Below, piece after piece: positions 1-58,417 of a DNA stretch of 58,417 nt. The first letter of the stretch is position 1. Every line of letters begins with the position of its first letter. A program made the position numbers and the translations under genes. The notes beneath the pieces are model-generated. The model had not been told where the DNA came from, did no database searches, and was given only the letters and a program-made list of their open reading frames with translations. Source of the DNA: a virus; IMG/VR virus record IMGVR_UViG_3300042430_003191, positions 1 to 58,417 of that record. One strand, 5' to 3'.

Positions 1-146
1 ACACCAGCAATAACTTTCTGAGCGACATCAAACGGTGAAATCCATTTTGGATCTAATCCATAAGTTTGTTGATTAATTCTTTCTAAAATTTTATCCAGCA
101 TTACTGGTTCTTTTTTACCATTTCTTTTCGTTACTTTTATATTCAT
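1..146 (-). CDS. nrdA: Ribonucleoside-diphosphate reductase large subunit (NrdA), N-terminal fragment
   Basis: Only the first 48 codons are in the window; the gene runs off the left edge. The translation starts MNIKVTKRNGKKEP and continues with LDKILERINQ and FDVAQKVIAG. This is the pattern of the ATP-cone regulatory domain at the N-terminus of class I ribonucleotide reductase large subunits, which make deoxynucleotides from ribonucleoside diphosphates. The call rests on this domain alone, because the catalytic barrel is outside the window; another ATP-cone protein such as NrdD or NrdR is less likely from the sequence style. A late-type AATATATAAC element lies about 25 bases upstream. Thymidylate synthase elsewhere in the window fits a phage nucleotide-supply role. 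Confidence 0.82.
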   Translation of the reverse strand, partial: MNIKVTKRNGKKEPVMLDKILERINQQTYGLDPKWISPFDVAQKVIAG

Positions 147-170
147 ATTTGCCTTATAATTTTTTTGTTA

Positions 171-180
171 GTTATATATT
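171..180 (-). promoter_or_regulatory. Late-type promoter element upstream of nrdA
   Basis: Read on the minus strand this is AATATATAAC, the core of the element found before many genes here (see 17485-17503). It lies about 25 bases before the nrdA ATG. Confidence 0.4.
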
Positions 181-274
181 GAACCACTTTTTAAATCAAA
201 AATTCATTTTTTGATTTTTAAGAGGTTTTTTATATCGTTATTTTTATATTGTTTTTTTTTATTTTTTTTATTTT

Positions 275-1228
275 TTACAAAAAGTCTATATTGTTTAGTT
301 TATTTAGGTTGTACTTAAATTTAGTATTATTTAAAATTTTTGTCACATCAGATATTTCAACTAAATATATTTTCTCAAAAGAATCGACTTTGAAATTTGA
401 GTCATCATAGTTAGTTTCCATAACCACACCTGTTATTAATTTATCCTCTTCTAACATTTCATCAAACCAAATAAACTCAATTTCGGTTCCTTCGTAGATA
501 TTTCTATTAGTCACCTCTTTTGAATTTTTATTCTTACCAATATGATCTTGTAGTTCATTAATTATTAAATTTCTCCAATTGTTATCTAGTAATTTAAACA
601 TATTGAATAAATTGTCAGAAAAGTAAACTGCTAGTTCATTAAATAATTCAACATTAGTAAAACTTTCGTCTTTTAAATTTAATTTTAATAGTGAATAATA
701 TTGATTGAAGTCATTACGAGATGGTTTTCTTCTATTATTTAAAAAATTAATTGAAGTATTTTCTTTTAAAATATCATAAACTCTCTCTTTCACAAGTTTA
801 GCTCGAACATAAGCCTCATTATCCATTGATTCAGAATGATAAGCCGATGACTTATCAACTTCAATAGTTTCTTTAAAATAAGTTGAAAATCCTTCAAGTG
901 TATCCTCATCAACAGGATCCTCTTTTTTTCCTTTAAAGATAGAATCATACTTTAATGAGTGTTTACCTTCAATTTTATGCTTTGAAAGAATTATTTCATC
1001 AGGGGATTCCGAATCAACTTCCTTTTCAGATTCAATTGGATCTTCTAATTCTAAATCAGAATCATCTATCTCAATAACTAATTCTAAATCGGAATCATCA
1101 TCATCAACTAATATTTCAGATTCACTTTCAGTTGTATCTTCCTCAACTTCTTCATAAACATCCTGTTCATCATCGTTTTCAAAATCGTTTTCGAAGTCGT
1201 CATCTTCATCTACTCGCTTTTTAGCCAT
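275..1228 (-). CDS. Hypothetical protein with a very acidic N-terminus
   Basis: 317 residues. The first ~75 are dominated by Asp and Glu (for example VDEDDDFENDFENDDEQ and two copies of DDSDLELE-like text); the remainder is a mixed charged, probably folded region with no motif I recognise. It lies directly downstream of the gp41-like helicase on the same strand with a 40-base gap, so the two are probably co-transcribed. An acidic tail next to a helicase gene could suggest a DNA-mimic or loading role, but nothing in the sequence proves that. Function unknown. Confidence 0.8.
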   Translation of the reverse strand: MAKKRVDEDDDFENDFENDDEQDVYEEVEEDTTESESEILVDDDDSDLELVIEIDDSDLELEDPIESEKEVDSESPDEIILSKHKIEGKHSLKYDSIFKGKKEDPVDEDTLEGFSTYFKETIEVDKSSAYHSESMDNEAYVRAKLVKERVYDILKENTSINFLNNRRKPSRNDFNQYYSLLKLNLKDESFTNVELFNELAVYFSDNLFNMFKLLDNNWRNLIINELQDHIGKNKNSKEVTNRNIYEGTEIEFIWFDEMLEEDKLITGVVMETNYDDSNFKVDSFEKIYLVEISDVTKILNNTKFKYNLNKLNNIDFL

Positions 1229-1268
1229 AGAATTTTTTTTATTTTTATATAATCAAATATTAATTTGT

Positions 1269-2600
1269 TTATTGATCTAAAAACTGGTCATTTTCCAGTG
1301 TTAAATAGGTCGAATTTAAGTTCAACCTAATTTGTGATTTCAAAAAATCACCATCTCTTTGTTTTAATAACTTAAAACGAAAGAGGTTTTGCCTTTTCAT
1401 TTCCTCGGTTCTAATAATTGCAAAGAAAGTATCGGCCGTTTCAGCAATTGCCTTTGATTCAGGAACACTTTCTAATGTAATATCAGATGAATTCCAAGCA
1501 TCTTTTGCAACTTGAACTCCAGTAATAACCGGACATTTATATTTAGCACCTAAGGCTCTAAGACCTTCAGCTAAAGCTTTTCCTTTAGTATAAAGGTTAT
1601 CAGCACCCACACCTTTAGGAGCAGCAACTAATGTGATGTAATCAACGATAATTAAGTCTATTTTTATATCTTTTTTATCTTTTAGTTTTTGTAAATAATA
1701 ATCAAAGTCAGATATAGTAGCGGTGCCAGCTGCCCAGAATTTACTATAAATCTTTCCAACTTTTTTATCAAAGATATCTCCACCTTCTTTTATACTACCT
1801 AAAGCTTTGATTCTTTTTTTAATCATATCGGTATCTTTAGATGCAGTATCATAATCATTGATTGGAATTTTTAATCTCATTGCTCCCAATCTTTTCATTA
1901 CTTTTCTTTCAGACATCTCGAGTGTGATATAAAGAACATTATATCCAGAATCTGCTGATTTAACAGCGAAGTTTTGCATCCATAGAGACTTACCATTATT
2001 AGTCTCAGCCATTATACAATTTAGTGTTTGGATATCCCAACCACCTCCTAACATATGATCTAAAGTTTCAAATCCAGATTTAATCTTAAATTTAGAAGAG
2101 TCTTGAACGTGATTCTCTGGATCATCAAAATCGGAACCTAAATCGTCATCTTGAACAAAATTTGTAGAAGACATTTCATCCACAATTAATTTGATTCTTT
2201 CAGCTGCTTCAACAGCTTTATCAAAATCAGATATTTGATCTAAATTTCTAGTCTCATCAATAATATCAACTGTTCCTGTTTTTAACCGATTGGAAAGAAT
2301 CCATGCATTGAACTTAGGTTCAATAAAGTTTTTTTCGTCATATTCTTTGAGATCAACTTGTAGAATGGATTTTAATATTTCTTTAGTAATAACTCCTTCT
2401 TTATCTTCTAAAGAAACCATATCTAAAATTTGTCTTGGTGATGGTATTTTACTATCACTCGAAGTTAACATATAACTTCTAATAATACCATATACAAATT
2501 GAATTTCGGAATTTCTAAAGAAAAAAGGCTTAACTAATTCAAAGTATTTTTTATAAGCCAGTATATAGTTGAAAAATACCTTCTCTAATTGCGGAGTCAT
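1269..2600 (-). CDS. 41: Replicative DNA helicase, DnaB family, T4 gp41-like
   Basis: 443 residues, similar in length to T4 gp41 (about 475). The RecA-like core starts near residue 175. Walker A is AETNNGKS at 198-205, with Ala replacing the usual first Gly as in T4-like helicases. The catalytic Glu sits in the LYITLEMSE stretch (E228), and Walker B is LIIVDY at 316-321. Residues 1-150 are the helical N-terminal region expected of this family. It should unwind the fork as a hexamer alongside primase and gp43 polymerase; the primase is not in the window. The gene precedes the acidic unknown protein (1228-275) on the minus strand. Confidence 0.93.
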   Translation of the reverse strand: MTPQLEKVFFNYILAYKKYFELVKPFFFRNSEIQFVYGIIRSYMLTSSDSKIPSPRQILDMVSLEDKEGVITKEILKSILQVDLKEYDEKNFIEPKFNAWILSNRLKTGTVDIIDETRNLDQISDFDKAVEAAERIKLIVDEMSSTNFVQDDDLGSDFDDPENHVQDSSKFKIKSGFETLDHMLGGGWDIQTLNCIMAETNNGKSLWMQNFAVKSADSGYNVLYITLEMSERKVMKRLGAMRLKIPINDYDTASKDTDMIKKRIKALGSIKEGGDIFDKKVGKIYSKFWAAGTATISDFDYYLQKLKDKKDIKIDLIIVDYITLVAAPKGVGADNLYTKGKALAEGLRALGAKYKCPVITGVQVAKDAWNSSDITLESVPESKAIAETADTFFAIIRTEEMKRQNLFRFKLLKQRDGDFLKSQIRLNLNSTYLTLENDQFLDQ

Positions 2601-2648
2601 TTAAATAAAATCATTTTAAGTTATATGATATTTAAACGACATGGTTTA

Positions 2649-3623
2649 CTATTGCTCCTTAATTAAATCTCCCTCTTGTTCTGACTCCGTGTCACCGTGT
2701 GTAAAATCACCAAATTTTTGTATTACCGGTGTTTCTAAATCATCTAATATTTCTCTTTTACTACTTGGGGAAATAAATCTTCTTAATCTATCTAAAATCT
2801 CAACAAGTCCATGTTTTGCAATTCTTGTGGCCACACCCATAGAAAGTGAGAAAAAGTTTGATATAACATCATCAACTGACATCTCGTGCATTCCAATTAC
2901 AGCTAGTATAGCATTCATCACTGGAATAAGAATTGCGGTGTAAGCAAACATATCAATAATACCACCAACGGCTGCTCCTAAATGTTTACCTATCGTAGAA
3001 AAGATGTTTTTAATACCATTGAGAGCTTTAATTACTTTTTTTACTATTCCATCACCAATACCCTGCATTCTCAATTCTTCTAACATGGATTTAGAATCTT
3101 TAGTTAAAATATCTTCTTCTTCAGGTGTTTTAAATTTCTTTTCTTCTAAATAAGTAATTGTGATAGCGGCTATTGTGAGAAGAACCACACTTTGTTTACT
3201 TACATCAACACTAATCGACATATTTTGCATCATCTCTAAAACCACTGGATAAAGTGCTCCGATTCCTGCTCCAAATGTTAAAACCAATTTTGAATCAAGC
3301 TTTAAGTCAGAGATGACTTTCTTTTCAATAGATTTATAAGTAGATTCTTTTTGGTCTTCAAAATCATCTGAATTTTCTTCATCATCTTTAGGTATATAAT
3401 CATCTAAAATATCAAAAATTTCAGTTCCGTCAAATCCTTCACTTCTCAATTTGTGATAAAACTCAGCAAATTGTGTTTTTGTAGGAGTAACATCTTTAAA
3501 TTCCTCTTTAAATCTTTTTAAAATTTCATTAACACCACCACCACTTGACTCGTTAAGTGATGATAAGAAATCATCTATAATTGATTCCTGTTTATAAAAG
3601 TCTCCAAATCTTTTAATTTTCAT
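2649..3623 (-). CDS. Head-targeted (tagged) membrane-type protein, unknown function
   Basis: 324 residues. The N-terminus MKIKRFGDFYKQES carries the shared putative capsid-targeting tag, and SSLNE|S at 21-26 offers an L-x-E cleavage site of the T4 gp21 type. Three hydrophobic segments lie at about 112-130, 144-159 and 216-245, separated by acidic linkers. A late-type element TTTTTAATATATAG sits 4 bases before the ATG. I do not recognise the fold. By tag and promoter it should be packaged in the virion; the hydrophobic segments suggest membrane contact after ejection, which is inference. Confidence 0.8.
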   Translation of the reverse strand: MKIKRFGDFYKQESIIDDFLSSLNESSGGGVNEILKRFKEEFKDVTPTKTQFAEFYHKLRSEGFDGTEIFDILDDYIPKDDEENSDDFEDQKESTYKSIEKKVISDLKLDSKLVLTFGAGIGALYPVVLEMMQNMSISVDVSKQSVVLLTIAAITITYLEEKKFKTPEEEDILTKDSKSMLEELRMQGIGDGIVKKVIKALNGIKNIFSTIGKHLGAAVGGIIDMFAYTAILIPVMNAILAVIGMHEMSVDDVISNFFSLSMGVATRIAKHGLVEILDRLRRFISPSSKREILDDLETPVIQKFGDFTHGDTESEQEGDLIKEQ

Positions 3624-3627
3624 AAGT

Positions 3628-3641
3628 CTATATATTAAAAA
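3628..3641 (-). promoter_or_regulatory. Late-type promoter element, near-leaderless
   Basis: TTTTTAATATATAG on the minus strand, with only ACTT between it and the ATG at 3623. This is one of the clearest copies of the window-wide element. Confidence 0.55.
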
Positions 3642-3647
3642 TTGAAA

Positions 3648-4664
3648 TCAATCTTCTTTAGTTTCCCAATCGTCATAATCATAAACATCATAGGTTCCAT
3701 CGGTATTCATTAGTCTCCAATAATTACCCTTAGGTTCATAATTATAAGCCATATCTTTGTATACATAACTAAAAGTGTCCATATAAGGATACTCTTCATC
3801 TGGAAAATCAAAAGCATTTAATATTTTAACACCAGTTAGTATAATTTCTTCTTTACCTGATTTTATAAATTTAGTAAGTCCACTATTTGACTTTTTGTAA
3901 TAAAAATCATTTTCATTAGCCCATCTAATAAATTTATAATAATCCTTATCATAAACAAAGTAAACTCTATCCATAATATTTCTACCGTCTTTATCTTTCC
4001 AAAGAAGAGCTCTTCCTAAAATTGCACTTTCTTTATCTAAAAGAACTAATAACTTTACATCAGGACAATATTTATAAAACTGAACACAAGTCATATCATT
4101 CATACAAGAATTCATTAGTGGGTTCATGCCATTATCATAATCATTGAAATGATACAATCTAGAAGAATACCCTTTTACAATATCACTACCTGACCATACT
4201 TCAAAAGTTGAAGTTTCATCAAGTGACTTCCATTGATTAACAAATTTTTCTATCTCAACATCGGAAAATTTAGAACCAAAAAAAGCTCTAATAAATCTTC
4301 CAACATTCATTTCAGTTCTTGCAAATTGTAATAAATTATTATCATATGATGGAAAAGGTAATTTTTTTACAAAATTGATAATTTCATCATTATCCTCAAT
4401 TTGATAGTTTACTGAAATATATGTCTTTACTTTACTAGAGTCGGTATAGACTATTTTATCATTTGAATCAGAAACAGAAATAAAAGTCCATTTGCTCAAA
4501 GGCTTGTATTGACTATGACCATAAGCGGTCATTCTCTCAAATTCAATAGAAATAGGTGAATCAATCTTTTGAACTTTATTTGTGAATTCTTTACTAAAAA
4601 GCGTTGGTAATAACGCTTCTTCTTTTGCTTCCAAAATAAATTCAAAATATCTGAATAATCTCAT
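3648..4664 (-). CDS. Head-targeted (tagged) protein, unknown function
   Basis: 338 residues. It begins MRLFRYFEFILEAKEE: the tag followed directly by I-L-E|A at 10-13, an excellent gp21-type cleavage site. The body is soluble and aromatic-rich, with a central MNSCMNDMTC segment followed by VKLLVLLDKESAILGRALLW. I have the impression that this SCM...GRALLW pattern recurs in uncharacterised phage proteins, but I know no function for it. Late-type element TTTTTATATATAG lies 5 bases before the ATG. It diverges from the tagged gene at 4732. Confidence 0.8.
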   Translation of the reverse strand: MRLFRYFEFILEAKEEALLPTLFSKEFTNKVQKIDSPISIEFERMTAYGHSQYKPLSKWTFISVSDSNDKIVYTDSSKVKTYISVNYQIEDNDEIINFVKKLPFPSYDNNLLQFARTEMNVGRFIRAFFGSKFSDVEIEKFVNQWKSLDETSTFEVWSGSDIVKGYSSRLYHFNDYDNGMNPLMNSCMNDMTCVQFYKYCPDVKLLVLLDKESAILGRALLWKDKDGRNIMDRVYFVYDKDYYKFIRWANENDFYYKKSNSGLTKFIKSGKEEIILTGVKILNAFDFPDEEYPYMDTFSYVYKDMAYNYEPKGNYWRLMNTDGTYDVYDYDDWETKED

Positions 4665-4680
4665 AAACTATATATAAAAA
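4665..4680 (-). promoter_or_regulatory. Late-type promoter element, near-leaderless
   Basis: Minus-strand TTTTTATATATAGTTT immediately before the ATG at 4664, nearly identical to the element at 18402. Confidence 0.5.
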
Positions 4681-4696
4681 GTTGAAAAATGAAAAT

Positions 4697-4715
4697 CAAA
4701 ATATAATATATACTT
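4697..4715 (+). promoter_or_regulatory. Late-type promoter element
   Basis: Plus-strand AAAATATAATATATACTT ahead of the tagged gene at 4732. It forms a divergent promoter pair with 4665-4680. Confidence 0.4.
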
Positions 4716-4731
4716 AAAAATAAACCCTTAT

Positions 4732-5259
4732 ATGAAACACCTTAGAAAATTTGAAGAATATGATTTAGGTCATAGATTTTCAACACCAGAAGAAGAAGAA
4801 ATCACACCATTAGAACTAAATGAACCTACTGGAGACGAAACTGGAGATATTTACTCAGAAGAAGAAAGAGATGAGGAAGGTGATGAATATTGTGCACCTT
4901 GTGAAGATGAAGATGAAGATCCTTCAGAAGAACCTACAAAAACTTGGGGTGATGAGAATATCTATGTAGAAAGAGTTGTTTCATTCAAACAGTTTGAAGC
5001 TAAAAAGAACGCAAAAGGTAAAACTCCTAAAAATGAAAAAGAAAAAGAACTTGCAGCTAAATATCCACCAAAAGATAAAATTACAAAAGGTGACTTTATC
5101 GCTGCGGCAATAGAAAATAAAAAGGGTAAAAAAGAAGAAGATAAAAAAGGTGAAGATAAAAAAGAGGAAGAAAAAGGCGGTAAAGGTTTAACTGCCGCAC
5201 AAAAGAAACTTCCAGAGGGTCTTAGAAAAGCAATTGAAGCAAAGAATAAAAAGAAATAA
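4732..5259 (+). CDS. Head-targeted (tagged), highly charged protein
   Basis: 175 residues. MKHLRKFEEYDLG is the tag in near-consensus form, though no clear L-x-E site follows within 25 residues (ELNEP near residue 34 is the nearest). Residues 15-75 are strongly acidic with CAPCEDED; the C-terminal half is Lys-rich with KKGEDKKEEEKGGKG and ends in LPEGLRKAIEAKNKKK. The basic tail could bind packaged DNA, as internal head proteins do, but this is inference. A bidirectional terminator follows. Confidence 0.8.
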   Translation: MKHLRKFEEYDLGHRFSTPEEEEITPLELNEPTGDETGDIYSEEERDEEGDEYCAPCEDEDEDPSEEPTKTWGDENIYVERVVSFKQFEAKKNAKGKTPKNEKEKELAAKYPPKDKITKGDFIAAAIENKKGKKEEDKKGEDKKEEEKGGKGLTAAQKKLPEGLRKAIEAKNKKK

Positions 5260-5273
5260 TCTTAACATAAAAT

Positions 5274-5302
5274 AAAAACCCACCAATTTGGTGGGTTTTT
5301 TT
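5274..5302. terminator. Bidirectional rho-independent terminator
   Basis: A stem of CCCACCA against TGGTGGG is flanked by A-run and T-run, so it can end both the plus gene (stop 5259) and the minus gene (stop 5301). Confidence 0.85.
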
Positions 5303-6968
5303 ATGCTCCTACTTTTACATTTACTTTCTTAATAGCTTCCTGAATCCAATCAGGTAAGAATTGAGAAGAGTGTTTTATAACATCACCAAATCCACCATCA
5401 ATAATAATTGTATCAGCATAGTCTTTATCTGAACGAACAGGCCTTCCAGTCATTTGAATTAAACCAGAAACTGTTTTCCAAGAATACCAATCAGGATTAT
5501 TCATTTGTCTCATTTTATTTTTCTGAGAAGCTAATGAAGGATAAGGAACCTTTGCAATGATTTGAAATCTAGCACTATCATTATCAAAACTAACACCAGT
5601 ATCCATAGAAGGACTTACAATAACTGTAGGTTCTTCTGATTCCATATGCATTCTTAATACCTCATCTTTATTAGAAGAATCGTGAAAAACCAATCTTGGA
5701 TCTTTTATCGAGTCTTCTATCCATTTTGCTAATTCAAAAGAGTTAGTGTGTATGATACCCTTTTTCTTTTTATATTTATCTAATAACTTTTGTATGTAAG
5801 GAACATATCTTTTAAAAGTATCTTCTTTAGATTTAAATGACATTTTCCCAATTGGCATATAATAAATAGGTCTATTTTTTAAAGGAAAAGGAGAAGCTAT
5901 TGAATAATATGATGCCTTTGTCACATCAAGTCCATTCAATTGACAGAAAAGATTTTTATCTAAAATAGTTCCAGACATTAAAAACACCATATCATAATTT
6001 GAAAAGATATATTTATCTAAGTAATCATAAGCCCAGATAGGCTCAAGTGATAACTCTTTACTTTTCATCTTCTCATTCCAACTAGACTCCAATACCCAGT
6101 TATTAGGATTGTCTTTATATTCTTTCAAAAATACATCAATTTTTAATTGATACTGTTTCAAATCAGTAACTAAGTTCATAACTTTAACATCAGTGTTTTT
6201 TGTTTTAAGAACTTTAGATATTTTTAAATCTCTTTTATCTGACTTTATATTTCTTGGAGCAGATGACATACCTCTTTCCATATCTTCAGTAGTTGTGATA
6301 ATTTCACTATTCAGGTATCTTAAGAACTCAACATAATCTGAAATTGAATTAACACTTTTCAATTTTTTTAAAATATCATATTCATTTGAGAATTTAAATT
6401 TTTTAACAACATTATCTGTTATTTTAATTGAGATAAAATCTGACATAACATCATCAAAATCATGAGCTTCATCAACGATTAAAACTCTAGCTCCTCTATT
6501 TTCCATTAATTTTGGATTATAGATAGCATAAAGGATATAAAGGTAAAAATTTGTAAGTGATATTCCACCAGAGATATAATTTTCTCGAGCAAATGAATAA
6601 GGACAACTCTCACAAGAAGTCTTATTTAATCTATTGAATTCACCACCCTGAGCACAAGAACAAGAATATGATTCACATTCATAATTTTCTTTACCTTTTA
6701 AATCAGCAATTGACTCATAAGTATCAGCGTATTGGTCTTGTAAAATTTTAGAATTTGTAATAATGTCAACTCTAGACATTTTTGTTACATTTTTACGATA
6801 CCAATCAGCGATCATAAGTGCTAAGTGACTTTTACCAGAACCGACTGGTAAATTAAGTAAGAAAAATTTTGTTAATTTATTCTTCTGATATTCAGAATCG
6901 ATAAAATCTAAAGCCTCTTTTTGTTCTTTACGAGGTTTGTATTTTGAGAGATCATTTTTTAACGACAT
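5301..6968 (-). CDS. XPD/DinG-like superfamily 2 DNA helicase with Fe-S-type cysteines
   Basis: 555 residues. Motif I (Walker A) is PVGSGKS at 41-47 and motif II is DEAH at 166-169 within VLIVDEAHDF. Between them lie Cys98, 103, 105, 119 and 122, in the place where XPD/DinG/Rad3 helicases hold a 4Fe-4S cluster. Motif VI near the C-terminus is QMTGRPVRS. The family unwinds DNA 5' to 3' in repair or recombination. It is monocistronic between a terminator and the divergent 7077 gene. Other SF2 helicases are possible, but the cysteine block and DEAH favour the XPD/DinG group. Confidence 0.85.
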   Translation of the reverse strand: MSLKNDLSKYKPRKEQKEALDFIDSEYQKNKLTKFFLLNLPVGSGKSHLALMIADWYRKNVTKMSRVDIITNSKILQDQYADTYESIADLKGKENYECESYSCSCAQGGEFNRLNKTSCESCPYSFARENYISGGISLTNFYLYILYAIYNPKLMENRGARVLIVDEAHDFDDVMSDFISIKITDNVVKKFKFSNEYDILKKLKSVNSISDYVEFLRYLNSEIITTTEDMERGMSSAPRNIKSDKRDLKISKVLKTKNTDVKVMNLVTDLKQYQLKIDVFLKEYKDNPNNWVLESSWNEKMKSKELSLEPIWAYDYLDKYIFSNYDMVFLMSGTILDKNLFCQLNGLDVTKASYYSIASPFPLKNRPIYYMPIGKMSFKSKEDTFKRYVPYIQKLLDKYKKKKGIIHTNSFELAKWIEDSIKDPRLVFHDSSNKDEVLRMHMESEEPTVIVSPSMDTGVSFDNDSARFQIIAKVPYPSLASQKNKMRQMNNPDWYSWKTVSGLIQMTGRPVRSDKDYADTIIIDGGFGDVIKHSSQFLPDWIQEAIKKVNVKVGA

Positions 6969-7028
6969 TAAAAAGATATTTTTTTGTAAAATTTATATCA
7001 ATATTTCTATTTTAGTTTAAAAAATAAG

Positions 7029-7058
7029 GTTTTTTACAGAAAATGATTAATATATAAG
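7029..7058 (+). promoter_or_regulatory. Late-type promoter element
   Basis: The plus-strand text GATTAATATATAAGAAAAA lies within this span, upstream of the 7077-7902 gene pair. Confidence 0.35.
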
Positions 7059-7076
7059 AAAAAATCAGTTTTCTTT

Positions 7077-7262
7077 ATGCAAGTTATTCCTCAATACGAT
7101 GAGTTCGGAATCTACACAACAGTAGACGATGTTAAAATCTTTATCACATCACTATTTGAACAAGGACTTTCATCAGAGGAAGATATTTTTTCTAACTGTG
7201 TTTTAGAGTTTGGGAAATCTAATTTTGATCTGATAGAGAGAGTTATTTATGGTGAAGATTGA
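7077..7262 (+). CDS. Small hypothetical protein
   Basis: 61 residues, acidic, with no motif known to me. Its end overlaps the start of the HAD gene by 14 bases, and the pair shares a late-type element upstream, so the two are likely translated together. Confidence 0.65.
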   Translation: MQVIPQYDEFGIYTTVDDVKIFITSLFEQGLSSEEDIFSNCVLEFGKSNFDLIERVIYGED

Positions 7263-7902
7263 TAAATTTAATGAGTTTGATATAGAGAACAACACTCTAT
7301 ACGTTTTTGACTTTGATGACACTCTTATGGTGACACCAAGATATGAAGATATTGCCTTAAAGTTTCTAAATGAAAACTTAACTGTTAAAGATTTATTAGA
7401 TAGAGCTGTTAAAAGAATTGGAATAACAAAAGATAAACTAAAAGTTCAAGATAGAAGAATATTTGTAGATGATCCTAATAAAATTTATAAAGAAGAAAAA
7501 GATTGGGTTAGAAAAGGCAATCGTCTTTATTTAGTACAACCAGATGAATTTGGTTACTTAGATGAAAGCTTACCAAATAAGTTGAAAGAACTGGCAAATC
7601 TTTACAAATCAGTTGAAGATAAATGTATAGTAACAGCTAGACCACAAAGCATGAGAAATAAAATAGAATCAGTTTTGAAACAATTTGGATTAGAAAATCC
7701 AAAATGGGGTCTACATATGTGTCCGGATGGTAAAATAAACGCCGGAAAATGGAAAGGCGATAAGATTGTAGAATTGGTAGAAACCACCGGATTTCAAAAT
7801 GTTATCTTTTATGATGATAACTCTAAATATATCAGAGGCGCAAAAAAGGTAGTCTCTGAGAAACTACCTAATTTAAATTTTAAAACCGTGAAGGTAATTT
7901 AG
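7249..7902 (+). CDS. HAD-superfamily phosphatase
   Basis: 217 residues. HAD motif I is FDFDDTL near residue 20, with the nucleophile Asp and the acid/base Asp. Motif II is the Thr in IVTARP, and the motif III/IV region is VIFYDDNSKY. There is no kinase domain, so it is not a full T4 PseT-type end-healing enzyme, although a nucleotide or polynucleotide phosphatase role is plausible. The start MVKIDKFNEFDIEN resembles the head-targeting tag, but motif I follows almost at once and no clear L-x-E site is present. The 3' end overlaps the convergent protease gene by 23 bases. Confidence 0.85.
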   Translation: MVKIDKFNEFDIENNTLYVFDFDDTLMVTPRYEDIALKFLNENLTVKDLLDRAVKRIGITKDKLKVQDRRIFVDDPNKIYKEEKDWVRKGNRLYLVQPDEFGYLDESLPNKLKELANLYKSVEDKCIVTARPQSMRNKIESVLKQFGLENPKWGLHMCPDGKINAGKWKGDKIVELVETTGFQNVIFYDDNSKYIRGAKKVVSEKLPNLNFKTVKVI

Positions 7903-8464
7903 ATTTACAATCATCGCAGAAAATTGGCTCATCTTTAACTTTATTCCAAAATTCAAAGGACTCACTATTCATTATACAAGTATTATGACAGTGACTAACT
8001 CCAAAGCTATGTGCAACTTCATGAATTGCATTGGATTTTATTAATTCAATAGAAGATTCTCTATCATGAACTATATTACTTCTTAAATAAATTTGATTTC
8101 CAAAACAAAGACCTTGAACAGATTCGTTATTCTTAGTTGAGTATAACTTTTGGTTTGTAACATATATGACAATTTTTTCACTTTCGTCATAATAAAAATA
8201 ATCATTTTTACCAGTAGAAAGTTGAGCATCTTCACAACTTGATAAATTCACATTTTCAGGATTTGATATCACACAATCAAAGCCATAGAACTTTATAATT
8301 GTAGATTTTACAATTTTTAAATCTTCTTCAGAAAAATTATTCAATCCAACTATTTCAATTTTAGTCGAATCTGTATCATATATTTCTTCAACTTTGACAT
8401 TGTTTTGAAAAAATACAAAATATAAACAAAAAACTATAGAGGATAAAATTATTAGATATTTCAT
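7880..8464 (-). CDS. Archaemetzincin-like zinc metalloprotease with N-terminal signal/anchor
   Basis: 194 residues from the chosen start. Residues 3-20 are hydrophobic, so the protein is exported or membrane-anchored. The metal site is HEVAHSFGVSH at 148-158, followed by Cys159, Cys163, Met165, and then after 17 residues Cys183 and Cys186 (CDDC). This is the archaemetzincin arrangement (HExxHxxGxxHC, CxM, X17, CxxC), except that three rather than four residues separate the first two cysteines. A longer frame opens at 8557, but that start lies inside the upstream gene. The 8464 ATG gives a clean signal sequence and follows a host-type TATATTTG box and a terminator. The substrate is unknown. 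Confidence 0.82.
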   Translation of the reverse strand: MKYLIILSSIVFCLYFVFFQNNVKVEEIYDTDSTKIEIVGLNNFSEEDLKIVKSTIIKFYGFDCVISNPENVNLSSCEDAQLSTGKNDYFYYDESEKIVIYVTNQKLYSTKNNESVQGLCFGNQIYLRSNIVHDRESSIELIKSNAIHEVAHSFGVSHCHNTCIMNSESFEFWNKVKDEPIFCDDCKSKLPSRF

Positions 8465-8480
8465 AGTGGATTTATTTATA

Positions 8481-8488
8481 CAAATATA
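8481..8488 (-). promoter_or_regulatory. Bacteroidota-type -7 box
   Basis: Minus-strand TATATTTG matches TAnnTTTG and lies 16 bases before the ATG at 8464. The surrounding TTTTGTATATTTGTATAAAT is identical to the promoter at 50103. No -33 TTTG is visible, because the terminator stem occupies that place. Confidence 0.5.
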
Positions 8489-8489
8489 C

Positions 8490-8528
8490 AAAAAAACCTC
8501 TAATAAATAAATATTAGAGGTTTTTTTT
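8490..8528. terminator. Bidirectional rho-independent terminator
   Basis: A perfect 8-bp stem CCTCTAAT/ATTAGAGG with an 8-base AT loop at 8497-8520. It has T-runs on both strands and ends the minus gene that stops at 8542. Confidence 0.85.
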
Positions 8529-8541
8529 AATAAAATTTTAT

Positions 8542-9183
8542 TTAATTTTGAACCCAAACTTTTGTATCAGCTGGCCAATCTAATAAGTCTCCGGCTGTTT
8601 TACCAGTTCCTGACCAATCACCTTGGAATATTTGTCCTAATGTATCACCATTTCCGTGTGGATCGGAACCAATTGCTTTTAGAGTAGAAATAATTTCATC
8701 TTTATCAGAACCTGAAACTCCTTTTGTTAGATTTTCAATACCTTGATTATAATCTCCACCACCAAAGTCTTTTACTGATTTTATAAATTCTTCAGGACTT
8801 GATTTTGGATTTAACTCACTTCCAGTATACTTGTTAAGTGTTTGTGTAATACCTTCCTCTGATGGCATAAACTTACCATCGGATGGTGGTGGTGGCGGTG
8901 GTTCGATATTAGCAGCTTTATAAATCATAGCAGCTCCAGCTATTGTTAGAGCCAATCCTAAACCAAATTGACTATTTTTTTCTTTTATTATAATACTTCT
9001 TAAGTATTTAGCCGCTTCAGTTGGATCTTGTTTGTATAAATCAACCAATTTCTGTTGTTGGTCCTGAGGTAGTTTTTCAATTTCCTCACCAGCTGATTGA
9101 CCAGTAACGGTTCTTCTCATTTTTGCTGCTAACTCTTTTAAACCTTCGTTAGTAAATTCATCAAATTTTTCAATTTTACTCAT
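8542..9183 (-). CDS. Head-targeted (tagged) protein with one membrane segment
   Basis: 213 residues. MSKIEKFDEFTNEGLKE holds the tag and a possible T-N-E|G cleavage at 11-14. One hydrophobic segment lies at 73-90, followed by a run of six prolines at 95-100 and a Gly/Ser-rich C-terminal region ending WPADTKVWVQN. I recognise no enzyme motif. The gene follows the 566-residue tagged protein with a 9-base gap, so the two are probably one operon driven from near 10911. Confidence 0.78.
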   Translation of the reverse strand: MSKIEKFDEFTNEGLKELAAKMRRTVTGQSAGEEIEKLPQDQQQKLVDLYKQDPTEAAKYLRSIIIKEKNSQFGLGLALTIAGAAMIYKAANIEPPPPPPSDGKFMPSEEGITQTLNKYTGSELNPKSSPEEFIKSVKDFGGGDYNQGIENLTKGVSGSDKDEIISTLKAIGSDPHGNGDTLGQIFQGDWSGTGKTAGDLLDWPADTKVWVQN

Positions 9184-9192
9184 AGTCTAAAT

Positions 9193-10893
9193 TTATTTAT
9201 TATTGTAATTTTTAAAAGAAAAAACTTTACTTTCAGCGACAGATTCTGCTTTAAATGAAGTCATTATTTCTTTAAGTGTTGTATTAAAATCTCTCATATC
9301 AGCTCCAAATTCACCTAAAGACGCATACATATTCTCACCTTCAAATTGCATTGTTCTCTTTGAAAGTCTTGCCATTTTTTCAGCAACTACTTTTCTTTTA
9401 TTTTTATCAGAAATTACTTCTATACTTTCTTTGAAAAGTGGTCCTAAATCAGCCATAGTCTTAGAATATTTACCATAAAGATGTTCGTAAACCTCTTCAT
9501 ATAAAGCCTTAATAGACTTTTTAGCCTCAACATCCATCTTTTTATCTAAAATATTAGTAATAAAATCATCAGTAATACCAACTCCTTTATCTTTTTCATC
9601 TTTTAAAGCTTGTAAAGATTTAGTGATATTTTTGAAAGCTTGTGTAAGATGCTCTTCAGCTCCTGTGATTTGAACTTTTCTTGGTTGTTTTGAAAATTCT
9701 TTAGAAAATTCTTTTTCAAAAAGTAAAAAAGACTGGACAGACTCTCTTACTTTTTGTCTTTTAGCTCTTTCAACTTCCTCTTTATTTTTTCTTTTAACCA
9801 TATCTCCTTTTTGAGATGATTCCTCACCTTCAATTCCCACACCCTCAAAAGAAATAATCATACTTTTCAATGCTTGTAGATTTTTAATCATTGTAGGATA
9901 AAGAGATTTTAAAGGTTTGGCTTTTTCAATGTCTTTAGATGTTATATCTGAATCACCTGCCTCAGATGATCCTGTGTCAGTAATACCACCTCCTTCAATG
10001 TATGTAATATCAATATCTGTAATGAAAATATTAGTTACCCCGTTTTGATTTAAATTTCCACCAAAAGCCATATGCAAATAAGCTAAACAATCATCAACTG
10101 TTGGATAAGGTTTACAAACCCAAATTGCTAAGATAATTAAACCAGCCATTAACAACATACCACCGATAGCGGCCATTGCAACTGGACTTAAACCTAAAGT
10201 AAGACCCGCTAAACTAATACCAGCAACTTTAAGAATACCAATTATAATTAAACCTATTGTAGTTTTCTTCATTATCTGAGAAACAACTCCATTAAATCTA
10301 GCATTTTTGATACCTAAAGCATGTGCTATTTTTTCAAAAACTCCATAATATTTAACCTCATCATCACCAATTGATTTACTATCAGATTCATTTAACTTAA
10401 CTTGATTACCAACAGATTGTAATTTATCTGGAGTAACTCCAGCTTCTTGCCAATTAACAGCAGATTTTGCTTTTTGACACAATACAGTCCAAATTCTTTG
10501 AAAGTTAGGTCTATTATTCTCATCAGCCAAACCATTTGATACGATAAATTCTTTGAATCCACTCAACATATCTTTAATTTTGTTCCAAACTTTAGTTCCG
10601 ATTTCCTTAATCTTGTTAAAGATAGAACCAGCTAATTTCTTAAGTGAAAAGTTTTTGAAAAACTCAACGACACCTGTAAAGAATTTACTAATAGCATCTT
10701 TTACATTAGTATAAACATTAGAAATAGCTTGTTTTCCTTTTTGAATTAGATTATTAATGAATTCTTCAGTGATTAATGATTCTAATGGAGTAATTATATC
10801 ATCAGCTGTAATATTTTGCTCTGTAAGAAATTGACATTCCATCAATTTTGCTTCGTAGAGTTTAGAGTAATTTGTGAAGTTTTGAACTCTCAT
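9193..10893 (-). CDS. Large head-targeted (tagged) protein with membrane segments, paralogue of the 959-residue protein
   Basis: 566 residues. The tag MRVQNFTNYSKLYEAK has an ideal L-Y-E|A site at 12-15. Residues 50-120 are amphipathic Lys-rich helices, and long hydrophobic segments fill about 211-260. Residues ~328-550 match the 959-residue protein at 47104-49983; shared anchors include YPTMIKNL, EEHLTQAF/EDHLTQAY, DKGVGIT/DKGIGVT, DKNKRKVVAEK/DKNKKIIVAEK and QFEGENMYASLG/QFDGQNLYAGLG. A late-type element lies just upstream. Probably a virion-internal protein; the biochemical role is unknown. Confidence 0.82.
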   Translation of the reverse strand: MRVQNFTNYSKLYEAKLMECQFLTEQNITADDIITPLESLITEEFINNLIQKGKQAISNVYTNVKDAISKFFTGVVEFFKNFSLKKLAGSIFNKIKEIGTKVWNKIKDMLSGFKEFIVSNGLADENNRPNFQRIWTVLCQKAKSAVNWQEAGVTPDKLQSVGNQVKLNESDSKSIGDDEVKYYGVFEKIAHALGIKNARFNGVVSQIMKKTTIGLIIIGILKVAGISLAGLTLGLSPVAMAAIGGMLLMAGLIILAIWVCKPYPTVDDCLAYLHMAFGGNLNQNGVTNIFITDIDITYIEGGGITDTGSSEAGDSDITSKDIEKAKPLKSLYPTMIKNLQALKSMIISFEGVGIEGEESSQKGDMVKRKNKEEVERAKRQKVRESVQSFLLFEKEFSKEFSKQPRKVQITGAEEHLTQAFKNITKSLQALKDEKDKGVGITDDFITNILDKKMDVEAKKSIKALYEEVYEHLYGKYSKTMADLGPLFKESIEVISDKNKRKVVAEKMARLSKRTMQFEGENMYASLGEFGADMRDFNTTLKEIMTSFKAESVAESKVFSFKNYNNK

Positions 10894-10910
10894 ATAAAAT
10901 TTTAATTTTT

Positions 10911-10928
10911 AGTAACTTATATATTAAA
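10911..10928 (-). promoter_or_regulatory. Late-type promoter element
   Basis: Minus-strand TTTAATATATAAGTTACT, about 18 bases before the ATG at 10893. Confidence 0.5.
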
Positions 10929-10945
10929 TTCAAAAATCTCTTTTT

Positions 10946-12472
10946 TTATAACTCTGCTTCTAATCTTTTTATTTCATCCATGACTTCTTTTAACTCTTCT
11001 TTCTTTTGCATCATGATTTTTTTATTCTTCTTTCTATCAGCATAAACATCTTCAAGCATATTCAGAGTTGGTGAAATTCTTTTTTCAAATACAACACCAT
11101 TTACACAAAGAACGTGTTTTTGAGAATCAATTTTTCTACCATTTGTGCACTTTGATTTATCTTTCTCATCTTGTAAACCAATAAACGTCTCAGGAGCGAT
11201 AAAGAACTGACGCTGTGTTGTTGGATAAAGTGAAGCAAAGTCATAAGTGACACACCACTGATTCATACCAACTACTGGATCCTTTACCCAACCACCAGCA
11301 ATTGTTGACTCAGCATCTCCCTTTTCATCTCTAAAAAGAACTATATTATCCATCTCTCGGAATCTATTTCTTAAAACACCTTCTGTAATCGCAAGTGATC
11401 CAAGAGCATTGTTCATCTGAGAAACAACATCAACTATTCTAATTTGGGCAAGTGATGATATCGCATATATGATAGAGATATAGTTTCTAGCTTCGTGTAT
11501 CTTTTGAACCAACACCGAGTCGACTGCGTTGTAATACATAAATGTTTCAAAATCATCTTCATAAAGTTTTTGAAGTGAACCAGTATATTTAATCTTCTCA
11601 ACACCCACAAGCTTATTAGAAACAAAGTCCAATGAAGAAGATTCTTTTACTTTAATAGATGTATCGCAAATCTCATAAAGTTGCATATAATCAAAAATCA
11701 TTCTATGAGCTGGAACTTCGTACTCTGTTCCCCATGCTTTAGTTATTCTTTTTGTCAATGATGATACAGCTGGGTCAATTTTATATTCTTTACCATTAAC
11801 CCACTTACTAATTTTACGAGATCTATTAACTAAATACAACCAGTCATATTTCAAGAAGTTCCAACCAGTAAGAAGTGGCATTTTAGGAACCATCTTATAA
11901 AAGAAAGCATATAACATATCAAACTCATCTTCGTATTTGACATATTTGAATTTATAATCAGAACCAAATTTTTCAAAATACTTATTAGTATTATCTTTAA
12001 TTCTTTCCTGCATGTCTTCAGGCATATCTTTTAACCCAAGAAGTATGATTTTATCATCATAAACAATTGAAATAGAAAGAACTTGTGTACAAGCTCCTTC
12101 TTTAATGACATTACCAGCAGCATCTTTTATATCAGCTGCTTCTGGAAAACCATCAACGATTTCAGTTTCAATATCTATAAAATAAATTTTCGGTAGATTA
12201 AATTCAAAAATTTCTTCTCTTTCTTTTTGTGGTAAAGAATCGAGAAACTCATATATTGCATACCTATCTGGATGATTAACTTCAATTTGTTTAACTGATT
12301 TACCATCCCAAGAACGAAATGTTGGATGTTTCTGAACATCAGTATCATCACAAGCTACATATTTCATGGGATTATCCCAATTGTAGTATTTGAGTTTGAT
12401 ATCACCTGTTTTATCAACATAACTTACTACTAACTTTTTACTATTTGATAGATATTGCGTTTCTACAAGCAT
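10946..12472 (-). CDS. 43: DNA polymerase family B, N-terminal half (gp43A-like), split gene
   Basis: 508 residues against about 900 for T4 gp43. The 3'-5' exonuclease is complete: Exo I FIDIET (D100, E102), Exo II GWNFLKYD (N205, D210) and Exo III YYNAVD (Y314, D318). Polymerase motif A is present as DFASLYP at 411-417. The frame ends in a Lys/Glu-rich helix (KKEELKEVMDEIKRLEAEL), before motif B (KxxxNSxYG) and motif C (DTDS). The next gene downstream is unrelated and I find no C-terminal half in the window. The break lies in the fingers region, where some T4-like phages have a natural gp43A/gp43B split. No intein-like splice residues are visible. Confidence 0.9.
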   Translation of the reverse strand: MLVETQYLSNSKKLVVSYVDKTGDIKLKYYNWDNPMKYVACDDTDVQKHPTFRSWDGKSVKQIEVNHPDRYAIYEFLDSLPQKEREEIFEFNLPKIYFIDIETEIVDGFPEAADIKDAAGNVIKEGACTQVLSISIVYDDKIILLGLKDMPEDMQERIKDNTNKYFEKFGSDYKFKYVKYEDEFDMLYAFFYKMVPKMPLLTGWNFLKYDWLYLVNRSRKISKWVNGKEYKIDPAVSSLTKRITKAWGTEYEVPAHRMIFDYMQLYEICDTSIKVKESSSLDFVSNKLVGVEKIKYTGSLQKLYEDDFETFMYYNAVDSVLVQKIHEARNYISIIYAISSLAQIRIVDVVSQMNNALGSLAITEGVLRNRFREMDNIVLFRDEKGDAESTIAGGWVKDPVVGMNQWCVTYDFASLYPTTQRQFFIAPETFIGLQDEKDKSKCTNGRKIDSQKHVLCVNGVVFEKRISPTLNMLEDVYADRKKNKKIMMQKKEELKEVMDEIKRLEAEL

Positions 12473-12489
12473 TTAATTTTTATTAATTT

Positions 12490-12512
12490 TTACATATATT
12501 ATAGACCATTTT
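12490..12512 (-). promoter_or_regulatory. Late-type-like element upstream of the polymerase gene
   Basis: Minus-strand CTATAATATATGTAAAAA is within this span, about 25 bases before the ATG at 12472. As the polymerase should be an early or middle gene, this may instead be a general TATAAT-like box. Confidence 0.3.
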
Positions 12513-12555
12513 CAAAAAAAGTTAAAAAATATTTTTTTTATTAAGATAGTTTCAC

Positions 12556-12563
12556 TATATTTG
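12556..12563 (+). promoter_or_regulatory. Bacteroidota-type -7 box
   Basis: TATATTTG matches TAnnTTTG and lies 18 bases before the ATG at 12582. No clear -33 TTTG is seen. Confidence 0.45.
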
Positions 12564-12581
12564 TAGATATAAAGAAACATT

Positions 12582-12857
12582 ATGAAAACATTACTAAAAT
12601 TTTACCTTAAAAACTTCAAATTTATTCATCATTCCCTTTTTATTATTTTGGTGTTCTCAACACTCAAATTGCTATCATTTGCACCATTGTTAGGGTGGAT
12701 TTTTGATGTGGTTTTTCAACCAGGATTACTTGGTCTAATTTTCAAACTTGGTATTTTAGCTTATTGTTTTAAAGTAAATCCAATTATGTTAGAAAAAGCT
12801 GGTCTTACTGACGACTATATGAAAGAACAACTCGAAAATTTAGACAAAAAAAAATAG
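12582..12857 (+). CDS. Small membrane protein
   Basis: 91 residues with two or three hydrophobic segments between about 18 and 70, a basic N-terminus (MKTLLKFYLKNFKF) and a charged C-terminus ending ENLDKKK. It stands alone on the plus strand with its own host-type promoter box and a strong terminator, a layout typical of an early accessory gene. A holin or a superinfection-exclusion protein are both possible; the sequence does not decide. Confidence 0.7.
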   Translation: MKTLLKFYLKNFKFIHHSLFIILVFSTLKLLSFAPLLGWIFDVVFQPGLLGLIFKLGILAYCFKVNPIMLEKAGLTDDYMKEQLENLDKKK

Positions 12858-12883
12858 TAAGTTATTCACTTACTATTTTTTTT
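12851..12883. terminator. Rho-independent terminator
   Basis: Stem TAGTAAGT/ACTTACTA with loop TATTC, followed by a 9-base T-run. It overlaps the stop codon of the 12582 gene. Confidence 0.85.
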
Positions 12884-12902
12884 ATATTGAAAATAATTTT
12901 AA

Positions 12903-13553
12903 TTATTTACCAGTTGCTAAACCATATCCAACTCTTCCAATACCAATTGTCGCGGCTGTTGCAACAGCTGCTGACCAACAAGCAACGAATATGCTTACTC
13001 CGCTACCCACAGCAGCTGCAGTTGCTACTGCCCCTGCAGCAATTTTAATTAGTGCTCCAAGTGCTACAAGAATAGTAACTATGGCAATTATTATTCCTAT
13101 ATATTTAGCAGCTAATCCGAAAGCTTTCAAAATCCTTTGTCCCAATGATTGAGCATTTTCATTTATTGCAATAAGTCTAGATTCGTATAATGGTGTTCCA
13201 TATTTTGTTCTAGAAATATTTACAGAATCTTGAATCAATTCTTTTAATTCTTCTTCAGTTCCTTCTGGAGCATTAGCAGCAGCTACGTCTGGATTGAAAT
13301 TTTCCATTTTTAGTTTCAATTCCTCAATATCTTCTTTTGGTAAGCTCGCGAGTTGTTCTTCTACTTTAGCAAATTTAGCTTTATTAGCAGGATCTTCCAT
13401 AATTCTTTTTGTAGCCTCAGCCATTTCTACAGCTTTTTTATTTTTCCACCCAGAATACCACTTACCAATTTTTGAAAAGATGTTTCCTTCTCCCCATAAC
13501 CATCCTTCATTAACAGAAGGATTAAAATTTTCGAATGTTTTTACGTATTTCAT
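12903..13553 (-). CDS. Head-targeted (tagged) protein with C-terminal membrane region
   Basis: 216 residues. MKYVKTFENFNPSVNEGW has a consensus tag and a V-N-E|G site at 14-17. A charged helical middle (40-110) leads to hydrophobic segments at about 150-170 and 172-208, rich in Ala, Gly and Val. Upstream is a late-type element with TTTTTAATATAAATATATAC. It resembles the other tagged hydrophobic proteins in design rather than in sequence. Function unknown. Confidence 0.78.
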   Translation of the reverse strand: MKYVKTFENFNPSVNEGWLWGEGNIFSKIGKWYSGWKNKKAVEMAEATKRIMEDPANKAKFAKVEEQLASLPKEDIEELKLKMENFNPDVAAANAPEGTEEELKELIQDSVNISRTKYGTPLYESRLIAINENAQSLGQRILKAFGLAAKYIGIIIAIVTILVALGALIKIAAGAVATAAAVGSGVSIFVACWSAAVATAATIGIGRVGYGLATGK

Positions 13554-13575
13554 ATTTTTTTTTATTTTTTTATAA

Positions 13576-13605
13576 TGTATATATTTATATTAAAAACTCG
13601 TTTTT
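13576..13605 (-). promoter_or_regulatory. Late-type promoter element
   Basis: Minus-strand TTTTTAATATAAATATATAC, upstream of the tagged gene that starts at 13553. Confidence 0.4.
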
Positions 13606-13635
13606 TTAATTTTTTAAAAAAATTTATAAAATTTA

Positions 13636-14160
13636 TTAAAAATCACAATCAAAATAATCTAAAATAACTCCATTTCTTTTGTTTATAAAAAGTAACTCAT
13701 CTCTTCTAACAAGCTGATACTCATAGTGTCTTCCTGTTTTGAAAAGTGTTCTGATAAATCCAATACCTTCTCCAAAATTGACAGTAGTTTCATCAACCAT
13801 AAGACACAATATTTTTGAATCATCTTCATTTGAATAATTAACAACTTCATTATCATGATCTTTCTCTAAACCTTTCTTACCATAACAAACAAATTTTGTC
13901 ACAAGTTCTTCAACTTGTTCGGATTCCCATATCTTAACACCATCTACAAAAGTTGAACGAGGTTGGTATCTAATTACTATATCATCACCAACTTGAATAT
14001 TTAAGTCTTCTTCTTTAAGATATAATCTAATCCAAAAGTATACTTTTTGTTCTTCAACAACCTTAGAGATAATCTCAATCTCATCTGATAGACCTTCTGT
14101 TTCTAATTTTTTTATTGACTCAAGAAGTTGTTCTCGGTAGTCTGTTTTTACTAAATCCAT
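13636..14160 (-). CDS. Hypothetical protein at the end of the nucleotide/repair operon
   Basis: 174 residues, soluble, with no motif I know. It begins MDLVKTDYREQLLESIKKLE and holds a beta-rich middle with a basic/aromatic RTLFKTGRHYEYQLVRR segment. It lies 21 bases downstream of thymidylate synthase on the same strand, so it is probably co-transcribed. Function unknown. Confidence 0.75.
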   Translation of the reverse strand: MDLVKTDYREQLLESIKKLETEGLSDEIEIISKVVEEQKVYFWIRLYLKEEDLNIQVGDDIVIRYQPRSTFVDGVKIWESEQVEELVTKFVCYGKKGLEKDHDNEVVNYSNEDDSKILCLMVDETTVNFGEGIGFIRTLFKTGRHYEYQLVRRDELLFINKRNGVILDYFDCDF

Positions 14161-14181
14161 TTATATTTTTATTTTTTTATT

Positions 14182-15237
14182 TTAGTTCGAAAGTGGAAAC
14201 TGAATAGTTGGTGAAGATTTATAATCTATAATTTCAAAATCTTCATATTTTAAATCAAAAATTGATTCATTGTGTAATTTTAACTTTGGTAATTTAAAAG
14301 TCTCTCTTTTTAACTGTTCGTTAACTCCTTTGATTTGATTAAGATAGATATGACAATCACCACCAGAGAAAATCAAATCATTAGGAACCATATTTACTTC
14401 TTTTGCTAAAAGATGTAATAGAATTGCGTATGAAGCAATGTTAAAAGGAATTCCCAACGGAACATCACAAGATCTTTGAGTCCACATTAAGTCTAATTTT
14501 CTTTTAGGAACATCTAACTCATCTAACTTTTCATTAGTCATATCTTCACCAAATACCATTGACTTATTTTTAAAATCACACCAAAACTTTATTCTCTCAT
14601 CAAGTGTTAATTCACTTGTATAACACTGGAAAACAAAGTGACAAGGAGGTAAAGTCATACTAGATAGTTTTTCAACATTCCAAGCTGATACTATCAATCT
14701 TCGAGAATCTGGATTATGTTTTAAATCGTGAATTAAATCAGAAATTTGGTCATTTTTATTAATATCTCTATATTCCGAAGGTGATCCATGGTGCCAACCA
14801 GCGGTGACTTTTTCAGTCCCACCCCAGGATCTCCATTGAGCTCCATAAACAGGACCCAATTCACCCCATTGGTTAGCAAAATCATCATCTGTTTTAATCA
14901 TATGAATGAATTGTTCTTGGTTCCATATCATATCAGGATCACCTTTACTTTTATTCATAAAGTTTTTGAACGCATCACCATTCCAGATATGAACACCATT
15001 ATCAACAAGATATTTTATATTAGTATCTCCTCTTAGAAACCACATCAACTCGTGAATAACAGCCTTTGTAAACATCTTTTTTGATGTTAAAAGAGGAAAT
15101 CCTGCTTTCATATTAAATCTCATATTATACCCAAAAATAGAAACAGTTCCGGTTCCGGTTCTATCTTTTTTTACAATACCATTTTCTAAAATATATTCTA
15201 AAAATTTTAGATACTGTTTATCTACATTATTTTTCAT
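14182..15237 (-). CDS. thyA: Thymidylate synthase
   Basis: 351 residues. It methylates dUMP to dTMP using methylene-tetrahydrofolate. Visible family motifs are DRTGTGT near 25, the LGPVYGAQWR substrate region at 127-136, the catalytic cysteine in TLPPCH (Cys199), RSCDVPLGIPFNIASY and the SGGDCHIYLNQ block. It is longer than the bacterial enzyme (about 264) because of insertions, including GEDMTNEKLDELDVPKRKLD before the RSCDVP motif. The start overlaps the Fpg-like gene by 4 bases, which indicates translational coupling in the repair/nucleotide operon. Confidence 0.96.
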   Translation of the reverse strand: MKNNVDKQYLKFLEYILENGIVKKDRTGTGTVSIFGYNMRFNMKAGFPLLTSKKMFTKAVIHELMWFLRGDTNIKYLVDNGVHIWNGDAFKNFMNKSKGDPDMIWNQEQFIHMIKTDDDFANQWGELGPVYGAQWRSWGGTEKVTAGWHHGSPSEYRDINKNDQISDLIHDLKHNPDSRRLIVSAWNVEKLSSMTLPPCHFVFQCYTSELTLDERIKFWCDFKNKSMVFGEDMTNEKLDELDVPKRKLDLMWTQRSCDVPLGIPFNIASYAILLHLLAKEVNMVPNDLIFSGGDCHIYLNQIKGVNEQLKRETFKLPKLKLHNESIFDLKYEDFEIIDYKSSPTIQFPLSN

Positions 15238-16055
15238 ACAGTAGTTTTATTTATTTTTTTCTGAATAGTTGGATAAGGACAAAAATCTATCCACTTTGGT
15301 TCAAACCAAAATGTTCTACCTGTTTTATCTTTACATGCCAATCCTTTCTGATAATAAACCCATTTTTGAAACTCTTTATAATCAGTATCAAATGGATTCT
15401 TCCAATCAGCTAATTGACCACCATTCAAATTATAAGCCATTAGTGGAATATCTCTACACATTGAAAGTATCTTTTTATTTTCTTTAATTACTTTTCTAGC
15501 TTCATCAAATGGATTAACATCTAAGTAATATAAAATTGTGCTTCTAAGATAGTTTCCAATACCATTAAAATACTCTTGATTAAGTAAAGCCTCACAAATA
15601 GGTTTATCAAAAACTTTCTTTTCAATATTATTAATTACTTTATCATAAAATTCACTGAATTCTTTAGTAGGATCTGGTCCACGCTTAACTCCTGTAAAAC
15701 CACCCACTCTGTATTTAGGACCCATATAAGAACCATAAAGTATTAGCGACCAACCATCAGTAGTATCTAATCTCATTCTAACATACTTAGTATCACTCCA
15801 AACACCAGTTGGAATCCACTTCCAATTACCAGACATACCCATAAAAACAGAGATTTTATGAATTTCAGAACCATTATAAAATCTAATAATTAACTCTTTA
15901 CCAAAAGATTCAGCATCAACCTTAAATTCACTAAGAAGTTGAAATTGTTCAGGGTTATTACCTTTTAGAACATGAAAGGATTTATTAAATATTTTATTCT
16001 TTACATTCTGATTAATATAATCAGCCATTATTTTTAATTCGGCAAGCTCAGGCAT
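15234..16055 (-). CDS. Fpg/Nei-family DNA glycosylase
   Basis: 273 residues, the usual length. It begins MPELAELK, which supplies the catalytic N-terminal Pro and Glu once Met is removed. SFGKELIIRF at 50-59 provides the conserved Lys, and the helix-two-turn-helix is LLNQEYFNGIGNYLRSTIL at about 157-175. The C-terminus has GLACKDKTGRTFWFEPKW; the Gly-Arg-Thr-Phe-Trp hairpin resembles the DNA-binding tip, but the usual four-cysteine zinc finger is not complete, so it may be a zincless form. It should remove oxidised bases. It overlaps genes on both sides. Confidence 0.88.
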   Translation of the reverse strand: MPELAELKIMADYINQNVKNKIFNKSFHVLKGNNPEQFQLLSEFKVDAESFGKELIIRFYNGSEIHKISVFMGMSGNWKWIPTGVWSDTKYVRMRLDTTDGWSLILYGSYMGPKYRVGGFTGVKRGPDPTKEFSEFYDKVINNIEKKVFDKPICEALLNQEYFNGIGNYLRSTILYYLDVNPFDEARKVIKENKKILSMCRDIPLMAYNLNGGQLADWKNPFDTDYKEFQKWVYYQKGLACKDKTGRTFWFEPKWIDFCPYPTIQKKINKTTV

Positions 16056-16336
16056 AGATTCAATTTTAATTCTCTTAAAATTGTTCTATAAAAATCATGT
16101 GATTTTGTTGTTGAAAAGAAATCTTTTGGAGTATCTCTTAGTAATTTTCTAAAATCATTTCGGTCATATATTTTATATAAGCCATTAAGAGTTATGGTAA
16201 ATAAAACCATATCAGCAACATCAGAGTGTTTAGTAAAATCATATTTAATCAACGTATCATTCAATCTAATATCAGTATCATCTATGAGAAAATCATAAAC
16301 ACTTTGAGTACATTCTAATAATTCTAAATCAGCCAT
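16034..16336 (-). CDS. Hypothetical protein in the nucleotide/repair operon
   Basis: 100 residues, acidic and probably helical (MADLELLECTQSVYDFLIDD). No known motif. It overlaps the Fpg-like gene by 22 bases and the upstream DUF4326-like gene by 8, which argues that it is a real coupled gene. Confidence 0.7.
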   Translation of the reverse strand: MADLELLECTQSVYDFLIDDTDIRLNDTLIKYDFTKHSDVADMVLFTITLNGLYKIYDRNDFRKLLRDTPKDFFSTTKSHDFYRTILRELKLNLCLSLPN

Positions 16337-16682
16337 TACATTTCTTTTTAACCCATTTAACTAAAATGTCACCATGGCAAGATTTCCCACCACCTCCTAA
16401 ATTTTTACACCAACATCCAAGAACTTTATCTTTTAATTCATGTAAATCATTCATTAATTCTTCATTAGAAAGAAGATATTGTTCATAAGCATCTACAATT
16501 GTTTTTCGCGGAGTTCCCTCTGGAAAAGACTCACGCAATTCTTTAGGGTAAGCCCATTTATTATACTTACCATTTGGAAGGCGACCAATATAAATATCAA
16601 AAGGTTCTTTCTTAAAATGAACTACTCTGATTTTATGGTCATATTTAGGTTTACCCTTAAAACTATCAAAAAAATCATTCAT
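16329..16682 (-). CDS. DUF4326-like protein
   Basis: 117 residues. The block IRVVHFKKEPFDIYIGR, followed by KWAYPKEL and the C-terminal LGCWCK...CHGDIL, is what I know as the DUF4326 domain, a short phage and bacterial family with conserved Cys and His that may bind metal. The biochemical role is not established. It overlaps both neighbours by 8 bases. Confidence 0.78.
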   Translation of the reverse strand: MNDFFDSFKGKPKYDHKIRVVHFKKEPFDIYIGRLPNGKYNKWAYPKELRESFPEGTPRKTIVDAYEQYLLSNEELMNDLHELKDKVLGCWCKNLGGGGKSCHGDILVKWVKKKCNG

Positions 16683-17088
16683 TTAGCAATATATTTCTAC
16701 AAATATCATATTCTTCTTTAGTGAACCCTATCCAACTTCTACATTTAACAATGTTTTTAAGACCATAAGATTCAATATCTCTTACATTATCATCTAAAAT
16801 TAGATAGTTATCACATTGATTTTCTTTAAGCCAATTTTCAATTTCACCACCTCTTCCCTCAGAATTGATAATTGGCGTGAAATCATAAATATCAGTAAAT
16901 ATACCATAATGTTGGAATATTCTTTCTAATTCTTTTATTGAATGTTTGACTCTCCACGTAGAAGTAATAACAGGTTTTAAATTAAATTCCTGACAAAGAT
17001 CATCATAAAGAGCAACAGATAACGAAGACCATTGATTTCTGTTAATGGTATTAAATACTCCGTCAATATCTGTAAAAATAACATTCAT
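16675..17088 (-). CDS. HAD-like hydrolase
   Basis: 137 residues. HAD motif I is FTDIDGVF at the N-terminus, motif II is ITSTWR, and the late acidic motif is LILDDNVRD. There is little or no cap domain, so the substrate may be a large molecule such as a nucleic-acid end or a protein, but this is inference. It is the first gene of the overlapped operon running down to 13636. Confidence 0.8.
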   Translation of the reverse strand: MNVIFTDIDGVFNTINRNQWSSLSVALYDDLCQEFNLKPVITSTWRVKHSIKELERIFQHYGIFTDIYDFTPIINSEGRGGEIENWLKENQCDNYLILDDNVRDIESYGLKNIVKCRSWIGFTKEEYDICRNILLNE

Positions 17089-17148
17089 TAGTAAGAATTT
17101 TACGTTAAACTATTGAAAATGTTTATCATATATAAATATAAATAATTT

Positions 17149-17472
17149 ATGCCAAACTATCACGAGATTAAAGAAAAAGAATTAGAAACAACGAAAGATT
17201 ATTCTGATAAAAAGCTCAGAAGATATATAAAATTGCATAAAATTTTATTATCTCTTTATTCAAAATTGTTTTTCTGGATTATTTCTTTTATTCCTATGAT
17301 GTTGTTTCCAATTTTAGCAGGCGAAAGTGATTTACTTCTTTTATTTCTTTTTGCACACTTTTTATTCTGGTATTTCAAAGGTGATAAAATGTATCACAAA
17401 GAATGTGATAAAGATATCGAAGATCTTATATTGACTATAGAAGTTTTAGAAGACATTCAAAAAGATAGATAA
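17149..17472 (+). CDS. Small two-segment membrane protein
   Basis: 107 residues. Two adjacent hydrophobic segments (about 36-55 and 58-76) are flanked by charged helices: an N-terminal Glu/Lys/Arg-rich region and a C-terminal DKDIEDLILTIEVLED. I recognise no family. Confidence 0.65.
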   Translation: MPNYHEIKEKELETTKDYSDKKLRRYIKLHKILLSLYSKLFFWIISFIPMMLFPILAGESDLLLLFLFAHFLFWYFKGDKMYHKECDKDIEDLILTIEVLEDIQKDR

Positions 17473-17484
17473 AAATTGCTTTTG

Positions 17485-17503
17485 TTTTTAATATATAGTT
17501 TAT
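17485..17503 (+). promoter_or_regulatory. Late-type promoter element
   Basis: TTTTTAATATATAGTTTAT, 17 bases before the ATG at 17521. It is identical over its length to the element at 18402-18420. Confidence 0.55.
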
Positions 17504-17520
17504 AAAAATAATAAAATTTT

Positions 17521-17877
17521 ATGAAACACTTAAAGACGTTTGAAAGTTTTCAACAAATTAATGAGGAAGAATTTATCGGAGCGGTAAAAGATATGATATC
17601 AGGTAAATCTGCTTATAAAACGACTATTGCTTACTTAGACAGCAAATCGAAAGAAGCTGAGGAAGCTATTAAGCTTTGGAATGAAATTAAAGACTCAGGT
17701 AAACCAGCAAAGCAACAATTAGACAAAGTAGACAGAATAAACAGACTTGGTAGAATGTGGGCCGAAGCAAATAAGATGGAAGGTAATGACTATGATTACA
17801 ATCACGTAGATACAGTTATGAAAGGTGAATGGGGTAGAAAATACCACGGTGGAACAAATGTGACTGTAGGAGAATAA
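17521..17877 (+). CDS. Head-targeted (tagged) protein, unknown
   Basis: 118 residues. MKHLKTFESFQQINEEEF has a perfect tag and an I-N-E site at 13-15. The mature part would be about 100 residues, helical, ending WGRKYHGGTNVTVGE. No function is recognisable. It has its own late-type element and terminator. Confidence 0.8.
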   Translation: MKHLKTFESFQQINEEEFIGAVKDMISGKSAYKTTIAYLDSKSKEAEEAIKLWNEIKDSGKPAKQQLDKVDRINRLGRMWAEANKMEGNDYDYNHVDTVMKGEWGRKYHGGTNVTVGE

Positions 17878-17883
17878 AAATTA

Positions 17884-17911
17884 AAAAGAGACTTTAAAGT
17901 CTCTTTTTTTA
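17884..17911. terminator. Bidirectional rho-independent terminator
   Basis: A palindromic AAAAGAGACTTT/AAAGTCTCTTTT stem lies between the convergent genes that stop at 17877 and 17915. Confidence 0.8.
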
Positions 17912-17914
17912 TGC

Positions 17915-18382
17915 CTATAAATCAAATTTAATACACTGGTCAGTGATATATTTAGAGTGTTCTAATTGTAAGTGAGTTGCCAAACCAACAGTGATGTGAT
18001 AACCAAAATAAGGATCTCCTAAACCCATAACGGTTCTAATGTTTTGAGCATCTAAAGATTCAGCTCTCAACCACCAGTGACCTTTTTTATTAGATCTAAT
18101 AAAAAAAGGATCATAGTTTACAGTTATTTCCTTACCATCAAATAAATCTCTTGCTTTGAGATAAACATCATCATCCACAATATCATTGATAAAAGTTAAG
18201 TGAGTTCCTCTTAATGGTTTATTCAAAAACAAATTAAATCTCTTTTGTAAGAACCAAGAGTAGTAGGCGTAGATATCACAATCAAATTTTACAATAGCAA
18301 CTTTTTTCCACGTAGATTGAGCATTGTGTTTTTTAGTCACATTGATTGGATCAAATACTATTTTACCTTTTATCTCGAACAT
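17915..18382 (-). CDS. 2H phosphoesterase-like protein, possibly Acb1 (T4 gp57B)-like
   Basis: 155 residues with two His-x-Thr motifs, GTHLTFI (H61, T63) and GYHITVG (H129, T131). These are the paired catalytic motifs of 2H phosphoesterases, which hydrolyse cyclic phosphodiester bonds. The size and the 68-residue motif spacing are close to what I recall for T4 gp57B (Acb1), which degrades the cyclic nucleotides used by CBASS immunity. A role in RNA-end repair is the main alternative. The gene lies alone on the minus strand, divergent from the 51-residue ORF. Confidence 0.7.
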   Translation of the reverse strand: MFEIKGKIVFDPINVTKKHNAQSTWKKVAIVKFDCDIYAYYSWFLQKRFNLFLNKPLRGTHLTFINDIVDDDVYLKARDLFDGKEITVNYDPFFIRSNKKGHWWLRAESLDAQNIRTVMGLGDPYFGYHITVGLATHLQLEHSKYITDQCIKFDL

Positions 18383-18401
18383 AAGGCAAAGATAAGCAAT
18401 T

Positions 18402-18420
18402 TTTTTAATATATAGTTTAT
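18402..18420 (+). promoter_or_regulatory. Late-type promoter element, near-leaderless
   Basis: TTTTTAATATATAGTTTAT; the last two bases are the first two of the ATG of the small gene at 18419, so transcripts would have almost no leader. Confidence 0.55.
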
Positions 18421-18574
18421 GAGTTCAAAAAAAGATAACAAATTAGTAAAAAGTTTAGTCAAAGAAAGAATAATGACTAAACTTTGTAAAGAAAGAGGTT
18501 GGAATATAAATGAATTAACAACCGGTCAAATGCTTTTTATCCTAAATCAACCAGAAGTAAAAAATTCTAAATAA
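18419..18574 (+). CDS. Small basic protein (51 residues)
   Basis: The frame reads MSSKKDNKLVKSLVKER and ends NQPEVKNSK. It is Lys-rich at the start, with a central Cys and Trp. It is short, but a full-strength late-type element lies directly before the ATG, the codon use matches its neighbours, and its stop overlaps the convergent peptidase gene by only 8 bases. Function unknown. Confidence 0.62.
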   Translation: MSSKKDNKLVKSLVKERIMTKLCKERGWNINELTTGQMLFILNQPEVKNSK

Positions 18575-19640
18575 AACCCTTTAAGTGGTCTGCTGGAATT
18601 TGTTTCAAATCTTCAATATAATCTATTAACTCAGAACGACTTGCAATAAAGTGATACTCACCTGAACAACTTGCCCCATGTAGATTCTGACCATCCCAAG
18701 TAAAGTCTACATATTCATATGACATACCACCAGAGGTCATCCAATTTACGATAGTCTCTTTTTCAATCTCAATTTGTTGATCTGAAATCATCATTTTTGA
18801 TGTTTTTCCTTCCCAACTAACCCAAGTGAAATTATGTGTTTGAAAATTTTGATTTGTATCTGTTCCCCAATCATCTTCATCTTCATCGAAGTAATCATCA
18901 TGGTAGTATCCAGGTTCTTTTACAATACTTAAAGCTTCCCAATCTACTTTACATACAGCTTCACATAATTTTTCCAAATGTTTTATGTCTTGTTTTTCTG
19001 AAGTAGAGTGCTCATTGTAGTATCCTACTGAAATATTAGTACATTCTGAAATTAAACTAGTGAATTGAGCAGAGTCTGTGTAAATTCCAGTTGGATCTGG
19101 TTTAAAATTAAATGAACTTTCAGCATCATTTAATCTTTTTGATAAATCTTTAGCAAATTCTAAAGAGCAACAAACACCATATAACTGTTCGGTAATTACT
19201 GAGTCGGTTCCTCTACGGTCAAATGATATACATTTTGTTATATAACTCGACTCTGGTCTACTATTCCAAACTTTTGATAGTCTACTTGAACCAACACATC
19301 CTCTTTCTTCACCGATGAAAAAGTAATAAAGTCCAGGAATTTCTTTTTCTATCATATAAAGCATAACAGTCATACCTGCTTTATCATCAGCTCCAAGAAT
19401 TGATGTTCCATCAGTTCTAATGATGTTACCATCTATTACATGTTTTACTTTTTCTTGTTTACGGTCTGCAGTATCAAGGTGACAAGTAAACATAGTAGTA
19501 GGATTAACACCGATTTCAATAAAATAATTACCAGATCCATCTTCTTTAAAGCCGTTAGGTAAATGATTTTTTAATTGTGCCTCTGTTCCGTGTGGATAGG
19601 TCTTTGAAGTAAGTTTTAGAAACTTCTTTTTTACATTCAT
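18567..19640 (-). CDS. M20/M28/M42-like zinc peptidase
   Basis: 357 residues from the chosen start. Di-zinc peptidase motifs in order are CHLDTAD, LGADDKAGMTV (bridging Asp), IGEERGCVGS (catalytic Glu-Glu), FDRRGTD and a late YNEHSTSE histidine. These place it among the aminopeptidases and dipeptidases of clan MH. A C-terminal extension (about 250-357) has an acidic YFDEDEDDW stretch and a domain I do not recognise. The frame can be extended 9 codons to 19667, but MNVKKKFLKLTSKTYPHG is a natural start after an A-rich leader. It ends the operon with the 177-residue unknown and the retropepsin-like gene. Confidence 0.83.
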   Translation of the reverse strand: MNVKKKFLKLTSKTYPHGTEAQLKNHLPNGFKEDGSGNYFIEIGVNPTTMFTCHLDTADRKQEKVKHVIDGNIIRTDGTSILGADDKAGMTVMLYMIEKEIPGLYYFFIGEERGCVGSSRLSKVWNSRPESSYITKCISFDRRGTDSVITEQLYGVCCSLEFAKDLSKRLNDAESSFNFKPDPTGIYTDSAQFTSLISECTNISVGYYNEHSTSEKQDIKHLEKLCEAVCKVDWEALSIVKEPGYYHDDYFDEDEDDWGTDTNQNFQTHNFTWVSWEGKTSKMMISDQQIEIEKETIVNWMTSGGMSYEYVDFTWDGQNLHGASCSGEYHFIASRSELIDYIEDLKQIPADHLKGFI

Positions 19641-19672
19641 TTTTACAAATTTTAATAAATTTAACAAATATT

Positions 19673-20206
19673 TTACTCATCACCAAATAAATGCTCTAAT
19701 TTCTTATCTCTTATATAAGCTTTTTTAAGTGAATCAATTGTTGCTGTATTTTTATTAATTCTATCAGTCAGCCAATTATCAGTTTTGTGTAGTTCTTTAT
19801 ACTCTGTTTGAAGTAAAAAATCATTAACATCATCTGTTGTTTTATACTGAAACTCTTTAGCAACTATTATAAAATTCTGTGAAAGGTTAGTAATCTCGTT
19901 TAAGTAATAAGACCAATTCATTTTTTTTATACTCCAAAAATCAAATACTATTAAATCAACTCTAAATAAATTAGATTTATCTAAAATTTTATCTTTAAAA
20001 TCTTCAATATTATTGAACTCTATTTTATTATCTAAATAATGATACAAACAAATATCATGAACTTTACTTGAACCAGTAGGTCTTGGTGGAGTAAAAAGAA
20101 CATAGTTATGACCAGCTAAATCTAAAAACTTAACGATATCACTGACACCGTAAGCTACTGATGATTTATCACCAGTAAAATAATTATATTTCTTTAGGTC
20201 TACCAT
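19673..20206 (-). CDS. Hypothetical protein between two peptidase genes
   Basis: 177 residues with alternating strands and helices (VLFTPPRPTGS, VDLIVFDFWS, NFIIVAKEF) suggestive of a Rossmann-like fold, but with no diagnostic motif. It overlaps the retropepsin-like gene by 23 bases and sits just before the M20-like peptidase, so a role linked to those enzymes is plausible but unproven. Confidence 0.72.
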   Translation of the reverse strand: MVDLKKYNYFTGDKSSVAYGVSDIVKFLDLAGHNYVLFTPPRPTGSSKVHDICLYHYLDNKIEFNNIEDFKDKILDKSNLFRVDLIVFDFWSIKKMNWSYYLNEITNLSQNFIIVAKEFQYKTTDDVNDFLLQTEYKELHKTDNWLTDRINKNTATIDSLKKAYIRDKKLEHLFGDE

Positions 20207-20582
20207 AAATATTCTTTTTAGTCACATCTACCAAAAAATTATTAGAATGTAAAAATCTTCTACCAATCAGAAGTGAAAATTTCATACTTTTTCTATTAGC
20301 CAAAGAAACAAATATTTTATACTTCTTTTTTCCTAACTTCATTTTTAAATTCACACCGTATCTTTTCTGAACCTTACCGTTAGAGCTTTTTACTTCTACT
20401 TCAGACCATTTATGAAAAATGTAAGTGTTGTTTTTAATTCTAATTTGTAATCCAGATTCTATAATCTTTACTTCATCTACATGAAGAGCAGCATTAAAAG
20501 CACCGGTATCAATTTTCGCAGTGATTAGTCCTTCATTTAAAGAAGAAAATGCAATTTTTTCAGATCTACCTATTTTTTTCAA
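20184..20582 (-). CDS. Retropepsin-like aspartic protease, RimB-like family
   Basis: 132 residues. The catalytic loop IDTGAFNAALH near residues 24-34 and the C-terminal LLIGRRFLHS...LVDV are the marks of the single-domain retropepsin-like family (PF05618), whose members act as homodimers. Bacterial relatives are often linked with RimK-type ligases and remove glutamate tails; no ATP-grasp ligase is seen here. It is the first gene of a three-gene operon with the 177-residue unknown and the M20-like peptidase. Confidence 0.78.
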   Translation of the reverse strand: MKKIGRSEKIAFSSLNEGLITAKIDTGAFNAALHVDEVKIIESGLQIRIKNNTYIFHKWSEVEVKSSNGKVQKRYGVNLKMKLGKKKYKIFVSLANRKSMKFSLLIGRRFLHSNNFLVDVTKKNIYGRPKEI

Positions 20583-20597
20583 TTAGAGAGGTTTTAG

Positions 20598-20613
20598 GAT
20601 TATATATAAATAC
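20598..20613 (+). promoter_or_regulatory. Late-type/T4-like promoter element
   Basis: TATATATAAATAC contains TATAAATA, the exact T4 late -10 sequence, and lies about 26 bases before the first gene of the glycan cluster at 20639. AT-richness makes chance matches possible. Confidence 0.35.
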
Positions 20614-20638
20614 AATATAAAAAGTTGATAAATTCAAA

Positions 20639-23266
20639 ATGAATAAGGCAAATACTATCTTTGGTCACAAAAACAAAGAAAAATGGAGACCAAAGGCCCC
20701 TGAGCCTAAAGTTCTAAAAATGTCCACACAGAGTATTATAAATAATACAATAAATCAAACAATTCCTAAAAAGAAAATAGATGTTATAATAACATCTGTT
20801 AACTATAATGACTTTTTGATATTATCATTAGAAAATAATACAAAATATTTTGAGAACATCACAGTAGTTACATCAAACGATGATAAAATTTGTCAAGATA
20901 TCTGTGAAAGTTTTGGCGTAAAATGTATAACAACCGATGTCTTTTATGAAGATGGTTTTAAATTCAATAAAGGAAAGGCGATAAATGTCGGTATTGAATC
21001 AATTATTAATCCTGAATTTATATTATTATTAGATGCTGATATAATTGTGACAAATAAAATTGAACTAAATGATTTAGAAAACGACACTTTATATACATCG
21101 GATAGATGGATTTGCTACAACTATTTTCAATATGAAAGATGGGGGAAAAACGAAATATCAGTAGTTAATTTACCAAAATATGAAAGAGATAATGGATATG
21201 GATTTTTTCAACTTTTCAATTTTAATAATGAATTAGGAATAAAGTGGTATTCAAGTGAATTAGAAAACTCAAGTCATCCTGATTTAAAATTTAGTAGTTT
21301 ATTTTCAAAAAAACAAACAATAGATGTTGATATAATTCATTTGGGTGATATCAAAAAAAATTGGGATGGAAGAACTTCAGAAAAGTTTATTACAGATAAT
21401 TTATTTATTGAAATGTACAATAATAAAAATGTTTTAGATAAAAAAGACGCAAATCTATATGAACTGAAGACAGGTATATCAAAATATGGAAAGTTTAAAA
21501 TATCAGACCAAATTAGTTTCCAACACCACAATGGTGGTTGGTCTTATGCTCTTGAAACTTTAAATAAAGTTAGTGGATTTACCGGAGTTAGATTAGAGTG
21601 TTTTTTAGATAAGAATTTTTGTTGGATTAACTCAAATCAGGAAGTAATTCAAGAGGACTGGGTAGGAATATTACATAATCCTATAGAAGCACCACAATGG
21701 TATCTAAATCAAGTAAGAAATAAACAAATATTGAAGTCAACATCATTTATAAAAAGCTTAGAGAATTGTAAAGGTTTGTATGTTTTCAGCGATTATGAGA
21801 AAAAAATATTATTTGAACATATAAATAAATTTGAACAAGATATAAAAATAGATGTTTTGAGACATCCTGTATCAAAATCTAAAACTAACTGGTCTATTGA
21901 AAATTTTAACTCAGATAAAAAGATTATACATATTGGTTGGTGGTTAAGAGATATACAATCATTTTATAGACTTGAAACTAATATCAGAAAGATAAGAATT
22001 AAGTTAAATAATAGTATTGAGCGTAAAATAAATCAAATATTTAAATTGAACTCAGATTCAGTAATAGAAATAGATAATTTAGATGAAAACGAATATGAAG
22101 AAATACTTTGTAATTCGGTGGTATTTATAAATTTAATTGATTCAGTTGTTAATAATACAGTATTAGAGTGCATAGAAAGAAATACACCAATATTAATTAA
22201 TAGAAATTCATCAGTTGAAGAATATATTGGGAAAGATTATCCTCTATTTTATGAGGATATATCCGATATTAAAAATCTAATGACTGAATCAAAATTAATT
22301 GAAGCTAATCTACATCTTAAAAAAATAAATTTAAGTAGAGATTTAGGTAGACAAGTTCAACAATCCGAAATTTATAAATCAATTTGTTCGGAACTAAGTG
22401 TTACTGAAATTCTAAGACCTGGTGACCTACAAGATTCAGAAGGTGGAATTTATAACCCTGGATTTTTCAAATATCAGAATAAAAATTACATGATAGTAAG
22501 AGTTGAAAAATTTACTGAAAAGGAGAGAGGCGTTGACAATTTATGGTTAAAATCAACATCTGTGGCACATATAATAGAAATGGATGAAAATTTTAATAAA
22601 ATAAACTCATATGAATTAGAAGTCATTGGTGATTTTATAAGAATAGAAGATTTTAGATTGTTCACTACAAATGATAAACTATATTCAAATCATATTATAA
22701 TTGATAAAGATAAAAAAATATATCCCGTTATATCAGAAGTAGACATAAGAAATAGAAAACTTATCATAAAAGGAAGAATCGAAATCGGTATAGAATTTAA
22801 AGAAGTAGAAAAAAATTGGGTGTTCTATAATATTAAAAATCAACTTTATCTAATTTACTCAATTTCACCTTGGATGATTTTTAAAATTGACATTGATAAT
22901 CTTACCGGAGAGTTGATAAAAAATGAAGTAATAAATTTTGATTGGAATCAAAGAGGTTTTATTTCAAACAGCACTAATCCAATAAGAATTTGTGAAAATA
23001 GAAATATTATGGGATTTCACAGTAGAGATAAAAAGTTGATTTACCATCAAGGTTTTCTAACATTTGATGATGAATTTAATTTTATAAATTCAACCAAATC
23101 ACCTTATCTTTCAGGGGGTGATTACGATGGAATTCACCCACATGTTATATATACTTCATCAATAACTTTAGTAAATGATAAACTAATATGTTTTGCAGGT
23201 GATGGTGATTTTAAATCTATTATGATTGAAATAAATAATGAAAAAATATGGAAAGAATTATTATAA
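20639..23266 (+). CDS. Multidomain glycosyltransferase with C-terminal propeller-like domain
   Basis: 875 residues in three apparent parts. Residues ~46-290 are a GT-A transferase with IDVIITSVNYN, FNKGKAINVG and the metal-binding LLDADII (DAD 132-134). Residues ~330-570 look like a GT-B transferase C-terminal half (FSDYEKKILFEH, NTVLECIERNTPILINRN). Residues ~595-875 are beta-rich with SEGGIYNPG, IEDFRLF and GGDYDGIHPH, resembling the five-bladed propeller of GH43/GH130-type proteins. It heads the glycan cluster and overlaps the next gene by 19 bases. The donor and acceptor sugars cannot be read from the sequence. Confidence 0.8.
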   Translation: MNKANTIFGHKNKEKWRPKAPEPKVLKMSTQSIINNTINQTIPKKKIDVIITSVNYNDFLILSLENNTKYFENITVVTSNDDKICQDICESFGVKCITTDVFYEDGFKFNKGKAINVGIESIINPEFILLLDADIIVTNKIELNDLENDTLYTSDRWICYNYFQYERWGKNEISVVNLPKYERDNGYGFFQLFNFNNELGIKWYSSELENSSHPDLKFSSLFSKKQTIDVDIIHLGDIKKNWDGRTSEKFITDNLFIEMYNNKNVLDKKDANLYELKTGISKYGKFKISDQISFQHHNGGWSYALETLNKVSGFTGVRLECFLDKNFCWINSNQEVIQEDWVGILHNPIEAPQWYLNQVRNKQILKSTSFIKSLENCKGLYVFSDYEKKILFEHINKFEQDIKIDVLRHPVSKSKTNWSIENFNSDKKIIHIGWWLRDIQSFYRLETNIRKIRIKLNNSIERKINQIFKLNSDSVIEIDNLDENEYEEILCNSVVFINLIDSVVNNTVLECIERNTPILINRNSSVEEYIGKDYPLFYEDISDIKNLMTESKLIEANLHLKKINLSRDLGRQVQQSEIYKSICSELSVTEILRPGDLQDSEGGIYNPGFFKYQNKNYMIVRVEKFTEKERGVDNLWLKSTSVAHIIEMDENFNKINSYELEVIGDFIRIEDFRLFTTNDKLYSNHIIIDKDKKIYPVISEVDIRNRKLIIKGRIEIGIEFKEVEKNWVFYNIKNQLYLIYSISPWMIFKIDIDNLTGELIKNEVINFDWNQRGFISNSTNPIRICENRNIMGFHSRDKKLIYHQGFLTFDDEFNFINSTKSPYLSGGDYDGIHPHVIYTSSITLVNDKLICFAGDGDFKSIMIEINNEKIWKELL

Positions 23267-24297
23267 ATGGCTTTTTTGCAAAAGGAAATTGCGGAGATGA
23301 GGCTATTCTTCAGACTTGGTATGACATGCTATCAACAGACTATCGAATCATAGCATCTATTGACTCAGAACTTCTTGTAAATAACTATCATAAAAAGTTT
23401 GAATTATATAATAACATCGATGTTATTCAAAACAGAAGAGTTGATATATTTTGTAGAGATGATATTAAAGCTTATATGATTGGAGGAGGTGGATTAGGAC
23501 TTGGATTCGGAATAGAACAATGGATACACGCCGCACTTAGAAATAAAAAACTATTTTATTGTGGGGTAATTATACATGACGAGTTCTTTACAGGAAATGA
23601 ATTAGTTATAGAAGTAAATAAAAAGTTTTTTGAGTCATTTGATATGATAACAGTGAGAGATAAAATTTCTAAACAAAATTTACAAGAGAAATTTGAAATA
23701 TCATCTGAATATTATCCAGATATAGCTTTTGCTCTTAAAACCGAAAAAGTTTCGTTCGATCTTCCAAAAAATTATGTGACTGTAACAATAAGGGATAATG
23801 GTGAAAATGACATCGAATCAATTAAGAAGTGGATTTCGAAGATAGAAAAGTTTGCTGAGTCAAAAAAATATAATATCATTTATCTTCCATTTGATGTAAG
23901 TGATAAGAGGTTAATGGAGTCTATAGGAATTGAAATTGATGAAAGTCTACAAGAAATATACTGGCAACCAAAAATAGTAAAGTATATAATTTCAAATGCT
24001 CAAATGGTATTCTCACTGGGTAGATTTCACCCACTAGTGTTTTCTATCTCAACAGGAGTAACTTGTTACTACATAGATTGTCAAAAATCCGACTACAGTT
24101 GGAGATACGAAGACTCAACAAAAGATAAAAGTTTTAACATTTTAAATGACTGGGGATTGCAAAAATACTATCTAACTAATGATGATTTAGATTGTAATTT
24201 CAGAAAAAATAGTAAATTTTATACAGCTGCGGTTGAAGGAACTAAACAAATAAATGAATTTTTTGAAAATTTGAAAAATAGTTTAAAAAATAATTAG
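23248..24297 (+). CDS. Polysaccharide pyruvyltransferase-family protein
   Basis: 349 residues. The N-terminus NGFFAKGNCGDEAI, the MIGGGGLGLGFG loop, ITVRDKIS and GRFHPLVFS are the motifs of the PF04230 family, which adds pyruvate ketals to sugars (CsaB/WcaK-like). The start overlaps the upstream transferase, and the stop lies 5 bases before the next gene. It probably caps or decorates the glycan made by this cluster. Confidence 0.85.
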   Translation: MERIIINGFFAKGNCGDEAILQTWYDMLSTDYRIIASIDSELLVNNYHKKFELYNNIDVIQNRRVDIFCRDDIKAYMIGGGGLGLGFGIEQWIHAALRNKKLFYCGVIIHDEFFTGNELVIEVNKKFFESFDMITVRDKISKQNLQEKFEISSEYYPDIAFALKTEKVSFDLPKNYVTVTIRDNGENDIESIKKWISKIEKFAESKKYNIIYLPFDVSDKRLMESIGIEIDESLQEIYWQPKIVKYIISNAQMVFSLGRFHPLVFSISTGVTCYYIDCQKSDYSWRYEDSTKDKSFNILNDWGLQKYYLTNDDLDCNFRKNSKFYTAAVEGTKQINEFFENLKNSLKNN

Positions 24298-24302
24298 AAA
24301 AT

Positions 24303-25499
24303 ATGACTATACACACTAAAACAACAACCGTAGAATTTAGTTTTTTAATGGCGCCATTTTATTTGATAGGAGACGATGAGTTATTGAAATCTCAACTACT
24401 AAATTTAAATAATCAAACCGATAAATCATTTGAGGTTATAATTCCAGACCCACATTACTCAAAAAGAAGTTGGTTAAAAGAATTTTGTAAAGAACTAAAT
24501 TATAATTTAATACACTATAGATATGCCACAAACTCAAAGGTTCCCAGACAGTTTGACTATGGAATATTTAACAATTCTTCTTTGATAAGTAATTCAGACA
24601 GATTAGTATTATTTCAAGATTGGAGATTTTGTCATCATGAGTTAGTAGAAAGACTTAAAAAAACTAATTATGAATTTATAGGATTTAACTGGCAGGTTCT
24701 ATATTCAGAGGAAATTCAACTCAACTCTTGCGATCCTCTTTGCAATAAGACGATCACACATCACCCAAAATCAACAATAGAAATATCAATAGTAGAATCT
24801 AAGATACTTTATGATAATGGAACATTTCCAATTATAAATTTAGAAGAAAGTCTAGTAAACACATTTCATAATAGTTGTTGGGGTCATTATTGTATCTCAA
24901 AAAAACTTTGGATGGAAGTAAACGGAATAGATGAAGTATCAACAAACACTCGACACTATGCGGATTTGGATATTAACACAAGATTACAAGAATACTTCAG
25001 AAGAAATAATAAAATTATTGAAATTCCAATGTTGAAAAATGCAATGGTCAGATTAATGCATAACAGAGGAAACTTCTTTGGTGGTTCAAATGTAGAATTA
25101 GATTATGAAGTTAATCAATCGCATTTAAAATGTTGTTTTTTAAACACTGGCGCCATGAATGATAAAGTTTTTACTGATTTTGCAATAGACAAAATTAAGA
25201 AACAGGAATGGGATGAAGTTTATAGAACTGATTATTCAGAATCATTCAAAAAGAATAATAAAATTGAATCCTTAGATAGTGAATATTATGTAATAGGTTT
25301 TCAGTGTAAAAATTGTAAAATTATTGGTGAGACTCCACATTGGTATGAAAAGTCACCATTATCAAGAATAAAATCTCTAAATAACATAGGAACAGGAAGT
25401 TTTATTTTAGGAAAAGATATAGAACTAATAAATAAAGAACTAAATAATAAATCTATACAAGAAAAAATAAAAATTGTTACAGAAAATTGGTCAATATAA
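24303..25499 (+). CDS. Glycosyltransferase family 2-like protein
   Basis: 398 residues. A GT-A core is suggested by FSFLMAPFYLIGD, FEVIIPDPHYSKRSW, RLVLFQDWRFCHH (in the place of the DxD strand) and the late HNSCWGHYCISKKLW with DLDINTRL. The expected DxD is not clean, so the activity is less certain. Near the C-terminus FQCKNCKIIGETPHW adds a CxxC pair. It sits mid-cluster between the pyruvyltransferase and methyltransferase genes. Confidence 0.75.
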   Translation: MTIHTKTTTVEFSFLMAPFYLIGDDELLKSQLLNLNNQTDKSFEVIIPDPHYSKRSWLKEFCKELNYNLIHYRYATNSKVPRQFDYGIFNNSSLISNSDRLVLFQDWRFCHHELVERLKKTNYEFIGFNWQVLYSEEIQLNSCDPLCNKTITHHPKSTIEISIVESKILYDNGTFPIINLEESLVNTFHNSCWGHYCISKKLWMEVNGIDEVSTNTRHYADLDINTRLQEYFRRNNKIIEIPMLKNAMVRLMHNRGNFFGGSNVELDYEVNQSHLKCCFLNTGAMNDKVFTDFAIDKIKKQEWDEVYRTDYSESFKKNNKIESLDSEYYVIGFQCKNCKIIGETPHWYEKSPLSRIKSLNNIGTGSFILGKDIELINKELNNKSIQEKIKIVTENWSI

Positions 25500-25512
25500 A
25501 AAAAATGAAAAA

Positions 25513-26139
25513 ATGGAAATGAAAAAATATCAATTCACAGCAGACTGGTTTGGATCTACAGACGAGATTAGTAAAATTTTACCAATAGGAACTACTCAAA
25601 AGTTAGAAATTTTAGAAATTGGTTCTTATGAAGGTAGAAGCACAATATGGTTTTTAGAAAATTTATTAAATAATAAAGAGTCATATATAACATGTGTAGA
25701 TCCTTGGCAAGATTACTCACAAGATAAAGAAAGTTTGAATTCTTATAATTCAGAAAATGCTGAATGGAAATTTGAAAAATTAAAAATATTTGATAAGTTT
25801 CTTTATAATGTAGAAATATCGGAACAGAAAGAGAAATTTGAAATAAAAAAAGGACTATCAACAAAAATATTACCAGAGTTAATAAACCAGAATAGACAAT
25901 TTGATGTGATATTTATAGACGGAAATCACGTAGCCCCATCTGTTCTAATGGATACAGTTTTATGCTGGAATCTTCTTAAAAAAGATGGTATACTTATTTT
26001 CGATGACTATTTATGGATGCCACATTTAGATAAAACTTTGACACCAAAGTTAGCAATTGATTCCTTTCTAGAAATATTTGAAGGTTACTATGAACCAATA
26101 TTAGATTCATATAGAAAAGCTATCAAAAAAATAAATTAA
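25513..26139 (+). CDS. Class I SAM-dependent methyltransferase
   Basis: 208 residues from the chosen start. Motif I is LEILEIGSYEGRST, followed by ITCVDPW (acidic end of strand 2), FDVIFIDGNH (strand 4) and GILIFDDYLW. This is the Methyltransf_24/cephalosporin-hydroxylase-like group often found in sugar clusters. An in-frame start at 25474 would overlap the previous gene by 26 bases; I prefer 25513, just after that gene's stop. It probably methylates a sugar of the cluster product. Confidence 0.82.
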   Translation: MEMKKYQFTADWFGSTDEISKILPIGTTQKLEILEIGSYEGRSTIWFLENLLNNKESYITCVDPWQDYSQDKESLNSYNSENAEWKFEKLKIFDKFLYNVEISEQKEKFEIKKGLSTKILPELINQNRQFDVIFIDGNHVAPSVLMDTVLCWNLLKKDGILIFDDYLWMPHLDKTLTPKLAIDSFLEIFEGYYEPILDSYRKAIKKIN

Positions 26140-26143
26140 TAAA

Positions 26144-26773
26144 ATGGCAAACGGAGTATATAAAGTAACAGAAGACTTTGAAAAAGTATTAGCAGACTAC
26201 ACAGGGGCTCCCTATGTTGTAACGGTAGATAATCAGAGTAATGCTCTTTTTCTATCCATGATGTATGAAAATGTAAAGGGTAAAGAATTAACAATTCCAT
26301 CCAGAACATATCCATCAGTACCTTGTGAAATTATTCATGCTGGAGCTAAAGTAAAATTCAAACCAGTTCAGGGAAAAACCATCAAAGGAGCTTATCAATT
26401 AGAAGGATCGAATGTCTGGGATTCTGCTTTAAGATTCACTGCAGATATGTATATTCCAGAATCTCATATGTGTATTTCATTTACAGGTCCATATAAACAC
26501 TTTAAGTTATCAAAAGGAGGAGCAATACTAACAGATAATTACGAAGCTTATCTTTGGTTCAAAAGAGCAAGATACTCAGGTAGACGTGAATGTTCTTATC
26601 ATGATGACCACTTTGATATGTTAGGTTGGAATTTCTATATGATGCCTGAATTAGCGACAAGAGGACTACTTTTGATGGGTCAGTTCTATAATACAGATGG
26701 CACAAAAAAACACAATGAAGACTTAGAACTTCCTTATCCAGATTTATCAAAATTTGAAATATATAAAAAGTGA
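26144..26773 (+). CDS. Shortened DegT/DnrJ/EryC1-like sugar aminotransferase
   Basis: 209 residues, against about 370 for typical members. It keeps an N-terminal YVVTVDNQSNALFLSM (cofactor-cradle region), LTIPSRTYPS and the lysine region CISFTGPYKHFKLSKGGAIL, where K118 aligns with the PLP lysine. The C-terminal small domain is reduced to about 80 residues. The family makes amino-sugars for surface glycans. It may be a minimal enzyme, a partner subunit or a binding-only form. The stop overlaps the GTG start of the next gene. Confidence 0.75.
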   Translation: MANGVYKVTEDFEKVLADYTGAPYVVTVDNQSNALFLSMMYENVKGKELTIPSRTYPSVPCEIIHAGAKVKFKPVQGKTIKGAYQLEGSNVWDSALRFTADMYIPESHMCISFTGPYKHFKLSKGGAILTDNYEAYLWFKRARYSGRRECSYHDDHFDMLGWNFYMMPELATRGLLLMGQFYNTDGTKKHNEDLELPYPDLSKFEIYKK

Positions 26774-27360
26774 AAAAAGCTCTTATAGGATACGGTGGAC
26801 ATGCTAGAGAAGTAATGGCTCAGATGGGTTTAAAAAAAATTGAGTGCTTTGTAGATGATGATTATGTAGATAGTCAAACCCTACCACTCTCAAGATTCAA
26901 TCCAAATGAATATGAAGTGATGATATGTATTTCAGATCCAGATGTTAGAAAAAAAATATCTAAAAAACTTCCAAAGGAAACAAAATATTTCACATTTATC
27001 CATCACACTGCACTAATTTTTGATGAAGTAAAAATTGGAGAAGGAACTTTCATAGGAGCTTACAGCATACTAACAACTAACATAAGTTTGGAAAAACATT
27101 CAATATTAAATAGAGGTTGTCAAATTGGACATGACTCAAATTTAGGAAATTTTTTAACTATGATGCCTGGTTCTGTAATTTCAGGTAATTGTAAAATAGG
27201 AAATAGAGTTTATATAGGAACAAATTCATCAGTAAGAGAAAAAATAAATATTTGTGATGATGTGACTATCGGATTAAACTCTGGTGTAGTAAAAGACATA
27301 AACGAACCAGGTATTTACGGAGGAACTCCTTGTAAATTAATAAAAAATATAAACAACTAA
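26770..27360 (+). CDS. NeuD/PglD-like sugar O- or N-acyltransferase
   Basis: 196 residues. It starts with GTG, overlapping the previous TGA in GTGA. The N-terminal nucleotide-sugar-binding part is KKALIGYGGHAREVM; from about residue 85 there are left-handed beta-helix hexapeptide repeats (VKIGEGTFIGAYSIL, NRGCQIGHDSNLGN, CKIGNRVYIGTNSSV) ending GIYGGTPCKLIK. Such enzymes acetylate amino-sugars made by DegT-like aminotransferases, which fits the gene just upstream. Confidence 0.88.
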   Translation: MKKALIGYGGHAREVMAQMGLKKIECFVDDDYVDSQTLPLSRFNPNEYEVMICISDPDVRKKISKKLPKETKYFTFIHHTALIFDEVKIGEGTFIGAYSILTTNISLEKHSILNRGCQIGHDSNLGNFLTMMPGSVISGNCKIGNRVYIGTNSSVREKINICDDVTIGLNSGVVKDINEPGIYGGTPCKLIKNINN

Positions 27361-27397
27361 GTGTTTTTGTTCTATAAATAAAAAATAATTATTTTTA

Positions 27398-28156
27398 ATG
27401 AATAATGGACATTCCTTCACGTATATCATCGGTTACAGACACAAACCAGACCGACTACAAAATCTTAGAAGAGTATTAGACTGGATTAACGGATTCCAGG
27501 GAGTAGACGTAATCGTAGTTGAACAAGATACTCACTCAAAAATTTCTCATTTAAGCCTTAGATGTAGACATCTTTTCTTAAAATCAGACAAACCTTATAA
27601 CAAATCTTGGAGTTTTAACTATGCAACTAAAATGGCAAAATCAGATATTATTGTTTTTGCAGACTCTGATTTAATTATGCATCCAAATCAATTAATTGAT
27701 GCACTAAAACAAATCGAAACACACGATATGGTTAACCCATACAAATCAGTAGTAGACTTGGAATCAAATGAGGCTAATCTTCAATTAGAACAGATTATAC
27801 AAATCAACCGACCAGGTAGAGGAGAAACTGATCATCAAAAAGTTCCAATTTGTGGTGGAATTTGTATCTTTAGAAGAGAAACAATAAACAAGATTGCCGG
27901 ATGGAATGAAAACTTTATTGGTTGGGGAGCAGAAGACGATTTTGTTTCACTTAAAGTTCAACAATTTTTAAATTGGAAACAAATGGATTATAGATGTTAT
28001 CATCTTTTTCATAATAGAGAACAACCTAATATGAATGAATATCAAAAAAATTTAAATTTACTTCAACAATTGTCAAAATTACCAAAAGAAGAACTTTGGA
28101 AGATTAGTCACAGAGATGTTCCAAAAAATGGATTAAAGAATAAATACGAAATCTAA
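27398..28156 (+). CDS. Galactosyltransferase-like (GT7 C-type) glycosyltransferase
   Basis: 252 residues. A GT-A fold with FTYIIGYRHKPDRL, the metal motif VFADSDLIM and the late GWNENFIGWGAEDDFVSL, which is the GWGxEDD signature of beta-1,4-galactosyltransferase and chondroitin-synthase-type C-terminal domains. It is the last gene of the glycan cluster, followed by a terminator. Confidence 0.85.
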   Translation: MNNGHSFTYIIGYRHKPDRLQNLRRVLDWINGFQGVDVIVVEQDTHSKISHLSLRCRHLFLKSDKPYNKSWSFNYATKMAKSDIIVFADSDLIMHPNQLIDALKQIETHDMVNPYKSVVDLESNEANLQLEQIIQINRPGRGETDHQKVPICGGICIFRRETINKIAGWNENFIGWGAEDDFVSLKVQQFLNWKQMDYRCYHLFHNREQPNMNEYQKNLNLLQQLSKLPKEELWKISHRDVPKNGLKNKYEI

Positions 28157-28165
28157 ACAATAAAT

Positions 28166-28197
28166 AAAAACTTTTCTATAAAAAGAAAAGTTTTTTT
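28166..28197 (+). terminator. Rho-independent terminator ending the glycan cluster
   Basis: AAAACTTTTCT/AGAAAAGTTTT stem followed by a T-run, 10 bases after the last glycosyltransferase. Confidence 0.75.
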
Positions 28198-28202
28198 GTT
28201 TT

Positions 28203-28682
28203 ATGAAAACACCAAGTAAGAAAGATATAATGAAAAAGTGGTCTAATATTTTAGGCTCTATGGGTATGACTGGATCTAAATTAGATAATTTATCACAGTT
28301 AGTCGAAAATCAATCAAATCAAATATTAGAAGAAACTAAAACTGAAGAGTTTTCAAGTTTACTACCAATGGCTATGAAAGTATCATCAAAATTAATGTCC
28401 AATGAAATAATAGGATTCGCATCAAAAGAAGAAATTGATGATGTGAAAAGTAGAATACAATCTGAAAATCGTGATGGTAAAATTGAAGCTATTATTGAAG
28501 GTGGTGAATTTACTGAAAAGAAGTTAGAAGATGATGAAGAATATAAAGAGTTGATGAAAAAAGGAGTAACTCCAATGTCTGCTCCATCAAGTCAACTATT
28601 TTATTTAGATTTCAAGTATGAATCACCAAAAAGCCATAAGAAAACTAGAAGATCCGGGAAAAAACATAAGAAAAATGGGTAA
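28203..28682 (+). CDS. Hypothetical, probably virion-associated protein
   Basis: 159 residues: helical N-terminus, acidic middle, then GVTPMSAPSSQLFYLDFKYE and a very basic tail (SHKKTRRSGKKHKKNG). The basic tail suggests nucleic-acid contact. No family recognised. It overlaps the small sheath-like ORF by 8 bases. Confidence 0.7.
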   Translation: MKTPSKKDIMKKWSNILGSMGMTGSKLDNLSQLVENQSNQILEETKTEEFSSLLPMAMKVSSKLMSNEIIGFASKEEIDDVKSRIQSENRDGKIEAIIEGGEFTEKKLEDDEEYKELMKKGVTPMSAPSSQLFYLDFKYESPKSHKKTRRSGKKHKKNG

Positions 28683-28794
28683 TAAATATGTAAGTCCAGG
28701 TGTTTATATAAGAGATGTTGATTCTTCCATCTACACACCACCAAAAAATTATAGAAGAATAAAAAAAATACTTAGAATTTTTTTAAAAAAATAA
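28675..28794 (+). CDS. 39-residue protein resembling a tail-sheath N-terminus
   Basis: The frame begins MGNKYVSPGVYIRDVDSS and ends in a basic tail RRIKKILRIFLKK. The KYVSPGVYxRxxD text is what T4-like tail sheath proteins commonly show at their N-terminus; the true sheath here has the related KYKRPGIFLEEFDKS at 42534-46544. It overlaps the 28203 gene by 8 bases in a different frame. It could be a mini-protein that joins or caps the sheath strand exchange, or a remnant. Confidence 0.58.
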   Translation: MGNKYVSPGVYIRDVDSSIYTPPKNYRRIKKILRIFLKK

Positions 28795-28845
28795 ACTATT
28801 ATTTTTGAACAAAAAACAAACATTTAGATATATAATATAATAATT

Positions 28846-29262
28846 ATGCTGAAAAAACTTAAACTTTTTTTTCTTTGGAGAAAAACCATTAAAGAATCTA
28901 AATTTGAATTACAACAAAAATTCAATTTAAGAATAGATTCTGCTCAAAGATTATACACTGTGATTAACGTTCCAGAGGAATTAATTGGCGAAGCATATGC
29001 TCTTAAAAAACAAGACATAGATAGAATATCAGAAACATATATTAGAGGGTTTAGCGGAGAATTAACTCAAATGTTAAACGAAAAAGGACTTCAAGAACTT
29101 TTTAGAGTTTATGAAATTAGAAAAGTAGAAAAATATTCATATTTATTGGTAATTGGATTTTCACTTTTTGAAAGTCAAAGATATTATAACACAGTTTATT
29201 ATATTGTAACACCTTTACTTATATTAACTTCTATTATATTTTCATTGATTTTCTTTCTTTAA
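28846..29262 (+). CDS. Hypothetical membrane protein
   Basis: 138 residues with a basic N-terminus (MLKKLKLFFLWRKTIKES), a soluble middle and a C-terminal hydrophobic hairpin from about 101 to 138, ending in IIFSLIFFL. A GATATATAATATAA element lies just upstream. No family recognised. Confidence 0.7.
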   Translation: MLKKLKLFFLWRKTIKESKFELQQKFNLRIDSAQRLYTVINVPEELIGEAYALKKQDIDRISETYIRGFSGELTQMLNEKGLQELFRVYEIRKVEKYSYLLVIGFSLFESQRYYNTVYYIVTPLLILTSIIFSLIFFL

Positions 29263-29307
29263 TTAAACTTTTACAGCATTTTTATTTATAAAATAAAAAA
29301 GATTAAT

Positions 29308-29736
29308 ATGGATAGATTTTATGAGTTGTCACAAGACACAATTGATGATTTTTTTAACGTTTTTAATAAAAAATCATTTCCTATAGCAATTAAATTTCAA
29401 TTTATTGGAGATTCAAAACAAAAGAATTTAATAAAAATTGCTAAAATCGCAGATGATATTTCTTTTATTCTACAAAAAGAATTAAAAGTGAGCATCAACG
29501 AAGATTTGTTAAATACTTATGATGAAGAATCAGCTACGATTTTATTCGAACAAGAAATTGACAAAGTTAACATCAATCTGGATTCAGGAAAAATCAAACT
29601 TGTAAAAACAGACTTAAACACATTCTCTTCTCTTGTAAACAAATATGGCGTAGAAAAGGTAGCAAGAGCTAACAAAGTAGAAGAGTTATATCAGGAGCAA
29701 CAAAAAGACGAAAAAAACGAAGAATTTATTATATGA
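29308..29736 (+). CDS. Conserved-looking phage protein, unknown
   Basis: 142 residues, charged: MDRFYELSQDTIDDFFNVFN, then KQKNLIKIAKIADDISFIL, a central FEQEIDKVNINLDSGKIKL and a Gln/Glu-rich end. No catalytic motif seen. Its stop overlaps the next start in ATGA, so it is coupled to 29733. Confidence 0.7.
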   Translation: MDRFYELSQDTIDDFFNVFNKKSFPIAIKFQFIGDSKQKNLIKIAKIADDISFILQKELKVSINEDLLNTYDEESATILFEQEIDKVNINLDSGKIKLVKTDLNTFSSLVNKYGVEKVARANKVEELYQEQQKDEKNEEFII

Positions 29737-29978
29737 TTATGGAAACAACAAAACTAGGAATGAATTACATCACAGCTTTAAGAAAAAAATACGAAGCTGA
29801 GATGGCAGAAGCAAAAGCAAATTTAGCACTTTATGTAAACAATTTAGTAGCTATCGGAGAACACTCTGACTTAATGGAAGAGCATGATAAGTGGATTGAA
29901 AAATACACTAACTCAAAAGATAAACTAGAAACTTTAAATGAGCTTTTTGGCTCACAAGAAGAAATTATTAAAGGTTAA
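29733..29978 (+). CDS. Small coiled-coil protein
   Basis: 81 residues, almost wholly helical with heptad-like Ala/Leu spacing (AEMAEAKANLALYVNNL). Coupled by ATGA overlap to the gene before it; an in-frame ATG at 29739 is an alternative start. Function unknown; a structural or chaperone role is possible. Confidence 0.68.
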   Translation: MIMETTKLGMNYITALRKKYEAEMAEAKANLALYVNNLVAIGEHSDLMEEHDKWIEKYTNSKDKLETLNELFGSQEEIIKG

Positions 29979-29998
29979 TAAAAAATAAAATAAAAGAA

Positions 29999-30652
29999 AT
30001 GACAAGAAAAATTGAAACTAACGTTGTTAAACCAGAAACTAAATTTGAATATTTAGGAACTGAATACTCACACATCAACAATGAGAATGAAGTATCATTG
30101 GATTCTAAAATTGAGGAAATAAATCAATTTATGAAAAATGAATCAGGTAAAGGAAAAACTCCTCAAGAACAAGACTCACTTTATGCTGAATCTCAAAAAA
30201 TTTGGAAAGAATTCATTGACACTTTAGAAGCAACTAAATACAACTTCTATCTAAATAAAGACCAATGGAAATTTTTAACTGATTTAATTTATTCTAAATT
30301 AGAATATGATGTAAATACTGTGTTTTTTGCAATTGAGTTAAACAAAGTTTTAACGGAAATTAAATCATCAAAATTCACTAATCAGGAAGTTCTACCTTTT
30401 GCTGTGACAGCTACCGAAGTTACTTATATCTATCACTTGATTCAAAATCACAAAGTAAAAGGACTTGGAAAAGATTCTACTTTATTCTCTCAGATACTAA
30501 TGACGATTGGAGCTATTAGTAAAATCTTCAACTACTATGACGCCACTGGTAAGAATTTATCAAAAGATATTCAAGATTGGGTTCTTACTTTCGAGGAAGG
30601 TGTATTTCTTGAAGGAACTGTTCCAGCTCAATTCCCACAACCAACTGAATAA
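29999..30652 (+). CDS. Hypothetical protein, last gene of the 29308-30652 group
   Basis: 217 residues, helical and soluble, with a linker-like start (VKPETKFEYLGTEYSH) and an aromatic core (YNFYLNKDQWKFLTDLIYSK). No family recognised. It ends at a bidirectional terminator facing the 1966-residue gene. Confidence 0.72.
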   Translation: MTRKIETNVVKPETKFEYLGTEYSHINNENEVSLDSKIEEINQFMKNESGKGKTPQEQDSLYAESQKIWKEFIDTLEATKYNFYLNKDQWKFLTDLIYSKLEYDVNTVFFAIELNKVLTEIKSSKFTNQEVLPFAVTATEVTYIYHLIQNHKVKGLGKDSTLFSQILMTIGAISKIFNYYDATGKNLSKDIQDWVLTFEEGVFLEGTVPAQFPQPTE

Positions 30653-30668
30653 TATAATTCAATAAATT

Positions 30669-30695
30669 AAAAACCCTCTCAAAGAGGGTTTTTTT
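30669..30695. terminator. Bidirectional rho-independent terminator
   Basis: AAACCCTCT/AGAGGGTTT stem with flanking A- and T-runs, between convergent stops at 30652 and 30700. Confidence 0.85.
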
Positions 30696-30699
30696 ATGC

Positions 30700-33600
30700 T
30701 TAATAAACAGGTGTTATAGGAACAAATGGTCCTAATTTATCGATAGGTCTATAAGGCTCAGTAATATCTTTAGTTCCTTTTAAATAGTAATTCTTTTTAT
30801 CCGAAAAAACAACCCCATAACCACTATGTGAAGTTACCTCAATAGTAATAAACGGATCTATGTTTGAATCAACCGTAAAGTTAAAAGGTAATAGATTAGT
30901 TCCTTTTCTTTGTTCTGTTATTATCTGAACTGGTTCATAATCAAGTAATCTCCACTCTGTTATTTTTAACCAACTTTGTGGAAAGAATGATGGAGCTGAT
31001 GTAGATTGACCACCTAAACCCGAAAAGACATAAAACTCTCTGTTATACTCAACAACATCGGAAACTTTATATTTAGAACTTGGTTGCCAATATAAAACAT
31101 TTTCATATTTTCTTGGATTGTTTAGTTTATTGTTATCTTTAGTTGATTCATATAGTTTATCATAATAGATAACTTTATCTCCTTCTTCATATGTGACATA
31201 AGGAGCCCATTCTTTATAAGTTTTATAAGTTCTAATTTTCACATCAAAGATATCAGGAGAAACTAATTTATCAGCATATTCATAATAAGGTCTGGGTTTT
31301 CTTAATAACTCACCACTACCATTTACAATTTGATTAGGATTGTAATCAGCTCCTAAATCTTCGATTATGCTATAAAAATCTAAAACACAATTATAAACAG
31401 TAGATCCACTATTAACCGGAGAAAGATAAACTTCATTCATTTTAAAGGTAACCGGTGTCATCTGTTCCTTAATATTAATCACTCTACAATCATAAACATT
31501 ATGTGTTAAGTTCTGAGCCGTTTCGGTATAAGCGTTTCCAGTAATATCTAAAATTTTATGAGTCATCGGTATGATGTTTCTCTTTAACCAGTATTTTAAA
31601 CCCTGTAATTTAATTATAACCTCTTCTAATGAGTAATTTAATATGTAATTACCTTCTTTATCGGTTATAAAATAAGTTAGGTTAAAAGAATTAGTAGCTT
31701 TAAACTTATCACTTGTTAAATACTCACTTGTGATATAATCTTTTTCAGACCATCCTTTTACAGTATTATCAAAAATATCAGGTATCTCAATCTTAAAAAG
31801 TTGTCTACCTCTATTAGTAAATAGAGTTCTACCACTACTTAAAACTCTACCACCAGTGCTAATAGTAAGACTTCTATTTTGTAGACCCTCTACTTGTTCA
31901 TAGTATTCGTTTAACTGTAAATCATTATAACCAAAGTAATTAATAGCATTAATAATTGATTTATAAGCCCCGACATAAGGATAAATGACATCTTTAGTCA
32001 TCAACATCTCTTTTCTTTTCATGTTTAAGTAAGTCCAATCAACTCCACCTTCGTTTATATCATATTCTTTAAATATAAATACTTCATTAGGGCTTATTAA
32101 TTTACCAACATTATTTAATTCGATTTTATATCTTATATCTTCATCCTCAGTTTCACCATAAGTTAAGAATCTACCTATCTCTCTATCTCTAACTCTGAAA
32201 GTCGATTTTAAATAAGTCGTTTTACCAGCTTTCGGATAGTCTACTAGTTTTGTATTCTCAGTAGCTAAAAAGTCAAAATTAGGACTAAAGAAATCCACAA
32301 TCAATTGTTTAGTATAAACTTCTCTAATTTTTACAAAGAGTCCATTATTTTCTGAAATATATTGACCAAACTGATTAGTTGTATCTTTTATATACATAAC
32401 AATATGTTGTCCGATTTTTAAGCCTCTACCAGTAAAATTCTCAGTAGATGTTTCATTTATCATTATTCTACCCCTTTTGTCACCATCCGGATCTAAAGTT
32501 TCGAAAGTTATATTAGTTATAGAAGATGATAAAATATCAAATTCAATTTCTTCTTTTTTGTAAAGTTGAAGAACAGATCTTAAAGCACCTTCTTCTTCGG
32601 ATCTAAAACCTAAGAAAAGTTCTAAAGATGATGCTTCAACCGTTACATCATCAGAATCATCAATATAACTAAGTGTATATTCGATTTTATCAAAAACAGT
32701 TTGTTGATATTCTTCAAAAGAAACTTTATCTAATTCTCTATTAGGCTTTTTGTTAAGATAAATATTTGTTAGTGGTTTAACTCCAGTATAAGCATAATCT
32801 CCAGTTGACTCTAGTTGTTCACCAGAGAAGTCATACATAAAAAACTGTGGTGTTTGGTCAGTCATGAACTTCCAATAATACTTGACAGCAACATCACCTT
32901 CAAAATTTTCTCTCGGTCTTCTAAAGTAATCTCTTGTTTTCAACCACACACTCTCTCTTGGAGTATAATCCGGATCTAAAGTTCCATAATTATTTTCAGC
33001 AATTTGAGAGAATGTGCTAGCAACCTGAGTTATAATTTGATTAATTTCTACCTCAATTTCAACAAATGAGTTATTTGAAGGCTGATAACTCCACATAGAT
33101 TTTCTCTCAGGGTTATAAATAATTCTACCAGCTTGTGCAGAAATGGTAATTTGGTCTTTAATTTGACCAGTTTCTGACGAAATAATTACAATTTTTGTAA
33201 TACCTGGTCCTTGAACACTCATATAAACATCATTATCAAATTGACTCATACCTAAATAACCATATAAAGAAGATGGATATCCTAATGTTGTGAAACTCGT
33301 AGTTCCAAGGTCCAAAACTGTAAAATCACTATTTGAATCCGATATGTTTATTTGTGATGAATAATTATTAAAAATTATATCCACAAACGGTTGAGTAGCG
33401 ATTCCACTAATTTGTTCATAAGCATCATTATCGATTTTCCAAAGACTAGCTGAACCATAAACATAGATAGCTTCATACACAGGGTCATAAAATATACTGT
33501 GTGTCAAACCAGGTATATCATAACTTGTATTCTGAATTGTTTGATTCGGATTGGCCAAAAAGTTCTGAACAACACCACCATTGATTCTAATAACCTCATT

Positions 33601-36600
33601 TAAACCGGTTGGGTTACCTTGAGTTGTTACATACATATCACCTTCAAAATCATTGAAAACCATTGCCCCAGTTCTTGTAGCCAAAGGCGGGAAGTTAGAG
33701 GTAGAGGTATTTAAAGTAACAGAAGGAGAAGACGTTAAATTATCAAACTCCCAAATATCAACTCTAGCGACATTATCATAAGAAACATAAACATCACCAT
33801 TAACTGGGTTAATCTCCATATCAAAAGCGTTATAAGACAAACTAGGAAATGTTATGGTGGAAATTAATGAGTTACTAGTAGGATCAACCACAAACATTCT
33901 TTTCTTAGATAAGAGATATAAATAATTGTTTGTGGTATTGAACTCCATTTCAATACTTTGAGTGTTACCAGGAAGAGATACCGTAGCATTTAATGTTCCG
34001 AAATAAGCATCCACTGAAACTAAATAATCACCAAAAGCATATATTGAATTACTTAACTCTAAATACTCAATATCAACTATACCAGGATATCCCTGATAGT
34101 AATTAGTTGTATAAACGTTAAATGTGCTAATGAAAATACTAAAACTCGGGTCAAACATTGGTGGATAAAATGGACCCATTACACTTGATGTTGGTGTAAT
34201 TGGAACTATACAACTTGATTGACTAAAACCAGAATCATAACCAGTAATTTGAAATGGTGACACTAAACAAGGATTAGCAGTTAATCCCCAGAATGGACCT
34301 TGGTAACTCAAATTCAAAGATTTCGGATCGAGATTTAATATAACAAAGTCTTGATTAACATAAGTATAAAAAGTATTGTTAATCGTAAGAGCCATACCTG
34401 TAGCAAAACCAGCATCTTCAAAACTAAAAGTAGATGAAGTAGGTAATTTTATCTCATTTGAAGCCACCAAAACACCAGGATTTCCTGTTAGATTTTCTTG
34501 AATTGTATAATCAGGAAGACCAGGTAAAGATACTTTACCGGTCGTTATAGTATAATCTAAATTAAGACCAGCTGCTGACAACCTCGGACCTGGATCTAAA
34601 AGGTCAAATTTAAGTATAGTATTAAAAGCTCTTACTTGAACCGAGTGTAAATCAGATACAGTATCTGAATATAAAGTTTCCCAATCCGAAAGAGCTTGTG
34701 AAATAGAAGGAGTAGCACCAACTGTAGAAACAGTAAGCCCATAGTCATCACCATCAATATTGATGTTTAAATACGTTCCTATATTTGTGAAAAGAACTTT
34801 AGAATGCTCTAAATAATAAAAAGCAGTAGTTCCAACTAAAATATCATTTACTTGAACATCCACATTTGGATACTGAGACTTAATAACTATTGAATTATAA
34901 AAAACTGATGTAAAAGATCCGGTATATTTCAATTCAACCAATACACCTAAAGCCATCAAATCTATATACCATCTTTTTAGCCAATTTCTCAAAGTCTTAT
35001 CAATACTCCTTTCCATATCTATGTAAGATCCAGAATAAACCAATACAGCTTCTTCATCATATACCTGATTATTGATAACCACTTTAAAACCAAAGTCATC
35101 TATATCAGTAAATACGATAACATATTTCTTATTTTCTGAATAGTTATAATTTAATTCTTGATTTAATTTTTCCGTGACTCCAACTATTCTTTCCACTGTT
35201 TGATCTACATCACCTATAGAGTAGGTCGGTCCAATATTAGTATGATAGAAATTAACTACAGCATATTTAGATGGATATTTTAAATCAGCCCTTAACTTTT
35301 TATTAGAGTAATAAAGATCAATATTAAATATTTCTAAACTTGATTTGAACTTTTGAGCAAATGAAGCTAAAGTTGTTTCAGCTGAATAAGTCCAACCATA
35401 AGTATAATAGTATCTATCAGATGTTAAAAATAATTGAGCGCTTAAAAAATCTTCAAATGCAAAGTTATTTTCAACACCAACATAAGTAGGGTTTGCCCAA
35501 TAATCGGTATTTTCGGGTGTTATATTAGATGTTGCTAAATTACTTATACTTTGAGTATAAGCGACTACACATTGGTATATCTTACCATTCCAAATAACCT
35601 GATCTTCTACATTAAAAGCAGTAGTTGAAGTAATCTCTCTAAATTCTTGTATAGCAGCCACTTTGTAGAAATTTGTAGCTGATGATTGACTCGCGACAAT
35701 TCTAAATTCAGTTCCTGGTTTTAAACCCTGTGGATATCTCAGAAGTTCTTTGATTTCTATTCTGTTACCATTAAGTGTCATACCACCCTGATAAACCAAA
35801 GGAACGTCAGTTCTTGTAAGAACCTCCATTATCAAATTTGTGTCCAAAGGTAGATCATTTCTATCTAAAGAATATTCAAAATGTGTTAGATCATTAAAAT
35901 TTGAACTTGTGACTGTTATGATTCCATCATTTTTATCACTACCCACTATATTTAATTTTCTACCATAGTAATATTCATCAAAAAATTCTCTTTCGTTCCA
36001 TAATGAAAGTTTTGGTATATAATTAGAATCTCTGTAATCATAAACACCAAAAGCATTAACACCAGAAATAGTAATATCAATATAATTTTCAGGTTCTATA
36101 TAAGTGGATTGATATTGAGCCTCAAAAGTAGCATTATCCATCATGGAAACTACCATTATTTTACTACCACCAGTTGAAATTACAGTATAGACTTGATTTG
36201 TATTATTAAACTCTAAAAATGTAGTATCAAACTTAATTAAAGTTCCAATTGGAAACTTTGTTTCAAACCCATCACCATAAATCCACTTAGTATAGAAAGC
36301 AGGATCATTGTTTACCGGCTCTATTTTACTTACTCTTTCTTCAACTAAAGTCTTAGAACCATAAAAATGAAATCCCTTTTCATTAAATAGTTGAAATTTT
36401 TTAGTGGTCAATTCACCAGGTAACTCATATTCAAAAGAAGGTATATTTTCTAAGGTATAGACAGCTGCTGTTTTGTAAGTATCTGTAGAATTTTTGTGAA
36501 ACAGTATATCACCTTCAAAACGATCAGTGGTTTCATTGTATTTAAAATTTAAATAATCACCCTCTTTGTTGAAGAAGAACAGTTTTTTGTGATTTGACAT
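30700..36600 (-). CDS. Giant tail/baseplate-type virion protein with beta-propeller and carbohydrate-binding-like modules
   Basis: 1966 residues, overwhelmingly beta-rich. Residues ~330-355 (DQVIWNGKIYQCVVAY) and ~1790-1850 (EGDKVIYYDKLYES, SDVVEYNREFYVF) resemble carbohydrate-binding family 5/12 modules. Residues ~820-1195 contain repeated propeller-like blades of the YncE/YVTN style (EMEFNTTNNYLYLLS, EINPVNGDVYVSYD, DPVYEAIYVYG). The flanking parts look like baseplate/tail-fibre architecture but match no single T4 protein I can name. A host-receptor contact role is likely, by inference. It has a late-type element upstream and shares no strand with its neighbours. Confidence 0.8.
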   Translation of the reverse strand: MSNHKKLFFFNKEGDYLNFKYNETTDRFEGDILFHKNSTDTYKTAAVYTLENIPSFEYELPGELTTKKFQLFNEKGFHFYGSKTLVEERVSKIEPVNNDPAFYTKWIYGDGFETKFPIGTLIKFDTTFLEFNNTNQVYTVISTGGSKIMVVSMMDNATFEAQYQSTYIEPENYIDITISGVNAFGVYDYRDSNYIPKLSLWNEREFFDEYYYGRKLNIVGSDKNDGIITVTSSNFNDLTHFEYSLDRNDLPLDTNLIMEVLTRTDVPLVYQGGMTLNGNRIEIKELLRYPQGLKPGTEFRIVASQSSATNFYKVAAIQEFREITSTTAFNVEDQVIWNGKIYQCVVAYTQSISNLATSNITPENTDYWANPTYVGVENNFAFEDFLSAQLFLTSDRYYYTYGWTYSAETTLASFAQKFKSSLEIFNIDLYYSNKKLRADLKYPSKYAVVNFYHTNIGPTYSIGDVDQTVERIVGVTEKLNQELNYNYSENKKYVIVFTDIDDFGFKVVINNQVYDEEAVLVYSGSYIDMERSIDKTLRNWLKRWYIDLMALGVLVELKYTGSFTSVFYNSIVIKSQYPNVDVQVNDILVGTTAFYYLEHSKVLFTNIGTYLNINIDGDDYGLTVSTVGATPSISQALSDWETLYSDTVSDLHSVQVRAFNTILKFDLLDPGPRLSAAGLNLDYTITTGKVSLPGLPDYTIQENLTGNPGVLVASNEIKLPTSSTFSFEDAGFATGMALTINNTFYTYVNQDFVILNLDPKSLNLSYQGPFWGLTANPCLVSPFQITGYDSGFSQSSCIVPITPTSSVMGPFYPPMFDPSFSIFISTFNVYTTNYYQGYPGIVDIEYLELSNSIYAFGDYLVSVDAYFGTLNATVSLPGNTQSIEMEFNTTNNYLYLLSKKRMFVVDPTSNSLISTITFPSLSYNAFDMEINPVNGDVYVSYDNVARVDIWEFDNLTSSPSVTLNTSTSNFPPLATRTGAMVFNDFEGDMYVTTQGNPTGLNEVIRINGGVVQNFLANPNQTIQNTSYDIPGLTHSIFYDPVYEAIYVYGSASLWKIDNDAYEQISGIATQPFVDIIFNNYSSQINISDSNSDFTVLDLGTTSFTTLGYPSSLYGYLGMSQFDNDVYMSVQGPGITKIVIISSETGQIKDQITISAQAGRIIYNPERKSMWSYQPSNNSFVEIEVEINQIITQVASTFSQIAENNYGTLDPDYTPRESVWLKTRDYFRRPRENFEGDVAVKYYWKFMTDQTPQFFMYDFSGEQLESTGDYAYTGVKPLTNIYLNKKPNRELDKVSFEEYQQTVFDKIEYTLSYIDDSDDVTVEASSLELFLGFRSEEEGALRSVLQLYKKEEIEFDILSSSITNITFETLDPDGDKRGRIMINETSTENFTGRGLKIGQHIVMYIKDTTNQFGQYISENNGLFVKIREVYTKQLIVDFFSPNFDFLATENTKLVDYPKAGKTTYLKSTFRVRDREIGRFLTYGETEDEDIRYKIELNNVGKLISPNEVFIFKEYDINEGGVDWTYLNMKRKEMLMTKDVIYPYVGAYKSIINAINYFGYNDLQLNEYYEQVEGLQNRSLTISTGGRVLSSGRTLFTNRGRQLFKIEIPDIFDNTVKGWSEKDYITSEYLTSDKFKATNSFNLTYFITDKEGNYILNYSLEEVIIKLQGLKYWLKRNIIPMTHKILDITGNAYTETAQNLTHNVYDCRVINIKEQMTPVTFKMNEVYLSPVNSGSTVYNCVLDFYSIIEDLGADYNPNQIVNGSGELLRKPRPYYEYADKLVSPDIFDVKIRTYKTYKEWAPYVTYEEGDKVIYYDKLYESTKDNNKLNNPRKYENVLYWQPSSKYKVSDVVEYNREFYVFSGLGGQSTSAPSFFPQSWLKITEWRLLDYEPVQIITEQRKGTNLLPFNFTVDSNIDPFITIEVTSHSGYGVVFSDKKNYYLKGTKDITEPYRPIDKLGPFVPITPVY

Positions 36601-36617
36601 CTATTAATATGACTTTT

Positions 36618-36635
36618 GAGTATATATTAATTTTA
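36618..36635 (-). promoter_or_regulatory. Late-type promoter element
   Basis: Minus-strand AATTAATATATACTCAA, about 20 bases before the ATG at 36600. It diverges from 36654-36666. Confidence 0.45.
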
Positions 36636-36653
36636 CATTTCTCAATCAAAGAA

Positions 36654-36666
36654 AATAATATATAAG
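36654..36666 (+). promoter_or_regulatory. Late-type promoter element, near-leaderless
   Basis: AATAATATATAAG; only two bases separate it from the ATG at 36669. Confidence 0.5.
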
Positions 36667-36668
36667 AT

Positions 36669-37031
36669 ATGGGTAAAATTAACAATTATGATGATTTTCT
36701 AAATGAAGAATTCTTCAGAAAGATTTTTAAAAAAGGAAAACAACCACAAAAGTCACAAATTGACTCATGTGTTGCGGAAATATTAGATTTTCTAAATGAA
36801 AACGGTATTTATACTTGGGATGATTTTCTTTATTCTAAAAAAGCTGATAAATATATTATAAATAAGATAATTGACACATCTACTAAAAACATGAAAGAAC
36901 TAGAAGAGGTGAGATTTAAATTAAGACTTGAATTATCAAGTAGACAACAATTAAAAGACTATTTAAAAGAGCTTGAATCAAATGAAGAATATGAAAAATG
37001 TGCTTTAATAGTTAAAAAACTAAGTAACTAA
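36669..37031 (+). CDS. Head-targeted (tagged) protein with a UVR-like C-terminal helix pair
   Basis: 120 residues. MGKINNYDDFLNEEFF gives a tag and an L-N-E site at 11-13. The end (LKDYLKELESNEEYEKCALIVKK, within 93-118) resembles the UVR-type helical hairpin LxxAvxxEEYExAAxLRD. A related motif is seen in the small protein at 38705-38893. Function unknown. Confidence 0.75.
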   Translation: MGKINNYDDFLNEEFFRKIFKKGKQPQKSQIDSCVAEILDFLNENGIYTWDDFLYSKKADKYIINKIIDTSTKNMKELEEVRFKLRLELSSRQQLKDYLKELESNEEYEKCALIVKKLSN

Positions 37032-37046
37032 AAAATAACTAAATAT

Positions 37047-38057
37047 ATGAAGGTTAAAAAATTTAACGATAAGAAGAAAGAAGAAGGAAAAGATATTCTT
37101 TTCAGTGCTAAATCTTTAGAAAAAGATAAAGAAGACAAACCATCTTTTAAAACATCAGTAGATGACCAAGAAAAAGTCGAGAAAGAATTCAAAAAAGAAT
37201 TAGATAAGATTGAAAAATTTGAATCCTTTATTACAATAAGTATAACAAATGACGATGATGATTTAGGAATCTCAGATGACTTTGGTAGACCAACCGATGA
37301 ATACGAAGTTGATAAACAATCAAGTATAGAACTCAGAGGTGCTGATTTTTTAGAAGATGAGATTGATAGCGATTACGAAGAAAGTGAAATGTCAGGATGT
37401 GGATGTTGCAATAGTTGTTCTGGAGAACAAGATTGCGAATGTGGATGTGAAAATTGCAAATGTTCACCTGATGAGAATATACAAAGAGCTTCTGATTTTA
37501 TCAATTCTTTTTTTTCAGAAAATCTTAAATACCATTTAGATAATAATAAACCTATTACTGAAAATATATTTAGACCAGGTTCTGAATCTTTTTATGATGT
37601 TATTAAAGAAGCTCGTAAATTATTTGATTTAGGAAGAGTTAAGTTATGTGATATTGACAAAGAAATTTATGAATCAACTGAAATTGGAAAATTTGGATAT
37701 TTCAATGGTGAACTGGTTCCTTTAGATTTACCAATGGAAAACATTGAATCTATACAAGAAGCAGAATACAAAGGCAAAGAAGTTGAATTAAATCACCCAA
37801 TGAGAAATACAAAATCAGGTAAGAAATACTATGTATATGTTAAGAATCCTAAGACTAAAAAAACAATTCGTGTGAATTTTGGAGATGTTAAAGGAGGTTT
37901 AACTGCTAAAGTTAGTGATCCAGAAGCTAGAAAGAATTTCGCTTCAAGACATAAATGTTCAACTAAAAAAGATAAAACTAAAGCAGGTTACTGGGCTTGT
38001 AGACTAAACAAATACGGTCATTTGTTTGGAGGCAAAACTTATCCGGGATTCTGGTAA
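37047..38057 (+). CDS. Virion-type protein with a cysteine cluster and a phage C-terminal domain
   Basis: 336 residues. The N-terminus MKVKKFNDKKKEEGKD is a weak tag, and IEKFESF at 55-61 looks like a second, internal tag. Residues 118-139 hold nine cysteines (C118, 120, 121, 124, 130, 132, 134, 137, 139), suggesting bound metal. The C-terminal domain from about 245 includes GKKYYVYVKNPKTKKTIRV, VNFGD and ASRHKC...KTKAGYWACR; I recall this ending from phage capsid/scaffold-region proteins, but its role is not established. Confidence 0.75.
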   Translation: MKVKKFNDKKKEEGKDILFSAKSLEKDKEDKPSFKTSVDDQEKVEKEFKKELDKIEKFESFITISITNDDDDLGISDDFGRPTDEYEVDKQSSIELRGADFLEDEIDSDYEESEMSGCGCCNSCSGEQDCECGCENCKCSPDENIQRASDFINSFFSENLKYHLDNNKPITENIFRPGSESFYDVIKEARKLFDLGRVKLCDIDKEIYESTEIGKFGYFNGELVPLDLPMENIESIQEAEYKGKEVELNHPMRNTKSGKKYYVYVKNPKTKKTIRVNFGDVKGGLTAKVSDPEARKNFASRHKCSTKKDKTKAGYWACRLNKYGHLFGGKTYPGFW

Positions 38058-38071
38058 AAGATTATATAACT

Positions 38072-38464
38072 ATGAAACATTTAAAAACATATCAAATATT
38101 TGAATCGGCTAACAAAAAATTCATCACTGACTTTCTGATTGATTTTGGCATGTTAATAACGATGGGCTTTTCACAAATAACTAAAAGAGGAGTTAATCAA
38201 AAATCAACTAATGAATTAACTGATATGATGAAAAGACTTAGAGAACCTCTTATAAATGGGAAAACCTATACTCAAATAATTGATGATATTAGTTTATTAT
38301 ACAATAATCCTAAGTTGTTATCAGCACTGATGGGACAAATAAGAGAACTTTTATTATATATTGAACCAAGAGTCAAAAACTATGTAGAAGAATGTGATGT
38401 TAAAGATAATTGGTTGGGTAAAATTGATAAATTCAAAGAAAGATATAAACAGATAGTAAGTTAA
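38072..38464 (+). CDS. Head-targeted (tagged) protein, unknown
   Basis: 130 residues. MKHLKTYQIFESANKK has a consensus tag and an I-F-E|S site at 9-12. The rest is helical and basic. Its stop overlaps the next ATG (TAATG). Function unknown. Confidence 0.78.
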   Translation: MKHLKTYQIFESANKKFITDFLIDFGMLITMGFSQITKRGVNQKSTNELTDMMKRLREPLINGKTYTQIIDDISLLYNNPKLLSALMGQIRELLLYIEPRVKNYVEECDVKDNWLGKIDKFKERYKQIVS

Positions 38465-38730
38465 TGTTACCATTTCAAGAAACTAAATTAAGTGATAATA
38501 CATTTATCAGAGAGTTCAGTCAAGATACTGATTCTGGAGAGTTTATGTGGCACAGAGATCATGAAAATCGTATTGTTGAATCTATTTGTGAAACAGATTG
38601 GATGATTCAAATAGATAACGAATTACCAAAAGTAATAGAAGGTGAAGTGTTTATACCAATGGGTGCTTATCATAGGCTAATAAAAGGAACAGGTGATTTA
38701 AAAATCAATCTAACAAAACTGGTAAATTAA
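38464..38730 (+). CDS. Small cupin-like phage protein
   Basis: 88 residues. MWHRDHENRIVE, WMIQIDNELP, VFIPMGAYHRLIKG and LKINL together look like a short double-stranded beta-helix (cupin-like) with conserved histidines that could hold a metal. I have seen this pattern in uncharacterised phage proteins. It is coupled to the tagged gene upstream and overlaps the convergent 38705 gene by 26 bases. Confidence 0.72.
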   Translation: MLPFQETKLSDNTFIREFSQDTDSGEFMWHRDHENRIVESICETDWMIQIDNELPKVIEGEVFIPMGAYHRLIKGTGDLKINLTKLVN

Positions 38731-38893
38731 ATCTATTTTCAATAAATTTATTTAATTCAATACATTTTTCAAATTCATCAATTTCTGCAAGTTCCAGAAC
38801 TACTCGCCGCAAATATCTTCTTGAATATATTTTAAGTTCCTTAGAATAAGGTTTTCCAGATAAACATCTATCATAAACTTCAATAGGGTTCAT
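38705..38893 (-). CDS. Small helical protein downstream of gp47
   Basis: 62 residues. VVLELAEIDEFEKCIELNKF is a UVR-like helix pair similar to the end of the 36669 product. It starts one base after the gp47 stop, so it is likely co-translated, and it overlaps the convergent cupin-like gene. Confidence 0.6.
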   Translation of the reverse strand: MNPIEVYDRCLSGKPYSKELKIYSRRYLRRVVLELAEIDEFEKCIELNKFIENRFNLPVLLD

Positions 38894-38894
38894 T

Positions 38895-40022
38895 TTAATC
38901 GTTTTGTGCGTTATAATTATCTTTATAAATCTTAATTATCTCATCAAATTCTGAAATAACTCCGGATTTGAATTTTTCGTTGTCGTATTTTTGTTTTAGA
39001 ATATACTCTTTAACATAGTCCTCATAATCTAAAGAAATGGAAATATCCATAGTTTCTTCATCGATTTCAATTGACTCATTCAACTCATCATCATCTTGTA
39101 ATTCTTTAGTGATGTCGTCAATATACTCAACAGAAGCAAAATTACTCTTTTCTAATATAATTTCCAATTTTCTTCTTAACTTTCTATTAGAGATAAGTAG
39201 GTTATTAGATATAGCAATATCAATATAGTCTTTAGAATCTTTTAAGTTCTCAAGTGTTTGAACACCATCTTCATCGATAACTCTTACTTTCTTAAATACC
39301 GGAGATACATTATTAGGAATAAACTCTTCAGTTTCATCATCAACATTTATAACAAAAATTCCTTTTTGATCACCATAGTCATTTCTATCCATTTGAAAAA
39401 CAGAACCAACAAAAGTAAAGTTTTTATTAGTTTGAACTAAGTGAATATGACCTGAATAAACTCCTTTAAATGCTGAGAAGTTTTTAATATCAATTTTATC
39501 AGAGTTTTTATGAGCAACTGAAGTAAGGTGCATTCTACAACCATTCAAATCAGAGTGACAGAATAAATAATCACAATCTCTATTTCCATCAATGCTTTTT
39601 ATTTGTTCAATTCTCTTTTCAATATAAGGCATCATTAAAATCTTCTTACCATTCCATTCAATTTTAGTAACTTTGTCATAAATTGAAACATTAGGAATAT
39701 ATCTAAAAGGTCTAATTGAGTTAATTTCAGAAGCTGATTTAGACCACAAATCGTGATTTCCAATAATGATATGAGTAGGAGCTATTTTAGATAGTTCTTC
39801 AACAACATCCATTCCATAATTAAGAAGATTAATAGGAATAACGTTTCTGTTATCGAAAAGGTCACCTAAATGAACTATGATATCTCCGGGTTGAATTCTT
39901 TTTTTTAAAGTTGGAATAAGAAAATCTTCAAAGTATTCTCTATGAACTTTATACCACTTATCAACTGAATTAGGATAACCTAAACCAATATGTGTATCAC
40001 CTATTAGATAAATCTTTGCCAT
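38895..40022 (-). CDS. 47: SbcD/Mre11-type nuclease, T4 gp47-like
   Basis: 375 residues (T4 gp47 is about 340). Calcineurin-like phosphoesterase motifs in order: GDTHIG (D9, H11), HLGDLFDNRN (D54), GNHD at 88-91, FCHSD and YSGHIH. With gp46 (SbcC/Rad50-like, not in the window) it forms the recombination exonuclease complex that processes DNA ends and helps degrade host DNA in T4. An acidic linker near 300-340 precedes the C-terminal helix that usually binds the partner. Confidence 0.92.
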   Translation of the reverse strand: MAKIYLIGDTHIGLGYPNSVDKWYKVHREYFEDFLIPTLKKRIQPGDIIVHLGDLFDNRNVIPINLLNYGMDVVEELSKIAPTHIIIGNHDLWSKSASEINSIRPFRYIPNVSIYDKVTKIEWNGKKILMMPYIEKRIEQIKSIDGNRDCDYLFCHSDLNGCRMHLTSVAHKNSDKIDIKNFSAFKGVYSGHIHLVQTNKNFTFVGSVFQMDRNDYGDQKGIFVINVDDETEEFIPNNVSPVFKKVRVIDEDGVQTLENLKDSKDYIDIAISNNLLISNRKLRRKLEIILEKSNFASVEYIDDITKELQDDDELNESIEIDEETMDISISLDYEDYVKEYILKQKYDNEKFKSGVISEFDEIIKIYKDNYNAQND

Positions 40023-40074
40023 ATTATAATATACTTTTTTACTTAGTATTTATAGTCTAAAAACACAAATAGTT

Positions 40075-40425
40075 TTACTCTTCATTTTTTTCAGATTTTC
40101 TTCTAGCTTCCCTAGCACATTTTTCACAACCACTACCAGAATACAAATGAGCGTCTGGTGTTTGTTCAAAAACTCCATGAACTGGACATATTATTTTGAC
40201 TTTAGTTCTGCAATTTTCATAAAGAACTAAATCATAATTATACTTATTATTGTGTTTAATTCTAGATCTAATTATAAAATCTTTACTTTTTTTATTTTTT
40301 CTATTTAAAGCATTAAACTCTTTTTCAATCGATTTCTCTTTTGATTTGCAATTTTTATTACAGAACTTTCTATCTGGTCTACCATATTTTATTTCCTTAA
40401 CACAATATCTATAATTACAGTTCAT
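40075..40425 (-). CDS. Zinc-binding protein of the homing-endonuclease-associated DUF723 type
   Basis: 116 residues. An N-terminal CNYRYC...FCNKNC (zinc-ribbon-like) and a C-terminal KYNYDLVLYENCRTKVKII with CPVHGVFEQTPDAHL and GSGCEKCA form the pattern I know as DUF723, a DNA-binding unit commonly attached to phage homing endonucleases. No nuclease domain is present, so it may be a solitary DNA-binding protein or the remnant of a mobile endonuclease. Confidence 0.75.
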   Translation of the reverse strand: MNCNYRYCVKEIKYGRPDRKFCNKNCKSKEKSIEKEFNALNRKNKKSKDFIIRSRIKHNNKYNYDLVLYENCRTKVKIICPVHGVFEQTPDAHLYSGSGCEKCAREARRKSEKNEE

Positions 40426-40547
40426 TAATTATCTATTAAATCTAAAAAGTGGAAAAGGCAAAATTTACAACATATTTGAAGTAAAACGACTTAGAGATAA
40501 AAACATGAAAAATATATAAAGAAAAGTACAAAAAATAATTAAAAAGT

Positions 40548-41168
40548 ATGGCATTACCACATTTTACACAAGTAACAAATGCAGGCTCACCGGGTGGACC
40601 AGGAACTCTACCAGATGAAGTAGTATATCTTAACTTGTTTGAGATAACTTTTATCTTACCAGTTATCTTACAAGCACAGGGAAGAGATCCTATCTTATTG
40701 CTTCAAAACGCAACTAAAATCGACTTAAACTTAACTGAATTCGACGTTGCAGAAAAAACTCAGAGATTTAAATACTCTACAAGATTATTTATGGCACCTC
40801 CAACTAAAACGGATGTGGCATTTTCTATTCCATTACAAGTAAACGTGAATCAAGCTGGTTCTATGGAAACTTGGAATACAATGAAAGCGTGGTATGATTT
40901 AGTATTTAACTCTCAAAATGGTGCACTTCACTATAAATCTGACATCATCGGAACAGTTATTGTTAACCAACACGATAAAAAAGGTGTGGTTCTTAGAAGA
41001 GTAACTTTCCAAAACGTTCAATTAAAGAAAATTGGAGGTTATTCACTTGACTGGGGTTCTAACGCAATCGTTGAAAACGTTGCATTAGACTTCGTAGCTG
41101 ACTACTTTATCGACGAATATATCGATCAAAACTTCAGAATCGAGCCACCATTGGTTTCTGGATATTAA
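40548..41168 (+). CDS. 19: Tail tube protein, T4 gp19-like
   Basis: 206 residues, beta-rich, with the overall pattern of phage tail tube proteins: NLFEITFILP near the start, FSIPLQVNVNQAG, METWNTMKAWYDLVFN and a late YSLDWGSNAIVENVALDFVAD. It should polymerise as hexamers inside the sheath, whose gene is nearby on the other strand. An AAAAATATATAAAG element lies about 35 bases upstream, and a bidirectional terminator follows. Confidence 0.83.
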   Translation: MALPHFTQVTNAGSPGGPGTLPDEVVYLNLFEITFILPVILQAQGRDPILLLQNATKIDLNLTEFDVAEKTQRFKYSTRLFMAPPTKTDVAFSIPLQVNVNQAGSMETWNTMKAWYDLVFNSQNGALHYKSDIIGTVIVNQHDKKGVVLRRVTFQNVQLKKIGGYSLDWGSNAIVENVALDFVADYFIDEYIDQNFRIEPPLVSGY

Positions 41169-41184
41169 TAATAATAATACAAAT

Positions 41185-41215
41185 AAAAAACCCATCAAAT
41201 TTGATGGGTTTTTTT
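41185..41215. terminator. Bidirectional rho-independent terminator
   Basis: AACCCATCAAA/TTTGATGGGTT stem with T-runs on both sides, between the tail tube gene and the convergent 41234 gene. Confidence 0.85.
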
Positions 41216-41233
41216 GTTTTATAATGTTTGTAA

Positions 41234-41488
41234 TTAGAAGCTTGGCATACTAAAGTTGCCAAAGTTAGGAGAACTCATATTTCTCATCATACCGTCATAA
41301 TTTGGCATTCCTTTAGATTGTTCACCTTCTTGTTTCTTACGAGAGTTATCTTCTTCCTCGGCAAGTTCATTAACAAGTTTGATGTTTTCTTCCAATAACC
41401 AAAATGGCCAACTATCAATTGCAGATTCTTGTAATCTCCAGTGTTTTTGAAGTAACAACTTATTCTTTAATATATGCGTCAAAGGCAT
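41234..41488 (-). CDS. Small baseplate/tail assembly protein
   Basis: 84 residues from MPLTHILKNKLLL. A conserved-looking helical LQKHWRLQESAIDSWPFW, then an acidic LVNELAEEEDNSRKK and a Met/Asn-rich tail ending FGNFSMPSF. It overlaps the 3' end of the gp26-like gene by 29 bases in another frame, an arrangement seen for tail-assembly chaperone pairs. A frame extension to 41560 has no useful start. A role in hub or tape-measure assembly is an inference from position. Confidence 0.65.
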   Translation of the reverse strand: MPLTHILKNKLLLQKHWRLQESAIDSWPFWLLEENIKLVNELAEEEDNSRKKQEGEQSKGMPNYDGMMRNMSSPNFGNFSMPSF

Positions 41489-42395
41489 CTGGAACAACGA
41501 AAATACCTGAGGCTCCGTTGGGAAATTGCATATCTGTGCGGACCTCCTCACCGCACTCACAAGTTGATTTTAATTCAGAAATACCAATAGTCATTTTTCC
41601 AACAGCTGCATTAAGGAATTGAAAAGAAATATCATCCATTTCTTCAAACTCTTTTACTTTTGACTTAACACCATCAATAGTAATTGAAGATCTTCCAGGC
41701 ATTAAGAAAGGAATAATTTTCAAAAAGGCCAAGTTTGGAGTTCTTTTTTCTTGATTTTCTCTAATGATATAATCAGTGAAAGCTTTTTGTAGACCTATAT
41801 TTGGAGGACAAAGTTCAAAGAATTTACCATTTACAGTTTTAAACTGAAATGTTCTTGTAGCAAGATTAAAATATTTTTCTAACTTCTCATCCATTTCATG
41901 GAAATGGAAGTTACTTCTTACCAATTCAACTTTCAACTCCTGACCACAACCACACTTAACAGTAACTGCTAAAGCATTTCCTTGTTGGAATGTCAACTCT
42001 CTGATTAAGAAAATTAAAAATAATCTGTCTTGGTCTTTAATCTCTAAATAAGAACCTATTTTGCCATCAGGGAATTTAATACGAACACATGCTTGAAGCA
42101 TATCATTCATTTTTTCAACAATATCATAGAAGTTGTTATCATCAACCATTGCATAGGATTGAATCTCTCTAACTTGCGCTGGACGAACCATAAATAGTGT
42201 TCCTGTAGGATAAAACTGACCACAAGGCAATTCTCTGATATCCATATTGAAATATTGCAAGTCACTAGTTCTATTTACCTGTGGATTCTCCACAAAAGGA
42301 ATATCACCCGAAGCTTCTTTTTGACCTTGATCTAAGTCTTGTAAATGTCTTTTTAGGTAATCCTCTTCCGACATTTCATTTTTATTATTTGACAT
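41460..42395 (-). CDS. Baseplate protein, T4 gp26-like, with zinc-type cysteine pairs
   Basis: 311 residues. After a disordered start comes IRELPCGQFYPTGTLFMVRPAQVREIQS, the start of the T4 gp26-like baseplate hub family (recognised by pattern). Two cysteine pairs, VKCGCGQELKVEL and STCECGEEVRTD, probably form one zinc site. It sits between the sheath and the small assembly gene. The family assignment is moderately secure; T4 gp26 itself is shorter (about 208). Confidence 0.72.
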   Translation of the reverse strand: MSNNKNEMSEEDYLKRHLQDLDQGQKEASGDIPFVENPQVNRTSDLQYFNMDIRELPCGQFYPTGTLFMVRPAQVREIQSYAMVDDNNFYDIVEKMNDMLQACVRIKFPDGKIGSYLEIKDQDRLFLIFLIRELTFQQGNALAVTVKCGCGQELKVELVRSNFHFHEMDEKLEKYFNLATRTFQFKTVNGKFFELCPPNIGLQKAFTDYIIRENQEKRTPNLAFLKIIPFLMPGRSSITIDGVKSKVKEFEEMDDISFQFLNAAVGKMTIGISELKSTCECGEEVRTDMQFPNGASGIFVVPDAFDAYIKE

Positions 42396-42415
42396 ATAAT
42401 TTTAGATTATTTTTT

Positions 42416-42437
42416 TTATATATTACATATATTATCT
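42416..42437 (-). promoter_or_regulatory. Late-type promoter elements (two overlapping)
   Basis: The minus strand reads AGATAATATATGTAATATAT, upstream of the ATG at 42395. Confidence 0.4.
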
Positions 42438-42480
42438 CCTCTATTATAATCTAAATTCACTAAAAAGTTTTATTTAAATA

Positions 42481-42514
42481 AAAAAACCCTCAACTTTTTA
42501 AGGTTGAGGGTTTT
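42481..42514 (-). terminator. Rho-independent terminator after the sheath gene
   Basis: Stem AACCCTCAAC/GTTGAGGGTT; on the minus strand it is followed by seven T, ending transcripts from the sheath gene. Confidence 0.85.
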
Positions 42515-42533
42515 AAATTATTTTTCTTAAAGA

Positions 42534-45500
42534 TTATCCGTTGATGAATCCACCAGCTGCGATAGCTCCTGTTCTAAGAATTGTTACATTGTTTACGATG
42601 ATACCCATACCTTTAATCGGTTCAACATATGTATCAAGAACACCAATTTGGTTGTCAATAATCTCAGGAGTGTTGTTTTCCTCATCCATTTTATTGAAGT
42701 AGTTATATAAACCATTCTTACTTACATAAGTCTCACAGATAACATCTGCTCTTAATTTAATATCTGATCTGATATCAGATGTGTTGAATTTCCATTGGAA
42801 GTCTAACAACATTCTTGATAATTCTCTCTCAAGTTCGATTAGAACCTCTCTTACGTGGATGTAAGAAAGAGCTGACTTAACAAGCGTTTGAGCTGTATTC
42901 TCAGTTTCAATAATGAATCCTCTATTTCTTTTGAATACTAGTGGATTAATTTGTGCTTGATTCAAATATTCGATATCCTCTGGTGTGAAATCCTGTTCAA
43001 TTGAATTGATTCCAGTGATTCTACCATTTGTAACACCCGCTGCGATTGTCCAAGGAGTAACATTTCCAACATTTGAAATATGTTTAGCCATATAGGTAGT
43101 CGCAACAAACGGTGCTGGTGGATGATCCAATGGTCTACCATTATCATTAATGTTTACATAAGGGAAGAAATAACCTACACAAGTTGTTCCTGCTCCATCA
43201 GCAAATGAGTAAAGGAATGCTGGATTACTTTCAGGGTCACCACCTTTAGAAACATATTCCATTTGTAACACACCTTCTGTGTTTACGAATGTTGGTGAAG
43301 AAGAGTTTTTAAACATTCTCGCAGATGGCATATTAATGAATCCAAATGCGTCTAATCTATCACCACAGATATCAACTAATTGTTGTTTACTCTTTTCTGT
43401 AAGACCTAAACCAAATGAGTCAACTAAATATCTAAAGTCAATTGCCTCTTTGTTAGTCAATGATTTAAATAAAGGAGTTCCTTTAGCGACTAAGTTCAAA
43501 ACAGAGTTTTGTCTAGCTTCAGTTCCATCAGGTAAAGAAGCATTTCTGATTCTAAATCCTTTCAAAGAAAGAACCTTATAAGTTGTAGCATATTGGTCAA
43601 CAGTTGAGTATCTTTGTGTTTGAAGTTGTCCTCCAGAGAATCTTGTAGCGATTCTTGAATCACAAGTAACCTCAGTTAAAGAAGCATCACCAGAGTATTG
43701 TCTCTTAGACAAGATTCTTGTAAGTTTTCTTGGATATTGACCAGTTTGTAATGTGGTAGCATCGTAGTAAGCTTCTAAGAAATCACCAACTTTTACTTCT
43801 GAATATCTCTCACCATTAATTAAAACTTTATTTGGAACTTGAACATATCCAGATGGAATTTCAATCTCTACTGTTTGTTTGAAATTTGATTTTTCAGATT
43901 TGATGTAGAATGTGTTGTTTGCTAAAGCCGCAACATCAACATCAGTTGCTAAATCAGAATCTTTAAACTCAACATATAATGTTCCATCGTTATCTACATA
44001 CATTCTCAAATAATGTCTAACAAGATAGTCATACATTCTTGATACATCTGTAAGTGACTCATAAACAACTTCTTCAGCTACTGTGTAAGCGTAGTATTGA
44101 GATGCTCCAGAACCGTTACCGTATCCTAAAAGACCAGCAATTTGTTGTGGAGTTTTTCCGTTAAACGCAGTCACTTCGTTAGAAGCTATCGTGAATGAAC
44201 CTTTATTTAAGGTAGAATCAGGGAAATAAACTTGTTCAAATGTCGCTAAGTTAATTTCAGTATCCCAGTTTGCAACATCTGATCTGAAAATGATATAATC
44301 ATAACCAGCCCAAGATTGAGTGTTACCACCATTTGTTGCTTCTTCACCATCTACGAATAAAACATCAACTGTTGTATTAAGTAAAGTTAAATTACTAGCT
44401 GATGCTCCAGATGCGTCTAAGAATAATCGGTTACTAAAGAAGTAATCTTTTGTATTAATTTGACCATCGTAGTTTTTAGTGTAGAATGTTGAGTATTTAC
44501 CAACAACACCAATAGAATCACTGTTATTATTGATATCAGCCATATCTGATTTAGTCTGAACACCTTCACTTCCTAAGATAAACTCATTATCTTCAGTGTA
44601 GATTACTAAATAACCATTTAAGATATCAGATAACTGAGCCGTTGTCAAACCAGTAGTTAAGTTAAATGATTTATTTAGAAGAGAACTTTGAACAATATTT
44701 GAAATTGTAATATTTTCAAAACTATATTTTTCATATGTAACTGGATTTAATACCAATGACATTCTATTTTTATTAGGACCATCAATTAGATTAACTAATC
44801 TGTTAAACATTTTGAATTTTCTCCATTGTTTGTAATTTGTAACAGATGGTGTATCATTTGTTCCGGGGAATTCAATTTTGATTACACCGGATCCGGCAGT
44901 AACTTCAGAAATGTAGTAGTCACTAGTTGAGTAAGTTCCAAAATCATAGTCAATATACTCAGAAGTTCCAACAGTTACATCTTCAACTGAGAAAGATGAA
45001 GGGGAAACAAAAGACTGAGAAGCAACTCCTAAGTCAATGTAACCTAAAACTATATCAGTAGCACCAACAGCTGGATTAACACCAACAGATAAACTACTAA
45101 CCACTTGAATCTCACCAGTAGTATCAAGAATGAAAGCAGATGAGTAAGTAGCTAATGTAGTGCTAAATGGATAGTCACCAGCGTTCATAACCAAAGTAGC
45201 GGTTGCAGCGATAGGAATAAGAGTATCACCAATCACACCAAAGGCACCTGGACCAGCTCCGTATGTCACACTAATAGATGTTGTAGCTGTAACGATAGCA
45301 GGTGTAGATGAAACTAAATCCACGTTATAAACAGAACCTTCACCAAACCAAGCTGTTCTTTCAGGATTCTCAACCAAACCAGTTGTTAATAAAGTTTCAG
45401 CAAATTCATTAGCAGGGTTTAAATCAAATCCATAAGCGTGAGCTGGTTGAGACACGTATGAATAAGAACCATATGATGGACCTAAATCACCTAACATTGC

Positions 45501-46544
45501 AGTTACGTTACCCGGTAAGTCAAGTGGAGTTGAAACAATCTGAACATCTTCAGTGATTGTTTCTTTATATGATAAGAAATTAATTTCATTTTCACCACCA
45601 TCAGCAATTGTATTACCCAATAAGTCTAATACACCATTGTAGTAATCAGTTTCAACTACATCATTGTTAAATGCACAGAACACACCTGTTCTATCAGTAT
45701 CTCTGTTAATAGTAGTTTCGATAAAGATATTTCTACCATTAAGATCTCTAAAATATGGAATCAATGACAATCCTTCGTAGTATGCTAATGTTGTAATATT
45801 TCTATCATCCGCGAAGTTTCTAACTTGAGCTTTTCTAAGACCAGATGCACTAAAGTAATTACTCCATCTTGGATCAACTGCCAACTCTTGATAATTAGAC
45901 CAATCACCTGCGATAATAACAACATCAACAAGATAATCAGAAGCATAATCTAAAGCGTTTACATATGACGGCAATTTCTCAATAGAACCATACCATTCAA
46001 GTAACGTTCTATCAAAACCAGTTAAAGTAGATTTAAAGATGAAAACAGAAACATATCTATCCGAAAGGTTAGTAATATTAAATGCTCTCTCAGAGTAACC
46101 TGATGTATTTTTAGTAAGGTTAATAAAAGAATCAGTGTCTCTTTTCCAGAAACCTGTTGTATCAAAGAATCTTCTATAAGGACCCTCTCTTTCAATATCA
46201 TTACTTGAAGCTGCAGAAGATGATAAAGATTGATACTCAATAACATCTAATGTATCATCAGTTACTAAAAGGTTCATAGCGAAAACTGGAGCAGTTTCCA
46301 CCATTTTAGAAACTGTTCTATGAAAGAATGAACCCTTTCTTTCTAATCCTCTATCTAATTGTCCGAAAATAGACTCCAACTCAGAAGTTGTAGTTATTCT
46401 AATCGGCGTATTAACAGGCCCTTTTCTTGAAACACCAATAACAAGGTTTGTAATACCTTCAACTACTGGGCTTGTGATTACAGACTTGTCAAATTCTTCT
46501 AAGAAGATTCCTGGTCTCTTGTATTTTCCAATTTGAATTGCCAT
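42534..46544 (-). CDS. 18: Tail sheath protein, T4 gp18-like, double length
   Basis: 1336 residues, twice T4 gp18 (659). The N-terminal strand MAIQIGKYKRPGIFLEEFDKS and the next TNLVIGVSRKGPVNTPIRI are typical of sheath proteins. The C-terminal domain is also typical: LNQAQINPLVFKRNRGFII, TLVKSALSYIHVREVLIELE and the final VEPIKGMGIIVNNVTI. The middle contains extra beta-rich, Ser/Thr/Ala-rich segments (for example the region near residues 410-540) and is probably surface-exposed on the tail. The sheath contracts around the gp19 tube during injection. Confidence 0.9.
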   Translation of the reverse strand: MAIQIGKYKRPGIFLEEFDKSVITSPVVEGITNLVIGVSRKGPVNTPIRITTTSELESIFGQLDRGLERKGSFFHRTVSKMVETAPVFAMNLLVTDDTLDVIEYQSLSSSAASSNDIEREGPYRRFFDTTGFWKRDTDSFINLTKNTSGYSERAFNITNLSDRYVSVFIFKSTLTGFDRTLLEWYGSIEKLPSYVNALDYASDYLVDVVIIAGDWSNYQELAVDPRWSNYFSASGLRKAQVRNFADDRNITTLAYYEGLSLIPYFRDLNGRNIFIETTINRDTDRTGVFCAFNNDVVETDYYNGVLDLLGNTIADGGENEINFLSYKETITEDVQIVSTPLDLPGNVTAMLGDLGPSYGSYSYVSQPAHAYGFDLNPANEFAETLLTTGLVENPERTAWFGEGSVYNVDLVSSTPAIVTATTSISVTYGAGPGAFGVIGDTLIPIAATATLVMNAGDYPFSTTLATYSSAFILDTTGEIQVVSSLSVGVNPAVGATDIVLGYIDLGVASQSFVSPSSFSVEDVTVGTSEYIDYDFGTYSTSDYYISEVTAGSGVIKIEFPGTNDTPSVTNYKQWRKFKMFNRLVNLIDGPNKNRMSLVLNPVTYEKYSFENITISNIVQSSLLNKSFNLTTGLTTAQLSDILNGYLVIYTEDNEFILGSEGVQTKSDMADINNNSDSIGVVGKYSTFYTKNYDGQINTKDYFFSNRLFLDASGASASNLTLLNTTVDVLFVDGEEATNGGNTQSWAGYDYIIFRSDVANWDTEINLATFEQVYFPDSTLNKGSFTIASNEVTAFNGKTPQQIAGLLGYGNGSGASQYYAYTVAEEVVYESLTDVSRMYDYLVRHYLRMYVDNDGTLYVEFKDSDLATDVDVAALANNTFYIKSEKSNFKQTVEIEIPSGYVQVPNKVLINGERYSEVKVGDFLEAYYDATTLQTGQYPRKLTRILSKRQYSGDASLTEVTCDSRIATRFSGGQLQTQRYSTVDQYATTYKVLSLKGFRIRNASLPDGTEARQNSVLNLVAKGTPLFKSLTNKEAIDFRYLVDSFGLGLTEKSKQQLVDICGDRLDAFGFINMPSARMFKNSSSPTFVNTEGVLQMEYVSKGGDPESNPAFLYSFADGAGTTCVGYFFPYVNINDNGRPLDHPPAPFVATTYMAKHISNVGNVTPWTIAAGVTNGRITGINSIEQDFTPEDIEYLNQAQINPLVFKRNRGFIIETENTAQTLVKSALSYIHVREVLIELERELSRMLLDFQWKFNTSDIRSDIKLRADVICETYVSKNGLYNYFNKMDEENNTPEIIDNQIGVLDTYVEPIKGMGIIVNNVTILRTGAIAAGGFING

Positions 46545-46570
46545 ATTGTTTATATTTTTTTTAATTTTAT

Positions 46571-46586
46571 AGTATATATAAAAAAG
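46571..46586 (-). promoter_or_regulatory. Late-type promoter element for the sheath gene
   Basis: Minus-strand CTTTTTTATATATACT, 26 bases before the ATG at 46544. Confidence 0.5.
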
Positions 46587-46609
46587 AAAAAACAGGTTTT
46601 TTTCTTTTT

Positions 46610-47107
46610 TTACTTTTTACTTTGAATTTCTTGAGTATCTTTTTTCAACTCTTTTGTGGCTTCATCAATAAGTTTTTTATGATCCACCATTAATTTTTGT
46701 AACTCTTTAGACTTTTCTGCTAAAATTTTATCGAAGTTTGAAATTTTATCAGTAAGTTCTTTCAAATCCTTTTCACCAGTAAGAGTTGATTTGTTAGCCT
46801 GTGCCAAAACTCTATCACTATTAGCAGTTTCTATCTCATTTTGAATTCTACAAATTCTCAACCAATCGACTAAAAACTGATTTTTATTCTCTTTCTCAGG
46901 AAGCACTGTTTTTAACTTTTGTTCTATTTCTAAATTATTCTTTGTAGAATTGTATAGTTGGTCAATTTGAGTCTTCTTTGCATTATATTCCTTTAAGTCA
47001 GCTTCAATGTCATTAGCACTTTGTTTTGCCAATTTCTCATCTGGTCTATCGGTTGTTGATATAGCTAAAGCTTCTTTAAAAAAATCATATTTTCTTAGAT
47101 ATCTCAT
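46610..47107 (-). CDS. Head-targeted (tagged) coiled-coil protein
   Basis: 165 residues. MRYLRKYDFFKEALAIS has the tag and an F-K-E|A site at 10-13. The rest is a long charged coiled coil (KLAKQSANDIEADLKEYN to the Lys-rich end). It overlaps the 959-residue gene by 4 bases, so the two are translated together. A core/scaffold-like role would fit; unproven. Confidence 0.78.
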   Translation of the reverse strand: MRYLRKYDFFKEALAISTTDRPDEKLAKQSANDIEADLKEYNAKKTQIDQLYNSTKNNLEIEQKLKTVLPEKENKNQFLVDWLRICRIQNEIETANSDRVLAQANKSTLTGEKDLKELTDKISNFDKILAEKSKELQKLMVDHKKLIDEATKELKKDTQEIQSKK

Positions 47108-49983
47108 TTTGAAATCACCTCTGGGGTAAATTTACCCTCGTTATATTTTTTATCAACAACCTCTCTGTAATTAATGAATGCTGGTTTTATAGATTTTAAA
47201 GAATTAGCAACATTATCCTTAGATTCTAACTTTAATATGTTTAGACCTTTAACTTTATTATCTTCCATTTTTTTAAGAGATAACCAGTTAACATTTGTAA
47301 TTGTTATGTTTTCTGTAATTGTTTTAGGTTTATCCTGTTCTTTTACCAAACCTTTCACTTCAATTGATTTAGATCTATTATTTGCAATACTTTCCAAAGC
47401 TTTCTTAGTCATAACTGTGTGAATAATAGGATATGGACCACTACCTAATCTATCTCTCATTTCAGGAGCAACATCAGAATCACCTTTACCTATTTCAGTA
47501 GATGGATACTCACTTTGTATAAGGTTTCTAAACCAAGCCATTGTTTTAGACATCATAACATAATATTTATCATTTGCCATTTCATTAACAAAAAGATACC
47601 AACGAACAATTTTTCCTTCGGAATCCTTACCATTTACTTGAAGAGTGGTAAATCTAAACTTACTTTCTTTTAAAACTTCATCAGATGTAACAGAACTTGA
47701 TTTTGTAAATTGTAAGTTAGAAACAGTTATAGCATCAGCAGTTTCATTATTGATTTCTATATCATTTTTCCCTGTTTTCTTATCAACCATACCCAACTGA
47801 ACGTCTGAGTTTTTATCAAAGAAATCTGTTCCGGTCTCACCGAAGTACTTTTCGATAGCCTTCTTTTGAGCACCAGCGGAATCACCACCTCCACTTGATT
47901 TATAAAGATTATCACCATCTAATAGATCAGTCATTAGTTGTCTTAAAGCAACACCTGCTCCTTCTCTAACATTTCCAGCACCATCATCTAAAACAGTTTC
48001 TTTTGCAAAAATAGGAGAGAATCTTGTATCAGCAAATATATCCATTACAGCATCTTCCCAAATATTGAATGTCTTTTTATGTCTATATGGACCGTGTTCA
48101 GTAGCCGATGGTGCACCAGAAGAACTACCAAATGTAGTATATTCATTATAAGTTAATCTATCAACAGCACCGTCAGTTCTAGCTCCTGGAATAACATCTG
48201 TTGTATGTAGTTTATAAGCTCTGTTGAAAAGTCTAACAATCTCAATTATTGGATTCATTCCGTTAATGACGATAGATTTACCTTGTTTTTTAGAAGCATC
48301 TTCTACTTTCTCTTCAACTACTTTTACTTCTTCTTCAGAAAGTAAGAAAGCATCAAAGTCTAAGTTTTCATCAAAGTATTCTTTAATCTCTTTTGAAATT
48401 TCAGCGGACTTGTCTTCTTTATTCTCATCCTGAGCTTCATCTCCTTCCGCTTCTCTAATTAAAGTTAAATAAGAATTATATTTTAATAATTTAGATTCTT
48501 GTTTTTTCACAACTTCTTTTAACTCTTCCGGATCAATTTTTTTCAATTCTTTCATTGAATCAACAAACTGTTGAAGTGGTTTACCTAAATCACCCAATCC
48601 AGCATAAAGATTTTGACCATCAAATTGAATAGCTCTCATTGTAAATCTAGCTATTTTCTCAGCTACAATGATTTTTTTATTCTTATCTTTGATAGTATCC
48701 ACAGATTCAACAAACAAACTGTCAGCCGGCGCATTTAAAGTAGCTTTTTTATCACCAATTAAATATCTCAGTATCTCTTTATATAAGGATTTTATAGCAA
48801 CTTTACTTTCTTCGTCAACTGATTTATCAGTAATAGCTTTTAAGAAGTCGAATGTAACACCGATGCCTTTATCTTTAGGATTTTCCAATACCTCACATGC
48901 TTTCTTTAATTTAGTATAAGCTTGCGTTAAATGATCTTCTTTTCCAGTTCCGACATTTCTATCTTTACCACCACCAGCACCGATACCTGATTTATCACCA
49001 ACCATAGTAGTTTGAATTGGACCTTCCTCAAATATGAAACTTTCTTTAACTAAAGACAATTTGATTTTTATATCTTTACCTAATTGTAATTTGTTTTTGT
49101 CCATTTTGGATTTATCAGCCTTTATAGTATAAGGTTCTAAAGTTTTTGCATTTGCAGACCAAATTTGCTCAATTGCCAATTTATTCTTATTAATTTTGAC
49201 ATCTTTTTGAATTCCCTCAATAGTTTCACCACCTTTTGTAATGTGAAAATAATCTTCAGGTGATGACACAATAGCCTTAGGTTTAAATTTCTTATAATTA
49301 GCCAAAACCAAAGAAAGAGCTTTCAAGTTCTTAATCATTGTAGGGTATCCTGTTTTGATTGATATTTTATCACCTGGTTTTCCTTCTTCACTTTCTTTTT
49401 CATCATCATCTTCAGTTTTATCAGCATCTTCAGATAAAGGACCACCTTTACCATCAGAATCTTTATACTTTTCTAAGAACTTTAAAAATTCCTCTAAAGC
49501 AGCGATTATTACTTTTTTTGACTCTTCTGATTTCTCACTAACTTCTAAATCTTCTAAATTATCAATAGTGCTTTGTGTGATGTCTTTAAGTTTACCAACT
49601 TTTTCTCCATCATCTACAGCTTTTTTAAGAACTCCTAAAATAGAAGATATTTGAACTTTTGAAATATCTTCTTGATCTTCTTTAGAAAGTGTTCTAATAG
49701 CTGATTCACTCACTAATCTTTCAAATTGAGATTTCATTTGCTTAGAGACCAAAGATATTCTACCCATATCAACACCTACACCAATCTTACGAATAACAAA
49801 GTTTATGAATCTACCTAAAAGTGAGTCTCCCCATTTTACGTTGTTACCAAAAGCTCCAGAACCAGGAGCATTTTCTTCTAAAATTAATTTAGTTGTTAGA
49901 TCTTCCAACATTTTATCTTGTTGAATTCTTTTTCTTTCATTAATATTTTTAAGGTAATTATCTCTTGAGTGTAAATGTCTCAT
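47104..49983 (-). CDS. Very large head-targeted (tagged) protein, paralogue of the 566-residue protein
   Basis: 959 residues. MRHLHSRDNYLKNINERK is a variant tag with an I-N-E site at 14-16. Residues ~210-485 match residues ~328-550 of the 9193-10893 protein. At 501-512 KYNSYLTLIREA looks like a second internal tag with I-R-E|A, suggesting that processing could split the protein in two. The C-terminal half (about 540-959) is a mixed domain of unknown fold with TVLDDGAGNVREG and FRFTTLQVNGKDSEG. A late-type element lies upstream. Confidence 0.8.
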   Translation of the reverse strand: MRHLHSRDNYLKNINERKRIQQDKMLEDLTTKLILEENAPGSGAFGNNVKWGDSLLGRFINFVIRKIGVGVDMGRISLVSKQMKSQFERLVSESAIRTLSKEDQEDISKVQISSILGVLKKAVDDGEKVGKLKDITQSTIDNLEDLEVSEKSEESKKVIIAALEEFLKFLEKYKDSDGKGGPLSEDADKTEDDDEKESEEGKPGDKISIKTGYPTMIKNLKALSLVLANYKKFKPKAIVSSPEDYFHITKGGETIEGIQKDVKINKNKLAIEQIWSANAKTLEPYTIKADKSKMDKNKLQLGKDIKIKLSLVKESFIFEEGPIQTTMVGDKSGIGAGGGKDRNVGTGKEDHLTQAYTKLKKACEVLENPKDKGIGVTFDFLKAITDKSVDEESKVAIKSLYKEILRYLIGDKKATLNAPADSLFVESVDTIKDKNKKIIVAEKIARFTMRAIQFDGQNLYAGLGDLGKPLQQFVDSMKELKKIDPEELKEVVKKQESKLLKYNSYLTLIREAEGDEAQDENKEDKSAEISKEIKEYFDENLDFDAFLLSEEEVKVVEEKVEDASKKQGKSIVINGMNPIIEIVRLFNRAYKLHTTDVIPGARTDGAVDRLTYNEYTTFGSSSGAPSATEHGPYRHKKTFNIWEDAVMDIFADTRFSPIFAKETVLDDGAGNVREGAGVALRQLMTDLLDGDNLYKSSGGGDSAGAQKKAIEKYFGETGTDFFDKNSDVQLGMVDKKTGKNDIEINNETADAITVSNLQFTKSSSVTSDEVLKESKFRFTTLQVNGKDSEGKIVRWYLFVNEMANDKYYVMMSKTMAWFRNLIQSEYPSTEIGKGDSDVAPEMRDRLGSGPYPIIHTVMTKKALESIANNRSKSIEVKGLVKEQDKPKTITENITITNVNWLSLKKMEDNKVKGLNILKLESKDNVANSLKSIKPAFINYREVVDKKYNEGKFTPEVISK

Positions 49984-50000
49984 TAAAATGATTTAATTTT

Positions 50001-50016
50001 TTTGTATATATTATTT
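50001..50016 (-). promoter_or_regulatory. Late-type promoter element
   Basis: Minus-strand AAATAATATATACAAA, about 18 bases before the ATG at 49983. Confidence 0.45.
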
Positions 50017-50027
50017 TCTTTATCCCG

Positions 50028-50117
50028 AATTTTGTATATTTGTAAATGAATAGAGAAACAATAAAAATTAAAATCTAAAAATTCTTTGGTTTTCTATAAA
50101 AATTTTGTATATTTGTA
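50028..50117 (+). repeat. 17-base direct repeat carrying host-type -7 boxes
   Basis: AATTTTGTATATTTGTA occurs at 50028-50044 and again at 50101-50117, 73 bases apart. Each copy contains TATATTTG (TAnnTTTG). The second copy has a proper -33 TTTG; the first does not. Confidence 0.7.
50085..50115 (+). promoter_or_regulatory. Bacteroidota-type promoter (TTTG-N19-TATATTTG)
   Basis: TTTG at 50085-50088 and TATATTTG at 50108-50115 are separated by 19 bases, matching the Bacteroidota -33/-7 consensus. The ATG of the next gene is at 50140. Confidence 0.7.
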
Positions 50118-50139
50118 TAAATAAATAAAAAACACTACG

Positions 50140-50613
50140 ATGAACTGGTCAAATATTATCTGTATTGAAATCAAAAAATATAACAATCAACAACTTGATG
50201 TTATCTGCGAACAACTTAATCTACAACCTGGTATTTTGAAAGATTTCAAAGACTCTGGTTCTACTCGATTATACTGGGAAAAAGACAAACCTTACGTTAT
50301 AGGTAGTGTGAAAAAAGAAGATTTGCGTGAAAAATTTCACAAACCTCTTTACAAAGGCCTTTACTTGAATATTAACTATTCTCACCTTTCTCAAAAAGAA
50401 AAAGATAAACTTTTGAAGATTCAACCAACTGATTTTAAAACTAAAAAGAATACTAAAGTTTTTGCAGAAGTTAAAAAAGAATCAAACAAAAAAGTTTCTA
50501 ATGTAAATGAAGTTCTTGAGACAGACGCGATTCTTGATAAGATTCTTAAGTTAGGAATGAACTCATTAACAATAAATGAAAAAAAGTTTCTTGATGATTT
50601 ATCAAAATCTTAA
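50140..50613 (+). CDS. Hypothetical accessory protein with a C-terminal DUF6576-like motif
   Basis: 157 residues. The N-terminal part (MNWSNIICIEIKKYN) is followed by a charged linker and the end LDKILKLGMNSLTINEKKFL. This last stretch is the short LDKIxxxGxxSLTxxEKxFL motif that I know from the C-termini of Bacteroidota proteins such as rhomboid proteases. It has the best host-type promoter in the window, so it is probably an early gene. Function unknown. Confidence 0.75.
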   Translation: MNWSNIICIEIKKYNNQQLDVICEQLNLQPGILKDFKDSGSTRLYWEKDKPYVIGSVKKEDLREKFHKPLYKGLYLNINYSHLSQKEKDKLLKIQPTDFKTKKNTKVFAEVKKESNKKVSNVNEVLETDAILDKILKLGMNSLTINEKKFLDDLSKS

Positions 50614-50642
50614 AAAACCACTCAAATTGAGTGGTTTTTTTT
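50613..50642 (+). terminator. Rho-independent terminator
   Basis: AACCACTCAA/TTGAGTGGTT stem with an 8-base T-run, overlapping the stop of the 50140 gene. Confidence 0.85.
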
Positions 50643-50764
50643 ATTACAAATATTTGATAAAAAAAAAAAATTGACATTCTTATCAAAATCTTAAAAAATC
50701 CATGTTTTAGTGAATATTTGATAAAAAAGTAAGAATATATATTTTAACAAATAATTTATTAATT

Positions 50765-51073
50765 ATGAATTTAGGCAAATCATTTGCAACAGCACCAAAA
50801 GAGTTAAAATTCAATAATAAAGTCTTCACTCACCCAAAAGAAATTTTAGAAATATTAGAATCTGAAAAATTCTATTGGTTAATTGACTCTACAATTAGTG
50901 ATGCAATAATTGAAATAAAAAATAATACTTTAATATGGCATGATGGAAACTTTCTATCAGGCAATTGGCACTACGGAATATTCACAAAAGGTGAATTTTA
51001 CGGAACGTGGGAGAATGGAATATGGGAAGGTGGACAATTTAACGGCACTTGGATAAGTGGCATCAAAAAATAA
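50765..51073 (+). CDS. Small Trp/Gly-repeat (MORN-like) protein
   Basis: 102 residues. The C-terminal half repeats a W/F-x-x-G pattern: WHDGNFLSGNWHYG, FTKGEFYGTWENG, IWEGGQFNGTW. This is like MORN or related short beta-hairpin repeats. It is upstream of and close to 51083. Function unknown. Confidence 0.72.
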   Translation: MNLGKSFATAPKELKFNNKVFTHPKEILEILESEKFYWLIDSTISDAIIEIKNNTLIWHDGNFLSGNWHYGIFTKGEFYGTWENGIWEGGQFNGTWISGIKK

Positions 51074-51082
51074 TTTTCAAGC

Positions 51083-51532
51083 ATGAAAAAAAGAAAATTA
51101 GCGATTGAAGAACTATCAGAGGTAGTATTCTCTGACGAAAAAATTAAAATAAATAAACAAAGAGAAACTTTTATTTTTGAAATTGGTAAAGAAACAACAA
51201 CAGATATAGCAGAAGGTGTGGCTATTATGATGAAAATGATAGATAATAATCACAAAATCTGGGATTTTGAATTTGAAATAAACGAAGACAAAATCACCCC
51301 TGAAAAATCACTATATTGGTTAACAGGTGGTCACACAGAATGGAAACAACTGGAACACTATGAAAAAACTTGGTCTGATTGTTATCTAATTTTTCAGGAG
51401 GAATTTGGAATATCAATTATGAACATAATCAAAAAATCTAAAAAACTAAAAGATATAAGAGAAGAGTTCAAAAGATGTTTAAACCTACCAATAATATACG
51501 ACTTCGCACTAAGTCAAAATTTAATAAAATAA
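51083..51532 (+). CDS. Hypothetical protein
   Basis: 149 residues with an alpha/beta pattern (AIEELSEVVFSDEKIKI, TTTDIAEGVAIMMKMI, SLYWLTGGHTEWKQLEHY). No family recognised. The 9-base gap to the MORN-like gene suggests one transcript, which ends at the terminator at 51535. Confidence 0.7.
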   Translation: MKKRKLAIEELSEVVFSDEKIKINKQRETFIFEIGKETTTDIAEGVAIMMKMIDNNHKIWDFEFEINEDKITPEKSLYWLTGGHTEWKQLEHYEKTWSDCYLIFQEEFGISIMNIIKKSKKLKDIREEFKRCLNLPIIYDFALSQNLIK

Positions 51533-51534
51533 TT

Positions 51535-51568
51535 AAAGAAACCTATCAATTTGATGGGTTTCTTTTTT
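51535..51568 (+). terminator. Rho-independent terminator
   Basis: AAAGAAACC-ATCAA/TTGAT-GGTTTCTTT stem and T-run after the stop at 51532. It contains the ATG of a spurious longer frame for the next gene. Confidence 0.75.
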
Positions 51569-51580
51569 TATATATACTAT

Positions 51581-51820
51581 ATGGAAAGTTTCAAATCAGT
51601 ATGCTCAAACCCTTGGTGTAAAGGACACTTTACTTACACAGAATTAAACTTTATCAAAACAGACGATGGATTCGTACATCCAAAAGAATGTAACAAATGT
51701 AGAAGTTTTGACAAAGAATTAAGTGGAGGAGTCGAATGGAAAGATAGAACTTATGAAGGTTCAAGATTTGATGATGAACCACATGAAATAAAATACAAAG
51801 TAACTAATTACAAACCATGA
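51581..51820 (+). CDS. Small zinc-ribbon protein
   Basis: 79 residues from MESFKSVCSNPWCKG. Two cysteine pairs (CSNPWC and CNKC within PKECNKCRSFDKE) should bind zinc, followed by GVEWKDRTYEGSRFDDE. A longer frame would start inside the terminator, so I chose the 51581 ATG, which follows a TTTATATATACT late-type element by four bases. Its stop overlaps the next ATG. Confidence 0.75.
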   Translation: MESFKSVCSNPWCKGHFTYTELNFIKTDDGFVHPKECNKCRSFDKELSGGVEWKDRTYEGSRFDDEPHEIKYKVTNYKP

Positions 51821-52668
51821 ATGCACACTTCTTTGACTTAAATACAGCAATTGTAGTAGATAGTGAAGTTTGGATTGTTTCAAAAAAAAATCCAAATGAA
51901 CCTTTAGTTAAAATAACTCAATCAGAGTTTAATCTGATTAGAAAATCAATTTACAAAAATAAAGGTGAATCAATTACTATCGACGGTGTAGAATACTGTA
52001 TACAAAGTGAACTTTTTGAAAAAATAAAGAATCGATGTAAATCACTTAGAGTTGAAATTACAAGCTTAGCCTTTTCAATGCAAGAATTTATGAAGCCGGA
52101 TTTAATTAAATCTTTAGACTATAAAATATGGAAAGAACATTTTGTAAGGTTAAAAAATTCTGACGACGATGTTTATTTTATTTGTTCAAAAAATACGAAA
52201 TCAAATTACGATTTTTTAATTGAAAAGTTAGAAACTTATTTAAAAGAAGAACTTGGACTTAAAATAAAAAATTATTACTTTATATCAGAGACATTCTTCA
52301 ACAGAGACGAGGATAAAACAGCTCATAAAAAAGTTAAACTACTTCTACAACACTTAGTTGGATATAAAACAGATGGTAATATATTCACAAATGAGGAAAT
52401 ACCAAAATACGAGAAGATTTATTTTTATGACGATGAGGTAAAAACTTTGAATTTAGCGAAATCAATAAATGATGTTCTTAGATTTGTCTTATCTAATACC
52501 GAACCTGATATAAAAAGTGGTATAGAGAGTTTAGTAAAAGAAAATGAAATTATTTTAGATATAAAAGGAGTCACTTATAATAAAGTAAATATGTTCACGA
52601 CTTCAGAAGTTAAACTTAGTATTGATAGAATTATGAAAACTTACGAAAGTTTCATAAATAGACTTTAA
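51817..52668 (+). CDS. Conserved phage-type protein, possibly HAD-like
   Basis: 283 residues. HFFDLNTAIVVDSEVWIVSK near the start, VYFICSKNTKSNYDFL, YYFISETFFNRDEDKTAHKK, LLLQHLVGYKT and IYFYDDEVKTLNLA resemble a HAD-like order of motifs (Asp strand, Ser/Lys loop, acidic DD), but the catalytic assignment is weak. I have an impression of this block in other large phages. It overlaps the zinc-ribbon gene by 4 bases and shares a 4-base stop overlap with the convergent 52665 gene. Confidence 0.72.
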   Translation: MNAHFFDLNTAIVVDSEVWIVSKKNPNEPLVKITQSEFNLIRKSIYKNKGESITIDGVEYCIQSELFEKIKNRCKSLRVEITSLAFSMQEFMKPDLIKSLDYKIWKEHFVRLKNSDDDVYFICSKNTKSNYDFLIEKLETYLKEELGLKIKNYYFISETFFNRDEDKTAHKKVKLLLQHLVGYKTDGNIFTNEEIPKYEKIYFYDDEVKTLNLAKSINDVLRFVLSNTEPDIKSGIESLVKENEIILDIKGVTYNKVNMFTTSEVKLSIDRIMKTYESFINRL

Positions 52669-53288
52669 CCTTTTTTATCACTATCTTTATTTATCATTGC
52701 TTGTTTTATCATCTCATTAAGTGATCTACTATCCATAATTGCACCATCCTTACTTTCACCCTCTTCTTCTGATTGTTTAATTTCTTGATTCTCAATCTCA
52801 TTGTATCCTAAATCTTTTCTTAATGTCTTATAGAATTTTTCCAACTCTGTCTTTTGACCCGATAAGAATTTAGCATTCTCTCTAATTTGACCAATTGTTT
52901 GATTCACAACTTCATGCATTCTAGCAGAGTTATCACCATTGTCCACTTGTCTCAATTGAGATAAGAAATTCTTTCTAGTCATCTTTGTTAAGAATATACC
53001 TTCAGCATACACAACAGCATCTTCTTTCATTTTATTTTTAATATAAGGATGTTCTTTAAGCTGAGGAACGTCACCTAAATATAAATCAACAAGTGATTCT
53101 AATACATTCATAGACTGTTGACTAGCAACTGTTAAGTCAGCATCATAATCATAAATTTCTATTTCACCTAAATCCGGTAAATCTTCTGGTTTTGCTAAGT
53201 GCTTAGATATATCAAACTCACCACCTTCTGATTGAATTTGGTCAAACTCATCTTTTAATCTGTTTCTTTCTTGCTCTGATTTAGACAT
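52665..53288 (-). CDS. Hypothetical helical protein divergent from terminase; possible small terminase
   Basis: 207 residues, acidic and largely helical: MSKSEQERNRLKDEFDQIQ, ISKHLAKPEDLPDLGEIEIY, then long helices and an acidic C-terminus. T4-like small terminases (gp16) are helical proteins of about this size, and this gene shares the intergenic region with the large terminase. That position is the only support, so the assignment is tentative. Confidence 0.7.
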   Translation of the reverse strand: MSKSEQERNRLKDEFDQIQSEGGEFDISKHLAKPEDLPDLGEIEIYDYDADLTVASQQSMNVLESLVDLYLGDVPQLKEHPYIKNKMKEDAVVYAEGIFLTKMTRKNFLSQLRQVDNGDNSARMHEVVNQTIGQIRENAKFLSGQKTELEKFYKTLRKDLGYNEIENQEIKQSEEEGESKDGAIMDSRSLNEMIKQAMINKDSDKKG

Positions 53289-53300
53289 AGACGTGGTTTT

Positions 53301-53320
53301 TTACAATATATATAAAAAAA
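53301..53320. promoter_or_regulatory. Divergent late-type promoter region
   Basis: TTACAATATATATAAAAAAA reads as a TATATA-type element on both strands, serving the minus gene at 53288 and the terminase at 53335. Confidence 0.45.
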
Positions 53321-53334
53321 TATTCTCTGTCCTT

Positions 53335-55470
53335 ATGGCAGCCAACGAGCAACAAGAAAAACAAATGGTTTTTACCACTAAATTAGTGGATGAATCAACA
53401 GATAAAATAAACGATGGTATTGTAATAAAACGATATCAAAATCCTTGGCTTAAAAGTGAAGTAGGATTAAGAAGATCAGGTGTAACATTTAGGATGACAC
53501 CAGATGAACAACAAGAATATGTTAGATGTGCCTTAGATGTTCATTATTTCGTTGAAAAATACTGTAAAGTAAAAAGAGAGGATGGTTCTATTGGTAATAT
53601 TCTACTCAGAGACTATCAAAAACAAATACTAGATAACTTTGTAAATAGTAGATTTAATATACTTATGGCATCTCGACAGGTTGGTAAAACAATATCATCA
53701 GCTATTTTCATGTTACATAAAATTCTATTTGATAACGATAAAAATATAATGATTGTAGCAAACAAAGGAGACACGGCTGTTGAAATCGTGGATAAGATAA
53801 AATCAATCTATACACTTCTTCCTTTCTTTTTAAAACCAGGCATTAAGACTTGGAATCAAAAATCATTAACATTTGAAAATGGTTGTAGAATAAAAACATC
53901 AGCTAGAACAAAGACTCCAGCTATTGGTTTTACCATTGATGTTCTTTACTTAGATGAGTTTGCACATATTCCATCAAATATTATTGAACCTTACTATACA
54001 GCTGCTTTTCCAACGACAGCGGCTGTTCAAAACTCTAAGATTATTATCACTTCCACACCAAATGGAATGAATCTATTTCATAGACTTCTAACAGATGCAG
54101 AAAGACCAGAGGGAGATCCACAGAAGAATAACTATAAAGCAATGAGGGTATATTGGTATCAAGTTCCTGGTCGATTTGTAACTTATTTGAGATTAAATCC
54201 TCACAAATTATATGATCATGGTGTCACAAAAGAAGATGTATTTGAACTATGTAAAGAGAAATGGGGTGAAAAAACAAAAATAGAAATGGGTTGGAACTCA
54301 GATTTACAAAAGGATATTATCTATGTTTACAACAACGAAAATTGTTCAGATGAAGAAGTTAAATCTTTATCAATAGAAGACAATAGAGGATTTGAGGTTC
54401 CAGTAAGAGCACTATCTGAGGCAACTACCTGGAAAGAAGAAGCAATTAAAGATATAGGTGGAGAAGACGCATTTAATCAAGAATATGGTCTTAGATTTAT
54501 CAATGCTTCAAAATCACTACTAAATGAGGCAATTATTGATGAGTTGTTAAGAAATAAGAAAAATTATGTGTTTGAAGAAATTACAGAATTTGATAAAAGA
54601 ATTAAATTTAGTTACTCAGATTTAAAATTCGTAGATGATGATGATTTGTTTCTACCTTTAAAAAGAAAAGATTATAAAGTTATAATATCAGTCGATATCT
54701 CAGAAGGATTAGGTCAAGATTACTCAGTTATAAATATATTTAGAATTAACAATAAAACAAAAGAAGTAATAGACATGCAGAAAAATAACTATAAATCACT
54801 AGTTGATTTCTTTAAATTAGAACAAATAGGAATATTTAGAAGTAATATAATATCAATAAAACAGCTATCAGAACTTTTATATTTAATTTGTTTTGAATAT
54901 TTCAATCCTGAAAATGTAAAAGTAGTATTAGAGTTAAACAATTACGGAAATACTCTTTTAGCAGAAATGCCACACGTTTTTGATGGTAAAAATGATTACG
55001 GGTCATCTATTTTCGTTAGATATAAACACAGAATTGACGCCACGGAAGAAAAAGTTGGACTAAAAGTCGGAGAAAATAAAAATCTAATGGTGAAAGACTA
55101 TCAAGATTTGATGTATTCAAAAGGATTTGGAATAAACAACGAGGATACTATTAGAGAAATTACTACTTTTGTAAAGCACACAACCACAGCAGGAAATACT
55201 AAATATGCCGCAGATGTAGGACACGATGACTGCGTAATGACAATTGTAAACACGACTTCTATATTTCAAAAAACCGATTTTAAAGAAATGGTTGATGAGT
55301 GGTCTAATAAACACACCGATAAAGAAATGATGCAATTCATAAATCAATGCATGAACAACATTGATTTTGTCGAAGGCGTTGACTATGGTTCATTTTTAAG
55401 AGCAAAAAATCTCGCTAAAACAAAATCCGGTAAATCAAATATGGGAGGTAGTTGGTTTGGAATTGGTTAG
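53335..55470 (+). CDS. 17: Terminase large subunit, T4 gp17-like
   Basis: 711 residues from MAANEQQEKQ; the frame opens 14 codons earlier, but that stretch lies in the promoter. The ATPase has an adenine-binding LRDYQKQIL at 91-99, Walker A SRQVGKT at 113-119, Walker B VLYLDEF at 203-209 and coupling motif TSTPNG. The nuclease half has VDISEGLGQDYSV (first Asp) and a late DVGHDDCV. It pumps DNA into the prohead and cuts it at the end of packaging. The stop overlaps the convergent clpS stop by 4 bases. Confidence 0.95.
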   Translation: MAANEQQEKQMVFTTKLVDESTDKINDGIVIKRYQNPWLKSEVGLRRSGVTFRMTPDEQQEYVRCALDVHYFVEKYCKVKREDGSIGNILLRDYQKQILDNFVNSRFNILMASRQVGKTISSAIFMLHKILFDNDKNIMIVANKGDTAVEIVDKIKSIYTLLPFFLKPGIKTWNQKSLTFENGCRIKTSARTKTPAIGFTIDVLYLDEFAHIPSNIIEPYYTAAFPTTAAVQNSKIIITSTPNGMNLFHRLLTDAERPEGDPQKNNYKAMRVYWYQVPGRFVTYLRLNPHKLYDHGVTKEDVFELCKEKWGEKTKIEMGWNSDLQKDIIYVYNNENCSDEEVKSLSIEDNRGFEVPVRALSEATTWKEEAIKDIGGEDAFNQEYGLRFINASKSLLNEAIIDELLRNKKNYVFEEITEFDKRIKFSYSDLKFVDDDDLFLPLKRKDYKVIISVDISEGLGQDYSVINIFRINNKTKEVIDMQKNNYKSLVDFFKLEQIGIFRSNIISIKQLSELLYLICFEYFNPENVKVVLELNNYGNTLLAEMPHVFDGKNDYGSSIFVRYKHRIDATEEKVGLKVGENKNLMVKDYQDLMYSKGFGINNEDTIREITTFVKHTTTAGNTKYAADVGHDDCVMTIVNTTSIFQKTDFKEMVDEWSNKHTDKEMMQFINQCMNNIDFVEGVDYGSFLRAKNLAKTKSGKSNMGGSWFGIG

Positions 55471-55751
55471 GAATTTTCTTCCATAGTCACAGAAAGACCA
55501 GAACTTTGTAACTTCTCCTTCATAGTAGAAATAGTTTCAAAATCACCATATTTAACATCACACTTACCTTTGAAATGTACAATGTGAGCACATTGATTAG
55601 CTTGTTCATATTCATGACCACACACTTTCATTAGACAAGTTATAACCCAATCAAAAGAGTTAAAATCATCATTGTGTAAATCTAATCTATAAGGTTTTGA
55701 AAGTATTTCTTTTGCCTTACTTTGTGTTTTCTTTTTTGTAATAGTTGCCAT
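55467..55751 (-). CDS. clpS: ClpS-like Clp protease adaptor
   Basis: 94 residues. After a Lys-rich start comes YRLDLHNDDFNSFDWVI, with the NDD (27-29) that contacts N-degron substrates, then VCGHEYEQANQCAHIVHFKG with the His pocket (H59) and a C-terminal TMKEKLQSSGLSVTMEE. This is the whole ClpS core. Bacterial ClpS delivers proteins with destabilising N-terminal residues to ClpAP. A phage copy could redirect host proteolysis or alter substrate choice; this is inference. Confidence 0.9.
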   Translation of the reverse strand: MATITKKKTQSKAKEILSKPYRLDLHNDDFNSFDWVITCLMKVCGHEYEQANQCAHIVHFKGKCDVKYGDFETISTMKEKLQSSGLSVTMEENS

Positions 55752-55772
55752 ATGACTTATATTATTGTTTTA

Positions 55773-56288
55773 TTAGAAAGTTTTTAAAGTTTTATTTACC
55801 ACATCAACGACAGTGACAGCACAACTTTGTTTTTGAGCCCATTCTTCAAAATGTGGAAGATGATCTTTTCTATCATCATACATAATAAAATGTCTACAAC
55901 CAGTTTTTACTATCATTTGTTCAAATAATTGTGTTTTAAATTTAAAAGTATCTTCGCCCCAATTCAGAAAAACCTCATCAAACTCAAAACCATAATGATC
56001 TAAAATCTTTTGAACACCTTTTCTCATACCAGTGGCTTTATCCAATCTACCAGTGGCTAAAAATAAATAACCAGTTGGATCATCCTTAGCATCTAAATAT
56101 TTTTTATAAGTCCACTCATTTTTAGGGGTATCAAATATATCCATATCCAAAGTTTCAAACTTTGACCACCAACCTATGTACGGCCAGGGTTTTCCTGTTT
56201 TTTCTTCCCAAATTTGCATACCAGGATCAGGAAGCATTGTGTGAACTAAGGTATCATCAAAGTCGAAGCAATATAATGTTTGATACAT
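55773..56288 (-). CDS. HAD-like phosphatase of the RNA-repair-associated type
   Basis: 171 residues. CFDFDDTLVHT is HAD motif I; GKPWPYIGWWSKF and FLATGR (motif II) follow, with FIMYDDRKDHLPHF as the late acidic motif. The WP-GWW block is what I know from the HAD_SAK_1 (Swiss Army Knife RNA repair-like) domain. It likely removes phosphate from nucleic-acid ends or nucleotides. It is 21 bases upstream of clpS on the same strand. Confidence 0.83.
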   Translation of the reverse strand: MYQTLYCFDFDDTLVHTMLPDPGMQIWEEKTGKPWPYIGWWSKFETLDMDIFDTPKNEWTYKKYLDAKDDPTGYLFLATGRLDKATGMRKGVQKILDHYGFEFDEVFLNWGEDTFKFKTQLFEQMIVKTGCRHFIMYDDRKDHLPHFEEWAQKQSCAVTVVDVVNKTLKTF

Positions 56289-56370
56289 TTATTAAATTTT
56301 ATTTTTTTTCACAAATATATATAAAAAAATTAATTATCAATAATAACATAAAAAAAATTATATATAAACC

Positions 56371-56829
56371 ATGGATAAAAAAATAAATAATTCTAAAATT
56401 AAAATACCAAAAATGAATTTTAAACTAAGCATTCAAAATATAGTAACAGCTCTACTGTTACTTTTCTGTATTTTATTCTTTTCAATGTGGTTTCTTAAAG
56501 GAACTGGATACAAAAAAGAATATAAAAAATTAGAACAAGAATTTGAAAGAATTCAAAAAGTTAGAGATTCTTTACAAACTGTTAATATTAAACTTGAAAA
56601 AGACTTTGATAAGAGAGAAATTGAGATCAAAAAAAGAGACAGTTTAATTAGAATAGTCGAACAAGAGTTAGCGAAAACAAAATCAGAACTAAAATTGGCT
56701 AAAAAAGATGTAACCAAATGGCAATCAGATTATCAAAAAACTAAAAATAAGATTGATAATTTGAAAAAAGATCCAATAAAAAGAGAAGATGAAGACTTAA
56801 TTGAGTCATTATTAGAAAAATTAAAATAA
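56371..56829 (+). CDS. Membrane-anchored coiled-coil protein, possible inner spanin
   Basis: 152 residues. A single N-terminal membrane segment at about 25-45 (IVTALLLLFCILFFSMWF) is followed by a long charged coiled coil to the end. This N-in, periplasmic coiled-coil plan is that of Rz-type inner spanins. It is 4 bases upstream of a signal-peptide protein, consistent with a spanin pair, but the plan alone is not proof. A TTATATATAAAC element lies directly before the ATG. Confidence 0.7.
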   Translation: MDKKINNSKIKIPKMNFKLSIQNIVTALLLLFCILFFSMWFLKGTGYKKEYKKLEQEFERIQKVRDSLQTVNIKLEKDFDKREIEIKKRDSLIRIVEQELAKTKSELKLAKKDVTKWQSDYQKTKNKIDNLKKDPIKREDEDLIESLLEKLK

Positions 56830-56833
56830 TTTC

Positions 56834-57331
56834 ATGAAAACAATAATTATAACAACATTATTTATGTTCTTTTCATTTTTGACATTTAGTCAAAAATATC
56901 CAAGAATTGAAAAAGACTCATTAGGAAACAAATTTGTCATAATGACTTATGAACAGGCTCAAAAAATTGATAACACATTCGAATTAGTAAATCTATTAGA
57001 AAAAGCAGGAGCCGAGTGTGACAGTTTAAGTCTTTCTTATATAAAAGTAATAAGTAAACTTGAAAAACAAGTATCTCAATTAGAAACCGACTTAACCTTA
57101 TACAAAGGCCAAGTAATTGATAAGGATAATCAAATAGTCAATCTCACACAAAGATTGAAAAACTGCGAAGATGACTCAAAACTTTGCGACGACCAAATAT
57201 CTGTTAGAGATAAACAGATAACTCTTTTAAATGATGAAATATCTACATTAAAAACAAAAAGAAACATAGCTTACGGAGTTGGAATAGGAGGAACAGTTTT
57301 AGGAATATTATTAGCAATATTGGTTCGTTAA
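56834..57331 (+). CDS. Exported coiled-coil protein with C-terminal membrane segment
   Basis: 165 residues. N-terminal signal sequence MKTIIITTLFMFFSFLTFSQ ends at a typical SQ-K junction common in Bacteroidota secreted proteins; then a coiled coil (ISKLEKQVSQLETDL) and a C-terminal hydrophobic segment IAYGVGIGGTVLGILLAIL. No lipobox, so it is not a classical outer spanin. Possibly a lysis or envelope protein working with the preceding gene. Confidence 0.72.
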   Translation: MKTIIITTLFMFFSFLTFSQKYPRIEKDSLGNKFVIMTYEQAQKIDNTFELVNLLEKAGAECDSLSLSYIKVISKLEKQVSQLETDLTLYKGQVIDKDNQIVNLTQRLKNCEDDSKLCDDQISVRDKQITLLNDEISTLKTKRNIAYGVGIGGTVLGILLAILVR

Positions 57332-57356
57332 TTATATTGAAAAAAAGACATTTTTT

Positions 57357-57376
57357 TAATATAATATATACATTAT
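57357..57376 (+). promoter_or_regulatory. Late-type promoter element
   Basis: AATATAATATATACATTATA, about 20 bases before the ATG at 57396. It is like the element before 13553. Confidence 0.4.
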
Positions 57377-57395
57377 AAAAAATCAGAATTTGAAA

Positions 57396-58040
57396 ATGAA
57401 ACACATTAGAACATTTGAAAGTTATCGTATTAGAAAAAATAGAGAAGAAATTATTAAAGAATCTGTTCTCCAAATTAACGATATCTATAAAGTTAAGACT
57501 ATGATTGATATTCCACAATCATTAATCAATGCTTATGTGAAAAAAGTTAAAGATACAACAGGTAAAAACCTTCGTCAATTTTTTGGTGATGTTGACATCG
57601 CTGAAGAGATCATTAAATACATAAACATGAACAATCTTGATATTGATAAACTTCCAGGTAACGCACTTATGGGTGGAGCTCAAGGACAAGGTCAAGCACA
57701 AGGACAACCACAAGTTCAGGTAGAAGGTGAGGCTGAAGCTCAACCCGAAGCTCAACCACAAGGACAAGCTCAACCCGAAGCTCAACCACAAGGACAAGCT
57801 CAACCTGAAGCTCAACCTGAAGCTCAACCTGAAGCTCAACCACAAGGACAAGCTCAACCACAAGGACAAGCTCAACCACAAGGACAAGCTCAACCTGAAG
57901 CTCAACCACAAGGACAAGCTCAACCACAAGGACAAGCTCAACCTGAAGCTCAACCAGCACAAGGAGAATTTGAAGAACCGCAGGCTCAAGGCGAAGCACT
58001 TCCGGAAGAAGAGGAAGAAGACGAAGAAGAAGAAGCATAA
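57396..58040 (+). CDS. Head-targeted (tagged) protein with a long Gln/Pro/Glu/Ala repeat
   Basis: 214 residues from MKHIRTFESYRIRKN, a perfect tag; an ATG two codons earlier is less likely. I-K-E|S at 20-23 is a possible cleavage site. Residues 25-85 are a small folded domain (INDIYKVKTMIDIPQSLIN, then DVDIAEEIIKYINMN). From residue 116 a 70-residue tract is built of seven QPEA and seven QPQGQA units, then an acidic tail rich in Glu. The repeat is probably an extended flexible arm. Function unknown. Confidence 0.8.
   Translation: MKHIRTFESYRIRKNREEIIKESVLQINDIYKVKTMIDIPQSLINAYVKKVKDTTGKNLRQFFGDVDIAEEIIKYINMNNLDIDKLPGNALMGGAQGQGQAQGQPQVQVEGEAEAQPEAQPQGQAQPEAQPQGQAQPEAQPEAQPEAQPQGQAQPQGQAQPQGQAQPEAQPQGQAQPQGQAQPEAQPAQGEFEEPQAQGEALPEEEEEDEEEEA
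57741..57950 (+). repeat. Coding tandem repeat, 12-base and 18-base units
   Basis: 210 bases made only of CAACC[C/T]GAAGCT (QPEA, 7 copies) and CAACCACAAGGACAAGCT (QPQGQA, 7 copies) in mixed order. Near-perfect repetition suggests recent expansion by slippage or recombination. Confidence 0.95.
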
Positions 58041-58061
58041 TTTTAAACTACTATAAACTTT

Positions 58062-58089
58062 AAACCCGTCAGAAATGATGGGTTTTTTT
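58062..58089 (+). terminator. Rho-independent terminator
   Basis: AAACCCGTCA/TGATGGGTTT stem (one G-T pair) with a GAAA tetraloop and T-run, after the repeat-protein gene. Confidence 0.8.
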
Positions 58090-58090
58090 A

Positions 58091-58105
58091 TTTAATATAT
58101 AATTT
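58091..58105 (+). promoter_or_regulatory. Late-type promoter element, near-leaderless
   Basis: TTTAATATATAATTT, immediately followed by the ATG at 58106. Confidence 0.55.
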
Positions 58106-58417
58106 ATGAAATTTCTTAAAACTTTTGAAAGTTATAATCAAGATACTTTGATAATAGTTGATGTTCAAAAATCATTTAAAAAATACTTTTCTGAAATGTA
58201 TCTAAACGAGTTGAAAAAATATTGTAACAACTTCAACAATGTTTACCAAATCTGGGACAATCATATCGACGGTAAAAATGTAGATAAGGATTATCTTTAT
58301 GATGAAAAACCTGATATTCCAGTTCACAAAGACATTTACTATTTTCCAAATCAAAAGGAATTAATAGAAAAACGATACAATTACGACGTTGACGCCGATT
58401 TCTACAAGAAAGTTCTT
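58106..58417 (+). CDS. Head-targeted (tagged) isochorismatase-like hydrolase, partial
   Basis: The first 104 residues are in the window and the gene runs off the right edge. MKFLKTFESYNQD is a full tag, and DTLIIVDVQKSF at 13-24 is the first strand and catalytic Asp region of isochorismatase/nicotinamidase-like cysteine hydrolases. VYQIWDNHIDGKN follows at the position of the second strand. The catalytic Cys would lie beyond the edge. No L-x-E cleavage site separates tag and enzyme, so the tag may remain attached. The combination suggests an enzyme packaged in the head. Confidence 0.8.
   Translation, partial: MKFLKTFESYNQDTLIIVDVQKSFKKYFSEMYLNELKKYCNNFNNVYQIWDNHIDGKNVDKDYLYDEKPDIPVHKDIYYFPNQKELIEKRYNYDVDADFYKKVL

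Follow-up and report, generated by a model that had tools for sequence, protein, structure and literature searches.

A putative T4-type capsid-targeting tag on many proteins of Mahaphage-clade huge phages

Why many otherwise dissimilar proteins of one phage should begin with nearly the same residues is the question raised by the stretch of DNA analyzed here (58,417 nucleotides, hereafter the window), in which a preliminary description read a capsid-targeting-like tag at about 13 N-termini. That reading is supported by the analysis. The tag is very probably a capsid-targeting sequence of the T4 type that has been greatly expanded in Mahaphage-clade huge phages of Bacteroidota; packaging, cleavage, injection and counter-defense are inferred. 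Established at the level of sequence are the enrichment of the tag, its selection as protein, its modularity, the coincidence of its end with a capsid cleavage site, the conservation of that site over variable spacers and the existence of intermediates to the T4 forms; a protease in relatives and clustering in phage PAU add support. Presence in virions and cleavage are still inference, and the literature searched contained no virion proteomics of these uncultured phages. The tag is a possible delivery label for packaging chosen proteins into phage heads. A label readable from sequence would place hundreds of uncharacterized proteins of the largest known phages inside the head from the onset of infection, would predict injected counter-defense and takeover proteins straight from genomes and is one explanation for the many small unknown genes in such phages.

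All 15 starts proposed in the preliminary description are ATG codons at the positions given, with the N-termini described. The strict pattern M-[KR]-x-[ILV]-[KR]-x-[FY]-[ED]-x-[FY] holds for six of them (4732, 13553, 17521, 47107, 57396 and 58106), and the remainder deviate from it. ORF 4732-5259 (plus strand; tag core 4732..4761, 22.9 bits) begins MKHLRKFEEY with an ambiguous cleavage Glu, and its ortholog in W01 (Mahaphage LR745206.1) reads MKYLKKFENFDLGRFNE/E, the slash marking the predicted cleavage position. ORF 12903-13553 (minus strand; tag 13506..13553, 19.7 bits) reads MKYVKTFENFNPSVNE/G, and the relative G001 keeps NE/G with another spacer (MKYVKTFESFNYNTTNE/G). The tags of ORF 17521-17877 (plus; 17521..17565, 19.8 bits) and ORF 46610-47107 (minus; 47072..47107, 12.9 bits) are MKHLKTFESFQQINE/E, with MKYLKTFESFSPINE/E in G001, and MRYLRKYDFFKE/A, respectively; at 24-65% identity, both tag and Glu persist in orthologs of the latter (MKYLKKYKLFTEEV, MKYLKGYSSFNED and MNRLRSYIQFKEA). 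In ORF 57396-58040 (plus; 57396..57461) the tag MKHIRTFESYRIRKNREEIIKE/S is conserved in 19 distinct orthologs, and the ortholog in the relative L021 has a longer spacer yet ends AINE/SVLQV. ORF 58106-58417 (plus; open end), read here by the authors as isochorismatase-like, has a tag (58106..58129, 17.4 bits; MKFLKTFE/S) that adjoins the first strand TLIIVDVQ. Of 35 distinct orthologs, nearly all retain the tag; a PDB sequence search with the isochorismatase-like protein of W01 gave no match.

A further clear form, form b, is found in ORF 38072-38464 (plus; 38072..38104, 21.9 bits; MKHLKTYQIFE/S, with MKHLKSYELFE/S in G001). Two N-termini match the T4-form pattern: ORF 3648-4664 (minus; 4629..4664; MRLFRYFEFILE/A), for which four homologs share an invariant F-I-L-E but differ at most of positions 2-8, and ORF 36669-37031 (plus; 36669..36707; MGKINNYDDFLNE/E), whose counterparts are MSRIRKYKEFITE/S in the relative W02 and MRKIDTYIEFINE/E in W01. 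The N-termini at 9183, 10893, 49983, 3623, 7249 and 37047 are looser, and orthologs of several of these have a better tag or a cleavage-like site. ORF 2649-3623 (minus; 3549..3623) has the variant MKIKRFGDFYKQESIIDDFLSSLNE/S, and the equivalent region ends FLNE/S in G001, IITE/S in W02 and IINE/N in W01. The HAD-like ORF 7249-7902 (plus; 7249..7287) has a weaker tag of 6.4 bits (MVKIDKFNEFDIE/N; MMRIKKFESFKSDILYIFDFDET in the W02 ortholog), and ORF 8542-9183 (minus; 9145..9183) a weak variant of 1.0 bits (MSKIEKFDEFTNE/G) that is conserved in G001. In ORF 9193-10893 (minus; 10852..10893) the variant is MRVQNFTNYSKLYE/A, that is LYE/A, and the body is paralogous to that of ORF 47104-49983 (minus), in which a long predicted propeptide (49873..49983) runs from MRHLHSRDNYLK to KLILEE/NAPGSGAFGNNVKWGDSL. 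The degenerate tag of ORF 37047-38057 (plus; 37047..37085; MKVKKFNDKKKEE/G) scored as untagged at -15.5 bits; its W01 ortholog begins MKHIKRFNE/A. Pfam and PHROG searches of the window's tagged proteins returned almost nothing.

The tag is real and reaches far past the window. A motif matrix trained on another genome marked 8 of the window's 65 genes, where residue shuffles gave 0.04-0.08, and none of about 310 internal Met positions; 12 instances of [FY]xx[FY] at position 7 were counted where 0.7 is expected. The terminase large subunit (53293..55470, plus; Pfam PF03237 and PHROG terminase; 78% identity to LR745206.1) served as the anchor for relatives, and the ~640-kb Mahaphages used were LR745206.1 and LR756502.1. 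A motif model that was trained on a single relative and then tested on others gives these two 111-137 tagged among 909-940 proteins, against 0.6 expected. The matrix gave 111-124 of 909 in W01, 137-146 of 940 in W02 and 57-62 of 519 in G001 (the higher counts admit alternative ATGs), with shuffle means below 0.8 each. About one gene in seven of the ~640-kb phages thus begins with a common tag. In several genomes such N-termini are far more frequent than in shuffles or at internal Met positions, and the initial set of about 13 stands as to the existence of tags and falls short as to their number, the true set being some tenfold larger than could be seen from the window. The phage PAU, which is cultured on host strain HER1398 (PMC3738902), has 20 genes with tags of the MKTLxxLYE kind against 0.005 expected; in PTm1, which has an S77 protease, no such tag was found by the patterns used, a point against the reading. 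Tail sheath, tube, terminase and major capsid protein (MCP) are all untagged, the tail sheath of the window (42534..46544, minus; phrog_34521, E 4e-92) among them.

Capsid targeting of the T4 type also implicates a gp21-like protease, which was sought outside the window. Candidates of the gp21 family (S77) occur near the MCP and terminase genes in 14 of the 14 relatives first searched; only four are above the Pfam cut-off, those of the other relatives lying below it. The S77 protease of LR745206.1 is at W01 198546-200669. HP and SSR motifs, presumably catalytic, are conserved in four aligned protease sequences, and the His and Ser motifs align with T4 gp21. An MCP of the gp23 type is present in 12 of 12 relatives. 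Both genes lie outside the window, which stops short of the protease gene; none was found in the window's near-identical 262-kb contig, which by synteny is expected to end before it. In PAU, 15 of the 20 tagged genes are inside a 100-121.5 kb block with the protease and MCP (p = 4e-11).

The same adjacency would be seen if the tag marked proteins of the prohead core or scaffold that are enclosed and cut and then mostly degraded or expelled, with little reaching the next cell. In T4, gp21 cuts up the core proteins gp22, gp67 and gp68 (PMC5694885), and the conserved 959-residue family of ORF 47104 could be a core component. This alternative is unlikely, for each ~640-kb genome has more than 100 clusters of tagged bodies. 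The bodies are hypervariable, with homologs in a sister phage for only ~25% of tagged bodies versus 58% of untagged genes. The intact enzyme domains are also unlike a scaffold. Homology to enzymes begins downstream of the tag, at residue 14 in glutamate racemase, 13-15 in dephospho-CoA kinase and 22-23 in Nudix proteins, so that the tag is evidently a modular addition ahead of complete domains. For the tagged RNA ligase, HNH nucleases and lysozyme-domain protein, roles outside the virion are also plausible.

Where the tag ends bears on whether it is cleaved. The MCP cleavage site, itself inferred from sequence, places the propeptide end at SINE/NAY or QINE/NAY in Mahaphage MCPs, at MNE/N in the relative W04 and at LYE/N in W08. 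The terminal Glu of the tag coincides with this inferred Glu, as shown by three small proteins that fuse the tag to the mature MCP N-arm there, the arm following directly after the tag's Glu in W02 (MKHLKNYKSFNE/DATANASTAGMG), W01 (MRYLKPYKKFIE/NADGSSTSGMG) and G001 (MRYIKSYKKFQE/NAVATASSTAGAG). In the ORF 47104 family, hydrophobic-x-E lies within 12 residues of the core in all 30 distinct N-termini (spacer-shuffled mean, 12.3). Of 340 tags, 164 belong to forms a and b, which by definition end in hydrophobic-x-Glu; their P1' residue is Ser in roughly half of cases. Form c has such a site nearby in 70 of 176 cases against 35 by shuffling, an enrichment that is not universal; for form c and unclassed tags, hydrophobic-N-E/[SANGED] was counted in 27 of 176 against 2.1 in shuffles. 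Cleavage of all tags at an L/I-x-E site is not shown, because many form-c tags lack an unambiguous one close by.

Those form-c tags, and the membrane- or lipoprotein-like sequence that follows the tag in some bodies (e.g., W02 580926), leave a little room for an uncleaved signal of localization or interaction that has nothing to do with the head, directed for instance to a replication compartment, a membrane or a host partner. Such a signal is very unlikely, as it would not account for the fact that in several different proteins the tag's Glu matches the end of the MCP propeptide, for the survival of the site over variable spacers or for the gradation of the forms into T4 capsid-targeting sequences. 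The tag MKYIKEYEEFILE/A of a 462-kb phage is a bridge to MKTYQEFIAE/A of T4, and W04 and W08 have near-T4 forms (MKYIKEYEEFILEA in W08); such intermediates link the tag to T4's own. A single T4-style pattern recovered only ipII and ipIII among 122 T4 ORFs, and in ipI a long spacer precedes ITE/A.

T4 Alt is an injected ADP-ribosyltransferase. The protein is enclosed in the head, and gp21 removes a propeptide from its N-terminus (PMC5694885); Alt is one enzyme, whereas here the tag is found on a wide variety of enzymes, and the Alt N-terminus was not compared. IPI, IPII and IPIII of T4 carry a capsid-targeting sequence (Mullaney and Black 1996, as cited in PMC5694885 and PMC9391042). The Mahaphage tags resemble these internal proteins in an N-terminal stretch of 10-20 residues with F/Y-x-x-F/Y and then x-x-Glu before A/S, in unrelated polymorphic bodies and in genomes with a gp21-family protease and a gp23-type capsid. 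They differ in number (130-150 per genome versus three in T4), in form (MKHLKxY/F, with three sub-forms) and in a P1' residue that is more commonly Ser, Asn or Glu than Ala. The head ejection proteins of SPN3US and phiKZ are likewise many internal head proteins of jumbo phages with x-x-Glu cleavage and presumed ejection (PMC5694885, PMC10052503), cleavage and ejection being inferred here. In several cases their propeptides are longer than 100 residues, and most head proteins of SPN3US remain uncleaved (PMC5694885, PMC10052503). Long head propeptides of that type (mostly >100 residues) do not fit here, since the predicted propeptides are ~8-52 residues and, unlike those, the tag is common to many proteins.

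As a T4-type capsid-targeting sequence, the tag would act on proteins made late, its basic start and F/Y-x-x-F/Y binding the prohead core so that the protein is enclosed. The S77 protease would cut where the tag ends, after hydrophobic-x-Glu, a site of the kind that also closes the MCP propeptide. Once freed, the proteins would remain inside the head and would probably pass into the host along with the DNA. Since about one-seventh of the genes are tagged, more than 100 kinds of protein may be delivered in this way. It is an even question whether Mahaphage virions carry 130-150 different cargo proteins with cleavable tags, from about one gene in seven, as a rapidly changing arsenal of enzymes and unknowns delivered with the DNA; if true, the breadth of cargo would compare with that of the effectors of a bacterial secretion system.

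Plain homology, in which the tag spreads solely by duplication of whole genes, accounts for one paralogous group (DILxDLxDxGF type) with body and tag in common, 35 of the 340 tagged proteins, and so covers only part of the set. The 340 proteins fall into 234 body clusters (146 into 119 in W02), and the tag is borne by unrelated known folds (MurI, Nudix, SET, cyclase and RNA ligase). The statement in the preliminary description that the downstream sequences are unrelated is therefore accurate for most of the set, the group of 35 excepted, and duplication as a full account is highly improbable.

An effect of the start region on nucleotides alone (near-leaderless late transcripts with A-rich starts and a peptide without a role), suggested by a TTAATATATA-like motif enriched about twofold within ~12 nucleotides of the ATG in many tagged genes, is scarcely credible and is ruled out by normal codon usage at the tag, synonymous codons there following genome frequencies; the Glu site is retained over differing distances, and some untagged genes have the same motif. 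The tag is therefore conserved as protein. In W01, promoter-like ATATATA precedes 53% of tagged versus 24% of untagged genes, which is moderate evidence only; as to late expression alongside the head genes, TATATA is found at 14 of 15 structural genes but also at some other genes. In the window, a fixed DNA pattern of promoter plus start did not exceed chance.

AlphaFold2 structures were predicted for two of the window's tagged proteins. The model of ORF 47104, of low confidence (pLDDT 61, pTM 0.31) and without an informative Foldseek match, has tag and spacer as a single predicted helix (residues 2-37) ending at the predicted Glu. For ORF 3648 (pLDDT 65), GNAT acetyltransferases make up most of the 50 PDB matches listed (E ~0.01, low TM-scores), and that assignment is a lead only. 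A short protein encoded at 28203..28682 (plus) has an N-terminus resembling the major capsid propeptide (KKW..IL..MGM..KLD...QILE/E), with a local score of 72 against the W01 MCP N-terminus where the shuffled maximum was 48.

The short N-terminal tag (MKHLKxY/F-like) common to otherwise unrelated proteins of this phage belongs, by its sequence features, with the capsid-targeting system of T4 and appears to work like it, in the absence of virion data. The preliminary description had proposed such targeting, and the proposal is right in substance given an S77 (T4 gp21-type) prohead protease and a gp23-type major capsid protein (MCP) in relatives, small proteins that join the tag to the MCP N-arm, a conserved predicted site and tag forms that bridge to T4. 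Scale, sub-forms and a hypervariable cargo that includes enzymes set it apart from the T4 system as a new variant. Capsid-targeting sequences have been discussed for T4-type and SPN3US-type phages; no description of this tag in huge phages was found in a literature search limited to open-access papers and abstracts.

The 58,417-base fragment (29% GC) comes from an uncultured phage whose terminase shares 78% identity with its counterpart in LR745206.1 (W01; 634,780 bp), 73% with LR756502.1 (W02; 642,428 bp), 42-43% with LR756504.1 and LR756501.1 (W04; 735,411 bp) and 89% with that of a 436-kb IMG/VR contig (G001). A 262-kb contig (G007) contains a virus near-identical to that of the window. W01 and W02 are assigned to the Mahaphage clade, whose predicted hosts are Bacteroidetes (PMC7162821). 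On G007, reversed to the window's orientation, an 88-aa ORF (228519-228785) shares the KKWSNILGSMGM start and then has a differing, sheath-like continuation (GVYIRDVDSSIYTPP).

Gene calling took simple, non-overlapping ORFs no shorter than 60 codons, with starts chosen by rule. Proteins scoring above 6 bits on a position matrix for residues 2-11 counted as tagged; the matrix came from W01, except that W01 itself was scored with a W02-trained one. At the chosen start only, the tag is carried by 8 of 65 window proteins, 27 of 291 in G007, 57 of 519 in G001, 111 of 909 in W01 and 137 of 940 in W02, against shuffle means of 0.08-0.63. Allowing alternative ATGs raises the counts to 124 (W01), 146 (W02) and 62 (G001), while internal Met positions score as tags in 0-4 of about 1,900-3,200. 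All 15 start coordinates reported earlier were correct on re-check, and the original observation holds in substance but understates the scale (about 13 proteins, versus 111-146 in W01 or W02). Tagged genes of W02 crowd one 30-kb stretch (36 of 58, with a run of ten; shuffled runs never exceeded six).

The 340 tagged proteins were sorted into form a (MKHLKKYNE/S, the slash marking predicted cleavage after Glu; n = 82), form b (MKHLKTYKIFE/S; n = 82) and form c (MKYLKTFENF...INE/E and others; n = 138), with 38 unclassed. Forms a and b are defined in part by where the Glu lies, but not by the residue after it, which is Ser in 35/82 and 47/82, respectively. Among form c and unclassed proteins, 27/176 (2.1 when shuffled) have hydrophobic-Asn-Glu ahead of a small or acidic residue and 70/176 (35 when shuffled) have the broader hydrophobic-x-Glu, so that the predicted site is clear in many tags and unclear in a substantial number. 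Most members of the family of window ORF 47104-49983 (-) keep the start MKYLxxRDxxL and the core GPFANDIxWGDSL, with a variable stretch between them (25-54 residues ahead of the core); hydrophobic-x-Glu lies within 12 residues of the core in 30/30 distinct N-termini (spacer-shuffled mean 12.3, maximum 19), which are related rows and do not count as 30 separate events. For the 57396 family, ...EEIIKE/SVLQVND becomes ...FKQAINE/SVLQVGD in L021, where the spacer is longer; F-I-L-E does not vary within the 3648 family. A long AQPQGQAQPEAQ repeat and then an acidic tail make up the C-terminal half of the tagged protein at 57396-58040 (+), whose orthologs range from about 124 to 222 residues.

The protease and MCP are known from relatives, not from the window. 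A gp21-like protease, which the preliminary description suggested seeking outside the window, has an S77 candidate in 14/14 related genomes first searched, four above the 27-bit Pfam cut-off and the others under it at 20-25 bits. Four aligned sequences share GELNHP/GEFDHP and VSSRG/VSSRA motifs, which we read as the catalytic His and Ser regions. In the clade protease (W01 198546-200669), NIxYSEYLAENLDK recurs many times within a long extension that T4 gp21 lacks. A gp23-type MCP was found in 12/12 relatives. Mahaphage MCPs read ...EYAEFHSINE/NAYANASNVSGMGAV, and comparison of the propeptide end with T4 gp23 (...GSFLTE/AEIGG; propeptide of 65 residues, PMC5694885) leads to the inference of cleavage after SINE.

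The most telling observation for head targeting is a set of predicted small proteins, MKHLKNYKSFNE/DATANASTAGMGGVSPAQPG (W02 80294), MRYLKPYKKFIE/NADGSSTSGMGAVSSAQPG (W01 93266) and MRYIKSYKKFQE/NAVATASSTAGAGPVV (G001 368891), in which the tag replaces the MCP propeptide up to the Glu and is followed by the MCP N-arm. Two untagged proteins (W02 542908 and W01 554784) have another prefix and the same N-arm after MILE/ or LILE/. A 159-aa window protein (28203-28682, +) has a start resembling the MCP propeptide (KKWSNILGSMGMTGSKLD...NQILE/E) and a later part that aligns with the first MCP segment; with orthologs in W01, W02 and G001, it is possibly a truncated capsid paralog.

Tags of W04 (MIKTFDEFINE/S, MIKKYIQFINE/A and similar) and LR756500.1 (W08, 462 kb, first 460 kb analysed; MKYIKEYEEFILE/A and MKYILEYEEFLLE/A) bridge the Mahaphage tag and the starts of the T4 internal proteins ipII and ipIII (MKTYQEFIAE/A) and ipI (MKTFKEFTSTTTPVSTITE/A). 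The pattern M.{1,5}[FY]..[FY][ILVMFN]xE matches 51 W04 proteins (1.5 expected), 22 in W08 (1.2 expected) and, among 122 T4 ORFs (two stretches, 72 kb total), exactly ipII and ipIII. In phage PAU (JQ362498.1), 20 genes carry MKTLxxLYE/[SA], in many cases with KLNE/[SA] after it, and 15 of them lie within a 38-gene block holding the protease and MCP (hypergeometric 4e-11; block limits set after the list was viewed). No such tag was detected in PTm1 by the patterns used.

Codons at tag positions follow genome usage (e.g., Lys AAA 0.74 vs 0.71), which indicates conservation at the protein level. The tag is also modular: removing the first 16 residues leaves 234 body clusters, largely in agreement with the earlier statement that downstream sequences are unrelated, and homology to solved enzymes starts past the tag, at residue 14 for glutamate racemase (G001), 13-15 for dephospho-CoA kinase (W04), 22-23 for Nudix (W01), about 29 for a SET domain (W02) and 54 for nucleotide cyclase (W01). 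Functional names are domain matches; only 21 Pfam families, including HNH, T4 RNA ligase 1, Nudix, methyltransferase and class III cyclase domains, had matches among 120 tagged representatives. ORF 58106 is isochorismatase-like on our own reading, and on our reading too the adjacent genes at W01 135188-136722 resemble NadR-like and PnuC-like nicotinamide salvage proteins. The tagged bodies turn over fast: fewer have cross-genome homologs than untagged genes do (W01 in W02, 29/110 vs 368/634, p = 9e-10; W02 in W01, 30/132 vs 375/638, p = 2e-14). Diversity also marks the internal proteins of T4, and because IPI, and probably IPIII, act against host defences (PMC3012670, PMC9391042), a counter-defence role for the cargo may be inferred by analogy.

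Most structural genes of W01 have a TTAATATATA-like motif upstream (14/15 show TATATA within 60 nt). ATATATA precedes 53% of tagged versus 24% of untagged W01 genes. In W01, W02 and G001 the late-like TTAATATATA motif of tagged genes frequently stops no more than 12 nt before the ATG, so transcripts would be leaderless or nearly so. The motif fits late expression of tagged genes, for which the evidence is only moderate.

The window protein at 3648-4664 (-) belongs to a paralogous family with many copies per relative, many with T4-like tags, and its predicted structure weakly resembles GNAT acetyltransferases. At W02 580926-581384 and 56658-57272, hydrophobic, lipoprotein-like or membrane segments stand directly behind the tag (e.g., VNE/EINWKGVVAGAMSLLATACSN), and cutting the tag could thus expose a membrane signal.
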